Of a stretch of DNA of 64,000 bases, positions 1-64,000 are shown one piece after another (within the stretch, counting starts at the first letter, position 1; each line of letters opens with the position of its first letter). The notes below the pieces were generated by a model. That model was not told the DNA's origin and did no database searches. It worked only from the letters and a program-made list of their open reading frames with translations. Source of the DNA: Apostichopus japonicus (Eukaryota > Echinodermata > Holothuroidea > Aspidochirotida > Stichopodidae); NCBI RefSeq assembly GCF_037975245.1, contig NC_092572.1, positions 27,759,989 through 27,823,988 on the forward strand, written 5' to 3'. The position numbers and the translations under genes are program-made.

Positions 1-1444
1 CCGAGGACGTGGTGATTCTTTAGAAATCACAACCAAGGACCTGAAATTCTTTCGTTCAAGTCCTCGGTCAGATAGCAAAACAAACGCACACACACACACA
101 CGCCAAGTTGAATGCATAGGTTCCTTGCTTTGCAAAGAGCAAGGAACCAAAAACACTTAAGTTTGCAAACCACTCTACCATTCATCAAGACATTCCAAGC
201 TGTCATTAGAGACATGCTAGAAGACTGTTAGAAATTAGTTACATTAATTTCAATACAGGTAAAGAGTTCATCTTTTAACTTTGCCCCAAATTCCTCAGGA
301 GCCTAGTCAGTTTCACTGTGCATACCTTCTGTATATTACCTGTGAATGTATGAACTATGCAGGTTAGTTCTGTGATAGTAATGTGAACACAGAGTGGCAG
401 CCCGTATTAAGTGTAATTTGGAATTGATTAGTATATTGATCTCCTATGATGGCAGAATGCACAAAGAATGTATTTATTATTTAGGAATTAATACCTGTAA
501 CAGCTATAGTGAGTCTACAAGTACAGTAATTACTAAAGTGTAATGTGTGTAAGTTCTGTATCATTTTAACTGAACATTGTTTAATAGCTGTTTACAGGGT
601 TGATTATGGCACTTATATTCCCTCAGCCATAATGTGTGTATGGTTAAGTCCTAACCTACACTGAATTAATGTGAGAGAATTGAAAGTGCTTCAGGTTATT
701 GGTCCAACGAGAACTCACATTGGGATATTTCTTAGTTTTATTATGTATTGCTGTGATTATGTCGAGCATTACCCGTCCCTCTAATGCACTCACATTTATT
801 TTTCAGTTGGTATAAGTGTCGCCATTTGAGCTATGTTTAGATCCCATGATGCAATGCTACACTTTTACTAGTTGCCATGGTGACAGGATTTGCTGAACTT
901 TCCATCAACTTCTAGGTTGAAAAATTTGTAGCAATATATTTAAGTAGATAGGACTGGGGCTCTATTAAGGTTTTGTTAGAATGTTAGCAAGTATTAGCAG
1001 CCCTAATAGTCACTCCTAATTGGTACAGATTCCATCAGACCAGATAAAGCTGATATTCTATGTGATATAGTCTCTGCTTTGTAGCCTACTTTTAGTAGAA
1101 GAGGTCGCTTAGGTACATGCAGCCTAAACAAAGGTGTTTGTTGCCATGGCAACCTGTTGTCTAAGTCAAAAGTTGCAAATGGGCCGAAGTGGTTAGAGTG
1201 CTACTTGTTGTTATTATTACTAGATGAGGGATTTCCCCGTTAGAGTTTACTGCAAAATTTCCCGCTCCCGAACTTGGCAGTCATTTGTTGCTGTTAATAA
1301 GCCAATGCCTTGTCAGGAGTCATTATAGCTAAGTATTGTGTGTTCATGTACGGGTATTTTAAAGGGCATGTTTTCATGGACTGCAGGGACATAAGTTTTT
1401 CTGAGCAAGTTTTCAAGACTTTTTTAAGTCCTAGTAACAATACT

Positions 1445-2745
1445 GTATTAAGGGTCTACACAGTTTTTATTATGAAAGAAAATTTCAGAGGATTTTGCCA
1501 TTTATTCGCCTTGTACTGTATACATGTGTTGCTATGAGAGGTTTTGCTACTTCAATCCTATTAAATTTCTTCTCATTTTTTCACTAAATTTATTCATATT
1601 GCCACAAAATAGCAATAAGTGTGCCCTTAGGAGATGTTTGTATGCACCAAGCCCAAATATGTTTCTACTGGAGGTCTAGAACTGGTCTACAGTTTTTGTA
1701 ATTCAAGAAATTTGAAAGGAGTTTGGAATTATTTACACTGTACTGTATGTGTTGCTATAAGAGGTTTTGCTTCAGCTTTCAATCCTATTAAAACTTTCTT
1801 CTCATTTTTTCTCTAAATTGATTGATATTGCCACAAAATAGCAATAAGTGTGCTCTTATGAGATGTTCTAATGCACCGAACCCAAATATGTTTTATTAGA
1901 GGTCTACACACTTTTTATAATGCAAGAAATTGCAGAGGATTTTGAAAATTATTTGCCTTGTACTGTATGTATGTGTTACAGTGCTACTTCCATCTATTAA
2001 CATTTTTCTTCTCATATTTTCCCTAAAATTATTGATATTGCCACAAAATAGCAATAAGTGTGCTCTTGGGAGATGTTTGTAGGCACCAAGCCCAAATATG
2101 TTTCCATTGGAGGTCTACAAAGTTTTTCATAATGCAGGTAATTTTTGAGGATTTCGGAATTGATTCACCCTGTACTGTATGTATGTGTTGCTATAAGAAG
2201 TTTTGCTACTTCAATCCTATTAAAATTGTATCCTCATTTTTGCTCTGAATTCATTCATATTGCCACAAAATAGCAATAAGTGTGCTCTTAGGAAATGTTC
2301 GTATGCACCGAACCCAAATATGTTTCTATTGGAGGTCTACACAGTTTTTTATAATGCAAGAAATTTCTGAGGATTTTGGAATTTATTCGCCCTGTGCTGT
2401 ATGTAATTGCTATGAGAGGTTTTGCTACTTCAATCCTATTAAAATTTTCTTCTCATTTTTTCTCTAAATTTATTGATATTGCCACAAAATAGCAATAAGT
2501 GTGCTCTTAGGAGATGTTCGTATGCACCAAACTCAAATATGTTTCTATTGGAGGTCAACACAGATTTTCATAATGCAAATAATTTCAGAGGATTTTGGAA
2601 TTTATTCGCCCTGTGCTGTATGTATGTAATTGCTATGAGAGGTTTTGCTACTTCAATCCTATTAAAATTTCCTTCTCATTTTTTTCTTTAAATTTATTGA
2701 TATTGCCACAAAATAGGAAAAATTGTGCTCTGAGGAGGTGCTCGT
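1445..2745. repeat. Tandem repeat, about 220-bp unit, about 6 copies
   Basis: The phrase tattgccacaaaatagcaat recurs near 1598, 1827, 2037, 2258 and 2477, with a changed copy near 2701, so the period is 210-229 bp. Each unit also carries a gcaccaaacccaaatatg segment and a ctacttcaatcctattaaa segment. The short open frames in the units differ from copy to copy, have indels between copies and resemble no known protein, so I treat the array as non-coding. The first copy (about 1445-1597) is partial and the last decays into unique sequence near 2745. Confidence 0.9.
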
Positions 2746-3086
2746 ATTCAATTATGTAGGATTACCTAATATTAACAAGCTGGATTGTGTACTGTGAAAT
2801 GAAAAAAATGGCACTAATTCATATTTGATATGAAACTCCCTATAGTATTGACTGTGTATTTCTCAATCAGCAGTTTGAAATTTGCAACAAAATTTCAACT
2901 AAAGATTTGAGTCCCAAATTTCATATTATTTCCAAGACTTGCAAAAACAGTACAAATAAATGTAATCTACAGAAATGTTCGCAGTCACTGATACCTAACT
3001 TGGTAGTTTTACTAGCCTTTTTCATTTATCTAGATGTAAAATAAAATTCCTATGTTTACCTTTTTACACTATCCTACTGTACTTAC

Positions 3087-3872
3087 TGTGCTGTATACAT
3101 CCAGTATTCCTTCTATTGTTGTTGCAAACATAAACCTGTTTACATCGTTTATCCTGATTCTAATCAACGACTCATTAATAACTCGGAAAGTAAACAATGT
3201 ATGATTCTCAGAGAGAGAGTAAACAACAACAGCATCAACAGGGAGAGACCAACATGATACAAACACCAGACCAAACTCACTGCTTACAGTGATACTGTAT
3301 GCAGATGGGTAGTCTGGTGTGTTGTATTCATGTAACATCACTCCCTCCATGTTGTATCTAATGGCTCTAGTATTCCTGAGTGTAGATATAAACAGATTAT
3401 CTCCATAAACTGTTATATCTAAAGGATAATCACTTACTAATCCTTCCAAGGTGATTGTCTTGATTTTATTTAAACTAAAATCAAACACAATCACCTCGTT
3501 AGGAGACAAACCAATAAATATCTCTCCCTCTCTGACAGTCATACACTTGGCTGGTCCATTGCGTAACTGATCACTGTGTGTGGGTATGTCGTCTGTCTTG
3601 ATATTGAAGACATCCAACTGATCACCACACACAGTGACTATACGAGCATCATCCAAGAATGAAACACAACGAGGCCGCCATCTTGAAGGATTCTTAAATT
3701 CTATAGAATAAAACCGAGTTATAAATTGCGTCGAAGAATTAGGAATATTAAATGCAAACAGGTCTATGAATGATGTCCCTGTAACTTCGTTGTAACCGCT
3801 AACAGCAACTTTGGTAGAATCCACCGTCACATCTTGCAACTCCCAGCCGACTTCACCGGTAAACCTGGGCAA
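3087..3872 (-). CDS. Beta-propeller (NHL/TRIM-like) protein, internal exon
   Basis: An open frame of 262 codons on the minus strand that I read as one large exon. It is preceded by a possible acceptor (CGTACGCAG before TTGCCC at 3872) and ends at a perfect donor (ACA|GTAAGT at 3087/3086). It is phase 0 at both ends and has no ATG near its 5' end, so it is not a complete gene. The protein has spaced beta-strand repeats of the propeller type, for example DITVYGDNLFISTLRNTRAI and SITVSSEFGLVFVSC. This style is common in the C-terminal propellers of TRIM2/3-like NHL proteins, which are often expanded in invertebrates. No RING, B-box or coiled coil is visible upstream (3.9-10 kb), so the ubiquitin-ligase part, if any, lies elsewhere or is absent. 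The fold is fairly sure; a role in ubiquitination or RNA binding is only a family guess. A retrocopied or broken fragment is possible. Confidence 0.6.
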
Positions 3873-4079
3873 CTGCGTACGATGAACTCTTTAATAAACA
3901 AGGCAAGAAAAGTACAATATTAGGTCAAGTTTACAAGGCCGTGTCCATGGTAACGGAGAATGTTGTCAGACACTATGCATATAGTCGCTGGAAAATGTAC
4001 CTTTTCATAAGAAAAACAAGAAAATAACGGAAGCTGAAGCATCCTCCCCCAATACTAAATAATAAACAAAAAATAAAGA

Positions 4080-5010
4080 AACAAACAAACAACTAAACAA
4101 ACTAACGGATCGAGTATATTTTGCGAACATGTTGAGAGGAATTTCGCCCTAAACACGAGCTCTGGGATATGGAAATAGCTAGTTTATTTACATGATTGAG
4201 TGTATCAATTCATAGGACATACAGTATAAGCGATTGGCCCGTAAGACGGGCTTTCGTCGAGCACCCGGATCACGGGTGAACATTATGCTGTGATTTATTA
4301 ATTATTAAAATTAAGAATTAAACAAACAATAAAATAATTGTGGATCAATGAGACGCGAGGGCTTAATTAGGTTACTCAGAAGCTGGTGATTATGTTTATT
4401 ATATTCTCAGGCTGACCCCTCCCTGAGCAAATTATAAAAAAAGAAACAATTAACAGGAAAAATGTACAGAAGGCCAATTTTAATAAATTCTAGACAACTA
4501 TATGATAAGCAAATGAGCAAACAACTATAAACAATCAATTAACGGATCGAGTATGTTGAGAGGAATTTCGCTCTAAATGCGAGCTCAGATCTGTACGTTA
4601 CGTGTGAGGCGATCCCATACAAAAAAAAGTCCTGCATAAAATCCTGCAGGATCCAGCTGCGGGCCGATTTTATGCAGGATTTATGCCAGGATTTATGCCA
4701 GGATTTGGCAACATCCTGCATGCTTATGAAGGATTCCTGTACATGCATCATCGAATCCTGCATGCATATGAAGGATTCTTGTACGTTTGGAAGGAATCCT
4801 GTTACATATCCACAGGACTTTTTTTTTATTATTATATATACAGGACTTTTTTGTATGGAATTGGCACGTGGAACGGGCTTTAATTTGTAGAGCGCCTGGA
4901 TCACGGAAAAAAACGGTACGGTAACGTTATGCTGTGATTTGTAGGGGAATTATTAAACAAACATAAAAATGTTAGGCGTGAGGGCTTTAATTGTTCCTTG
5001 TAAAATATGC
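4080..5010. repeat. Two diverged copies of an approx. 350-450-bp repeat
   Basis: The motif taacggatcgagtat followed by gttgagaggaatttcgc occurs near 4105-4150 and again near 4541-4570. The downstream blocks cgggcttt...ggatcacgg...ttatgctgtgatttgta and gcgagggctt also recur in the same order (4225-4365 and 4862-4990). In the second copy a 4620-4860 segment made of short irregular repeats of tcctgcat and ggatttatgcc is inserted; it produces overlapping open frames on both strands that are not genes. Confidence 0.7.
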
Positions 5011-7369
5011 ACTTACCCCGTCCCCCACCCCCCTCCCAAGGTAAGGTAAGTCAATAATTAAAGAAATGAAAAAAAAGAATGACAGGGAAATTCGAGTCGA
5101 TGGCGCTATAGCAATTAGTATGCTGGATTAATAAATGTAAATAAAGCGGTAATGTATAATAGATGGCGGGCTTCCACAATTCATTATCAAATCAAGTTTT
5201 ACACCCTACAAAGCGGCCGCAAGGTGCTTTTCACAGTAGAGGACGTCACATTCTTATAAAATATAGGCTTAAATGTAAGGATATATCATATAGAAAGTGC
5301 ATTTCCATGACCAAAAGGCCCGCTTTCCTACGCTTATATCCTTCACAAAGAAGCACATTCAGAAGGGAATTTCAAATATTACGAGTATTGTAGTGAATTA
5401 CCAAAATTTATGATATTGCCCATGTACGACGTTAATCTGTTCTCTAAGCTCCAAACCCGAAATGCGAACCATATAAGATTTGTGGAAGGGGTCATGCGTA
5501 AAGGTCCATGTGGTTCAATATAATATGGATATTTCAAAGACATATAACGGTTGTATATGGCATGAGAAATGCCTATAGGTAACTTATACTTCGTTTAAAA
5601 AATCTACAGCTCTTCATTGTTCACTAATCAAATCAAAACATACAAATACCACATTTATACGACAAACTACATTAATGGTACGTTAATGGTAAATTATAAA
5701 CTTGGCTAATCATTCATAGATAAACTTGGCTTTTATCCGTATGACATCTATTCAATAAGATCAATAATAAAAGTAAAATGATACATTAATCTTTGATTGG
5801 ATCACACGGAGCATACATTCAACCAATCAAGGGGAGCGGTGGGGCAATCACACCTAATTCAGGCTGGTTTTACACCCCTTGAAGGGTGTTGGAGCGGTGC
5901 GGTTTGTCTCTTGGTTAGTATTTCAGCACTTGATTGTGTTCACGAATATCAAATCGGAATTACAATTAAATGAAACCACTACCTTATAGTACCCTAAATG
6001 TAAAAGTAATTCCTTTCCCTCACATTTATTGTTTTGCTTGCAAGTCTCTGCGAAGGAATTTCTCACACTTTAACAACTTCCGGTGAATTCGTCACCCCCC
6101 CCCCCCACCAGGGCTTTAAACAAATTCCGGTGATATGAAACAGGAATGATCCTCTTAAGAAGAAATAACACCGCGGCGTAAATAATTTGGTACTTAAGGC
6201 GGATCCCAACGAAAATAAAATAACCTTGCACCCATCCGCCAACGTCAACGTAAAAAAATCCAAAAAAAATCACTTTCTTAGCTACGTACAGTTACAATGA
6301 AATACGTCTCCTCGTACACCCACCAAAATGGTAAGTAAAGCGAAATAATATTGGGGGGGGGGCGGTGGCTCCTTGCTATTACGCCACTTAAATATTTCAA
6401 AACGCTTCAATTTCTGAGGGCTTGGCCCTCTAAACCCCGCCGGGCCTCTTTCGAATATATATTGACGGTTAAGCAGTTAACATGATGATTCTTTTAATGT
6501 AAATCAATGAACCGGTTATCAAGATCCCGATGTTTCTTTGACCGATTAGATATTTTCTGCAGACGCCGATGAATCGCTAGCAAAAAACAGAGGGGAACGA
6601 TAAATTGTACCGTATGCTACGCCCCTTAGCCATTTCTCTGTCTAAGCTAGTGAAGTTAAAGAAAGCTGCCAGTATCTAAGTCTTGTCCGTCGCCAATAGA
6701 TGGAGCTACTTATTTACCTCAGAGATGACTTTTTTCTGCATGTTTCTAGTTACCACCATTTCCGTCTGCACCATAGCAGTCAAGGCACTGATGTATATAG
6801 TGACATGGATATACAACGGTTTTATGTACTTATATACGGGATAATCCTTCTAGCTTCAGTTTCAAACTTCGACTGGTTTTGAATTTCACTTGTTAATGCT
6901 GTTTGATATTCTTCTCTATCGTGAGGCTTCCTTTAAGACTATATGCTGTCGGGAAACGATGCTTTGAAAACGAGCTTATTGCCGCCAGTGTCACATGTAT
7001 AACTCACAAGAGAGTGAAAACGGCTGTTTACATTTATTAGCAAATGCACTGCCTGTAACTATGAAATGTATCTCAACAGAACAACCTCACACACACAAAA
7101 ACTATAAGACTTCCCTTTGAATTTCAAAATATATAAATTCCGCATTTTTCCTCATTATTTCTAATATTCATATTACACAGCCTCAAATACGAGGGCGCAA
7201 CCCTCTTGCTTCATTATGAAGAGAGATAAAGAATTTAAAATTAGGTTTACGGCCGCATTAATGAATTCTGAGATTTCACCAGTGAGTAATACTATACTGT
7301 ATAGCTCTGTGCGCTAACTATACCTGTTTGTTTCTACACACGGGCGAGTCCTGAATGAATCAGTGACAT
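5011..7369. other. Non-coding stretch, no gene recognised
   Basis: AT-rich sequence with C or G runs near 6095 and 6352. Short open frames (5163-5393, 6063-6273, 6700-6882) lack splice context, domain similarity and consistent composition. I see nothing else that can be named. Confidence 0.4.
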
Positions 7370-8300
7370 TGACGTCTTATTTAGAATGACCTTCGACCTC
7401 ATAAAAAGCAATATATTTGTACTGACCCAGGTGAATCTACTTACAAATTATGAAGTTCATTTAGGTTGCACCTCTGGAGTTATGGTGTTAACATGATTCT
7501 CAGACTTCCATCACTGTTAACCTTAAACGATCTTTGACCTCCACTATAAATAAATAATGATTCTTGTATACTCACTAATATGGATCTCTATACCACACAT
7601 TCAAGTTTCAATATTTGAGGCATTGTCATAAAATTATCAAACGTTGACCACTATTGACCTCACATGAGCTTTGACCTCAACATTACAAAGTGCTTTATTT
7701 GTACCAACTAAGGTAAAGTGACTTACAATGTATGAAGTTTTAATTTTGGAGTTATGTTAATAAAATTATGTGTTGTTATTATTATTATTATTATTAATAC
7801 AAGGTTTCAATATTTGGACCTCATAACTACATAATACGTTTCTTGAACTACTTAAAGATGGATTCACATACGACGTATGAATTTCATCTAAACTTTAATT
7901 TAGAGTGTTTACAAGGTTTTCAGACTGTAACCTGTGTTGAACTCAAGTGATCTTTAATCTCCATATAAAACAACAAATTATTGTACTAAGTAAGGTAGAT
8001 ACACACACCAAGTATTAAGTCCATCCGAGCTTGAAGTTGACCTTCTTGAGTTATCTCGTTTATAAGGTTTTCAGACTTTGACATCTGTTGACCTCGTATG
8101 TCCATTTGCATCCACCAATTTCAATTAGGTTCTTTTACTAACTTAAAGACAAATCCATATACAATGCATCAACTTCAGCCATCATATACTTTTTGAGTTA
8201 TTGTGTTTACAAACAGTGTTGCATACACACAGACGCACCGGCACAAATACCCACACACGACAACAACATCAAATAAATTCCTTATGCCTCCGGCAACTTA
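7370..8300. repeat. Degenerate dispersed/tandem repeat with GACCTC modules
   Basis: About five diverged modules of roughly 150-180 bp each carry tttgacctc, a tttgtact(a/g)ac phrase, an acttacaa-tatgaagtt phrase and a gagttat-gtttaca phrase (near 7390, 7530, 7655, 7810-7960 and 8085). The block ends in a CA-rich tail and cttatgcctccggcaactt. This resembles old dispersed elements of many marine invertebrates with repeated tgacctttgacct phrases. No open frame is supported. Confidence 0.6.
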
Positions 8301-10827
8301 AAGAAAAAAGAACTGAGGAAGAAATGAACCGTCGCATCGCTGAAAGGAACACATGGATACATTTATGACATATTAGAATGAAGCAATTGTGAAGTGGGAG
8401 ATGGGTGTAACCTTCAGTCTAAAGAGAACGGGAAATGAGGGACTTAAGATGGTAAATGGGGGGGGGGCACATAAAGCGGGTTACTAAAGAGGGTATTACT
8501 TACGGTGTGATGATGGGATGCTTCGTAATGTCCATCTTCTGACAGATTACTCAAAGTTGCTCACGATCCTGCTCAACTAAACCGAAATAATAATACTAAA
8601 TTAAAGGTGCATATTAATCATACAATACAAGTGCAAAAATGTTTGTATCTTTCAGTAAGCAGCATTGTACCTTTAACATATACGGGTTGGAAAACTATGT
8701 GTATAAATAGGTCTAACATACTCACAGCGTTGTTTGTTCTATGAAGACATGTTCAAAAGGCTACTTTCGGAACACACAATTTGGATACAGGGTTTCATTG
8801 ATGTTGAGAAATATACAGCATAAAATAAGTGCGTCCCAGAAGTGATTTAATCTTTGGACGAATTAATGTGTTCAACTAAGTACAGTCAAATTAGATTATA
8901 TTTAGTAGAAATATCCTTTTTTTTTAAATGTACCTCAAATACAGATTCAAATGGAAGGCTATAATAAATAACTAGTATGATGTACATAAACAAAATAGTG
9001 TAACAGTAAGAAATAGTGATGCAAACATGTTAGTTCTCTCATTGAGATTTCCAATAATGAAGTAAGTATTTTACGAGTTGACAATAGGCCTACATTGCAA
9101 GAGCGTCAAGAGGAGTCTACCGTTTTTCATCTGAATCGAGGTTGACCACTCACTAAGAGTGAATGCTTTTATTATGGAGTGATATGTAAGCTATAGTAAT
9201 AACGCTACAAGAACTTCACGCTTAAACCTGATATACTAATATCATTCCAGTTAAAGAATATTCCCATAGCTGAACTGAAGTTCATTGTCTAAAATAATTA
9301 CTGGAAATCTTAATTCATCACAAAATTTGATGAACGTATCTGGCAACAGTTCTATATTGATTGTGTTTCTCCATGCAAAATGTACGAAAACAATACAATA
9401 AGTAAATACTTTATGAAATTTAATAATGTTAGTTAACATTATATATCAGGAATATAAAGCTTGTCAAGATCATCTGCCATTATGAAACACATATTGCTTA
9501 TAATGATCAGGACGTTGTTAACGTACACTTCCTGTAGTAGAAACGGTTTATAGGTAAAGGGCATATACATTGAAATAACCATATCTAACGTTAGAAGCAG
9601 TGTATTAAGATGGTGGTCTCAGTTAATTAATACTATAGACTATCTTTCTCAAGACTTACGCAAAAAGAAACGTCTAATGCAAGTAATTTGACCTAGTTTC
9701 GAATGAGGTGTAACAGAAGTGTTAAACACCACCATCGATTCCAGAAACCCCAGCTTGCTACCGTCGGTAATTAGACACTAGTGAACAGTCAGTACATACA
9801 GCTGCGGTCAATACCCACAGCACAGTATACAAACGATACAGCGATGGACATCTCAGGTCCAGCTAAAGATAACAAGGTATCACGTTTCATTACTGAACTG
9901 TCTGCATTTTGTAGCGACACGAACAAAACGTCACTTGCAAGCAACAGAAAGTTAACTTTTTTTCAGATGGCCGCACGCGGTTTGGGGGGAGTCTCCAATG
10001 CCTTTAAGCTTATGTACATGTCACGGTATACCCGCTACCGGAGTAACGCTACCTTCTAAACCATAGCCATTGACAAATATAATACTAATAACTGGGTGTT
10101 CTGATGTTATACACACAGTAAGGGTAACACTTACATTGAAAGCCACTCTAATTCACTTGCGTGATATTGCCGTGTGAACCAAGGATCCTTTGAATCCTTC
10201 TTCGTCAACTTAAAACACACCCGAGCTGAAAATGATCACGAATAGTACCTTGATGTAACCCGAAGAGGAGGAAGTTACCCCAATGTAGTAAGAACGACGT
10301 TATGGAAATACGATAAATAGAAATGAGTCGTGAGAGTTGCAATATGAAAGCAGATTATTACACTGAACAACACTGTACATATCAATACTGATCGCGTGAC
10401 TGATAAACAACGCCCACTGTCACACGTCTGAGACTGTAATTTGAGCTCCACAGTTGGGTTCAAAGGTTCATTTGTACACGTACACGGAAACTAGCAGATT
10501 TATGGTATGTATCTTCAAGTCAACTAGTGTAGATTTTCCTTTCCTGTGTTTCCCTTTCAATATTCAGTTTCACAGTAGAATGGATATATGATATTCATTG
10601 TGTAGCCACACGACTATGGCAAGCCATATGGGACAAACACCGTATAATATATCCGCGTACTAATTCGAATATATACACCTCTGGAAATCGCTTTCCTACC
10701 GCTTCTTGGATTGTATATCGAATGAAACTGTGGCGTGATGCCTGGTTACACGGCATGTACTGTACTGTGGCTTCTGACTGGCGCCTCCAACAAAGAAATT
10801 TCCAAATAGGGATCGCCACCAACTAAT
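8301..10827. other. Non-coding stretch, no gene recognised
   Basis: AT-rich unique-looking DNA. The longest plus-strand open frame (9781-10059, about 92 codons, with a GTG rather than ATG first codon) shows no recognisable domain and no clear splice sites, so it is not called. Nothing else can be supported. Confidence 0.35.
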
Positions 10828-10900
10828 GGCTGGTTAACTCAGTTGTTAGAGCGCTGGGTTTGTAACCCAGAGGTCATTGATTCGAACCCCGTTCTAGCCA
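10828..10900 (+). tRNA. tRNA-Thr(TGT)-like sequence, probably pseudogene or SINE head
   Basis: GGCTGG at the 5' end pairs with the TCTAGCC end (one wobble, one mismatch at the stem base). The anticodon arm CTGGG-TTTGTAA-CCCAG is perfect and gives anticodon TGT. A B-box-like GATTCGAACCCC is present. The D stem has one mismatch and the T stem is poor (two mismatches), and no terminator-like T run follows closely. I therefore favour a decayed tRNA gene or a tRNA-derived SINE over a working gene. Confidence 0.45.
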
Positions 10901-10960
10901 AACATGTTTTTGCTCTCTTCCATTAATAAGTAAAACATTAGTAAAACATAAGTAAGACGT

Positions 10961-11026
10961 GGAGTGTTAGCTCAGTGGTTAACGCCGGTGCCTTTCAATC
11001 ATAAGGTCCCGAGTTCGACTCACTCC
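10961..11026 (+). tRNA. tRNA-like sequence (degenerate)
   Basis: It begins GGAGTG and ends CACTCC, a perfect 6-bp acceptor-like stem. It has an A-box-like TTAGCTCAGTGGTTAACGC and a B-box-like GAGTTCGACTC. It is only about 66 nt long, and the anticodon arm is irregular (CCTT and AAGG around a long loop). It lies 60 bp after the preceding tRNA-like sequence. Probably a tRNA-derived pseudogene or part of a SINE. Confidence 0.35.
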
Positions 11027-11330
11027 AAGATTAATGTATGTTGTCCAGTTATAGCCAAAAGAATTGTACAATGTTTCATCTTTGATGGATTTTGAAGGAA
11101 GTTGCAGCTATTTTCATGATTTCGAATGCCTATTAGAGTGATTAGGACAATGTTGTTCATAGGTGTCCGTCGACCTTTAAGCTCAGCCATGGGAATATTC
11201 TTTAAGTAGAGTCCTGGATTGACATTAGTAAATTATATTATGATTGAAAGCAACCGGTTAACGGTCAGCTTGCGGCTTTGATAAGCCAATGATGGCTTCT
11301 TCGCGAGTTTCTGCTTACAGGAGGATCTAC

Positions 11331-11397
11331 AATACATACATACATACATACATACATACATACATACATACATACATACATACATACATACATACAT

Positions 11398-11448
<51 letters not shown>

Positions 11449-11590
11449 TACATACATACATACATACATACATACATACATACATACATACATACATACA
11501 TACATACATACATACATACATACATACATACATACATACATACATACATACATACATACATACATACATACATACATACATACATACATG
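11331..11590. repeat. Compound microsatellite (CATA)n-(CA)n-(CATA)n
   Basis: A pure tetranucleotide tract is interrupted at about 11415-11443 by a (CA)n core. All reading frames through it are open and give artificial Met-Tyr-Val-Cys or Tyr-Ile-His-Thr proteins; none is a gene. Confidence 0.98.
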
Positions 11591-11789
11591 CATACGCACC
11601 CAATGAGTAAAGTCGGGACATGCTTTTTCATCCCATTTTCTCCACATAACCCGGGACCTGTAGGCAACTTGTGTGTAGGGTGGGGACATGTCTGTAAAAT
11701 ATACTATTTACCATTTAAGGGCAAAATAACCCTTTGAGCTAAATAAAATACTATAAAAGATGTAAGGAAATGAAAGAAATGGCTAGTTT

Positions 11790-12835
11790 GTAAATGCACA
11801 ATCCCCCAAAACACAGGACATGATTAGGCACCACGTGCAATGCCAGGACATAGAGTGAATGTACCAATAAACCCAAGACATCAAAAATAACTCAGATAAT
11901 GTGCATGCATTTAACCAGTTTAGGGCAAAACTAACTGTTTGACTTATTAAAATAATACAAAACATGTAAATAAATGAAGGAAATGGCTAGTATGGAAAAA
12001 TGACACAATCCCCCAAAACACAGGACATGATTAGGCACCACGTGCAATGCCAGGACATAGAGTGAACGTACCAATAAACCCAAGACATCAAAAATAACTC
12101 AGATAATGTGCATGCATTTACCCAGGTTAGGGCAAAACTTGCTGTTTGACTTACTAAAATACTACAAAACATGTAAATAAATGAAGGAAATGGCTAGTAT
12201 GGAAAAATGACACAATCCCCCAAAACACAGGACATGATTAGGCACCATGTGCGATGCCAGGACATAGAGTGAACGTACCAATAAACCCAAGACATCAAAA
12301 ATAACTCAAATAATGTGGATGCATTTATCCAGGTTAGGGCAAAACTTGCTGTTTGACTTACTAAAATACTACAAAACATGTAAATAAATGAAGGAAATGG
12401 CTAGTCTGAAAAAAATGACACAATCCCCCAAAACACAGGACATGATTAGGCACCACATGCAATGTCAGGACATAGAGTGCATGTACCAATAAACCCAAGA
12501 CATCAAAAATAACTCAAATAATGTGGATGCATTTATCCAGGTTAGGGCAAAACTTGCTGTTTGACTTACTAAAATACTACAAAACATGTAAATAAATGAA
12601 GGAAATGGCTAGTCTGAAAAAAATGACACAATCCCCCAAAACACAGGACATGATTAGGCACCACATGCAATGTCAGGACATAGTGTGCATGTACCAATAA
12701 ACCCAAGACATCAAAAATAACTCAAATAATGTGCATGCATTTATCCAGGTTAGGGCAAAACTTGCTGTTTGACTTATTAAAATACTACAAAACATGTAAA
12801 TAAATGAAGGAAATGGCTAGTCTGAAAAAAATGCG
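11790..12835. repeat. Satellite array, about 207-bp unit, five copies
   Basis: The phrase cacaatcccccaaaacacag recurs at about 11799, 12004, 12211, 12419 and 12626, so the period is 205-208 bp. Copies differ by a few percent and share caccacgtgcaatgccagg, ccaataaacccaagacatc and gaaggaaatggctagt segments. The minus-strand open frames repeated in the first three copies follow from the sequence periodicity and show no domain. The array ends at 12835 in unique sequence. Confidence 0.95.
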
Positions 12836-14090
12836 CTTAAATTTCAGGGGGCTTCTTTCCCTGGACCCTCCAATAACGCGGGTCACTTGACACCACACCA
12901 GGTACCTACAACATACAATTTAATCGTTGGCACTTGGGCCCACCCGGTTTGACTAAAAAACTGGCGAGAACCCTGACACATGATAAGTTCAGTCAAATAA
13001 AGTATTTCTCAGAATTTTTTTTTTAATGCAAGCAAGATTTAAATAATGCAGCCAGGGCTTAGATCATTTTTTTTATGCCGGGTGTGATGTTCATGCTTAA
13101 CAATTATGCATTAGGATACAATAACTTCAACAGTAATAAGAATCCACACTCAAACACAGGTCATGTAAGGCAGGAAATGACGACAACAAGGCTCGGTGGT
13201 AGATTTTCTAATTTATTTATAAAATAAAGCAAAACCCTGCAAGAGGAATAATAGAGTTAAGAAAATGTTAGAATGTTCTGATATATTAGCGTGTACACAA
13301 ATTTTGCTATTATAACATATCCGACTGACATAGTGTTACATTCATACAGTATGTTAACTTAATGTTCCCTCATTCCTATATGTGCGAGAATTTCATCAGA
13401 GTCCACTTAAAATAAATTAAGCAACTCTTTGAACAAGAAATATGGTATTAAATCAATTGGATTATGAAGTAAATGTTATGACAATAAGTATACAATAACT
13501 TATGCTACCATTGTTTAAATAACTCCTGGTTCTGCAGTTGGCAGCGAAACGTGTGAGAACACAAAGTTACCCTGGGCTATAACACATCTTTCGGAACATC
13601 AAGTTACCCTGTGGACACATGAGGGAACACTCACTACCCCTACTTTAAATACAGAAAAGTAGGCAGGAACACACTGTATACCTTTTACTAAATTCTGGCA
13701 GGAACACAGTACACCTGGTCCGTACAGAGTGCGTCATCACTCTCGCAACGACATAATAATAATAGCCACGCCACAATTGCCTCTACTGCTTTTTTATGTT
13801 AACCCTCAGACCATGTAAGAAAATAATTAGGGGCGAGTACTACATCTTGTCTGCAACATGAGCACATGAATTCATATCACTTTATATTACTCTTTTGAGG
13901 GCTGATTTGTTTTGTTTTACCAATATGTCAGTTGACGCTAACTCTCATACATGCAGAAGAAAATGTTGTAAGATTTACTCTCAAACATATAAGGACTTAC
14001 AACATCTTCTTTTGCAACATAATGGGCTAAATCCTCACATAAAAACCATTTATATTTTAAATGGAATATATACTTGAAGAATAGAGGCCA
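12836..14090. other. Non-coding stretch between satellites
   Basis: AT-rich DNA with isolated phrases of the neighbouring satellite family (for example cactcaaacacaggtcatg near 13148). The short plus-strand open frame at 13895-14077 has no support. No gene seen. Confidence 0.4.
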
Positions 14091-15413
14091 TATGGTTCAT
14101 TGTTCCTGTTTGCCTGAAGGTAATGCCATTACAAATACTCTAGCCCAGGGCTATTAAAAGGTATATCCCTGATAAAGTCGGAGGACATTGCTAAAAATTA
14201 AGGTAATACAGATATCCATCCTCACACACATGTCCATGCATACTTGATAAAGTTGGGTATAATATAAATATTTAATGCATGGCTGAACTATAAACTCCAG
14301 CAGGACAATTTGAATCTATACTTAAGCTCATATAACCATTTGGACTATATTTAATATAGTAGGAGACCATGGCCATTAACTAAAGATAACTTCAATAGGC
14401 ATAACTTACGTATATAAACAACAAAAAGGACACTGTAACAGGCATATGGCCTATATAAATGTCTGTGATAGTACTACTGCAAACTTCACCAGGAAGATAG
14501 AAAGCAACCATACCCAAAATACTTTAATCAAAAGTGAATTCTTGTTAAACTAGGTTGTTGTAAAAAAAAGTATGGTAATCCATTCTCAAATGCAGGACAA
14601 TGTAACAGGCATATAGCCAATATGGGAGTCAATGACGATTTTACAGGTAATTTCAACAGAATCATTGAATGACAACTTTAACCATAAGCCCTTGTTGAAA
14701 GGTACTCTTGATGAAAGAGGTAGAAGAACATTAATGGAGAAAATGTCAGGAAATATGGAAATCCATGAAACATGTTAATAGCGATAGGGCCTTTACAAAA
14801 GTCAATGACTTTAACACAAGACATTTCATCATGAAGATTGAAAGCTATTCAAAATCACAGGCCCCTATTGAAAGGTACAACTGTGTTTGATAGAATAGCT
14901 AGAACATTAAAACAGTCAGGAAATATTTAGATCCATCCTAAACACAGGACAATTGTATCTAACATAGGGCCTATATAAGAGTCCAGGATAATACTACAGT
15001 AAACTTCACCATGCAAGATGATTGAAAGCCATCCTAAATCACAGGCACTTGTTAATTGGTGATTTCATGATAAAATAGGAGAACATAAATAAAAAATCAA
15101 ATGTCAAAACATTACTTAAGTCATCCCCAAACACAGGATAAAGTTACATGCATAAATCCTCTATGTACGGGAGTCAATGACTATAACACAAAAACTTCAC
15201 CAAAATGTATGAAAGCTGCCAAAATCACAGGCCTTTGTTGAAAGGTACAAATGTTCTGATAGAACAGGAGAACATTAAAAAATAGAAGGAAATTTATCTG
15301 GGATAGGGCCTATATTAGAGTCCAGGATAATACTACAGTAAACTTCACGATACAAGATGACAGAAAGCCATCCTAGATCACAGGCACTTGTTAATTGGTA
15401 TGTTCTTGATGAC
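14091..15413. repeat. Diverged complex satellite, left flank of the 16-19 kb array
   Basis: Irregular monomers of roughly 130-200 bp contain acaggacaatgtaacaggca, ggcctatat(a/t)a, aacttcaccatgcaagatga and atcacaggcacttgtt. The same phrases make up the more regular array after 16315. Divergence between monomers is high, as expected at the edge of an old satellite. Confidence 0.85.
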
Positions 15414-15421
15414 ATAGAAGA

Positions 15422-15524
15422 CAAAGGCATACAAGGCAGGGGGGGCAGAATGCCCCCCCCCCCCAAATTTACAGAGGACAAATTCTGGCAAAAGTCCTGA
15501 AAAATTCGGACAGTCTAAGTAAAT

Positions 15525-15570
<46 letters not shown>

Positions 15571-16314
15571 ATATATATTGCAATAGCTTGCCCGAATCTT
15601 TTTCAAATATATGCCCGACAATGCCATGATTTTCTTTATTTAGCATCATGATGCCCAAATATTTCTGTGTAACACCACCGCAAGCGCAGCTCATCTGGGC
15701 TACTAGCTTTTTGCACGATCAAATTTTTTAACTAGTCAACTGTATACCTGGACATTCCCGACATGAGTGTATATCAGACACATTTTTTTCATAGATGGGG
15801 GCGGGGAGGGGGGGATGCGTACAAGCCTAAAAGTACAGGTTTATCATATTCTTTGTTATATTTTATTTTTTCTGTGAGACAAATTGCAGTCTTACCCGAC
15901 ACAGGGACAATATCCCGCCTACGTGTCGTTGAACAATGTATGTTTTTCTGGAGGAAGCTGAGTACTGTGTTAAAATAATAAATATGGTAACTAAATAGGA
16001 GCTTAAGAAATATACTGTCCTATTTTTCCCCTTCAAAATGATGTTACAATTTTTCAACTTGTAATTTACCGATATTTTAGGGAAGTGTAAATTTCTAAAC
16101 TGTGAGGTTATAAAATAAAGAATGTTTAGATGCAACTTGCAAGGCCTCAGAAGTACCGTTTCCGGCAATCTGAGAGGCACCTTTCGCCCAAAATTTTCTT
16201 GTACGCTATGCGCCAACCGATGGTGGCGCTCCGCTTAGATAGTGTCACGGGAACTTTCGAGCACAACAATTTCTGCCCCCCCCCCCCAAACTTAAATGGT
16301 CCCCTACGCCTATG
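15422..16314. mobile_element. hAT-like non-autonomous DNA transposon, 893 bp
   Basis: Terminal inverted repeats are CAAAGGCATACAAGGC at the left and CCTACGCCTATG at the right (family form CATAGGCGTACG). The element is flanked by a perfect 8-bp target-site duplication ATAGAAGA (15414-15421 and 16315-16322). The undisturbed satellite elsewhere (near 18948) reads acatagaagaacaa, the expected empty site. An 8-bp duplication with termini starting CA and ending TG is typical of hAT elements. Inside are poly-C tracts, a (TA)n tract at about 15524-15580 and a GC-rich module at 16130-16250. There is no transposase frame, so it must have been moved in trans. Confidence 0.85.
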
Positions 16315-16322
16315 ATAGAAGA

Positions 16323-19304
16323 ACAATAATATCAGAAAAAGTTAGGAATTAGTTAAAACTATCCTCAAAAACAGAACAATGTAACAGGCAGAGGGCCTCT
16401 ATGGGAGTCAATGACTTTAACAAAACAAACTTCATCAGAAAAATTGAAGGCTATCCTTAATCATAGGCCTAGGTTCAAAGGTATTTCCATGATAAAATAG
16501 GAAAATAGAAATAAAAAATCAACAGTCATAAAATTAGCAAACCATTCTCAAACACAGGACAAAATTACATGCATTAATCCTCTATGTATGGGAGTCAATG
16601 ACTATAGAATAGGAGAATATTCAAAAAGTCAGGAAATATTTGTATCCAATCTCAAGCACAGGACAATTTTATCTGGCATAGGGCCTATATTAGAGTCTAG
16701 GATTATACTACAGTTATCTTAACTGTGCAAGATGACTGAAAGCCATCCTAAATCACAGGCACTTACTAATTGGTATGTTCTTGATGACATTGAAGAACAT
16801 CTATATCAGAAAAGGTCAGGAAATATTTAAATCTATCCTCAAAAACAGAACAATGTAACAGGCAGAGGGCCTCTATGGGAGCTGTCAATGACTTTAACAA
16901 AACAAATTCATCAGAAAAATTGAAGGTTATCCTAAATCATAGGCCTAGGTTCAAAGGTATTTCCATGATAAAATAGGAAAATAGAAATAAAAAATCAAAG
17001 GTCATAAAATTAGTTAACCATCCTCAAACTCAGGACAAAATTACATGCATAAATCCTCTATGTTTGGGTGTCAATGACTATAACACAAAAAAACAATCAT
17101 TAGGAAGATTAAAGTCCTAAATCATAGGCCCCTATTCAAAGTTATTTACATGATAAAATAGGAAAATAGAAATAAAAAATCAAAGGTCATAAAATTAGTT
17201 AACCATCTTCAAACACAGGACAATATTACATGCATAAATCCTCTATGTTTGGGTGTCAATGACTATAACACAAAAAAACAATCATTAGGAAGATTAAAGT
17301 CCTAAATCATAGGCCCCTATTCAAAGTTATTTACATGATAAAATAGGAAAATAGAAATAAAAAATCAAAGGTCATAAAATTAGTTAACCATCCTCAAACA
17401 CAGGACAAAATTACATGAATAAATTCTCTATGTATGGGAGTCAATGACTATAGAATAGGAGAACATTAAAAAAAAAGGAAATATTTGTACCCAATCTCAA
17501 GCACAGGACAATTTTATCTGGCATAGGGCCTATATTAGGGTCTAGGATAATACTACAGTTAACTTCACAATGCAAGATGACTAAACGCCGTCCTAAATCA
17601 CAGGCACTTGTTGATTGGTATGTTCTTGATGACATTGAAGAACAGTAAAAACAGAAAAGGTCAGGAAATATTTAAATCTATCCTCAAAAACAGAACAATG
17701 TAACAGGCAGAGGGCCTCTATGGGAGTCAATGACTTTAACAAAACAAACTTCATCAGAAAAATTGAAGGCTATCCTAAATCATAGGCCTAGGTTCAAAGG
17801 TATTTCGATGATAAAATAGGAAAATTGAAATAAAAAATCAAAGGTCATAAAATTAGTTAACCATCCTCAAACTCAGGACAAAATTACATGCATAAATCCT
17901 CTATGTTTGGGTGTCAATGACTATAACACAAAAAAACAATCATTAGGAAGATTAAAGTCCTAAATCATAGGCCCCTATTCAAAGTTATTTACATGATAAA
18001 ATAGGAAAATAGAAATAAAAAATCAAAGGTCATAAAATTAGTTAACCATCTTCAAACACAGGACAATATTACATGCATAAATCCTCTATGTTTGGGTGTC
18101 AATGACTATAACACAAAAAAACAATCATTAGGAAGATTAAAGTCCTAAATCATAGGCCCCTATTCAAAGTTATTTACATGATAAAATAGGAAAATAGAAA
18201 TAAAAAATCAAAGGTCATAAAATTAGTTAACCATCCTCAAACACAGGACAAAATTACATGAATAAATTCTCTATGTATGGGAGTCAATGACTATAGAATA
18301 GGAGAACATTAAAAAAAAAGGAAATATTTGTACCCAATCTCAAGCACAGGACAATTTTATCTGGCATAGGGCCTATATTAGGGTCTAGGATAATACTACA
18401 GTTAACTTCACAATGCAAGATGACTAAAAGCCGTCCTAAATCACAGGCACTTGTTGATTGGTATGTTCTTGATGACATTGAAGAACAGTAAAAACAGAAA
18501 AGGTCAGGAAATATTTAAATCTATCCTCAAAAACAGAACAATGTAACAGGCAGAGGGCCTCTATGGGAGTCAATGACTTTAACAAAACAAACTTCATCAG
18601 AAAAATTGAAGGCTATCCTAAATCATAGGCCTAGGTTCAAAGGTATTTCGATGATAAAATAGGAAAATTGAAATAAAAAATTGAAGGTCATAAAATTAGT
18701 TAACCATCCTCAAACACAGGACAAAATTACATTCATAAATCCTCTATGTATGGGAGTGAATGTCTATAGAATAGGAGAACATTAAAAAAAGGAAATATTT
18801 GTACCCAATCTCAAGCACAGGACAATTTTATCTGGCATAGGGCCTATATTAGAGTCCAGGATTATACTACAGTTAACTTCACCGAGCAAGATGATTGAAA
18901 GCCATCCTAAATCACAGGCACTTGTTAATTGGTATGTTCTTGATGACATAGAAGAACAATTATATCAGAAAAGGTCAGGAAATATTTAAATCTATCCTCA
19001 AAAACAGAACAATGTAACAGTCAGAGGGCCTCTATGGGAGCCAATGACATTAACAAAACAAATTTCATCAGAAAAATTGAAGGTTATCCTAAATCGTAGG
19101 CCTAGGTTCAAAGGTATTTCCATGATAAAATAGGAAAATAGAAATAAAAAATCAAAGGTCATAACATTAGTTAACCATCCTCAAACTCAGGACAAAATTA
19201 CATTCATAAATCCTCTATGTATGGGAGTCAATGACTATAGAATAGGAGAATATTAAAAAAGTCAGGAAATATTTGTATCCAATCTCAAGCACAGGACAAT
19301 TTTA

Positions 19305-19308
<4 letters not shown>
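16323..19308. repeat. Complex satellite with about 843-bp higher-order repeat
   Basis: Subunits carrying caggcagagggcctctatgg, catcagaaaaattgaagg, aatcataggcc and ttagttaaccatc are arranged in a larger repeat. Blocks starting near 17441 and 18284 are almost identical over about 843 bp. Related, more diverged blocks flank them. Open frames at 17441-17635 and 18284-18478 are the same non-coding segment twice. The array ends in a (TA)n run at about 19309-19363. Confidence 0.9.

Positions 19309-19363
<55 letters not shown>
19309..19363. repeat. (TA)n microsatellite
   Basis: A nearly pure TA run of about 55 bp closes the complex satellite. TA runs also occur at about 15524-15580, 23219-23258 and 31866-32095. 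Confidence 0.95.
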
Positions 19364-19368
<5 letters not shown>

Positions 19369-19897
19369 TTTCTGTTAACCATGGTTGCTGCCATAGATCA
19401 CTGTCAGTGAAAAATAAATTTGTGTCATCTTCAACATAACCAATGAGAAATTTTCAGAAATAAGTACATCAATAACATAACTTTTGAAAAGCAGAGACCC
19501 AAAGATAGACCAGGGTCACCACAAATGAGGTCTAATGGATCAGAACTGCCTATTTAAAACATGTGAATTTTCTTTTTGTAATTGTCTTAAGGGTTTCTGA
19601 TCCAGTGTAACCAATTTGCCACAGAAACCATATGCATATTTTTGTAAGAAATATATTATGGTCATTTGCATCAGACGCCTTTGTAGTGGTCTAAAGACAT
19701 GTGATAGAAATATAAATGTTACTAGTATCATCACCACATGATTTCACATGCTTAGACATTTTAAACTTCACAATTGGCCCTCTTTCCCTACAATGTACTA
19801 ACAAAAGGATTTCCCAATGATACAAAAAGTAAAAGTAAATTGGTTTCCCCCAAAACAGAATTTGTAATGAGAAATGAACAACTCTCATGTAAATCAC
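19364..19897. other. 3' flank or intron after the last visible BRCT exon
   Basis: The next exon of the BRCT gene should start in phase 1 here or beyond the satellite. I tested several AG sites on the minus strand between 19540 and 19780 and found none that continues a second BRCT domain without a stop. The open frame at 19540-19737 has no BRCT features. Confidence 0.4.
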
Positions 19898-20074
19898 CTT
19901 CAGGACCGCTACTTGATTCCCCAAGCAGGGAGATGGAGTATTTGGATAAGAGAGGCTTTCCTTCTCTTCTGGTCCTTGCCCTCATAGGGCCATAATGGAC
20001 ACCTAAAGAGTCACCAATGATTTCGAAGTCTGCTTCTGCAAGAAGCCTGCCAGCTTTGAGGGAAGATTGTACCC
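19898..20074 (-). CDS. BRCA1-type BRCT domain, third exon (end of BRCT 1 and linker)
   Basis: The exon is bounded by acceptor AATATAG (20075) and donor GAAG|GTGATT (19898/19897). It enters in phase 1, completing the Trp codon split from the previous exon, and leaves in phase 1. The residues WVQSSLKAGRLLAEADFEI follow the family pattern of the end of BRCA1 BRCT 1, where a Trp-Val pair is followed by a helix and an acidic-aromatic DFE motif. GPMRARTRREGKPL then matches the basic linker before BRCT 2. The start of a second BRCT strand (KYSISLLG) is present, but the rest of BRCT 2 was not found downstream. BRCT pairs bind phospho-SxxF peptides in DNA-damage signalling; with BRCT 2 unseen, that role is inferred only. 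Confidence 0.75.
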
Positions 20075-21175
20075 CTATATTACAAAGGGATGAGAATAGA
20101 CAAAACATGAAGAACCATTATCTACAGTACATTACATTTTTAATGGCTGATTTTCAGAACTTCTTAAAATCTCAAGTGCTGTACCTCTTAATTATTATAG
20201 AAATTTCCAAAACTACCGTCAGCAAAGAAATAAAATTGGAAGCTTAATATCTACCAGTAAGAACTGCTTTCAACATATATTCAATGAAGTAATAGCAAGA
20301 GATCATTCTCAATATATGCACATTTGCTGAGCTGAAAGACATTTGTCTATTTATGATCATTATCACTTTAAACTTCCCCTGTTCAAAATACAAGAAGTTC
20401 AGGAACCAAAATGGCTCAGCAAAATTTCAAAAACTCATTCAAATGAGTGGCATGCAAAGAAGCACCCCTAATGCAAACAGGTGGACAGAACAAAATTGTT
20501 TCTTAATTTGCCCGCATTAACATATCATCATTAGCTGCTGCCATACCACACATGCTCCAAGCATAAAGGAGTGAAACCTACACATATAGTCAGTATATTT
20601 CAAATTCCAATAACACACAAATGTTTTGAAACTGTATGCCCAATGCAACTTCCATTTAACTGTCTAATCACTCTCAATATGTCAAGTGACTGTGTTGTAC
20701 CATATATAACTTCCATTTACAAAATGACCTGTTTCAAACAAGGATGATTATAAGTGCTTAGCAGAGAGACATATAATTGGAAACAATTCCATATTTAAAA
20801 GTTGTAACTGAAAAAGTTTTTTAAAGATAGTTCTATATTAGTTCTGCTATCACTGAAGCAACTGATGGGTGTTGCTTATTTTGGTTAACATTTTGTCCAA
20901 AGGCCAAAGCCACTCTTGAACTTTAATCTATCGTCACCCTTTGATGTTCTACAGTTTTGACTTCTTTATCCTTTTCTGCCCTGACACTGCCTTACTCAGG
21001 CCTATCTACATACTGAATGACTTTTGTCCTACTATATAGGGCATAGTCCTAAATCAGAAACAGAATCTTTGTACAACACTGCAGGTAAAAGGGCTGATCA
21101 AGCATATGTGCAGGTGATAAGAACATATTATAAACATATATAGTCACATGGACAGACAAATTCATTTAAACTTAC
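20075..21175. other. Intron of the BRCT part
   Basis: AT-rich intronic DNA without recognisable repeats or exons. The plus-strand open frame at 20017-20247 is opposite an exon and has no support. Confidence 0.5.
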
Positions 21176-21250
21176 ATGAGTAGCTCACTATCCACAATCC
21201 AGCAGCAATGCCTGTAATATACTTCATAGTTCTGGGACATTTCCCCTTTT
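21176..21250 (-). CDS. BRCA1-type BRCT domain, second exon
   Basis: This 75-nt exon has acceptor TTTTTTGCAG (21251) and donor TCAT|GTAAG (21176/21175), phase 1 at both ends. It encodes EKGKCPRTMKYITGIAAG followed by LWIVSYS. The order RT-(L/M)-KY-x-x-GIA-x-G-x-W-x-VSY is the hallmark of helix 2 and strand 4 of BRCA1 BRCT 1, including the conserved Gly and Trp of the hydrophobic core. It is the strongest single piece of evidence for a BRCA1-type rather than generic BRCT domain. It fits between the flanking exons in phase with no stop. Confidence 0.85.
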
Positions 21251-21652
21251 CTGCAAAAAAGATTTAAAACACAAAGTGATTTTGCTTCCTTTATTGTTTG
21301 TGAAATGACCTAATCAGTCCTTGATAAAATGTATGCATGTACACAACCTGCACTAGTTAATAAAGTTTATGAATGACATTCAAGAAGGTCAGCCTAAGGT
21401 CAGAATTTTGACAATGTCAACAAGTGCACACTTTTAAGGGTATTAAAGAACTCCTTATCACACCCAGCAATTAAACTCAAACATGAAGATATATGAAAGA
21501 ATACTGAAATCCATGAGTTTAGATATTTTATTCACATGTGCTGTTGGTTAATGATTACTTAAAAGATTTTGAAGTTACCAATAACATGAAGCGAGTTAAC
21601 TAACTGATAAAAGAATGAGAAGACATTAAAATAGAGTTACAACAATACTCAC

Positions 21653-21740
21653 CAGCAATGAGAATAACATGGGTTGTGGTACTCTCTATCATTGCAGTAT
21701 ATCTACAACCATGGAGGTCTGCCAGCTTCTGTATATGATT
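21653..21740 (-). CDS. BRCA1-type BRCT domain, first exon
   Basis: An 88-nt exon with acceptor TATACAG (21741) and donor GCTG|GTGAGT (21653/21652), entering in phase 0 and leaving in phase 1. It encodes NHIQKLADLHGCRYT and then an acidic turn followed by THVILIA. This is helix 1 plus strands 2 and 3 of a BRCT domain; the THV(I/V) strand after a Thr-rich turn is diagnostic. The preceding exon ends in SFVSSGL, which fits BRCT strand 1, so the domain spans four exons. The exon is short but its domain fit and splice sites agree. Confidence 0.8.
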
Positions 21741-22584
21741 CTGTATAGCAAAATCAGATAGGTTAAAAAAAATTGAAGTGAGTATAATTTGTCACTTATA
21801 ATTGTGAATATAAACCACATTTATGCTCTTAATTGAAGAGTATATTTAGGATCTTACTTTTGATCGATTTTCAAAGTCTGAAGCACAATCATGTAAATTC
21901 TAACACTAGAAATAACAGATAGTGAATAACTTTCTTTACAAGTCAGTAATATTCATATCCATGCATGCACAAAAGAGAATGTTCACATAAATGTCAAATA
22001 ACCTCTTAAAGGAGTTCACAAGAGCACCAATGGTACAGTAACTCATACCATAATGACAAGTATGAGTTAGAGCAGCTAATAAGAGTCCAATTAAAAACCC
22101 TTTGTCACAGCGTGAGCTGAATTTCAACCAAAGCTATTAGTATTCTGGATAATCACAAGTCTTTGACCAAAAAGTCCTTAAGATTAAAGATAAGAGCACA
22201 ATAATGGACAGCCTGCACCGAATAATACAACTCACCCTGCAATGAATGAATAGGCCTAACCTATATGCATATTGCATTAGCAAAGTTAAGTTTGGTATGG
22301 AGAGCAAAAATGTTTACAGTATGTTGTTTCCACTTGCCTTCAAGTTTTGAAAAGATCCCTAAATCTGCCTGTTGTTGTCAAAATGGCTGTTGATAACCCA
22401 AACTCTGACAAAATATTCCCCAACACACGCATAAACAAAAAACTGTACAGCAATAGGAAGGATATATTTATCTCCCTTTTCATAAAAATAGGTATCAGCT
22501 GTGTGAGTGTGTCCTGACATATGGTCTTGATAACAGAAAGTTTCTTAAGTTAACACACATGTCAATGGACAGAATACCACTCAC

Positions 22585-23009
22585 CTGCTGGGACCGATGC
22601 TTTAAGCCACTTGACACAAATGAGAATGCACTTAGGACAGTCTCTGCATCCATCTGGTCTGGCAAAGGATCACTTAGATTTTTTGTGTCTGCAGATCCAC
22701 TAGGGACAGTCTCTGCATCCATTTGGTCTGGCAAAGGATCACTTTGATTTTTGGTGTCTGCAGATCCACTAAAGACAGTCTCTGCATCCATCTGGTCTGG
22801 CAAAGGATCACTTTGATTTTTGGTGTCTGCAGATCCACTAGGGACAGTCTCTGCATCCATCTGGTCTGGCAAAGGATCACTTTGATTTTTGGTGTCTGCA
22901 GATCCACTAGGGACAGTCTCTGCATCCATCTGGTCTGGCAAAGGATCACTTTGATTTTTGGTGTCTGCACAATATTGTATGGTGCAACTATCAGGATTGA
23001 GATGATTTT
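22585..23009 (-). CDS. Exon with five 23-residue acidic repeats leading into the BRCT domain
   Basis: A 425-nt exon with acceptor CTTGTTTAG (23010) and donor CAGCAG|GTGAGT (22585/22584). It enters in phase 1, matching the kinase exon, and leaves in phase 0, matching the BRCT exon. After a short lead (ENHLNPDSCTIQYC) come five tandem copies of a 69-bp unit encoding ADTKNQSDPLPDQMDAETV plus PSGS, with only one or two changes each (for example P to F, Q to L). The exon then ends with FSFVSSGLKHRSQQ, whose VSSGL resembles the first strand of BRCA1 BRCT 1. The repeats are rich in Asp, Gln and Pro and probably disordered. Because the unit is a multiple of three, other frames and the opposite strand are also open; those are shadows. 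Near identity of copies points to recent expansion or homogenisation. Confidence 0.75.
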
Positions 23010-23899
23010 CTAAACAAGAAAAAATAATTGAATATGATAACAACACAAAGATCAGAGTGATTTTCGACATAGCTGAAGTGGCCAATGGTTCATATAAACA
23101 GGCCATATATTGGCAGATTTGATGCCCCAAAACAGTGAACAATTAAACAGATACATGCCTGCTTATATGCAAACATTTTGTAAAATCAACTTTTAATCAA
23201 ACTCGTCCTTGAATTGCAATATATATATTTATATATATATACATATATATATATATATGCCTCTTGATCATTCAACTTAATTAGTATTCAACTGATGAAT
23301 TCCAAAGACAGTAGAATCCTTCAATCCAGCTGCATAGTCACTTGCAAAATTCATAAAGACTTTCAAATTAATTGAAGCCCCGCCATTTCATTGATATATA
23401 AATGTAATAACAAGCATTTACAAATATCCCAAGCTGAGAACAATTGGGAATTGTGCAGTTTTAATTGTATGGCACTGCTCCAGCATTACTGCACTGTTAC
23501 TTGTCTTTGACTGTGTTCTTGGTACATATTTGTAAGTATATATGCTATATTTGTGGGTTGGTTATCCAACAATCTATTTAATGACACAACTTTTGTGGCC
23601 TTACTATATGCTCTGTAAGAACTAAAAGCTTGTGAAACAAGAAATGTAGGTGAGCTCCAAAACAATATTTACATTCAAAACAAACAATACATGAAAACTC
23701 TGAAAAGCACTTTCTGAGAGGTATACGTACCTTTGACAGTTTTGAATTCATATTTATACCGTACTTTCATACTTTAAACATACCAGTTTTTAAGAATTGC
23801 TTCTTAATCTGCTTTCACCTAACCAACCCTAAATCAAGCAGTGTTGAAGGTTTTACTCAGTCAATGCTGAGGCATAGAAGTTTTAGCCTAATAACTTAC
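23010..23899. other. Intron between kinase and repeat exons
   Basis: About 890 bp of AT-rich DNA with a TA-rich stretch at 23219-23258. I looked for a RING finger (the N-terminus of a separate BRCA1 gene), a promoter-proximal exon or an IRE1 KEN-type RNase domain and saw none. Confidence 0.5.
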
Positions 23900-24128
23900 C
23901 CTCATAAAATGCTATGCAATCCTCAACAGTGGGCCTCAGTTTTTCATCCCTGTTAAGCATGTTTTCCAATAGTGGCTGAAAAGTGTCATGTGTTCCAAGA
24001 TGTTTAAGGCTATATTGACCCTTTTTCATGTTTGTCACCACACCTTCTGGCTGATCAGTGTAAGGCACTGTGATTTCGAATGGGACATGTCCATCACTCA
24101 AAATGTAATACATGAGGCATGCCAACAT
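23900..24128 (-). CDS. IRE1-like protein kinase, third kinase exon (C-lobe end)
   Basis: A 229-nt exon with acceptor TTTCAG (24129) and donor GAGG|GTAAGT (23900/23899), entering in phase 0 and leaving in phase 1. It encodes MLACLMYYILSDGHVPFE, which corresponds to helix F and the following turn (usually D-x-x-S-x-G-C-x-x-Y-x-x-x-x-G-x-x-P-F). It then gives LLENMLNRDEKLRPTVEDCI, the helix H-I segment with the invariant Arg-Pro. The helix-F Asp lies at the end of the previous exon. The usual Gly of the S-x-G-C motif is Ala here. The domain ends near the exon end; no RNase (KEN) domain follows, unlike true IRE1. Confidence 0.8.
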
Positions 24129-25881
24129 CTGAAAGAAGGAAAAATACTTACAAAATAATTAAAATTGATCATAACTTTCAAATGTATTGTTTAAATTGTA
24201 TGTTAATCAATTTCAAAAAGTGAGATTGAAGATTTCCTTTTTTTCAAGACCGTCTCCTTAGTAGTGGATAGATAACTAACGTACCGCTGAAAATCATTTT
24301 GAAAATTGACTGTTTAATGATTTATGGCATAAAAAAGTAAAAATATTGTATAATAATGTTGTCAGATTGCTGCCAGTTTCCTGTACAGTAGAGATGCTTG
24401 TGGCATTTGTCTTCACAGAAATAACTAAATAGATAGTGGTGCAGTAGTTGTGTGGAGACAGGTTAGTGAGAAGTGAAGTCAATTTTAAAGATTTCCACCA
24501 TCCAGTGACTAACATATTTTGCATTGCTTATGGGGAAAAAATCACTGCAAACCAGTTGTTTAGGTATCATGCACTCAACTTTTACAAAATGTTATGACAG
24601 TTATGATCGCATGGATAGTTATGCAATTGGTTTTGAAGGACAGAAACCTGTTAAAGTTTTAAGTGTACATTATACAGTCTGTGCAATCATGATATTTTGG
24701 GATGTTGGGCCAAATTCTCTGTGTATCAGATAGTAATTAGAATGCAAGGCAAGCACATGTCGAGGTAATACAATCCAACACAATTACATTTCAATTGAAA
24801 ATTTGTTTGGGAAGTGTTTTATTATACAAATAATTTATTTTAGCATAAAAGAGTCATTTGATAACATGGTGTTTATAATCTAAGAAGAAAAGAGAGGTTG
24901 TTGCATGGATGAGTAGTTAGATCTATGTAGATTGGACAAGGTGTTTTCATAACAGTTATTAAGATTGATTATTTGTAATCTATGTAACACTAAGTAGGAG
25001 TAAAGTGGAGAAGCGTTATACTCCTTACCCAATTCCATGCTTTATCACTGATCAGAAGTAGTCTTGAAAATAACATGGAGTTAACAATATTCAAGAATGA
25101 GGCATATGAATAATAGATTCCACAATCACATTACCAGAGGCGACCGTCCACCGAACAGTGACCCTTCTTAATTTGCAAATAAGCTAACAGGGCTAAATAA
25201 ACCTTCCATGGCAAAAAGTATTACTGTCATGGCAAATGAAGTTATCCCATGACTTATGGAGTGCATGGCAAAACAATGTGAAATCACCCACAGTTGTCTC
25301 ATTTCCAATTTTCAATTGTGGCTTATAATCATTGTACAAATGTACTGTAAGTCCTGTAGTGTAAAACAAGAACTTGTATTGTTTTCTCTCGTCATCTTTC
25401 TTTACCAGGAAAACTTTCTGTCTCTACGGGAAAATCCTACTGTCCCAAAATCAAGAGCTTGTCCATTCTATTGATTTTTTTGTGACAAAATATATAATAG
25501 TCAACTCTTCAAACAGGGCTTCACTGTTCATATATTATTGACCTAACAGTAATTGTATGAAAGCAATAGCAGGATCATTGCAAAAGCTATCACATTTTAT
25601 ATTGATATCTTGAAAATGAAATATATATACTTATTATGTAATTAACATGTCTAATCTCAAGGAAGTGGTATGTAAGTGCAACCAACATAATGACATAAAG
25701 AATAGACTGGATAAAGTATATACTTCACTATTCCCTCGTTAAACAAACACTGGCTGAAACAGACAGTTTAAATCAATTTGTGAGTAATTTTTTTACTGCC
25801 AAGATATATTTAAGTAGCTTGACAGTGGCTCAAATACAGCAGCAATCCTGTTAATCAAAGCAAATAGTTGTTATGTCTCAC
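24129..25881. other. Intron within the kinase domain
   Basis: AT-rich intron of 1.75 kb without repeats I can name. Short open frames at 24294-24733 and 25256-25474 lack splice support. Confidence 0.5.
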
Positions 25882-26039
25882 CTGGTTATCAGATGACTTC
25901 TTGTACCAGCAACGATTGTTGCTGGTGTTTTCAGGACTTGTCCAGCAGAGAGTTCCCATTGCTTTTGTAAGAAGGGTAGTGCCATGGGTAAATTGTCTAG
26001 AAATACCAAAATCTCCCAGAAGTATCTTTTCATTGTGAT
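25882..26039 (-). CDS. IRE1-like protein kinase, second kinase exon (DFG and activation loop)
   Basis: A 158-nt exon with acceptor GTTCATAG (26040) and donor ACCAG|GTGAGA (25882/25881), entering in phase 1 and leaving in phase 0. It encodes DHNEKILLGDFGISRQF, with the metal-binding DFG at exon residues 10-12. An activation loop follows with GTLCWTSPE, the APE-type motif. The loop contains Thr residues that could be phosphorylated. KKSSDNQ at the end supplies the helix-F Asp. Joined to the previous exon, it restores NVLLDHNEKILLGDFG without gap, as expected for an IRE1-family kinase. Confidence 0.85.
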
Positions 26040-26976
26040 CTATGAACAAACAAAAGCAATTAATGTGCAATTAGTATAGACAATAAATCCATAAAAGACA
26101 ATTTGATTTCTGCACAGAAAGGTGACTATTGTTACTTTTACATAACTAATAAAATAAAATTATACCTTTATATATGATTTTCTGTTTTAATTGAAGCTGT
26201 AAAGCTATTAAATTAAAAGTTTCTTCTACATGATTTTAAAACCACTGCAATGTTTGTGGCTTTAACTTGGTAAAATGATATATGGACATTTACAAATTTA
26301 ATTCTACCTCATCTGCTCGGTGGTACTTTTCCTCACTGAGACTTTAAATAATATATATTGCTTATTTTGGCGAATAAGAAAGAACCACTGGGAGGTATTC
26401 CTTTATATAATTCCCATTATGCATTTGATGTAAACAAACTGAAAGAATATGAATTGCCTATTTCTTTGCCTGTGTGATCCTGTAATCACACCTTTATCTT
26501 TATCTCTGTTTACAAGCAAGCAGATTGTTTTGATATTCAATTTACTAGTTGGCTGTTGGGCAGCCCTGAATGACACTCACATAGCAAATTGCAATGTAAA
26601 CAAAAGTTATCATTCTTAATGTTTAAATGAAAATTTCAAATTTTCTAGCACTATGTGTATTAACCAAAAATTTGGAATGAATAACATCATTCAAAAGATT
26701 TGACTGTAAAATATAAATCAATACTGAGAGTGATAACTTGAAGGCAAACTGGGACTAACAGTTTTAGCATGCTTAAAATTGAGGGCAATTCTCATTGACC
26801 TGTGACCAAAATTACAATCATGCATGGCTCTTCTGCTGTTGGTTTTTGTAATGCTGTGCAAAAGTTGTGTTGAATTTGATACAAACAAGTTAATGACCAG
26901 CACCATGGAATGGAAATCTCTAATACTCAATACAACATTCTGAAATGACTCTCAAACAAGCCCTGTGACTGCTTAC
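26040..26976. other. Intron within the kinase domain
   Basis: AT-rich intron, about 0.94 kb. The short open frame at 26718-26930 is not supported. Confidence 0.5.
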
Positions 26977-27457
26977 CTAAGAGAACATTTCTTGGTTTCA
27001 AGTCCCGGTGGAGAATGTTCAGTTGATGCAATTCTGCAATGCCGAGCATAAGTTGATAAGTTAGAGATGCTCTTTTGTTTGCTGTGAGCTGAGGTCTTAA
27101 TGGGTTCCCCTTGTTTTCAATTATTTCCTCTAAGTTATATTCACAAAGGGGTGAAGATAAATAGAGAAAGTCATCATCTTCTTCTGAAAGTGTGTTTCTT
27201 AGCAAATGCTTTGATCCTTGCATGCCCTCATTAAGCACTTTATTAACATTTTGTTCCATAGAGTGGGTGCCCTGGTGCAGTCTTTTGATTGCTACAGGCC
27301 ATTGCTCATCTACCAGTCCAATGAAAATTTGTGCGCCATTGCTACCTTCAGCAATTTTGTACTGCCTGCTGAAAGAAAGTCGCCCAATTGACTTGACACA
27401 AACTCCAGAGTCTTTGTTTAGGAGCTGCTCTAACTGAAGAGCCCATCGCTGTTGGTT
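26977..27457 (-). CDS. IRE1-like protein kinase, first kinase exon (N-lobe to catalytic loop)
   Basis: A 481-nt exon with acceptor TTTATTAG (27458) and donor CTTAG|GTAAGC (26977/26976), entering in phase 0 and leaving in phase 1; 160 whole codons. The domain starts near residue 22 with KSIGRLSFSRQYKIAEGSNG, resembling the IRE1 start (glycine loop G38-S-N-G41). The VAIK lysine is at residue 58. The catalytic loop HRDLKPRNVLL lies at residues 150-160, so the ATP- and Mg-binding residues are intact. LCEYNLEEII and LTYQLMLGIAELHQLNILHR are typical of IRE1-related kinases expanded in fishes and marine invertebrates. True IRE1 also has a lumenal sensor and transmembrane segment upstream; neither is seen here, so the protein is probably soluble. 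Substrate unknown. Confidence 0.9.
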
Positions 27458-27599
27458 CTAATAAAGAACAAAATTCAATTGCATTAAATCAATTTCTAAC
27501 AAAACACTGACTTGAGAGAAAGAACATCCAACAGTTATTTTAACATAACTTCTTCCAAGAGACCTGTATATGCTAATTAGGTAAACACTTTACACTCAG

Positions 27600-30265
27600 G
27601 TGGCCATGATTTTAAAACGTAACTGTAACAGACAGGTTAGAATCCACCCTCAAACACAGGACCATAGTAAGGGTCATTAGGTATACACTGTTCATTCAGT
27701 AGCCATGAAAAAGTAACTGTAACAGACAGGTTAGAATCCACCCTCAAACACAGGACCATGTCACCATAGTAAGGGTCATTAGGTATACACTGTACATTCA
27801 GGTGGTCATATAAAAGTAACTGTAACAGACAGGTTAGAATCCACCCTCAAACACAGGACCATGGTAAGGGTCATTAGGTATACACTGTACATTCAGTAGC
27901 CATATAAAAGTAACTGTAACAGACAGGTTAGAATCCACCCTCAAACACAGGACCATGTCACCATGGTAAGGGTCATTAGGTATACACTACACATTCAGTA
28001 GCCATATAAAAGTAACTGTAACAGACAGGTTAGAATCCACCCTCAAACACAGGACCATGGTAAGGGTCATTAGGTATACACTGTACATTCAGGTGGTCAT
28101 GAAAAAGTAACTGTAACAGACATGTTAGAATCCACCCTCAAACACAGGACCATGTCACCATGGTAAGGGTCATTAGGTATACACTGTACATTCAGTAGCC
28201 ATATAAAAGTAACTGTAACGGTTAGAATCCACCCTCAAACACAGGACCATAGTAAGGGCCATTAGGTATACACTGTACATTCAGTAGCCATATAAAAGTA
28301 ACTGTAACAGACAGGTTAGAATCCACTCTTAAACACAGGACCATAGTCATTAGGTACACACTGTACATTCAGTAGCCATGAAAAAGTAACTGTAACAGAC
28401 AGGTTAGAATCCACCCTCAAACACAGGACCATAGTAAGGGTCATTAGGTACACACTGTACATTCAGGTAGTCATATAAAAGTAACTGTAACAGACAAGTT
28501 AGAATCCACCCTCAAACACAGGACCATAGTAAGGGCCATTAGGTATACACTGTACATTCAGTAGCCATATAAAAGTAACTGTAACAGACAGGTTAGAATC
28601 CACCCTCAAACACAGGACCATGTCACCATGGTAAGGGTCATTAGGTATACACTACACATTCAGTAGCCATATAAAAGTAACTGTAACAGACAGGTTAGAA
28701 TCCACCCTCAAACACAGGACCATGGTAAGGGTCATTAGGTATACACTGTACATTCAGGTGGTCATGAAAAAGTAACTGTAACAGACATGTTAGAATCCAC
28801 CCTCAAACACAGGACCATATGTCACCATGGTAAGGGTCATTAGGTATACACTGTACATTCAGTAGCCATATAAAAGTAACTGTAACAGACAGGTTAGAAT
28901 CCACCCTCAAACACAGGACCATGTCACCATGGTAAGGGTCATTAGGTATACACTGTACATTCAGTAGCCATATAAAAGTAACTGTAACGGTTAGAATCCA
29001 CCCTCAAACACAGGACCATGGTAAGGGTCATTAGGTATACACTGTACATTCAGTAGCCATATAAAAGTAACTGTAACAGACAGGTTAGAATCCACTCTTA
29101 AACACAGGACCATAGTCATTAGGTACACACTGTACATTCAGTAGCCATGAAAAAGTAACTGTAACAGACAGGTTAGAATCCACCCTCAAACACAGGACCA
29201 TAGTAAGGGTCATTAGGTACACACTGTACATTCAGGTAGTCATATAAAAGTAACTGTAACAGACAAGTTAGAATCCACCCTCAAACACAGGACCATAGTA
29301 AGGGCCATTAGGTATACACTGTACATTCAGTAGCCATATAAAAGTAACTGTAACAGACAGGTTAGAATCCACCCTCAAACACAGGACCATGTCACCATGG
29401 TAAGGGTCATTAGGTATACACTACACATTCAGTAGCCATATAAAAGTAACTGTAACAGACAGGTTAGAATCCACCCTCAAACACAGGACCATGGTAAGGG
29501 TCATTAGGTATACACTGTACATTCAGGTGGTCATGAAAAAGTAACTGTAACAGACATGTTAGAATCCACCCTCAAACACAGGACCATATGTCACCATGGT
29601 AAGGGTCATTAGGTATACACTGTACATTCAGTAGCCATATAAAAGTAACTGTAACAGACAGGTTAGAATCCACCCTCAAACACAGGACCATGTCACCATG
29701 GTAAGGGTCATTAGGTATACACTGTACATTCAGTAGCCATATAAAAGTAACTGTAACGGTTAGAATCCACCCTCAAACACAGGACCATGGTAAGGGTCAT
29801 TAGGTATACACTGTACATTCAGTAGCCATATAAAAGTAACTGTAACAGACATGTTAGAATCCACCCTCAAACACAGGACCATGTCACCATGGTAAGGGTC
29901 ATTAGGTATACACTGTACATTCAGTAGCCATATAAAAGTAACTGTAACAGACAGGTTAGAATCCACCCTCAAACACAGGACCATGGTAAGGGTCATTAGG
30001 TATACACTGTACATTCAGTAGCCATATAAAAGTAACTGTAACAGACAGGTTAGAATCCACCCTCAAACACAGGACCATAGTAAGGGTCATTAGGTATACA
30101 CTGTACATTCAGTAGCCATATAAAAGTAACTGTAACAGACAGGTTAGAATCCACCCTCAAACACAGGACCATAGTAAGGGTCATTAGGTAAACACTGTAC
30201 GTTTAGGTGGATATGATTTGACAAAGTCAATGTAACAGCGAGGTTAGAATCCACTCTCAAACACT
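27600..30265. repeat. Minisatellite of about 95-bp units with a 770-bp higher-order repeat, about 28 copies
   Basis: The phrase ccaccctcaaacacaggacc recurs about every 90-104 bp from 27640 to 30150, with a diverged last copy near 30250. Units vary by an optional gtcaccat insert and by gtagccatataaaag versus ggtggtcatgaaaaag. Rare variants (gtaacggttagaatcc near 28216, 28986 and 29756; ccactcttaaacac near 28323 and 29093) recur every 770 bp, or eight units, showing higher-order copying. The array lies in the intron between the linker and kinase exons. The open frame at 29760-30014 is just this repeat. Confidence 0.95.
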
Positions 30266-30616
30266 AGACCATCATTAAAGGTTTTTGTTTTCTAACTACC
30301 ACAGATATCCTGAATTAATCAGTCATATTTAAGTCCACAGTCTACAAACCAAGGACCATATTGAAGGTGTATACTTGAAAATATAGGAGGCTAATGAATA
30401 AACTTCAACACATTGGAATCTATGCTCAACAATGTCTTCATCCAAATAAAGTTTGCTAGACAAACACAGGCAGAAGTATGTACACTTGTAAGATAGTCTT
30501 AACACTTCTATTTACAGATCCTTGCATGAATTGTCTCTACGAAGCTTTTACTACAATGTTATGTTAGCAGTATTTTGAAGATTGCTATTTCCAGTAGAAA
30601 AACATTTGTTACTCAC

Positions 30617-30730
30617 CTGAAATGGTTTAATATTATCTGCATGATCTCTTTCATCCATTGTTTCATCTCCATTCCCTGATTCTTTGTCACTCTCTGTTTC
30701 TTTTCTATTCTTGGCTGCATTGATGGAAAC
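30617..30730 (-). CDS. Acidic linker exon between SET and kinase
   Basis: A 114-nt exon, exactly 38 codons, phase 0 at both ends. It has an acceptor TTTAATTAAG (30731) with a weak pyrimidine tract and a strong donor TTTCAG|GTGAGT (30617/30616). It encodes a charged, probably disordered stretch beginning VSINAAKNRKETESDKES and ending DHADNIKPFQ. Both neighbours have phase-0 ends, so SET (ending QQQSK) runs into VSINAAK, and KPFQ into NQQRW. It has no domain of its own; its support is the splice sites and phase fit. It is the bridge joining the SET and kinase parts, so it deserves transcript confirmation. Confidence 0.6.
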
Positions 30731-31302
30731 CTTAATTAAAGTAATTAACACCATTAAGCGACATGATTGAGACCAAGAGCCGCATGGCATCATGATTGGG
30801 ACAGTCAATCAATAAAAAGGCAAGGATTTTGTGTACTAGGCTAAAAGAAAGCAATCTTTTGCAACCCCAAAATTAATACAACATGTCAGCAATTACGAAT
30901 AAGAGAAGAACCCCCTTGTCATAAACATTTCATGGTTAGGGTATTTGGCCATTCAGTGCAATATTTAAGATAATCATGTCACACTTCGAGGGACTATAGA
31001 TACATATTAGTTCCTTGTTTGGAAGTTTGTTAAAATACAGATGATGCACCTTTGCTGTGCACATATACTCTATGTGTGCAACATTAAAACAACACAAACT
31101 ACCTTTAAATATGTTTATTACAGCTAGATAACAACTTGAACATGTTTGTATAAATCCAACTTTAACAGATAAGTGTATATAAGAATTTTCACATCCATCC
31201 ATAACTTTGCCCAAGACTGAACTGTTTTCATTTAAGAAAACTACTCAAACTGTAGGTTTGCTTGGTACAGTATATGACATTGAAGGAGTGAGTACTACGC
31301 AC

Positions 31303-31517
31303 CTTAGACTGTTGCTGCAGCCATGGTAGGTGTTTGACTCCATAGTTGTATAGCAGCTCTTCCCCTTCTTGAATATCACAAAGTGCAAATAAACACAATG
31401 CAGGAGTGCCTTCAATGTCAACTACAGTTAGCTTAACGTTCAATTCATCTTTTTAGCCATGGTTCACCAAGCGCCCAAATGTTGGTCCAATACTTGGTTC
31501 TTCTGAAGCATTCAATA
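31303..31517 (-). pseudogene. KMT5A-like SET domain, second exon, with +1 shift and stop
   Basis: Acceptor TTTTCACAG (31518) and donor CTAAG|GTGCGT (31303/31302, phase 0). The main frame gives a SET core: ASEEPSIGPTFGRLVNHG, then a TAA at 31453-31455, then KDELNVKLTVVDIEGTPALC, and then GEELLYNYGVKHLPW. NH and the ELLYxYG motif are the cofactor-binding and catalytic parts of SET domains (the Tyr is present). An extra A at about 31511-31512 is needed to explain why the start (Cys-Ile-Asp-Ala in the family) is out of frame. So the exon carries one single-base insertion and one stop. These could be pseudogene lesions, allele-specific damage or assembly errors. After the stop the frame is open into the linker. 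Confidence 0.7.
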
Positions 31518-31666
31518 CTGTGAAAACGACGAAAGCATATTAAGCCAACATAAAATATTCTTACCAGAAAAAATAACAGAAAAAAGGCAGCAGTATAACC
31601 TGCCACCACTTTGCTATTGAACAAGCTACCAATATATTTACAGGAATCAATGAATGTTTTACTCAC

Positions 31667-31818
31667 CAGAATTCCTGTCCTTTGGATTTGAAGAAAAATC
31701 GGAATCCAGTAGAAATGTTTTGCTCTAGTATCTCCTTCTTCCCCTGTGAGCAGTTTCCCACAGTACTCGAGCAGAAAGTCTCCCTTTTCAAACTTTTGAC
31801 TTGCAAATACGCCTCTTC
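31667..31818 (-). pseudogene. KMT5A-like SET domain, first exon, with +1 shift
   Basis: The preferred acceptor is GCAGTTTAG (31819), which enters in phase 1 and so fits the lead-in exon: its final G plus GA gives Gly of GRGVFA. The exon then gives GRGVFASQKFEKGDFLLEYC and GKLLTGEEGDT, the typical N-terminal SET strands of KMT5A relatives. Near 31726 one extra base shifts the frame; the second frame continues with ISTGFRFFFKSKGQEF, the expected next strands. The donor is TTCTG|GTGAGT (31667/31666), phase 2. The neighbouring lysine-methyltransferase family methylates histone H4K20 or other lysines; here function is doubtful because of the shift. An alternative acceptor 5 bases earlier (TTTGCAG) exists. 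Confidence 0.7.
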
Positions 31819-31865
31819 CTAAACTGCAAAGCAAAGTGCAAATATTTACAAGTTTTCATTGAAAG

Positions 31866-32095
31866 TGTAAATATAAATATAAATAAATATATAAATAAAT
31901 ATATATATATATATAAATATATATAAATATATATTTATATATATTTATATTTATATATATATATTATATTTATATACATATATAAATATATAAATATGTA
32001 TATGTATATATATATGTATATATATATATATATATACATATACATATTTATATATATACATATACATATTTATATATATATGATATTTATTATAT
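31866..32095. repeat. AT-rich imperfect (TA/TATAAA) tract
   Basis: About 230 bp of almost pure A/T with tatata and aaatat steps lie just upstream (in the transcribed sense) of the SET exon acceptor. It likely forms hairpins and could disturb assembly or splicing. No coding content. Confidence 0.9.
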
Positions 32096-32444
32096 TTAGA
32101 AAATATATTGGAATCTTCGGTCCCCCTGGGACTTTCGTCTACACACTTGGCAGTCGAATGAAAAGTACAAAGTGTAACACAATGAAAGTATGACGCTAGG
32201 TAAGTGTAAATGGCATTAATGGAATTTGAACCAAATAACCCATGACTATACAGGAAGCGGATTAAGGAGCAAAGAACGGATTACATATGTTTGTAGAACT
32301 GATAGTTGTTAAGGGGTCCTAAGTCTTTGCTGAGGCCGGTGATGTCAGACAAATACGAAAGATTCAATCGATTTCTTTACTATTGGTTCAGGCTTTCACA
32401 GTTTATTGGTGATATTATGGCAATAAAACTCCTTTCATTCCTCA

Positions 32445-32590
32445 ACTGAAAATGTGTATTTCATTTCCGGACTGAAAACGTGTATTTTATTTTCGGACTG
32501 AAAACGTGTATTTTATTTTCGGACTGAAAACGTGTATTTCATTTTCGGACTGAAAACTTGTCGGACTGAAAAGTTGTCGGACTGAGGGTT
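32445..32590. repeat. Short tandem repeat, about 30-bp unit, 4-6 copies
   Basis: The phrase ttcggactgaaaacgtgtat recurs at about 30-bp spacing from 32465, with two shortened copies (gtcggactgaaaa) at the 3' end. It sits just before the gypsy remnant. Confidence 0.85.
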
Positions 32591-32689
32591 GTACCCCACC
32601 TGTACAACAGTCCAATGACCATGGCACTGTATTGATATCTTACCACTTCCTTTTGAGAACTTGGAGAAATGGCATGGCAGAGAAAAGGG

Positions 32690-33211
32690 ATGCAGATTGC
32701 AAAGGCTTTGCTAATGAAGGCAAAGTAAAGTGGACAAGATCCATACCTAGCTTTATTAGACTACAGGAATACACCAAGAGATAATATTCTCGAACCACCT
32801 GTACAACGACTGTTTGGACGAAGGACAAAGACCCTACTTCCAACAACTGAACATTTACTCAAGCCAAAAATACTGAAGCCAGAGACAGTACACAAAAGAC
32901 TAGTAGAGAAGAAACAAACACAAAAAAAAACCCTATTTTGACAGACAGACAAAGCTATTACCAGAACTGCAACCAGGAGATAATGTTCACATATACAGAC
33001 TGACAAAAGTTGGAAACCAGTCACTATTGTATCTAATGCTGAACAGCCCAAATCATACATTGTAGAGACAGGTGAAGGTGTACAGTATAGACGCAACCGC
33101 AAACATTTACTTCAAACTGGTGAAACATTTAGTTATGACGACAATGATATAGTTAATTCTGACAATGAACAAACCTCTTCAGAGGACCAAACCACGAACA
33201 CTGATTTATGA
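32690..33211 (+). pseudogene. Ty3/gypsy-like polyprotein remnant (integrase C-terminal part)
   Basis: With frame changes, the plus strand reads DPYLALLDYRNTPRDNILEP, RLFGRRTKTLLP, then KSWKPVTIVSNAEQPKSYIV and YRRNRKHLLQTGE, ending at a TGA (33209-33211). These are the usual tail motifs of Ty3/gypsy integrases in marine invertebrates (ALLDYRNTP, GRRTKTLLP, YRRNRKHL). At least one in-frame stop (near 32938) and a frame change at the 5' side show decay. Reverse transcriptase, protease and gag are absent, so this is a 5'-truncated copy lying inside the large SET-gene intron, on the opposite strand. Confidence 0.8.
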
Positions 33212-33424
33212 AGAAGTATTAGAGCAAATTTAGACAAAACCACGTTGGCACAGTGACTATGAAATGTGACCAAAGGAATTTAATTATTTCTGATAGTGAA
33301 GCGATAGTCATTTGGTAACCTAGAACCAGTTGTCAAATCTTTGCTAGAAATTGATTTTATGGTTATGCAGTGTTAGGTAAAAGTATATTTTTTCTCATCC
33401 GAGTCCTTAAATTTATTTTAACTG

Positions 33425-33712
33425 AAAAGGGGAGATGTAACATGTTGTACTCATTCTACAGTATTTTACTTTACACCTCCCTTTAGCAACCACAATATGT
33501 CCTGTTGTAACCACCAACCTACCTTAAGAAGCATGGGGCTGTGGTCACTCTCAGGAATGTTTGTATAGGACATATATATGATGCATGTTAGTAGAAGTAG
33601 TTAAGAACAATGAATCTGTTATAATGACACGTATAATATACACACTGTACATATTCAAATGGTTAAATTAGAAGACTTTACTATTAAATGAATTTCAGCT
33701 AGTACATACATC
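33425..33712 (+). mobile_element. Polypurine tract and putative 3' LTR of the gypsy remnant
   Basis: AAAAGGGGAGA (33425-33435) directly precedes TGTAACATGTTG at 33436. This is the standard arrangement of a polypurine primer followed by an LTR starting TGTAACA. It lies about 210 bp after the integrase stop. The LTR end is uncertain; a TACA near 33709-33712 is a possible end, followed by a GTACAGTGT-rich repeat to about 33870. No matching 5' LTR is in the window. Confidence 0.6.
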
Positions 33713-33870
33713 TATGTACAGTGTGTACTGTACATACACTGTACTGGGTGTATATGTACAGTGTGTATATTAGTGTTAGGTTTAAACATAGTCTTCTGGC
33801 ACTCATGGCACTCCGTACATATACACTCAGTACAGTGTATGTACTGTACACACTGTACATACATATATAT
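33713..33870. repeat. GTACAGTGT-type palindromic simple repeat
   Basis: Repeated tgtacagtgt and its complement (acactgtaca) alternate, so the stretch can pair with itself. Open frames there are artefacts. Confidence 0.75.
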
Positions 33871-35359
33871 GTACTGGTTGAAATCCCAAACTTTGAGGAT
33901 TTTTCATTTCAAAATATGGCAAAACACCCTCCTGAAATTTTTTGTACAAACAGGGTGGTACAATATCTCTTCGAGAAAAAATTATCAGATTTTTTTGAAT
34001 TTGACACGTTTTGAGTTATTGGCCGTCAAAGACGACCTCTTTTGTACATCTGAGCAACTTAACAACTTCATAAATTAATATTGAGAACAGCTAGAACCCT
34101 GAAATTTGTTAAGGTGAGGTGTAAGAACTTTATACTAATAATTCAAGTATAAAACCCTGACAGCTCTAACATGGTTACTTTGGTAAAAAATTAGCATCAA
34201 AACCCCTACCTCATGCTGAATCGCATCATGAAATAGCAACTTAAGAGTTGCACAACTTGCAAACATATTATAGGAAAGCATTGTAATCATTATTTTGTAA
34301 TGTTTATACTAGAAATAATAACATCTGAAAAAATTAAGTACCCTGAAGCAATGGTTTAGGAGCAATTCATCACTAAAAATGGCACATTTTTTAGTGAAAA
34401 GTACAAAAATCGAATATTTTGACACTTTTAAGTTGACCTAACTCAACAAGACAATATTTTTGTAGCCTAATTTTTTATTTTCCTGTTCTATGGGATAGAC
34501 TCTATAGGCTTCTGTAATAGAAAGGTAGTAGAATGTTTAATTGCTGAGAAATGAGACCTCAAAAGTCAAGAAAATGTCAAAATGCCATGGTGGCGACAAA
34601 TTGCGGAATTTCAAAGTGTGATAAATCGGCCAATTGTAAAGAAATGCAACTGAAATGTTCAGAATATGCTTGTTTCATGGTGGTCCAATCATACAAAAAG
34701 TTTGGGAATTTTTCAGATGTCAAACTACAACATACCCCAAAATTTGGTGATTTGATATGGAATGACCCATCACTTAATAGCTACATTTAGCTTCGATAGA
34801 AAACCGTAGATAGCTGTTAGTACTAACATACACTCTTGAAGGCCCTTTGAAATAGTATACTTGAGCTGTCATTAGAACATTAAGATGCTTACTTAGGTCA
34901 CACAAAGGTCAGTCACTTGTGTTACTTGAAATAAAGCTGATCATGGCATTTTGTAATAAAAACAATTGCATTATATCTAAGTAACTCACAGGATTGAAGA
35001 AACCTAATAACCTAATATGTATCTTTCAAAAAGCACATTCCATGTAAAAAGTTCACCGCTCCTCTTAAAATCTGCTAGTTGCATGTTGCATATAATGATA
35101 TGCTGTATTGGCCCCAAATATGTCAGATTTTCAAATATGGTTACCTTTGGTAACAATTCTTAAAATATTTTTATTAACACCCTGGAGGCTGGAGGGAATT
35201 AATTACCTCAATGAGACATACACCCATCATGTACATTCACTTAGGATGTCAGAGAACAATTTAGAGAGTAAACACCCCAGGAACGTATTTTTATTTTAAA
35301 ACTCCTATATTTATATCATGCTATAATTTGGGACATATAGTCATACAGACTGCCTTTAA
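33871..35359. other. Intronic DNA, no gene seen
   Basis: AT-rich sequence within the long intron before the SET exons. Plus-strand open frames at 34551-34790 and 35108-35299 have no domain or splice support. Confidence 0.4.
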
Positions 35360-35367
35360 CTTAAACC

Positions 35368-37284
35368 CAGGCGCGGCGGAACGGAAAAATTATTGGGGGG
35401 GCTAATGTGTGGAGACTATCTAAGCGGAGCGCCACCATCGGTTGGCGCGGAGCGTACAAGAAAATTTTGGGTTTTTTCAAACCCCCAGATGGCCGGAAAC
35501 GGCACTTCCCGAGTGTTTTATGCTTCGAATACCTAGCCCTAAAATATGGGTCTCAAGCCTGCAATTTCTCTGATTGCACGTAAAAGTCTGTAAAAACATT
35601 GTTATTTGTATATCCGATGGTGTTTTAAGAGAGTAGCTATTACTCGAAGTGTACTCGCAAAGACGTTTCTTGAGTGTAGTAAGGGCAGTGGCGGAGCTAG
35701 GGGTATTGGTCGGGGGCGGGGGGGCAAGAATGGTCTGTAGGGGCACTTTCGACACTATCTAATGGGAGCGCCACCACAGGTTGGCGCGGAGCGTACAGAT
35801 ATTTTTTGAGTAAAGATACTCCCTAGATTGCAGGAAATGACCCTCTCCGGGCCGCGAATTTTTTTTCCTGAACCTTTCGGGCAGTGTACGTGGAGTTTAG
35901 CCAATCAGAGCGAGGCTGTGTTGATGACATACTACTCAGTAAAGATGGTCAGTCCGGTAAATGCGTCGCTTCAATAACATAAGGTGGAAAACGAAAGACC
36001 GCGAGTTCGAGCCCATGTGTGGATTTTCCCCCCACTTTTTCTCATGTCCAAGTAGTTATGTCCAAGTATTATATTATGAATTGAAATACGATATTATAAG
36101 TTATATCATGGTTTTAGTGCATGGTCATCTTATATATGTGTGTACAAATATTGCTGTGTACATGTGTGTAAACTGTAAGTACGTAACATACTACTTTGTG
36201 GGTAGAAAAATGAAGGAAGGCCATTTGGGCCAGTGAGGGTGTACAGTGTTAAAAGATTACCAGGGCATTCTAGACACGGTAGAATGCGGTGCATAGGTTG
36301 TGGGGAGACAGGTAAGTGGGTCACTCGTAAATATATAAACCAGTAAGTTTTATAATGTACCAGTACTACAGTACTGAGTACAGTGTCATGTCCATCTGAA
36401 GACATTGTAAATTTTTACATCAGACAGCGATCATACATCGCCGTTTTTCAACAAAGAAACCGATGCAAACGTCACGTAAGTTGTGCACAATGATTCAGTA
36501 TATGTCATTATTGCAAGGCCTACATACCTTAATACTATCTGCTGTAGTACAACAATTATGTTGACTTATCGAATGTGATTTCCCCACTTCAACCTTTGGT
36601 AAGCACGCCTCCATCTTTACTGAGTAGTACGTCATCAACACAGCCTCGCTCTGATTGGCTAAACTCCACGTACACTGCCCGAAAGGTTCAGGAAAAAGAA
36701 ATTCGCCTCCGGGTCTTGCTAATTTGCAGATAAACGGAGAATAAATAGGTGTCGTCGCCATTTTGTCGGAAAATTACACCAACAGAATATGACAAATGTC
36801 AATAGATAGATGAGAGCGCAATAAAATAGTCAATAATCGCGAATAATTAAAAAGTAGTGAAAAGCTGAAAAGGGCGCCAGCAGTCTATTTTGAGTCCGTC
36901 AGGACGCTCCGCCACTGAGTAAGGGGATGTTGGAGAACTGGCTGAAATGAGGCAAGTCATTGGCCTAAGACGAAGTTGTGTTGAGCTTACCGGTACTCAC
37001 ACTCACTGCTTCCACTTTTCACGGGGCGTGAAGAAGCGGTTGGGGTGACAATGTGGTCTATAGCCAGGGGACGGGCCGAGGGTCCTCCAGCATTTACTAA
37101 AATTATTACACCTGTATAGTATACGTGTGCATCGGACAGATCGACAAGTATGCATTGAAAAATGGGCAGATGCACGTTTCGGAGCCTTGGTAAATATTGG
37201 GGGGGCTTATCATGCATTTGCCCCCTCAACTTTTTTATTGGGGGGGCTGAGCCCCCCCAAGCCCCCCCGGTTCCGCCGCCACTG
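35368..37284. mobile_element. Outer hAT-like non-autonomous element, 1,917 bp
   Basis: Left terminus CAGGCGCGGCGGAACGG and right terminus CCGGTTCCGCCGCCACTG are inverted repeats with small differences. The flanks are a perfect 8-bp duplication CTTAAACC (35360-35367 and 37285-37292). G-runs (tgggggggc) lie just inside both ends. There is no transposase. The element contains a second element (35686-36917), so its own length was about 680 bp. Open frames at its right end (36987-37468) come from its GC-rich terminal sequence and are not genes. Confidence 0.88.
35686..36917. mobile_element. Inner hAT-like element nested in the outer one, 1,232 bp
   Basis: Termini CAGTGGCGGAGC and GCTCCGCCACTG are perfect inverted repeats. 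A perfect 8-bp duplication AGTAAGGG flanks it (35678-35685 and 36918-36925). Inside, 35861-35950 and 36609-36700 are inverted copies of each other (both contain cgtggagtttagccaatcag in one orientation). A tRNA B-box-like gcgagttcgagccc occurs near 36001. A minus-strand frame beginning ATGGAGGCGTGC (36614) runs to a donor-like AAG|GTATGT near 36529; it may be a captured or relic 5' exon. Confidence 0.88.
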
Positions 37285-37758
37285 CTTAAACCAGTCACTT
37301 GTCCGGCATTGTTTGGTCACATATGTGACATTGTATCCATGCACATACAGAGTGTTCATTGTAAATGTTGCCTTGTTTAAATCTGAATGTGTCCAGGAGC
37401 ATGGGGGTGCATGGTTGGACATGTGGCATCAGCAAATCAGTGAATGCCACCATTCTCAACCAAATTAGGCAAACTTAAAATTGTTTGTGACATAACATGT
37501 GCTTCACAACACACCATTTAATCAATATTAATAATATTGGAGGAGAAAGGGAGAGGGAAGGGATGTCGGTATTAAAATTCACATTTTTCTCTGTATGTAA
37601 CTAAGCAGTAGCGTGCTCAAGGAGAGTTGTATAACATTAGCTGAACCTCAATACTGTACCAAGATACTGTACTGGGACATAGCATTCAGGTTATTCCATA
37701 CTCAGAGTACTTTGGCCTTGACTGCAATTTAGCTAAGAATGTATGAAGGGCTGGAGTC

Positions 37759-39968
37759 TATGGCGGGCCATCAGTCTCAAATCATGGGAGATCGACTTAT
37801 ACCGATTTAAATCGACATATACCAGTTTCCTTCGACATATACCAGTTTCCTTCGACTTATACCAGTTTCATTCTACATATCATCGATTTAAATCGACATA
37901 TACCAGTTTCATTCTACATATCATCGATTTAAATCGACATATACCAGTTTCATTCTACATATCATCGATTTATTTTACTTATCATCGATTTAAATCGATG
38001 ATAAGTAAAATAAATCGATGATATGTCGAAGTAAACTGGTATATGTCGATTTAAATCGATGATATGTAGAATGAAACTGGTATATGTCAATTTAAATCGA
38101 CATATCATCGATTTATTCTACATATCATCGATTTATTTTACTTATCATCGATTTAAATCGATGATAAGTAAAATAAATCGATGATATGTCGAAGTAAACT
38201 GGTATATGTCGATTTAAATCGATGATATGTAGAATGAAACTGGTATATGTCGATTTAAATCGACATATCATCGATTTATTCTACATATCATCGATTTATT
38301 TTACTTATCATCGATTTAAATCGATGATATGTAAAATAAATCGATGATATGTCCATTTAAATCGACATCTACCAGTTTAAATCGATGATATGTCGAATTA
38401 AATCGGTAGAAGTCAATTTCCGTGGACTTATACCAGTTTCTAGCGTCTCAAATTGACATATACCTATTTAAATCGACATATCATCGATTTAGCTCATTAA
38501 CATATTCCAAATCCCGATTTCGGTGATGATTGACATGTGGAGATACATCACGTGTAGTCACCTGACAAGGCGGGCGAATAATTGAAAATAAACACGAGCA
38601 CAGTGGAATGCATGATTTGAGCTTGAATACTGTAACTGTTAAACCCCATGGGTATATACTTAGCTACATTAAAACGTAACCTTACAGTAGGCCTCACTGC
38701 AGAACAATATCATCTTTGTTTATGGTGTAACTGGAGTAGGTAATTGCATCTGTGTACGTACTGTGGGCCTATTCAGTTGCATGTGTATTCCTATACTATA
38801 GCGCCATGTGTTTGAGTAGACAAGCCCAGTTTGCATTGAGATAATTGCACGTCATTGACATATCAGTTATTTCAGCCTTATTGTTACACCGAAATCTTTT
38901 TGCAAGTAATTGTTCATAATTACCATTGACATATAACCATGATGAACACCCTTGCTAGCTTCGTAATTTTGGAACTATTAAATTACTCGCCCGCCTTGTC
39001 AGGTGACTACACGTGATGTATCTCCACATGTCAATCATCACCGAAATCGGGATTTGGAATATGTTAATGAGCTAAATCGATGATATGTCGATTTAAATAG
39101 GTATATGTCGATTTGAGACGCTAGAAACTGGTATAAGTCCACGGAAATTGGCTTCTACCGATTTAATTCGACATATCATCGATTTAAACTGGTAGATGTC
39201 GATTTAAATGGACATATCATCGATTTATTTTACATATCATCGATTTAAATCGATGATAAGTAAAATAAATCGATGATATGTAGAATAAATCGATGATATG
39301 TCGATTTAAATCGACATATACCAGTTTCATTCTACATATCATCGATTTAAATCGACATATACCAGTTTACTTCGACATATCATCGATTTATTTTACTTAT
39401 CATCGATTTAAATCGATGATAAGTAAAATAAATCGATGATATGTAGAATAAATCGATGATATGTCGATTTAAATTGACATATACCAGTTTCATTCTACAT
39501 ATCATTGATTTAAATCGACATATACCAGTTTACTTCGACATATCATCGATTTATTTTACTTATCATCGATTTAAATCGATGATAAGTAAAATAAATCGAT
39601 GATATGTAGAATAAATCGATGATATGTCGATTTAAATTGACATATACCAGTTTCATTCTACATATCATCGATTTAAATCGACATATACCAGTTTACTTCG
39701 ACATATCATCGATTTATTTTACTTATCATCGATTTAAATCGATGATAAGTAAAATAAATCGATGATATGTAGAATGAAACTGGTATATGTCGATTTAAAT
39801 CGATGATATGTAGAATGAAACTGGTATATGTCGATTTAAATCGATGATATGTAGAATGAAACTGGTATAAGTCGAAGGAAACTGGTATATGTCGAAGGAA
39901 ACTGGTATATGTCGATTTAAATCGGTATAAGTCGATCTCCCATGATTTGAGACTGATGGCCCGCCATA
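37759..39968. mobile_element. Foldback-type transposable element, 2,210 bp
   Basis: Starts TATGGCGGGCCATCAGTCTC and ends with its exact complement. It is flanked by a 6-bp duplication GGAGTC (37753-37758 and 39969-39974). The left arm (37759 to about 38583) and right arm (about 38981 to 39968) are inverted copies of different length. Both are built from short repeats of cgatttaaatcga, catatcatcgat, cgacatataccagttt and cttatcatcgattta. The arms also hold internal perfect palindromes, for example around 38000 and 38160. The central spacer of about 400 bp has no open frame. The structure matches foldback elements such as Drosophila FB and the sea urchin TU family; membership in either is not shown. 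Confidence 0.85.
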
Positions 39969-39974
39969 GGAGTC

Positions 39975-42233
39975 TACATGCTACATGGTGAAGTAGATTG
40001 TAGGTTTTGGAGTGCAGGCATATGTAGAGTAAATCACACTCTGCTACATTACATTTGAAACACTAGTAAGATGATTGAAAATTTAGTGATAAAAGATGTG
40101 TATTCTTCTTTATCTGTGAAGAATTGGCAGTAGTGAAACTATTGTGTGGTTCATTCAATTCCATTGGCTCGGGATGGTGATGGATTCCAATCTTAAGTGT
40201 ATTAGGAACTGTAGTATTTCACTGTCAAATATTAGTGGACACTTAGTATGTCATAAGCAACAAGCACATTTGGCTTCGGAGGTTGCTTGCACAGTTTAGC
40301 TGTGGCTCTGCTGTACACATGATCACCAAGCTTTAACATGTTACTTTATTTAATCCTTGTTAAAAAGTTTAGTTAATGACAGCAAATTAAAATTTAATTG
40401 AAGAATTTTCAACAACCAATGTCAATGAAATCAAGATTGCATTATATCTAAAACAGGTTTCCAATGTTTGCAATGTAATAGTACTTAGTATGTGGTAACT
40501 GCTGGTATGCAATTTATGTGAATACACGTCACCTATTAGTGACACTTAAACCAAGTAACCTAAAAAAAAAAAAAAAATTCTTATCCACACCCTGAAATAA
40601 TCAGGGGATTCAAGGGAGTGTAACACGCTTTCAACCCAGACCAATTAGAATTATATTACTAGATTAAATTGCCTGAAATGGTTTGTTAACCCATACTGAC
40701 AACATGATAATTGTACTGTAAGCCAAGTTGCAAACTGTGCCATTGCTATTTATGTCATCTGTGCAACAGACTAATAACCATGGCATTGGAAATTTCCAGT
40801 TTTCTTTGACAATTTGATATGCTGAATCTCAAATTCAAGCAGTTATGTTTATGGTCAAAAAGTTACTGACCAGGCTAGTGAAAGTTAAATTCAAGGATCA
40901 GTTTGGGTCATTTTATAACAAAAATGTCAAAGTTTCCAAAGGTTTACCTTCCCTGAAATGGCAATGGATTTGGTTGAACATATCCATAATTCATGACGAT
41001 GCAGGGAAACTTCAGATCAGGGCAGATGAGGGTGTAAGAGGGATATGGTAAATAGCTGATCATCTCAGCTTAGGATCAAGTATCCTTAGTGTGCATGAAT
41101 GAAAATTGACTAATTGAATGGTGCTCCTGATTTTTTACTTTTGAATGTAACTGTATCTATTGTCTGTAAAGGCCAGTTGGAGATTATATTTAAAGGACCT
41201 TCAAATACACTCTTTGCTACTTCATGCATGTTCGTTTAGTTATATGATTTACAGTTAAAATTAATTGTATTTAATTTCCTTAATTCTTACAAATTGATCC
41301 CTTGTTTAAAGCTATAAACATCAAATATCTGTGTTTTGAAACATCAAGGTAATTTTAGGTAACTGTATGCCTCTTAACAATTCCCTTTAAATGGGTTGGT
41401 TTATACATGGAGGTAAATCCATAGCAGGGTATGGTTACCTGAACCTAGAAATAGCTTGAGGCTCCATTGCTTGTTAAGTTGTAGATAGTACAGATTACAT
41501 TTTGTTGACCTGGATTCAGGTCACTCTATGGTATACCAATGGACTTAGACATAATTAAATTAAAAGGTTTTATTAATGTTTTTTTCTAAATCTTTTGTGC
41601 AATCAGTGTCAAATATAGTATGCTAGAGCTTTGTGCTTGAGGATCATGAATCAGCTAAAGAAGAAATTGTGAAAAAAAGGACTGGAGCAAGCTGGTAGCA
41701 CTTCTGGATATAGATAATTATCAGTCGGTAAGGTTCCAGAGAACCTGTACAAGCACCAATAATTTCACAAATTTCAGGTTAATAGTGTGACCAACCCACC
41801 CCCACCCCTACCAAGATAATGAACCATGTAGATTATAAGCTTGACTATTTTCATAAAGATCCTCTAATTACGCCTTTGGCTTTTTCTTAGAATTATTATT
41901 AATAAAAATATTCTTAATTTTTTTTCAGGATGTGTCAGGGTCAATTTTCTAGCTGCAGTAAATTGCATTAGAATTAGAACTTAATCCAATCTCAGAGATA
42001 GGCTTTGTTTAAAGACTCCTTCTCTTTCCTTGTTTAACAAATTGGAGCAGGAAATGTGTCACAACAATTCATCAACCGTGTGAACTGTACCTTCCACATT
42101 AATTAACACTTAAGGCCCACATCACGGTTAGGGCAGGTGGGATTAATAGCAGTGCAAAAGAGGCAAATTGCAAGTTAAGTTGAATCAGTCATGTACATAA
42201 ATAGTATATCAAAAAATAATTGCAGGACATTAC
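39975..42233. other. Intronic DNA, no gene seen
   Basis: AT-rich unique-looking sequence with a poly-A run near 40561. A plus-strand open frame at 40845-41051 has no domain or splice support. It lies in the long intron between the lead-in exon and the SET exons. Confidence 0.4.
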
Positions 42234-42337
42234 CTTTAAGGGGAACTTGCTGTACGAGAAAGCCATCTCTGTCTTTGTTTTTACATATGACCGTGCCACT
42301 TCCTCCGGCTTTTCTCTCTTTCTTCTCATAATTAGGA
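42234..42337 (-). CDS. Lead-in exon just upstream of the SET domain
   Basis: A 104-nt exon with acceptor GCTTTTCAG (42338) and donor CTTAAAG|GTAATG (42234/42233), entering in phase 2 and leaving in phase 1. It encodes PNYEKKERKAGGSG, then KNKDRDGFLVQQVPLK. In KMT5A relatives a short strand of this kind (GF-x-V followed by a few residues) directly precedes GRGVFA. Its last base G completes the Gly of GRGVFA in the SET exon at 31818, so QVPLK joins GRGVFA with no gap. The intron between would be 10.4 kb and is stuffed with transposons. There is no ATG in the exon, so at least one more 5' exon is needed. Confidence 0.55.
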
Positions 42338-44099
42338 CTGAAAAGCAATGCATAATTCATATTTAGCATAACATATCAATCATATTACAAAAAGGCTTAA
42401 CCCATTTTCAAGATTCATTATGTTAAATATTCATATAACAATATACCCAATGTTATATTACTATAGTCTTTGAATTTTAATACAACAATGAGGAAACTAA
42501 TTTAAGTACACATAGAGTGATTTCATGTGATATGCATTGTTATGTTAATGAGGCAAAGTCTCACTGGAAAGAGGCTGGTCTATTGCAAGAACTACATTAA
42601 CTTTGAATACCTGCTGTAGATCCAATCCTATCTAATTTTACAAGCTCAAGGTAGTTATCAGCTCACAGCAGTCACAAGAAATAAAGTGTAGCCTAGCTAC
42701 TTGACTATTGTTGCAATTTCAGATGAATTCATTCCAGCCACTGTGCCCTGATTTGACTTATAGACTATAGTGTTCTTCAATAAGTGTGCAGCTATCTGGT
42801 CTTCTATTACAATAGTCAGTTATCCCCCTAACATGAGGTCCTCCTTCCATCTAGATCATACATGTATGTAATTCACAGCCTTTCCCTGTGACCACATTGC
42901 TAAATCAACCTTGAGACTGCATGATTAGGCGTGTAATGCCCTAACTGTACCCACGTAGCCTTAGTTAACTTAAAGCTACATAGTAATTAGTACTACTACT
43001 ACTACTAGTATTTAGCTAACAAGAGTCAAGACCCCCTTGGCCACGCCATGGCTAGTCATTGCCAAACTTAAGCCTTAAAATCCACATTTAAAGCACCAAA
43101 ATGATTAAAAAAGACTTAAATGATACTCAAATGCTTCTTAAGAAAACATGAAACAAACAATTACAATTAGTTGTCTTCTAATTATACCTTGGAAATCCGT
43201 AACAGCCGATGTGGTTAGGCCACTGGCAAATACATTACAGTGTGTAAAGATATCTTTTCTGAAATATTTTGGAAATTTTGATATTTAGAATTTCTTCATT
43301 TTAAACACATGTGGTGGTCGAGAACATACTTTAATTTACTATAGACTTTCTAACATCAGATTGATTGGTTGCTTTAAATACAATAGGCTATGTAAGTTTT
43401 AGGATGATGATGAAGAAACGGTCGATCATAGGTATAAAGGTCTTTTAGTCTTAGACGTCCTAGACCTAGGTGATATATTTACCAACGCTTATAATATGTA
43501 TATATATTTATTTCTTAAGCTAATGAGTAGCTACACATAAGGGGTAAAGTAAAAAGGCAAATGGAACTTACCTCTTGATCAACAATCTAATATTAAATCG
43601 AAAAACGGTTAGATACGAATATAATTTGGCTTCAGATTGCGAACGTCCAGACTTTGCCTCATTTGGTTATCGGCCGGTCCGAAAACTTTCAGTAAAGAGG
43701 CCTTTGCGGTTGTCTCACGGATCATACAATCAGATATGATGAAGAAATCACAGACAGTCAACGTCATAACCCAGTGACTAGTGACTCAGTATATGGCAAT
43801 AACCACTACTTTGAACAGATTCAGCTTTTTTCCCGCCTTTGGAGAGATCCAGCTTGAAACTTTGTAATCATTGTTCGTACTGTACAAGTTAACCTGAATG
43901 TCGATCTATTAATAAATTAACACACTTTAGAGCGTCCCGGGCTTGCCCCTGATATAAACACTAGGCTGACAACAGCTCAAGGTTGTATTTGGACATTCCT
44001 CCCTTAACTTAAATTCATGCGCTGTTAATTAAGTGTGTTCCTTGATACAGTGAGATTTCTGGATTTGTTAATAACTTGAAGCAGATCATAGAGACCGTA
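42338..44099. other. Probable 5' intron or upstream region of the SET-kinase-BRCT gene
   Basis: No further coding exon is certain. On the minus strand a strong donor TCAAGAG|GTAAGT (43571/43570) ends a frame that is open to 43653 and would join the lead-in exon in phase 2. That frame has an upstream TAA and no ATG, so it may be a 5' untranslated exon or a chance site. Confidence 0.3.
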
Positions 44100-44109
44100 T
44101 ATGGTTGGC

Positions 44110-44470
44110 CACAGTGGACAAAATTAGGAAATTTATGCCGACATATATTCGATTTAATGCTCACATAAATTCGGTTTAATACTGACATTAATTCTGAATC
44201 AAATACATTTTTATATCTACATAACTTTGATTTCATGTAGACATGAATTCGAATTAATGCTGGCATATATTCAAATAAATGCTGGCATATATTCAAATTA
44301 TAATGCTGGCATAGAATCAATTTTAAGAGGGCATCGCCTGTAATTGATTTTATGTTGGCATATTTTTGATTTAATGTCAGCATATAGTCGATTTATAGTC
44401 AGCATATATTTAATTTAATGCTGACATATATACATATATTCGATTTATTGCTGACAAATATTTGACCAAT
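44110..44470. repeat. Irregular tandem repeat, about 25-40-bp unit
   Basis: The phrase taatgctgacatatattcga, with variants (ggcatatattcaaa, gtcagcatatagtcgattta), recurs about ten times. The minus-strand open frame of 122 codons at 44015-44383 follows from this repeat and shows no domain. Confidence 0.8.
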
Positions 44471-45128
44471 TGTATTGCGGGAATATATTTCTGCATATTT
44501 TTACTTCCGACAACAATTCAGCCACATCCGACTATGGTATAGGCCATACTGGAAATAATTGCTGATTTAATGTCCATACGAATTAAACTTATTTACCGGT
44601 TTCGGATTCTATTTAATAACGGCATTCATTTTCAGCCGATCACCATGCAGCTTCATGATATGATATAAATAATATAAATGAAATGAAATTATATAAATAC
44701 TCCTAAAAAAGTAGTCTACAGTCCCGCTCGCGTATATTACTGGATATGTGTACGCGCACATGATCGTATAAAAAGTCGTATTAAAAAGTACAACCGCGTA
44801 TAAACTCGTTGACAAACAAATTGCCGCGTAGACGCCGCGTAGACACGTCGTATAATCCCTGTACGAGTTTATACCAAGGAAATGCTATTGTGCTAAATGA
44901 ATATGAATTAAAGTCGCCGAAAGAATTAGTGAGATGTTTGAACCAGCCGTTTCTTAAATCGTAGTTTAAGACGTGATATTCACCAACAGCGAAGAGATGG
45001 TAGGTAAAGTGTTTGCCGGCATAAAACTTAACTTTTATATACAAATATATATACAGTATAAACAAATAACCTACATGCAAACTGCACACATATGGTACAC
45101 CGCGCCGTGTATAGGAACAAGTCACGCC

Positions 45129-45507
45129 CATAGGCGTACGAGGCGGGGGGGGGGGGGCAGACTGCCCCCCCCAATTTCCAGAGGACAAGAAATTCGGGCA
45201 AAAGTCCTGAAAAATTCGGGCAGCCTAAGAGGAGAAAAAAATATATAAATATGTAGTAGCTTGCCCGAATCTTTTCATATTTTTGCCCGAAAATGCCGTG
45301 GAGAGCGTTCTGTGTTATTTGTTTTGTGACATTAATATTAATATAACTTTATAAGCCTAATGATTTTCTTTATTTAGCATCATGATGCCCGAATATTTTC
45401 TCGTAAGCGCAGCTCATCTGGGCTACCACGCTTTTTGCACTATCGCCCAAAATTATTAACAGGGAACACTGCTCCCCCACAAACCGAAATGGTCCCGTAC
45501 GCCTATG
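45129..45507. mobile_element. hAT-like MITE, 379 bp, same family as 15422-16314
   Basis: Termini are CATAGGCGTACGAGGC and GTCCCGTACGCCTATG, with an imperfect 8-bp duplication (GTCACGCC and GTCAAACC, 6 of 8 matching). The left 130 bp (C-run, ccagaggacaag, aaagtcctgaaaaattcggg) matches the 893-bp copy at 15422. It lacks most of the inner GC-rich module of that copy, so it is an internal deletion form or the 893-bp copy has gained sequence. Confidence 0.75.
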
Positions 45508-45837
45508 GTCAAACCCTGTGTATATTAAACTGAGTGCATCATGACATATGCACAGTGCACGCCGTACTACCAGGGACGTCGCTAGAGGGGCGGTGTGGGG
45601 TCACACTCCCCCAATCCTGGTAAAACTGACGATATTTGGAAAATTTTAGTGCAAAGGTCAAAATTTTCGACTGTCGCACTCTTATTTTCCGACTGACGCA
45701 CTCTAATTTACATATATTCTTGTAATTTGTGAATGACCTAAAATTTTCGGTCCAGTCATATTTACCACGTTTTCCTTGTCACATTGAGAAATTGTTTCTC
45801 GAGATCCTTATACTCCATCATACAAAACTTCGTATTC

Positions 45838-46612
45838 ATTCATTTATTTATCACCAATTGTGTACAAAGGGAAAGGAAGTCTCCTAAAAAGTCATAAAAG
45901 ACTTAACAAGGTAGGAGACTCCCTGGGAGAAAAGAAATATGAACAAATATTGATAATACAGAATATACGTAAGGATTAAATATACAGTAATAATATTATA
46001 CAGTAATATAGTAGGCCTAATAAAATATTACTAGTACGAGTTAATAAATTCCTTTTTCAAATGTCTGGTGAATGTGGGTTTTGAAGTTATGAACTTCAAT
46101 TTTTTTGATAGATCATTCCAGATTTGTATTGCTCTGTTACAAAGACCGAATTTCACTATGTTACTATGGTAAAAATTGCAATGAGCGTTGTTGGCTTGTC
46201 TTGTGTGATGGTTATGTAAGACTCTGTTACTACAAATAAAGTCATTAAAAGTGACTGGCAGTAATCCATTCCATGCTTTGTAAGCAAAGGCAGCAACCTT
46301 GACTGTTATAATATCAACGAGTTTTAATAAATTTAGGGACTTGAATATTCCACTAGTACTGTATGTTCAAGTGGTGGGGCATTAGCAATGTGACGTATAG
46401 CCCTCTTTTGGAGAATATTTAGGCGGTCAATGTTAACATTGTATGTACCAGACCAAATAGTTGTACAATAGGATAAGTGTGGCAGAACTAGTGTTTGATA
46501 AAGCATTCTAAGGACATGCTGTGGGAGGAAATATTTCAGTTTAGATAATATACCAGTATTTTTAGCTACAGTGTTACATACTGACGAAATATGGTTATTC
46601 CAAGAGAGTTTA
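45838..46612 (-). mobile_element. 5'-truncated non-LTR retrotransposon (L2/CR1/Jockey-like)
   Basis: Compared with the intact B unit (cttcgtatgattttgaaaaa at 48379 and 50818), the first B copy is split after cttcgtat by about 775 bp. The insert has a minus-strand reverse-transcriptase tail and ends at its 3' side (low coordinates) in a short ATGA/ATAA tail (aaatgaatgaat in its own sense), as L2/CR1-type elements do. It must have inserted after the B unit had formed. Confidence 0.85.
46031..46608 (-). pseudogene. C-terminal end of a non-LTR retrotransposon reverse transcriptase
   Basis: The minus strand reads LSWNNHISSVCNTVAKNTGI, KYFLPQHVLRMLYQTLVLPH, LSYCTTIWSGTY and LNILQKRAIRHIANAP. Then, after a frameshift and stop near 46345, it reads LLKLVDIITVKVAAFAYKAW, ending RHLKKEFINSY and a TAG (46031-46033). 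The motifs W-x-x-H-I, LPxxLSYC-x-x-x-W and LQK(R/K)A-x-R are the standard thumb region of L2/CR1/Jockey-like reverse transcriptases. The frameshift and lack of the catalytic palm show a dead, 5'-truncated copy. Confidence 0.85.
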
Positions 46613-49600
46613 AAAAAAATAATAATAATGCCTAATAGAACTACTGCACAATGTTTGCCAGCTTCAATTTGGATAGTTTATGCATTAATTTTACTATTGG
46701 ATGGGTTGACCATGTTCGTTAGCTTCAAGTAAGTTCAGGATATACGTTTAATATTTAATAGTATACAATTAAAACGTGCAATGCTAATCTACGGATGCAT
46801 AAAAGTGCCATCAAAATAAGAAAAACTTTGCCCCATAAGGTGACATTTATCAGTAAATTGTTTAGATAACAAGATAAAATCTTATCAAATATCAGAAAAA
46901 TGTTGGATTGCTCAGTTGCTTTAACTGAGCAATTGAACAATTTTCTGCAAAATGTTTAATTGACAACTTATCATATCTCGTCAATTGTACATTTTTCTGC
47001 AATATGTTCAATTGTTACCTTCATTCCGTCTGAGCAATTGAAACATTTTCTGTAAAATGTTAATCGACAATTTATCTTGTCTCGTCAACTCAAGATTTTT
47101 CTGCAAAATCTTTAATTGTTCACTTCATTCCAAATGCTCAGTTGAAATGAAGTGAACGATTGATTTTTTTTCATTTGAGTGATAAGTAGCCCCAACCCCC
47201 CCCCCCCCCCCCCGAAAATATTTTTTGAAATATTTTAAGTACCCAATACACCTCCAATGAAGAAGAGAACTTATTCTGTTTGATTTCTTGACTTTAAGAC
47301 CATAAGGGGAAAACTAGAAACACTCACTAGGAGGAAACATACCTGCAAACCAAAGACAATTTTGGTAAATTTCACCTACAGACACGGGACATGTACTAAA
47401 ACACATTCAATAAAGGTTAAAATCCACTCTTCAATGGCGATTCGATGACCTAAATATTATTTTCGATAATCAGTATAATTTAGCTGTATTTTTTTTTTAA
47501 ACTCTGCACAAAATATATGCACTCGATCGGACCGCTCGGCACCCCGTGTGTCCGCAATTGGTATCTGCTTGCGTAGATGAATGTGAAAACATTAACAGCT
47601 TGTAAATACAATATCTCAAGAGTTGAAAGTTGGCTGTACCTCCAACCTGCTGAATTTTCAGTATCAACATGAAGAAGCCTGTCTTCAAAATTAGATACCA
47701 TCGAAATGTGTTACAATTCTTGTCGCAATTGAAATATACTTAACCCAATTTGTAACAACTTGAGTTGTTGCCATTTGTAATGAAGTCTTTCACAATATGA
47801 ATTATAATAAACTACGAGCGATACCAAAGAGAATATTTTCATTTAACAGTATTCCAGTTGAACGTCTTTGAGGCAAACCTATTTACATGTGATATATGTT
47901 TTCAGGTTGATGACTGTTCAAGGCTCAGACTCTGAACCGTCTTACGCTTATGGTGACACGGATCGCGATCTAGTTCCAGCTTGAACTGGTCATTTTTTGA
48001 AATAATTAAATTACCCAATACCCCTCCAATGAAGAAGAGAACTTATTCTGTTTGATTTCTTGACTTTAAGACCATAAGGGGAAAACTAGAAACACTAAAT
48101 AGGAGGAAACATACCTGCAAACCAAAGACAATTTTGGTATTAATTTGACCTACAGACACGGGACATGTGGAAAATTTTAGTTCAACAGTCGAAATTTTCG
48201 TCTTTCGCACTCTTATTTTCCGACTGTCGCACTCTAATTTACATATATTCTTGTAATTTGTGAATGACCTAAACTTTTCGGTCAAAATTGACCTATAATC
48301 AGTCATATTTACCACGTTTTCCTTGTCACATTGAGAAATTGTTTCTCGCGATCCTTATACTCCACCATACAAAACTTCGTATGATTTTGAAAAAATAATA
48401 ATGCCTAATAGAACTACTGTACAACGTTTGCCAGCTTCAATTTGGATAATTTATGCATTAATTTTACTATTGGATGGGTTGACTATGTTCGTTAGCTTCA
48501 AGTAAGTTCAGGATATACGTTTAATATTTTATAGTATACAAGTAAAACGCGCAATGCTAATCTACGGAAGCATAAAAGTGCCATCAACATAAGAAAAACT
48601 TTGCCCTATAAGGTGACATTTTTCAGTAAATTGTTTAGATAACAAGATAAAATCTTATCAAATATCAGAAAAATGTTGGATTGCTCAGTTGCTTTAACTG
48701 AGCAATTGAACAATTTTCTGCAAAATGTTTATCGACAATTTATCTTGTCTCGTCAACTCAAGATTTTTCTGCAAAATGTTTAATTGTTCACTTCATTCCA
48801 AATGCTCAGTTGAAATGAAGTGAATGATTGATTTTTTTCATTTGAGTGATAAATAGCCCGAACCCCCCACCCCCCCCCCCAGAAAATATTTTTTGAAATA
48901 TTTAAAGTACCCAATACACCTCCAATGAAGTAGAGAACTTATTCTGTTTGATTTCTTGACTTTAAGACCATAAGGGGAAAACTAGAAACACTCACTAGGA
49001 GGAAACATACCTGCAAACCAAAGACAATTTTTGTAATTTCACCTACAGACACGGGACATGTACTAAAACACATTCAATAAAGGTTAAAATCCACTCTTCA
49101 GTGGCGATACGATGACCTAAATATTATTTTCGATAATAATTACAATTTAGCTGTATTTTTTTTTAACTCTGCACAAAATATATACACACTCGATCGGACC
49201 GCTCGGCACCCCGTGTGTCCGCAATTGGTATCTGCTTGCGTAGTTGAATGTGAAAACATTGACAGCTTGTAAATACAATATCTCAAGAGTTGAAAGTTGG
49301 CTGTACCTCCAACCTGCTGCATTTTCAGTATCAACATGAAGAAGCCTGTCTTCAAAATTGGACACTATCGAAATGTGTTACAATTCTTGTCGCAATTGGA
49401 ATATACTTAACCCAATTTGTAACAACTTGAGTTGTTGCCATATTTAATGAAGTCTGTCACAATATGAATGATAATAAACTGCGAGCGAAACCAAAGAGAA
49501 TATTTTCATTTTACAGTATTCCAGTTGAACGTCTTTGAGGCAAACCTATTAACATGTGATATATGTTTTCAGGTTGATGACTGTTCAAGGCTCAGACTCT

Positions 49601-52370
49601 GAACCGTCTTACGCTTATGGTGACACGGATCGCGATCTAGTCCCAGCTTGATCTGGTCATTTTTTATGAAATAATTAAATTACCCAATACCCCTCCAATG
49701 AAGAAGAGAACTTATTCTGTTTGATTTCTTGACTTTAAGACCATAAGGGGAAAACTAGAAACATTAAATAGGAGGAAACATACCTGCAAACCAAAGACAA
49801 TTTTGGTAATTTCACCTACAGACACGGGACATGTACTAAAATACATTCAATAAAGGTTAAAACCCACTCTTCAATGGCGATTCGATGACCTAAATATTAT
49901 CTTCGATAATCATTACAATTTAGCTGTATTTTTTTTTTAACTCTGCACAAAATATATACGCACTCGATCGGACCGTTCGGCACCCTGTGGGTCCGCAATT
50001 GGTTTCTGCTTGCGTAGTTGAATGTGAAAACATTAACAGCTTGTAAATACAATATCTCAAGAGTTGAAAGTTGGCTGTACCTCCAACCTGCTGAATTTTC
50101 AGTATCAACATGAAAAAGCCTGTCTTCAAAAAGTAGATACTATCGAAATGTGTTACAATTCTTGTCGCAATTGGAATATACTTGTCCCTATTTGTAACAA
50201 CTTGAGCTGTTACAATTTGTAATGAAGTCTGTCACAATATGAATGATAATGAATTGCGAAATAGACCAAAGAGAATATTTTCATTTTACATTATTCCAGT
50301 TGAACGTCTTTGAGGCAAACCTATTTACATGTGATATATGTTTTCAGGTTGATGACTGTTCAAGGCTCTGACTCTGAACCGTCTTACGCTTATGGTGACA
50401 CGGATCGCGATCTAGTCCAGCTTGATCTGGTCATTTTTTATGAAATAATTAAATTACCCAATACCCCTCCAATGAAGAAGAGAACTTATTCTGTTTGATT
50501 TCTTGACTTTAAGACCATAAGGGGAAAACTAGAAACACTCACTAGGAGGAAACATACCTGCAAACCAAAAACAATTTTGGTATTAATTTGACCTACAGAC
50601 ACGGGACATGTGGAAAATTTTAGTTCAACAGTCGAAATTTTCGACTGTCGCATTCTTAGTTTCCGACTGGTGCACTCTAATTTACATAAATTCTTGTAAT
50701 TTGTGAATGACCTAAAACTTTCGGTCAAAATTGACCTATAATCAGTCATATTTACCACGTTTTCCTTGTCACATTGAGAAATTGTTTCTCGCGATCCTTA
50801 TACTCCACCATACAAAACTTCGTATGATTTTGAAAAATAATAATGCCTAATAGAACTACTGTACAACGTTTGCCAGCTTCAATTTGGATAATTTATGCAT
50901 TAATTTTACTATTGGATGGGTTGACCATGTTCGTTAGCTTCAAGTAAGTTCAGGATATACGTTTAATATTTTATAGTATACAAGTAAAACGCGCAATGCT
51001 AATCTACGGAAGCATAAAAGTGCCATCAACATAAGAAAAACTTTGCCCTATAAGGTGACATTTTTCAGTAAATTGTTTAGATAACAAGATAAAATCTTAT
51101 CAAATATCAGAAAAATGTTGGATTGCTCAGTTGCTTTAACTGAGCAATTGAACAATTTTCTGCAAAATGTTTAATTGACAACTTATCATATCTCGTCAAT
51201 TGTACATTTTTCTGCAATATGTTCAATTGTTACCTTCATTCCGTCTGAGCAATTGAAACATTTTCTGCAAAATGTTAATCGACAATTTATCTTGTCTCGT
51301 CAACTCAAGATTTTTCTGCAAAATCTTTAATTGTTCACTTCATTCCAAATGCTCAGTTGAAATGAAGTGAACGATTGATTTTTTTTTCATTTGAGTGATA
51401 AATAGCCCCACCCCCCCCTCCGGAAATATTTTTTGAAATATTTAAAGTACCCAATACACCTCCAATGAAGAAGAGAACTTATTCTGTTTGATTTCTTGAC
51501 TTTAAGACCATGAGGGGAAAACTAGAAACACTCACTAGGAGGAAACATACCTGCAAACCAAAGACAATTTTGGTAATTTCACCTACAGACACGGGACATG
51601 TACTGAAACACATTCAGTAAAGGTTTTAAAACCCACTCTTCAATGGCGATATGATGACCTATTATTTTTCAATAATCAGTATAATTTAGCTGTATTTTTT
51701 TTTAACTCTGCACAAAATAAACGCACTCGATCGGACCGTTCGGCACCCTGTGGGTCCGCAATCGGTATCTGCTTGCGTAGTTGAATGTGAAGGCATAAAC
51801 AGCTTGTAAATACAATATCTCAAGAGTTGAAAGTTGGCTGTACCTCCAACCTGCTGCATTTTCAGTTTCAACATTAAGTAGCCTGTCTTCAAAAGTAGAT
51901 ACTATCGAAATGTGTTACAATTCTTGTCGCGATTGGAATATGCCTTGTCCCAATTTGTAACAACTTGAGCTGTTGCAATTTGTAATGAAGTCTGTCACAA
52001 TATGAATGATAATAAACTGCGAGCGAGACCAAAGAGAATATTTTCATTTTACAGTATTCCAGTTGAACGTCTTTGAGGCAAACCTATTTACATGTGATAT
52101 ATGTTTTCAGGTTGATGACTGTTCAAGGCTCAGACTCTGAACCGTCTTACGCTTATGGTGACACGGATCGCGATCTAGTTCCAGCTTGATCTGGTCATTT
52201 TTTATAATTACATTACCCAATACCCCTCCAATGAAGAAGAGAACTTATTCTGTTTGATTTCTTGACTTTAAGATCATAAGGGGAAAACTAGAAACACTCA
52301 CTAGGAGGAAACATACCTGCAAACCAAAGACAATTTTGGTAATTTCACCTACAGACACGGGACATGTACT

Positions 52371-53223
52371 GAAAGTGTTTATACACATGCAAATACAGGA
52401 CATGTACCATTGTGCTTCAGAATAATCAGCCAGTTTAATGACATATGATAAAACTCTTAATATCATGCAGTATATGCGGTTTCTGGGTCTATAAGCGTTA
52501 AATCTGACGAATTGAAAAAGGTTTAAGTATTAGTTCAATTGGTTGGTCGTAACAAATGATTTAATAATCAACCACTTCCCGAAGAGAGCAGAGCATCACT
52601 GCATGAAAAAATCTAGGTTATATTTTTTACGCTTCAACTTGGAAGAAAGACCAAACAGCACTTAAATGTTTCTCCCGGGACTCACAGTGGTCCAGCCGAT
52701 CCTGTCACTGCATTCTAGTATACCTTGTCATCATGATTGAATTTTTCCTTTCACTAAGTCCAACCAGTAAAGTTTGGAAATGAAGTTATTCACAATGACA
52801 TTACCAATTCGACCACCCCTATTCCTGATTCCCTTGTCAAAGAATACTTTTTACCCATCAGTTGTGATGTCATTGCTCTTAGAAATTCAATTTTTCACCA
52901 TAATGAGCAAAAGTAATGGCTATAAGCCATTAAAATGAGGGCGCTGTTAAAATGAGGGCGCTTTCAAAATGAGGGCGCTGTTATCAATTTAGTGAAATTT
53001 TGAAAGACACACATATATGGGGAAAAAGACACAGAAACACATATTTGGAAAATTACCCTCAATCCCGGGACACGGCTGAAAACGCCTTGGGAGCTACAAG
53101 GACCCCACTTTGGACATCCTCCACCGTTAAAAAAGTCGGGACGTCAAATTTTGTCCTGACTTTTCAAAATGTCCTGACCTTATAGGTGTGTTTTTTTTTC
53201 ATGTCCTGACATTCAAGGTATGG
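52371..53223. other. Non-coding stretch
   Basis: AT-rich DNA. A short triple repeat of aaatgagggcgct occurs near 52934-52980. No gene seen. Confidence 0.4.
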
Positions 53224-53480
53224 TGCATACATACATACATACATACATACATACATACATACATACATACATACATACATACATACATACATACATACAT
53301 ACATACATACATACATACATACATACATACATACATACATACATACATACATACATACATACATACATACATACATACATACATACATACATACATACAT
53401 ACATACATACATACATACATACATACATACATACATACATACATACATACATACATACACGCATACACGCATACATACAT

Positions 53481-53529
<49 letters not shown>

Positions 53530-53549
53530 CACACACACCCGCACACACA

Positions 53550-53599
<50 letters not shown>

Positions 53600-53747
53600 T
53601 ACATACATACATACATACATACATACATACATACATACATACATACATACATACATACATACATACATACATACATACATACATACATACATACATACAT
53701 ACATACATACATACATACATACATACATACATACATACATACATACA

Positions 53748-53776
<29 letters not shown>
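53224..53776. repeat. Compound microsatellite (CATA)n-(CA)n-(CATA)n, about 550 bp
   Basis: Two long pure tetranucleotide tracts flank a (CA)n core with a few G interruptions (about 53496-53595). It has the same architecture as the array at 11331. Open frames of up to 220 codons on both strands are artefacts of the period. Confidence 0.98.
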
Positions 53777-53780
<4 letters not shown>

Positions 53781-54329
53781 CAGGTTTAAGCGTGAAGTTC
53801 TTGGAGCGTTGTTATTAGTGGTCAACATCTATTCAGATGGGAAACGGTAAACTCTTTTCGAGACTTTTGCAATACATGTATTGTCAAAGTGTGAAGTAGT
53901 AGGTTCATTGTTAACAGTTTTAATGAGAGAAGTTGTTATTGAGAAGTTACCTTTAATTATTTCAGAAAAAGTTAGACAACCGTATTTCCTCTACATCATT
54001 ATAGAGCGGTGATGAAGTGTGTTCATGGTTCGCTATTTGAATCAAGTTTCTTACCGTTACACTATTTTGGTTGTGACTTAACCACACTAGTTATTGATGA
54101 TACAATTTGAATGAGGTATTGTAGGTAGATATTGAAAAATGATGTTTTTGCTAAAGATAATGATCAAACTTGGTCCAAAGCTATTCCAGAGGCTCAATCT
54201 CTATATTCGTCTCTGCCCGGTTCAATTGTTTCTTGGACGCCCTCATTTAATCGTACTGCGTGTATATTTGTCAACATCCGTTGAAACTTTGTATTAAAAT
54301 TATGCGTTCCGAAGTCAAGTAGCGTTTCA

Positions 54330-54646
54330 CAGGCGCGTAGCCAAGGGGGGTGGGGCGAAGGGGGCAGCCGCCTCCCCCATTGAGCATATTTTTTTAAATT
54401 TTTTGTTAATGTTTTTATGATATCGCTAGTAATTTCAAAAGAGAAAATTCAAAGATGCAACTTACAAGGCCTGGGAAGTGCCATTTCCAGCGATCTAAGA
54501 GGCATTTTCAGCCAAACTTTTCTTGTACGCTTCGCGCCAGCTCATGGTGGCGCTACGCTTAGATAGTTTTCAATGCCGTATCTACGGCTCTGATAGTTTG
54601 CTTACATTTTCGCCCCTCCCTTGGCAAATTCCTGGCTACGCGCCTG
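54330..54646. mobile_element. hAT-like MITE, 317 bp
   Basis: Termini CAGGCGCGTAGCCAAGG and CCTGGCTACGCGCCTG are inverted repeats. An 8-bp duplication with one mismatch flanks it (GCGTTTCA at 54322-54329, GCGATTCA at 54647-54654). Inside lies the GC-rich module tgcaacttacaaggcc ... cgcgccagctcatggtggcg also seen in the elements at 15422 and 35368. Confidence 0.82.
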
Positions 54647-55587
54647 GCGATTCATGATGTCTAAAATAGAACAACAACGCTGTACATATGTTACATGTTA
54701 TTTTGCAAGTAATTAAAGAGTTATTGTTGCTATGCTGCTTACTTATATATTGTATACATCTACGTTTATGCTCTAAGTATGATTAATATTGTAACGGAAA
54801 TGTATCCCTTTAAGTAAATTGTTATTGTAATATTTTCGTTTAGGATTGAGCTTTCCCTCAGTTCTACCCGTCGATGGCCTCTCTCCCAAAATATGTGACC
54901 CTCAGTTCTACCCGTCGATGGGCCCCTCTCTCAAAACATGTGTAGAGCTTTTGCGAGTTGCAGGTGGGGACAGCCAATGAAAATCGTACCCCTGTTTTGT
55001 TTGTAAACTTTGCTGAATCAGCACCCGAATTTTGAGATGTTCCCCTTGTTAGTGGTAGCGCAGATTGTTTTCTTAGTTTGAGCTCACCACGCTCACGAGG
55101 TATTCCGAGATTGGCCTCTGACAGAGAGAGAACCGAGAGAACGCCTATTTTCTGTAAGTTGCTACCACTTAACTGGTATATTTATTCTATCACACGATTA
55201 TGTGCTTGGCATGACTCCTAGGTTTAATTGTTTGTCTTAGGAAAGATAAAATCGGGTATCTTTGGGGCGACAGGGGATATTGTTCGTACACCTAGGGAAT
55301 TCTAAGAAAACTATCGTTGCGCTAAGTATTTTAAGTAACAAGAAACGAGGGTGTATTTTTAAGACATCATATTTGTTGTCACTTTCTATAGGGGGTTCGA
55401 TAATTGTAATTTCGACTTCACTAGGAGGCTCAACAAACGCTAGTATTATCCTTCATCTGTAAATACATTTACCCACGTACTGGTTCGGTTGTGATCTCGA
55501 AAAGAGATATTTTATTTAGTAATATAAACTGGTTAAGTCTTTAAGCTTGTTGTTGAGTACGTATGGCAAGCCGTTTTACTTTTTATT
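54647..55587. other. Unannotated stretch with a short direct duplication
   Basis: The phrase ccctcagttctacccgtcga occurs twice (near 54855 and 54899), each followed by a ctctc-aaaa segment. A TGTAACGGAAATG at 54791 resembles an LTR start, but I could not find the matching end or a target duplication. The open frame at 55262-55462 has no known domain. Confidence 0.4.
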
Positions 55588-55798
55588 CGATATTTGATGA
55601 TATCATCAAATATTTGCTGATATCGGCAAATGAATTGGTGATATCAGCAATTGAATTGTTGATATCAGCAAATCATTTGCTGATATCAACAATTCCAACA
55701 TATCACTAATTAATTGGTGATATGAGGTACCGAATTGCTGATATCATTAAATGATTTGCTGATATCATTAAATGATTTGCTGATATCAGTAATTCAAG
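55588..55798. repeat. Palindromic GATATC short tandem array
   Basis: About nine GATATC or near-GATATC palindromes (for example tttgctgatatcagcaaat) lie about 22-28 bp apart, so each unit can form a hairpin. The array sits about 180 bp before the start codon of the next gene. Confidence 0.85.
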
Positions 55799-55979
55799 CG
55801 TATCGAGCCAACGTCTACAAAAAGGAATTGGAAACGAGCGCTAAAAACAAAACCCATCCACACAAACCCCGCTAATTCTGAAGTAATGGCCGTATACATG
55901 GTACAAACATTTTAAGCTACATCGGCTATAGCCTAGATATACATGTGTGACATGTGCACTGCATCGTACAAATTGCAAG

Positions 55980-56160
55980 ATGGAAGAAGCCGGTCCAAGT
56001 TCCAATCTCGGTTCACAGCGAACCGTCCATAACCTAGTCGGAAGAGCAAGACCAGCTATTGCCGGGTCTAGTTCGGAAGCAGAGAATGATAACGATTTCG
56101 ATGTTGTCCGACAGACTTTCCGATCTTTTCGGAGACGTCGCGATACAGAAGAGAGCTTGC
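55980..56160 (+). CDS. Unrecognised protein, first coding exon
   Basis: The ATG at 55980 has good context (CAAGATGG), and the frame runs 60 codons to a strong donor CTTGC|GTAAGT (56160/56161), phase 1. The peptide begins MEEAGPSSNLGSQRTVHNLV and ends RSFRRRRDTEESL; it is polar and likely disordered, with a basic RRRR cluster that could serve as a nuclear signal. GC content is higher than in the surroundings, as expected for an exon. I chose this ATG because the frame upstream has only a GTG. Together with the next two exons it starts a protein that I do not recognise; a distant likeness to the N-terminal region of HECT-ligase-like (G2E3-type) proteins is a weak guess. Confidence 0.65.
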
Positions 56161-56224
56161 GTAAGTCTGACTCTGACGTTAGCCTAATTGGGTCCCCTGC
56201 TTTTTGTGTTTTAACATTAGACTT

Positions 56225-56575
56225 AGGCTAGGACTAATACTAGTAACGCGGTACTAATTTAGAATCCGTACCATTCGACCCTACTTCCTAACCCGGTACT
56301 AATTTAGAATCCGTACCAATCGACCCTACTAAGTAACCCCTAACCCTATTCCCTTCTTCCTTACCCTACTCACTAACCCCTTACCATATTACTTACTTCC
56401 TAACCCTAATTCCTACTTACCCTACTCCTTAACCCTACTTTCTAACCCCTAACCTTATTCTGCCTATTCGAATTAAGCTTTACCATTCATATGGTACGGA
56501 TTCTATAGTTAGGCCCTAACCCCTAACCCTATTCCCTTCTTCCTAACCCTACTCCCTGACCCCTAACAGTAACAC
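56225..56575. repeat. Degenerate telomere-like (CCCTAA) tract
   Basis: Repeated ctaaccc, taacccctaaccc and cttaccctact phrases. The animal telomere unit is TTAGGG (CCCTAA); here copies are interrupted and diverged. A smaller block follows at 56676-56745. It lies in the first intron of the plus-strand gene. Confidence 0.7.
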
Positions 56576-58804
56576 TTTAGTTTCCAATTTCTTGACTTTT
56601 TTTCTTGAATGTCTGTTTGCCGAATAAAAAACATTTAGGATCCACAGACTGATTGGCCATGACAAATATATGGCCTACTTCCTAACCCTAATTCCTAACC
56701 CCTAACCCTACTCGCTAGCCCTACTTCCTAACCCCTAATCTTATTTTGCCGATTCGAAGTAAGCTTTGCCATTCATATGGTACGGATTCTAAAGTAAGGC
56801 CAAGGCGGGAATTACTCACAGAAACTCCTTTTGTGTTTCTATTTTGTTAAAAATACAATAGGTCTAGCCTGGGGCAATATTATTCTATGCTAGTCCTACA
56901 GTGCTTTGTACAGTACTTAACCCAGGGCCCATGCTAGGCTATATGTTACAGACTACAGTACTTACACTAGGGGCTTGATGGCCTAGCCTGGTTTGGCCTA
57001 GCATAATAATTTAGTTAGGCCTAACACATTTGAAGCCTACTTCGGCCTAACACCAGGTGTTAATATAATAAGAGAATAACATGTAGGCTAATAAAAAGGC
57101 AAGGTTTAAAAAAAACGTTTTAAGGGGAGAAAAGTGCTCCTCCCCTTTAAGAAATTTTGCCTTCAGAAGGGGGCTTAGATTCAAAATGGTTCTATCATTT
57201 TCATTTTCTCAAACTTGTACTGTATGTTTATGCACTAGAAATTACCATTTCTTGTGAAGAACCCAGAAATCAACATGTTTTGAGAAATTAAGCAAACTAT
57301 ATTTGGAAATAAAGAAAATGTGAACAATTTTTCTTCTTATTATAAATGTTTTAACTGACCCCTTTGTTAATTTAAAATCAGTACATTTAAAGATGTACTG
57401 CATCTTCTGCCAACCATAAACCTAAAAAGTAGCGGATCCAGGGTTTGGAGGAAGGGGAACCAGTCATGAAGGCAAATCCCTCACATGGGAGCATTGGAGA
57501 AAGGTGCGCCTATGACAGGGGGGGGGGGACTGGGGCAGAATATAAGCAGCTTTTGTTTGCAATTTTGACGGCCTTAGAATCATAATCAATACAATTTATC
57601 AGCAAATGGCAGCAATAATTGCCAAAAATAATGACTTAAATATAATAATAAATAAATACCATATATTAAAGTGCTGTTATCATGAAATAAAACATGCTCA
57701 ATAGCACTGTACAAAGAACCAAAACCTGGAATATAAAATTACCAAACATGGTGAACATGCCTTCAAATTTTTGGAAAATACAGAGGCTGTGGCTGGTTGA
57801 ACCCCCACATAAATCTGCACCCATTAAGAATGGGGGGTTGGTGCTGATGTTGGTTTTAAAGTCATATCCTAGACACTGTCGAAGCTGACAAACTTTGTCC
57901 TATCATTCATTGACTCCATTCATAGGGCAGTTTTTAGTAACACAAAAACATAAAGATTTTTTTCCCTTTTCTTTATAATTCAGGGTCTTGAAAGAGGGGT
58001 AGACAATTTCGAGTGGAATGGAAGGGGACTCCTTTTCTTTTGAGAAGGTCCAATCCAGACTACTTTCCATCACCTGCGGAATGTAGATTTTTGAAGGAGC
58101 AACACTTTGGTGAGAAGATCTTATTTTCTTATATGAACCAGGCTTTTGACTTTTATTAAGTTAGAATCAAAAGATGGACATAGTTACTGAGTGAAATGAG
58201 TATTGTAATCGATGTATGGCACTGAATTACTAAACATCTTACAGTACATCGATCCATCTTTTGCCAGTCCTTATCGTGTTGAAATACTATCATACATAGA
58301 GTTATACTGTCCAAAAATGTATGATGGTGTGATGTACTTTGTCCGTGTATTACTAAAGAACTGGTCAAAATGCAAGTTCGGAAGCATGTTGATTATTTAT
58401 TCATGGCACATGGCTCAAATTAGCCTCACTTAGCATTACTATATAATCTGCACTTCTCTTAATTACCCAATGTACGTAGCAGGCTAGTGCATTCTCAGTT
58501 ACACCAGTTGTTTAAATCTTCAGTGTCCCTTTAATGTAACCACCATCCTGTGGTAGTCCTGCACGATACATACTTACCCAGATACTGTAGGGACCACGAG
58601 CAGTCATCATAGCATGAGTGCGTGTGTTTGAGACACTAGCTTGTATCAAACACTTAGCCGGCAAAATGGGAAATAATTATCTCAGCAAAATTTGCACTGT
58701 TTAATGACACAGTATCCCTTTCCCGCAGCTGTATATGAGAAATATATTAGCAAACACGATAGACTGATACATTTACTGTATGTGCGTTGTGTCTTTTACT
58801 CTAG

Positions 58805-59043
58805 GCACCCCAGATACTCCATTTGAACCATTTAACCGCAACTGGAGTATCGAGATGCTCAAGACAAAAATTTCAGAATTATACCCCGAGAAGTCTCTTG
58901 GGGTTATCGGCTTCAAATTTGGCAGGTGTGACAAAGGGAAGAAAATTCATCTAGTTGAGCCGGCAAATGTAAGGGAACTCGAGAAGGCAGTGGGGAGAGG
59001 GAAACTTGTAGTCATTCCTAACAATGACATTGGACTTACTTCG
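58805..59043 (+). CDS. Unrecognised protein, second coding exon
   Basis: Acceptor CTTTTACTCTAG (58804) and donor ACTTCG|GTAAGT (59043/59044), entering in phase 1 and leaving in phase 0; 239 nt. The first exon's C plus GC gives Arg, then TPDTPFEPFNRNWSIEML. A compact domain follows, with KISELYPEKSLGVIGFKFG and ELEKAVGRGKLVVIPNND. The pattern (an acidic-basic alpha/beta segment ending in GRGKLVVIP) looks like the small N-terminal domain of HECT-like proteins in fish and marine invertebrates, but I cannot prove it. Codon use is even and the frame is clean. Confidence 0.7.
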
Positions 59044-59676
59044 GTAAGTGTAAGACGTATTGGGCATTGAATGAACATATACATGTGCAAGTTTCAGTGT
59101 GATCAGTTGTTCTGTGTTTTCATTTTAGCTTAATCTTTCCTTAAATTTCTAGTATGTCTATAATTAACTGGTAATATTAATATATGTCAATAGACTTAAA
59201 AGGGCCTTTGTTCGAATGCGTCCAGCAAGTGCAGAAATTTCAATTGGTAATACTTCAGTTGATGATATCATAACTTAATTTAAGGTACAGTATACATGAG
59301 TTTGTAGAAGATATCTTTGAGTTCTAGGTAAACAATACAATGAAATAATACAATGACAGTATGCTACCGTAAGTGCACTCTTTCTAAGACTGTGTTATCA
59401 TACTGTACTTTAAGTTTTAATTGAACATCCGGGAATTATCAACCACATTCTAGGATTGATGGATACAATTCACTGTTAAAATTACTCAATGATTTATTTA
59501 GAAAATCATTCATTGCAATCACAATTTCCAAATTTTACTTTTTTCCTTTTTGTGTTAAAATGTTGCAATTCGTTCACCATAAGCCTTTGTGTTTACAGTA
59601 CCTCATATTTTTTCATAATTTGTTTTTAGTAATTTTTATAAATGTTGTACAGTACCTATTACATTGTTTCTTACAG

Positions 59677-59758
59677 ATTGAAAGTAGCAATAGACTGGAA
59701 GAATCTGGAACTCCAACTGTCACCTTTACTACACAGGATGGACAAAGAAGATCATCAG
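59677..59758 (+). CDS. Unrecognised protein, third coding exon
   Basis: Acceptor TTTCTTACAG (59676) and donor CATCAG|GTAAGC (59758/59759), entering in phase 0 and leaving in phase 1; 82 nt. It encodes IESSNRLEESGTPTVTFTTQ and then DGQRRSS, a polar linker. It fits the second exon in phase. The next exon (phase 1) is not seen before 61751; later exons must lie in or beyond the duplicated copy. Confidence 0.6.
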
Positions 59759-61751
59759 GTAAGCAAGTGATATCTTTTTTGGTTGCAACTATATGATTCA
59801 CCTATCCATTGCAATTGACCTGAAGCTAGACTAGCAATACTGTCGCCAATATAAGTCATGTAACACTTCTATCGCCGTAGTTCACTAACCTAACCATGGC
59901 CTAAGAGTCAATGGTCATGATCTGCTTTAAAGAGTCACATAAGATCCAACCATAGACGTCAAGTGGTTCTCTGCCTTTGCAACATGATGCACAATATTGT
60001 TCCGGTTCTTTTAAGGATCAGGGATATTGCATTAGGCAGGGCATCATGAGGAGACAAGAATATTGGACTCTGGATATAACGTTAAAGGGTACTGTAGATG
60101 CAGTCACCACAATTTACCTACAGTAGGTATATCCTTGTAACCTAATACATGTACGCTATGTTTCTTTTCTATCATGTCACGTGACAATATTTTTGTTACT
60201 GGATCGCTAAATTCATGCAGGATAAATACCTTGGTTTACCTTAAAGATAAAAGTGACAATTCCACATTCAAGAAAAGATAAGATTTTCTTAGTAAATGCT
60301 TTTAATGGTTTTCTGTTTACACATCCGAAAGAATGGAGTCAATTTGATGTCCTGAAGTGTTGTAAAATACCGCTTAAACTTGTCATTTTCTTGTTAAAAA
60401 AATGAGCATTTTGCGAAAAGCAGTATGGTGATCATGTGGTCTAAATCAACCTGTGACGAGACAGAGGGTTTGATGGACAGCTTATGTCCGTTTATGACCA
60501 GGGTTGAAGGTTATGTGTTGCTGCCGTGCCACACCATGTGCGTGTATGTAGTCTAAAGGTGCCTGCAACTAAAATACAGGGCCCAAATGTTGATTTAGTC
60601 ATGTGAAAAGAGGCAAGGCAAAAAGAGCTGGATAAAATTCAAGTAGGGTATTTTTAGAAACCGTAGCAATGATAGTTATTGTACATTGTACCGGGCCCTG
60701 AAGGGGGGGGGGGCAACCAAATGGTATCAATCATGAGAAAAGAGACAAGGATAATTCTTTTTGCGGTACACCTACAGTATTAGACATTTGGTATCCCAAA
60801 ATACTAATTGCAGCAACTTTATATTGTACCGAGCCTGTGTAGGCAGCAATCAAAGAAAGGCCCTTCGGCCCACACATAATTCATTTATGTGAAAATGAGC
60901 AGGATAAATCTTTTAGTTGCATTGGACTCCTTGGACATTGGGGTATCCAAAAATACCAATTACAACAACTTTATGATGTAACAGGACCCATGCAGACAGC
61001 AGCCAGAAAGGGCCTGTGGCCCACACATGATATTTAATCATGTGAAAAGAGAGCAGGATGATTTTTTATTGGTGCTGGACCCTATTTTTTTTGGGTATAC
61101 CCAAAAACCTATGACTGCAAATTTATCCTCTACCATGGCCCAGACAACCCCCCCTTCCCCCAAAAAGGCCCATACATTATTTAACCATTTGCAAAGACCC
61201 AAGGATAATTCTTGTAGTTGCATTGGACCCTTTACCCATTGGAGAAAACCAAAAATTGCCCATCTACAACTTTTATCTGTACCGTGACTCAGGCAACAGC
61301 CATAAAGGGCCCATGTCCCACATATGATTTGATTATGTTAACAGAGAGCAGGATAAGTCTTTTAGGGGTGTTGGCCTCATTAGTCATTGCCGTATTCAAA
61401 AATACCAACGACATCATTTTTTCCTGTAACAGGGCCCATGCAGCAACCTTAAAGGCCCAATTGCCCACACAGGAATTAATCATGTTAAAATAGACAAAGG
61501 GCCCGAAATTCTTATTGTTAGAAAAATTATTCTGATTTACCAATAATTCAACAGAAAATTCACCTCATTTTCGATTTTAACACATTCATGAAGGATCAGT
61601 TTATTATCACTCCTGTTTTATGAGCAACATTTATCGTTGCTTATATGGTTAAGATTTTTGCTTGCTTGCTGCAACTCCATGGAGTTGCCGCCAGTGAACA
61701 AAATGCAATCTCTTGCTGAGAGGAAATCTTTGTAGAAACCATTGCAAAATT
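59759..61751. other. Intron with a degenerate internal repeat
   Basis: From about 60570 to 61510 a unit of 110-180 bp recurs about six times: a catgtgaaaagagacaaggata-like phrase, a ttgcattggaccc-like phrase, an aaaaataccaa-like phrase and an acagggcccatg-like phrase, each diverged. Open frames at 61027-61543 belong to this repeat. A G-run lies near 60701. Confidence 0.6.
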
Positions 61752-64000
61752 CTAATTCCTACTTACCCTACTCCTTAACCCTACTTTCTAACCCCTAACC
61801 TTATTCTGCCTATTCGAATTAAGCTTTACCATTCATATGGTACGGATTCTATAGTTAGGCCCTAACCCCTAACCCTATTCCCTTCTTCCTAACCCTACTC
61901 CCTGACCCCTAACAGTAACACTTTAGTTTCCAATTTCTTGACTTTTTTTCTTGAATGTCTGTTTGCCGAATAAAAAACATTTAGGATCCACAGACTGATT
62001 GGCCATGACAAATATATGGCCTACTTCCTAACCCTAATTCCTAACCCCTAACCCTACTCGCTAGCCCTACTTCCTAACCCCTAATCTTATTTTGCCGATT
62101 CGAAGTAAGCTTTGCCATTCATATGGTACGGATTCTAAAGTAAGGCCAAGGCGGGAATTACTCACAGAAACTCCTTTTGTGTTTCTATTTTGTTAAAAAT
62201 ACAATAGGTCTAGCCTGGGGCAATATTATTCTATGCTAGTCCTACAGTGCTTTGTACAGTACTTAACCCAGGGCCCATGCTAGGCTATATGTTACAGACT
62301 ACAGTACTTACACTAGGGGCTTGATGGCCTAGCCTGGTTTGGCCTAGCATAATAATTTAGTTAGGCCTAACACATTTGAAGCCTACTTCGGCCTAACACC
62401 AGGTGTTAATATAATAAGAGAATAACATGTAGGCTAATAAAAAGGCAAGGTTTAAAAAAAACGTTTTAAGGGGAGAAAAGTGCTCCTCCCCTTTAAGAAA
62501 TTTTGCCTTCAGAAGGGGGCTTAGATTCAAAATGGTTCTATCATTTTCATTTTCTCAAACTTGTACTGTATGTTTATGCACTAGAAATTACCATTTCTTG
62601 TGAAGAACCCAGAAATCAACATGTTTTGAGAAATTAAGCAAACTATATTTGGAAATAAAGAAAATGTGAACAATTTTTCTTCTTATTATAAATGTTTTAA
62701 CTGACCCCTTTGTTAATTTAAAATCAGTACATTTAAAGATGTACTGCATCTTCTGCCAACCATAAACCTAAAAAGTAGCGGATCCAGGGTTTGGAGGAAG
62801 GGGAACCAGTCATGAAGGCAAATCCCTCACATGGGAGCATTGGAGAAAGGTGCGCCTATGACAGGGGGGGGGGGACTGGGGCAGAATATAAGCAGCTTTT
62901 GTTTGCAATTTTGACGGCCTTAGAATCATAATCAATACAATTTATCAGCAAATGGCAGCAATAATTGCCAAAAATAATGACTTAAATATAATAATAAATA
63001 AATACCATATATTAAAGTGCTGTTATCATGAAATAAAACATGCTCAATAGCACTGTACAAAGAACCAAAACCTGGAATATAAAATTACCAAACATGGTGA
63101 ACATGCCTTCAAATTTTTGGAAAATACAGAGGCTGTGGCTGGTTGAACCCCCACATAAATCTGCACCCATTAAGAATGGGGGGTTGGTGCTGATGTTGGT
63201 TTTAAAGTCATATCCTAGACACTGTCGAAGCTGACAAACTTTGTCCTATCATTCATTGACTCCATTCATAGGGCAGTTTTTAGTAACACAAAAACATAAA
63301 GATTTTTTTCCCTTTTCTTTATAATTCAGGGTCTTCAAAGAGGGGTAGACAATTTCGAGTGGAATGGAAGGGGACTCCTTTTCTTTTGAGAAGGTCCAAT
63401 CCAGACTACTTTCCATCACCTGCGGAATGTAGATTTTTGAAGGAGCAACACTTTGGTGAGAAGATCTTATTTTCTTATATGAACCAGGCTTTTGACTTTT
63501 ATTAAGTTAGAATCAAAAGATGGACATAGTTACTGAGTGAAATGAGTATTGTAATCGATGTATGGCACTGAATTACTAAACATCTTACAGTACATCGATC
63601 CATCTTTTGCCAGTCCTTATCGTGTTGAAATACTATCATACATAGAGTTATACTGTCCAAAAATGTATGATGGTGTGATGTACTTTGTCCGTGTATTACT
63701 AAAGAACTGGTCAAAATGCAAGTTCGGAAGCATGTTGATTATTTATTCATGGCACATGGCTCAAATTAGCCTCACTTAGCATTACTATATAATCTGCACT
63801 TCTCTTAATTACCCAATGTACGTAGCAGGCTAGTGCATTCTCAGTTACACCAGTTGTTTAAATCTTCAGTGTCCCTTTAATGTAACCACCATCCTGTGGT
63901 AGTCCTGCACGATACATACTTACCCAGATACTGTAGGGACCACGAGCAGTCATCATAGCATGAGTGCGTGTGTTTGAGACACTAGCTTGTATCAAACACT
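61752..64000. repeat. Second copy of the 5,346-bp duplication (cut by window end)
   Basis: Nearly identical to 56406-58654. It includes the telomere-like blocks (61757-62090) and the same non-coding open frames (63040-63234, 63502-63779). If complete, it would carry second copies of the exons at 58805 and 59677 beyond the window. Confidence 0.9.

What the first reader, a model, noticed from the sequence alone, without database searches (positions are those of the whole stretch)
19898..42337. Possible SET - IRE1-like kinase - BRCA1-type BRCT fusion gene
Eleven minus-strand exons in order encode a KMT5A-like SET domain, a charged linker, an IRE1-type kinase, a repeat segment and a BRCA1-type BRCT domain. 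Every junction is phase-compatible: phase 1 into SET, 2 within SET, 0, 0, 1, 0, 1, 0, 1, 1. No intervening start exon, terminal exon or polyadenylation signal was evident between the parts. Chromatin methylation, a signalling kinase and a DNA-damage phospho-peptide reader would sit in one polypeptide. I know of no described protein with this domain order, so it is either a new architecture or neighbouring genes that only look joined.
Basis: partly seen in the sequence, partly recalled or inferred. Interest (0 to 1): 0.88.

Follow-up and report, generated by a model that had tools for sequence, protein, structure and literature searches.

The report
Giant transposon encoding SET-kinase-BRCT recombinase
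The three-part "fusion gene" is a decayed copy of the gene of a large sea-cucumber jumping element, whose intact form joins a histone-methyltransferase domain, a stress-kinase-like domain and BRCA1-like domains to the enzyme that probably moves the element.

Summary
In the window copy the SET frame is broken: a frameshift, then a second frameshift and a stop.

The gene lies inside a 41.6-kb mobile element, window 11,596-53,226, with precise ends (imperfect 27-bp inverted termini, 18 of 27 matching) set in phase into a (TATG)n microsatellite. The BRCT module occurs at 9 places on 7 contigs of Apostichopus japonicus. In one copy (C19) I predict one open frame of 1,779 aa over 15 GT-AG exons: SET, linker, kinase, repeats, BRCT1-BRCT2, acidic stretch, zinc fingers, tyrosine recombinase. 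The window copy lacks BRCT2 and the recombinase.

Other species have SET-recombinase and BRCT-recombinase proteins. The four nearest recombinase relatives listed in this genome have kinase exons upstream. I saw all modules together only here. So this is one gene family, but a transposon's, and this copy is broken. No transcript evidence was available.

The parts
11596..53226 (-). Whole mobile element, window copy (41,631 bp)
   Evidence: colinear with C22, C19 and C9 copies up to the same terminal sequences; lengths 41,631 / 29,888 / 45,413 / 34,853
53200..53226 (-). Upstream-side terminus GCACCATACCTTGAATGTCAGGACATG
   Evidence: 7 exact hits in the genome, 0 for the reversed control
11596..11622 (-). 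Downstream-side terminus CATGTCCCGACTTTACTCATTGGGTGC; its reverse complement matches the other terminus at 18 of 27 positions
   Evidence: 9 hits in the genome (8 exact, 1 with one mismatch), 0 for the reversed control
53227..53777 (.). (CATA)n / (TATG)n microsatellite, target flank on the gene's 5' side
   Evidence: TRF; junction TATGTAT|GCACC
11332..11595 (.). (ATAC)n / (TATG)n microsatellite, target flank on the gene's 3' side
   Evidence: TRF; junction GGTGC|GTATG
10828..10900 (+). tRNA-like stretch, perhaps the head of a SINE whose tail holds the target microsatellite
   Evidence: Rfam tRNA 43.2 bits; SINE identity is inferred
42234..42329 (-). Exon 1 (N-terminus of the SET protein; frame changes inside relative to C19)
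   Evidence: aligns with residues 1-33 of the C19 protein
31667..31818 (-). SET exon a (private frameshift in this copy)
   Evidence: acceptor TTTAG|GAAGAGG as in C19
31303..31517 (-). SET exon b (frameshift and in-frame stop shared with C22 and C9)
30617..30730 (-). Charged linker exon; NCBI model P0001 starts at a Met inside it
26977..27457 (-). Kinase exon A (VAIK, HRDLKPRN)
25882..26039 (-). Kinase exon B (DFG)
23900..24128 (-). Kinase exon C (C-lobe end; no KEN RNase follows)
22585..23009 (-). 23-aa repeat exon (4.9 copies of a 69-bp unit), ends with the start of BRCT1
21653..21740 (-). BRCT1 exon 1
21176..21250 (-). BRCT1 exon 2
19898..20074 (-). BRCT1 exon 3 and BRCT1-BRCT2 linker
19305..19368 (.). 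Junction where about 6.6 kb (BRCT2, acidic exon, zinc fingers, recombinase) of C19 is missing; (TA)n stands there

Best explanation
The window holds a decayed, internally deleted copy of a large DNA transposon of the sea cucumber Apostichopus japonicus that moves by a tyrosine recombinase (YR). The transposon's single multi-exon gene encodes one long protein: KMT5A-like SET, IRE1-like kinase without the RNase part, 23-aa repeats, BRCA1-type tandem BRCT, acidic stretch, two zinc fingers and YR. Shown by sequence: the ends, the target microsatellite, the dispersed copies, and an open frame in the C19 copy under my splice prediction. Inferred: the YR binds the termini, recombines the element (probably through a circle) with (TATG)n tracts, and can move deleted copies such as this one in trans; the BRCT and SET modules would tether the recombinase to phosphorylated or damaged chromatin and modify it, with the kinase regulating this or host signalling.
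Confidence: 0.86

Rival explanations
1. Neighbouring genes: a SET-recombinase transposon, a kinase gene and a BRCT gene lie side by side and only look joined; the blocks were copied as segmental duplications.
For: The window SET is broken while kinase and BRCT1 stay open. NCBI's model starts in the linker exon without SET. The open frame before the repeat exon contains a Met. No RNA evidence.
Against: C19 has one predicted open frame through all parts, with matching phases. SET, BRCT and (by position) kinase each occur with a YR in other proteins or loci. Identical precise ends inside microsatellites, with left flanks unrelated in 5 of 6 pairs, are not what segmental duplication gives.
Confidence: 0.08
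2. A domesticated host gene: the kinase-BRCT protein of the window is a functional host gene derived from the transposon.
For: Kinase and BRCT1 frames of the window copy are open; NCBI models it as a 594-aa protein. BRCT1 shows 4 silent and 0 replacement codon differences from C19; kinase dN 0.017 is below dS 0.037.
Against: The model ends by reading into an intron and BRCT2 is missing; the kinase still shows 11 replacement versus 6 silent codon changes; copies decay in different ways.
Confidence: 0.06
3. An endogenous large virus or virus-like element with a YR, like nimaviruses that insert in microsatellites.
For: [quoted passage not shown]
Against: Among the C19 frames of 90 aa or more, none outside the one gene looked like a virus gene to me; a reverse-transcriptase-like relic and repeat-derived frames were seen (read by eye, not searched against profiles).
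Confidence: 0.03

Closest known systems
SET-YR proteins of animals (e.g. P0041 Strongylocentrotus purpuratus, P0045 A. japonicus, P0048 Danio rerio, P0171 Holothuria leucospilota)
   Same: KMT5A-like SET near the N-terminus and zinc-finger YR in one predicted protein
   Different: no match to the element's kinase or BRCT at E 1e-3
BRCT-YR proteins of oysters (P0052 Magallana gigas, P0054 Saccostrea cucullata)
   Same: BRCT similar to the element's before the zinc-finger YR
   Different: no SET or kinase match; far away in a quick YR tree
Animal Cryptons (CryptonA, CryptonI; PMC3212892, passages seen)
   Same: YR DNA transposons without reverse transcriptase
   Different: animal Cryptons are reported without terminal repeats and match DUF3504; here there are imperfect inverted termini, no DUF3504 match was listed for the C19 exon, and the element is 30-45 kb
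Starship / Enterprise giant YR transposons of fungi (search listing with abstract starts only)
   Same: giant size and a YR
   Different: fungal; cargo is separate genes, whereas here foreign domains are fused to the recombinase
Telomere-repeat-inserting YRs of endogenous nimaviruses (PMC10871703, passages seen)
   Same: YR with C2H2 and insertion into short tandem repeats
   Different: part of viral genomes (majaniviruses 278-401 kb); (TAACC)n target; no SET, kinase or BRCT fusion in the passages I saw

Membership tests
Tyrosine-recombinase DNA transposon | YR fold | tested here: met
Tyrosine-recombinase DNA transposon | Conserved catalytic Arg, Lys, Arg, His, Tyr | tested here: met
   K421 and R494 invariant; R370, H520, Y529 in 90% or more of 32 sequences; the same motifs are in the C19 frame. 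The box II His position is Thr, so 5 of the 6 residues named here (roles recalled).
Tyrosine-recombinase DNA transposon | Dispersed copies with precise ends | tested here: met
   9 places; 7 left and 9 right termini; 4 of 4 copies compared end to end
Tyrosine-recombinase DNA transposon | Demonstrated excision or integration | not testable with these tools
   needs other individuals or experiments
Crypton (animal groups A and I) | YR similar to DUF3504 | tested here: inconclusive
   Not among the 3 families matched by the C19 exon at E up to 1, nor among the 25 of 38 shown for 32 relatives; animal Cryptons are reported to match at 8e-12 or better. I did not check that this Pfam copy holds the DUF3504 model.
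Crypton (animal groups A and I) | No terminal repeats | tested here: not met
   27-bp termini, 18 of 27 inverted matches; the similarity is partial
Starship | DUF3435-type YR in a Pezizomycotina fungus, with separate cargo genes | tested here: not met
   Host is a sea cucumber; one fused gene predicted, no other gene seen by eye; DUF3435 not listed (label recalled)
KMT5A | SET closest to KMT5A | tested here: met
   KMT5A best solved match, 5.2e-17 (window sequence with X at breaks)
KMT5A | Intact SET frame | tested here: not met
   broken in the window, C22 and C9; intact in C19
IRE1 | IRE1-type kinase | tested here: met
   IRE1 best solved match, 6.2e-22
IRE1 | KEN RNase after the kinase, luminal and transmembrane part before it | tested here: not met
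   Kinase is followed by 23-aa repeats and BRCT and preceded by a linker and SET; Pfam lists no RNase in the kinase or in the repeat-BRCT part
BRCA1 | BRCA1-type BRCT | tested here: met
   BRCA1 best solved match, 5.1e-18
BRCA1 | N-terminal RING and tandem BRCT at the C-terminus | tested here: not met
   BRCTs lie in the middle of the predicted C19 protein, the N-terminus is SET; no RING among the Pfam matches of the parts scanned

The most novel reading that the evidence does not exclude
Animals host an undescribed superfamily of zinc-finger tyrosine-recombinase transposons that repeatedly take up host chromatin and signalling domains (KMT5A-like SET, IRE1-like kinase, BRCA1-type BRCT) as fused modules of the recombinase. 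In Apostichopus japonicus all three sit in one 1,779-aa protein, and the element targets (TATG)n tracts. It would thus aim itself at chosen chromatin and damage states.
Probability: 0.5. Interest if true: 0.85.

Novelty: new variant of a known kind. Interest (0 to 1): 0.72.

Why it matters
Large YR transposons carrying host-like genes are known from fungi (Starships); animal YR elements are, as I recall, mostly small. Here an animal YR element of 30-45 kb carries chromatin and signalling domains fused to its own recombinase, and relatives in sea urchin, fish and bivalves carry SET or BRCT. That makes testable whether transposons use histone methylation, phosphorylation and phospho-peptide reading to choose sites or escape silencing. 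It also explains why annotation calls some such proteins 'KMT5A-B' or 'breast cancer type 1 susceptibility protein': these names can mislead gene-family and DNA-repair studies in invertebrates.

Tried and rejected
Sponge origin, from the IRE1-like kinase, was my first guess; wrong. BRCT2 in the window: none of the listed minus-strand frames below 19,898 fits by eye, and tblastn with the C19 protein finds nothing past residue 919. A signal-peptide-like start before the repeat exon: judged to be the acceptor's pyrimidine tract read as protein. A SINE as the required target: rejected, because the C10 copy lies in (TATG)n without the SINE-like flank. tRNA-like heads in the flanks of other copies: Rfam and ARAGORN found none (the four matches are below gathering scores); only the window has one. 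The end of a second SET-YR element family was not reached within 2 kb. Kinase-YR in the fish protein P0047: a full-protein HMM scan gave nothing; its first 60 residues alone scored 14.6 bits against at most 6.1 in 1,000 shuffles, a lead only. The own-genome SET search never ran, so SET was compared in 4 copies only. Fold matches outside YRs and type IB topoisomerases were not followed. Searches scored only the 7,995, 7,992 and 7,986 candidates sharing most words; one search listed 120 of 840 hits and its length filter (about 980-3,100 aa) leaves out ordinary KMT5A proteins, so 'every SET hit has a YR' holds for that list only.

Paper searches whose listed titles and abstract starts showed no YR transposon with SET, BRCT or kinase: 20 of 67 listed; 12 of 12; 12 of 12; 15 of 17; 10 of 68; 2 of 2; 0; 9 of 9; 10 of 54. 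Of PMC3212892, PMC10871703 and PMC13228809 I saw passages. The library holds no bioRxiv preprints and few subscription papers.
Full report
What was checked first. The eight exons from 30730 to 19898 on the minus strand are present, have GT-AG sites and keep one frame. Pfam and solved-structure searches give SET/KMT5A, kinase/IRE1 and BRCT/BRCA1 BRCT1. The SET exons of the window do not read through: the KMT5A-like sequence changes frame in the first SET exon, again near the start of the second, and meets an in-frame TAA. The second frameshift and the stop recur in the C22 and C9 copies, the first is private to the window, and C19 has neither; exon 1 also changes frame in the window, C22 and C9 relative to C19. 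So the SET is dead in this copy.

Host and annotation. The 594-aa protein P0001, from a contig of 34,621,101 bases, the length of the window's C12, is annotated as Apostichopus japonicus. It joins kinase and BRCT, starts in the linker exon and ends by reading into the intron after 19898. P0002, another A. japonicus model, runs from the repeats and BRCT1 into part of a BRCT2 and a zinc-finger stretch.

A mobile element. The repeat-BRCT module hits nine places on seven contigs; the repeat pieces are mostly 88-100% identical and the last BRCT exons 91-98%. A tenth, 33% match on C23 is distant. I fetched 60 kb around three places (C22, C19, C9) plus 20 kb beside the window. The window is colinear with all three from about 11.3 to 53.7 kb, mostly at 93-99% and down to about 80% in tandem arrays, with insertions. 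Outside it only short matches of 65-318 bp were seen. All four blocks begin GCACCATACCTTGAATGTCAGGACATG and end CATGTCCCGACTTTACTCATTGGGTGC, and are flanked on both sides by (TATG)n in the same phase. The two ends match as inverted repeats at 18 of 27 positions. Genome-wide, with up to 2 mismatches, the left end occurs 7 times and the right end 9 times; reversed controls gave 0. No left end was found for the first C13 copy, C16 or C17, and no right end for C17. Right flanks of C22, C19 and C9 align over 244-297 bp (96-98%), of which roughly the first 65 bp are microsatellite and the rest SINE-like; the window's flank aligns at 81-84% over about 93 bp. Left flanks gave no match in 5 of 6 pairs; the sixth shares 72 bp. 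C10 lies in (TATG)n without the SINE-like flank, so the microsatellite is the target. On C13, two neighbouring copies stand head to tail with a 232-bp (TATG/TGTG)n spacer; the exact 40,027-bp period of the module hits could also be partly an assembly duplication.

The intact gene. C19 holds about 6.6 kb that is missing at window 19,305-19,368 and from C22 and C9. It contains the rest of the gene: two BRCT2 exons, an acidic exon and a 747-aa exon frame. Spliced by my prediction, C19 gives 1,779 aa from ATG to stop over 15 exons, all 14 introns GT-AG. Mapped back, the window contains residues 1-919 in pieces and none of 920-1779. C19's kinase exon uses an acceptor 9 nt downstream of the window's. 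C22 (kinase exon A broken, exon C absent) and C9 (kinase exon C and last BRCT1 exon broken) have further damage. No other plausible gene was seen in the C19 element by eye, apart from a reverse-transcriptase-like relic.

Modularity. Among the 272 proteins listed by my three searches, phmmer with the four C19 modules found SET+YR in 10, BRCT+YR in 3 (one of them P0002, from this species), kinase+BRCT in 1 (the window's own P0001), and SET+kinase in 0. Every SET hit also had YR, but the third search excluded short proteins such as ordinary KMT5A and listed 120 of 840 hits. The four non-focal YR loci listed at 47-52% identity (C17 three times, C8) each have IRE1-like kinase exons 3.5 to 12 kb upstream on the same strand. 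A random point would have a YR candidate within 15 kb downstream on its strand with probability about 0.0075. In a quick tree of 115 YR rows the C19 recombinase lies in a clade of ten (SH-aLRT 100) with the sea-urchin SET-YR, while the oyster BRCT-YRs are far away. So SET-YR is widespread, kinase next to YR marks a wider group in this genome, and the full set was seen only in this element.

How it probably works. Shown: ends, target, copies, and a predicted open frame in C19. Inferred: the YR joins ends and target without an obvious duplication. TATGTAT plus GTATG continues the microsatellite in phase, so a short duplication cannot be excluded. Three of the four compared copies lack the recombinase yet lie at separate sites, which fits movement in trans, though copying of a deleted ancestor by other means is possible. 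BRCT1 shows 4 silent and no replacement codon differences between window and C19; the kinase shows 6 silent and 11 replacement codon differences (dN 0.017, dS 0.037). The numbers are small. Roles of SET, kinase and BRCT are guesses from known families: chromatin marking, regulation, and tethering to phosphorylated chromatin proteins.

Comparison with known systems. Animal Cryptons are reported without terminal repeats and match DUF3504 (PMC3212892, passages); here the ends are imperfect inverted repeats and no DUF3504 match was listed for the C19 exon. YRs that insert into telomeric repeats are known in endogenous nimaviruses (PMC10871703, passages). Giant YR elements are known in fungi (listing). 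I found no paper describing YR transposons with SET, kinase or BRCT fusions in the searches named under Tried and rejected, whose listings were partly capped. I therefore call it a new variant of a known kind.

Limits. 

Noticed in passing
window 37760-39969 and 35367-37285: Two stretches (about 2.2 and 1.9 kb) are in the window copy but absent from the chains with C22, C19 and C9, so they look like later nested insertions.
   Followed up: partly
window 27576-30272, 16930-19305, 11744-12830: Long tandem arrays (94, 185/471 and 208 bp units) inside the element; the chains with other copies break or stack there, so array lengths seem to vary.
   Followed up: no
window 22635-22969; C19:16125801-16126768: The 69-bp coding repeat has 4.9 copies in the window and, from the exon lengths (425 and 968 bp), about 13 in C19: an in-frame protein repeat that expands between copies.
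   Followed up: partly
G000:C13:9232880-9328724: Three module copies with an exact 40,027-bp period; two right-end/left-end joints, one of them read as a 232-bp (TATG/TGTG)n spacer; the last right end is 24 bp out of period and the first copy's left end was not found. Tandem integration or assembly duplication.
   Followed up: partly
G000:C16:38283591: A right end with no left end or BRCT module found on C16: a solo or truncated copy next to (TATG)n and the SINE-like flank.
   Followed up: partly
L047, L048, L049: The C-terminal end of a second SET-YR family (by eye the same C-terminus as P0045) lies on C9, C16 and C11 with about 98-99% identity continuing at least 1.7 kb past its stop codon: another recently copied element.
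   Followed up: partly
G000:C16:1104408-1584421: Cluster of IRE1-like kinase exons at 32-50% identity to the element kinase, possibly the host family from which it was taken.
   Followed up: no
P0047 (Garra rufa), residues 1-38: Fish recombinase protein begins with what looks like the end of an IRE1-like kinase C-lobe (14.6 bits versus at most 6.1 in 1,000 shuffles; nothing in the full-protein scan).
   Followed up: partly
P0180 and P0181 (Mytilus galloprovincialis): SET-YR proteins that also carry a precomputed collagen-repeat domain.
   Followed up: no
window 3072-3890, minus strand: 273-aa open frame outside the element that reads to me like a beta-propeller protein; not identified.
   Followed up: no
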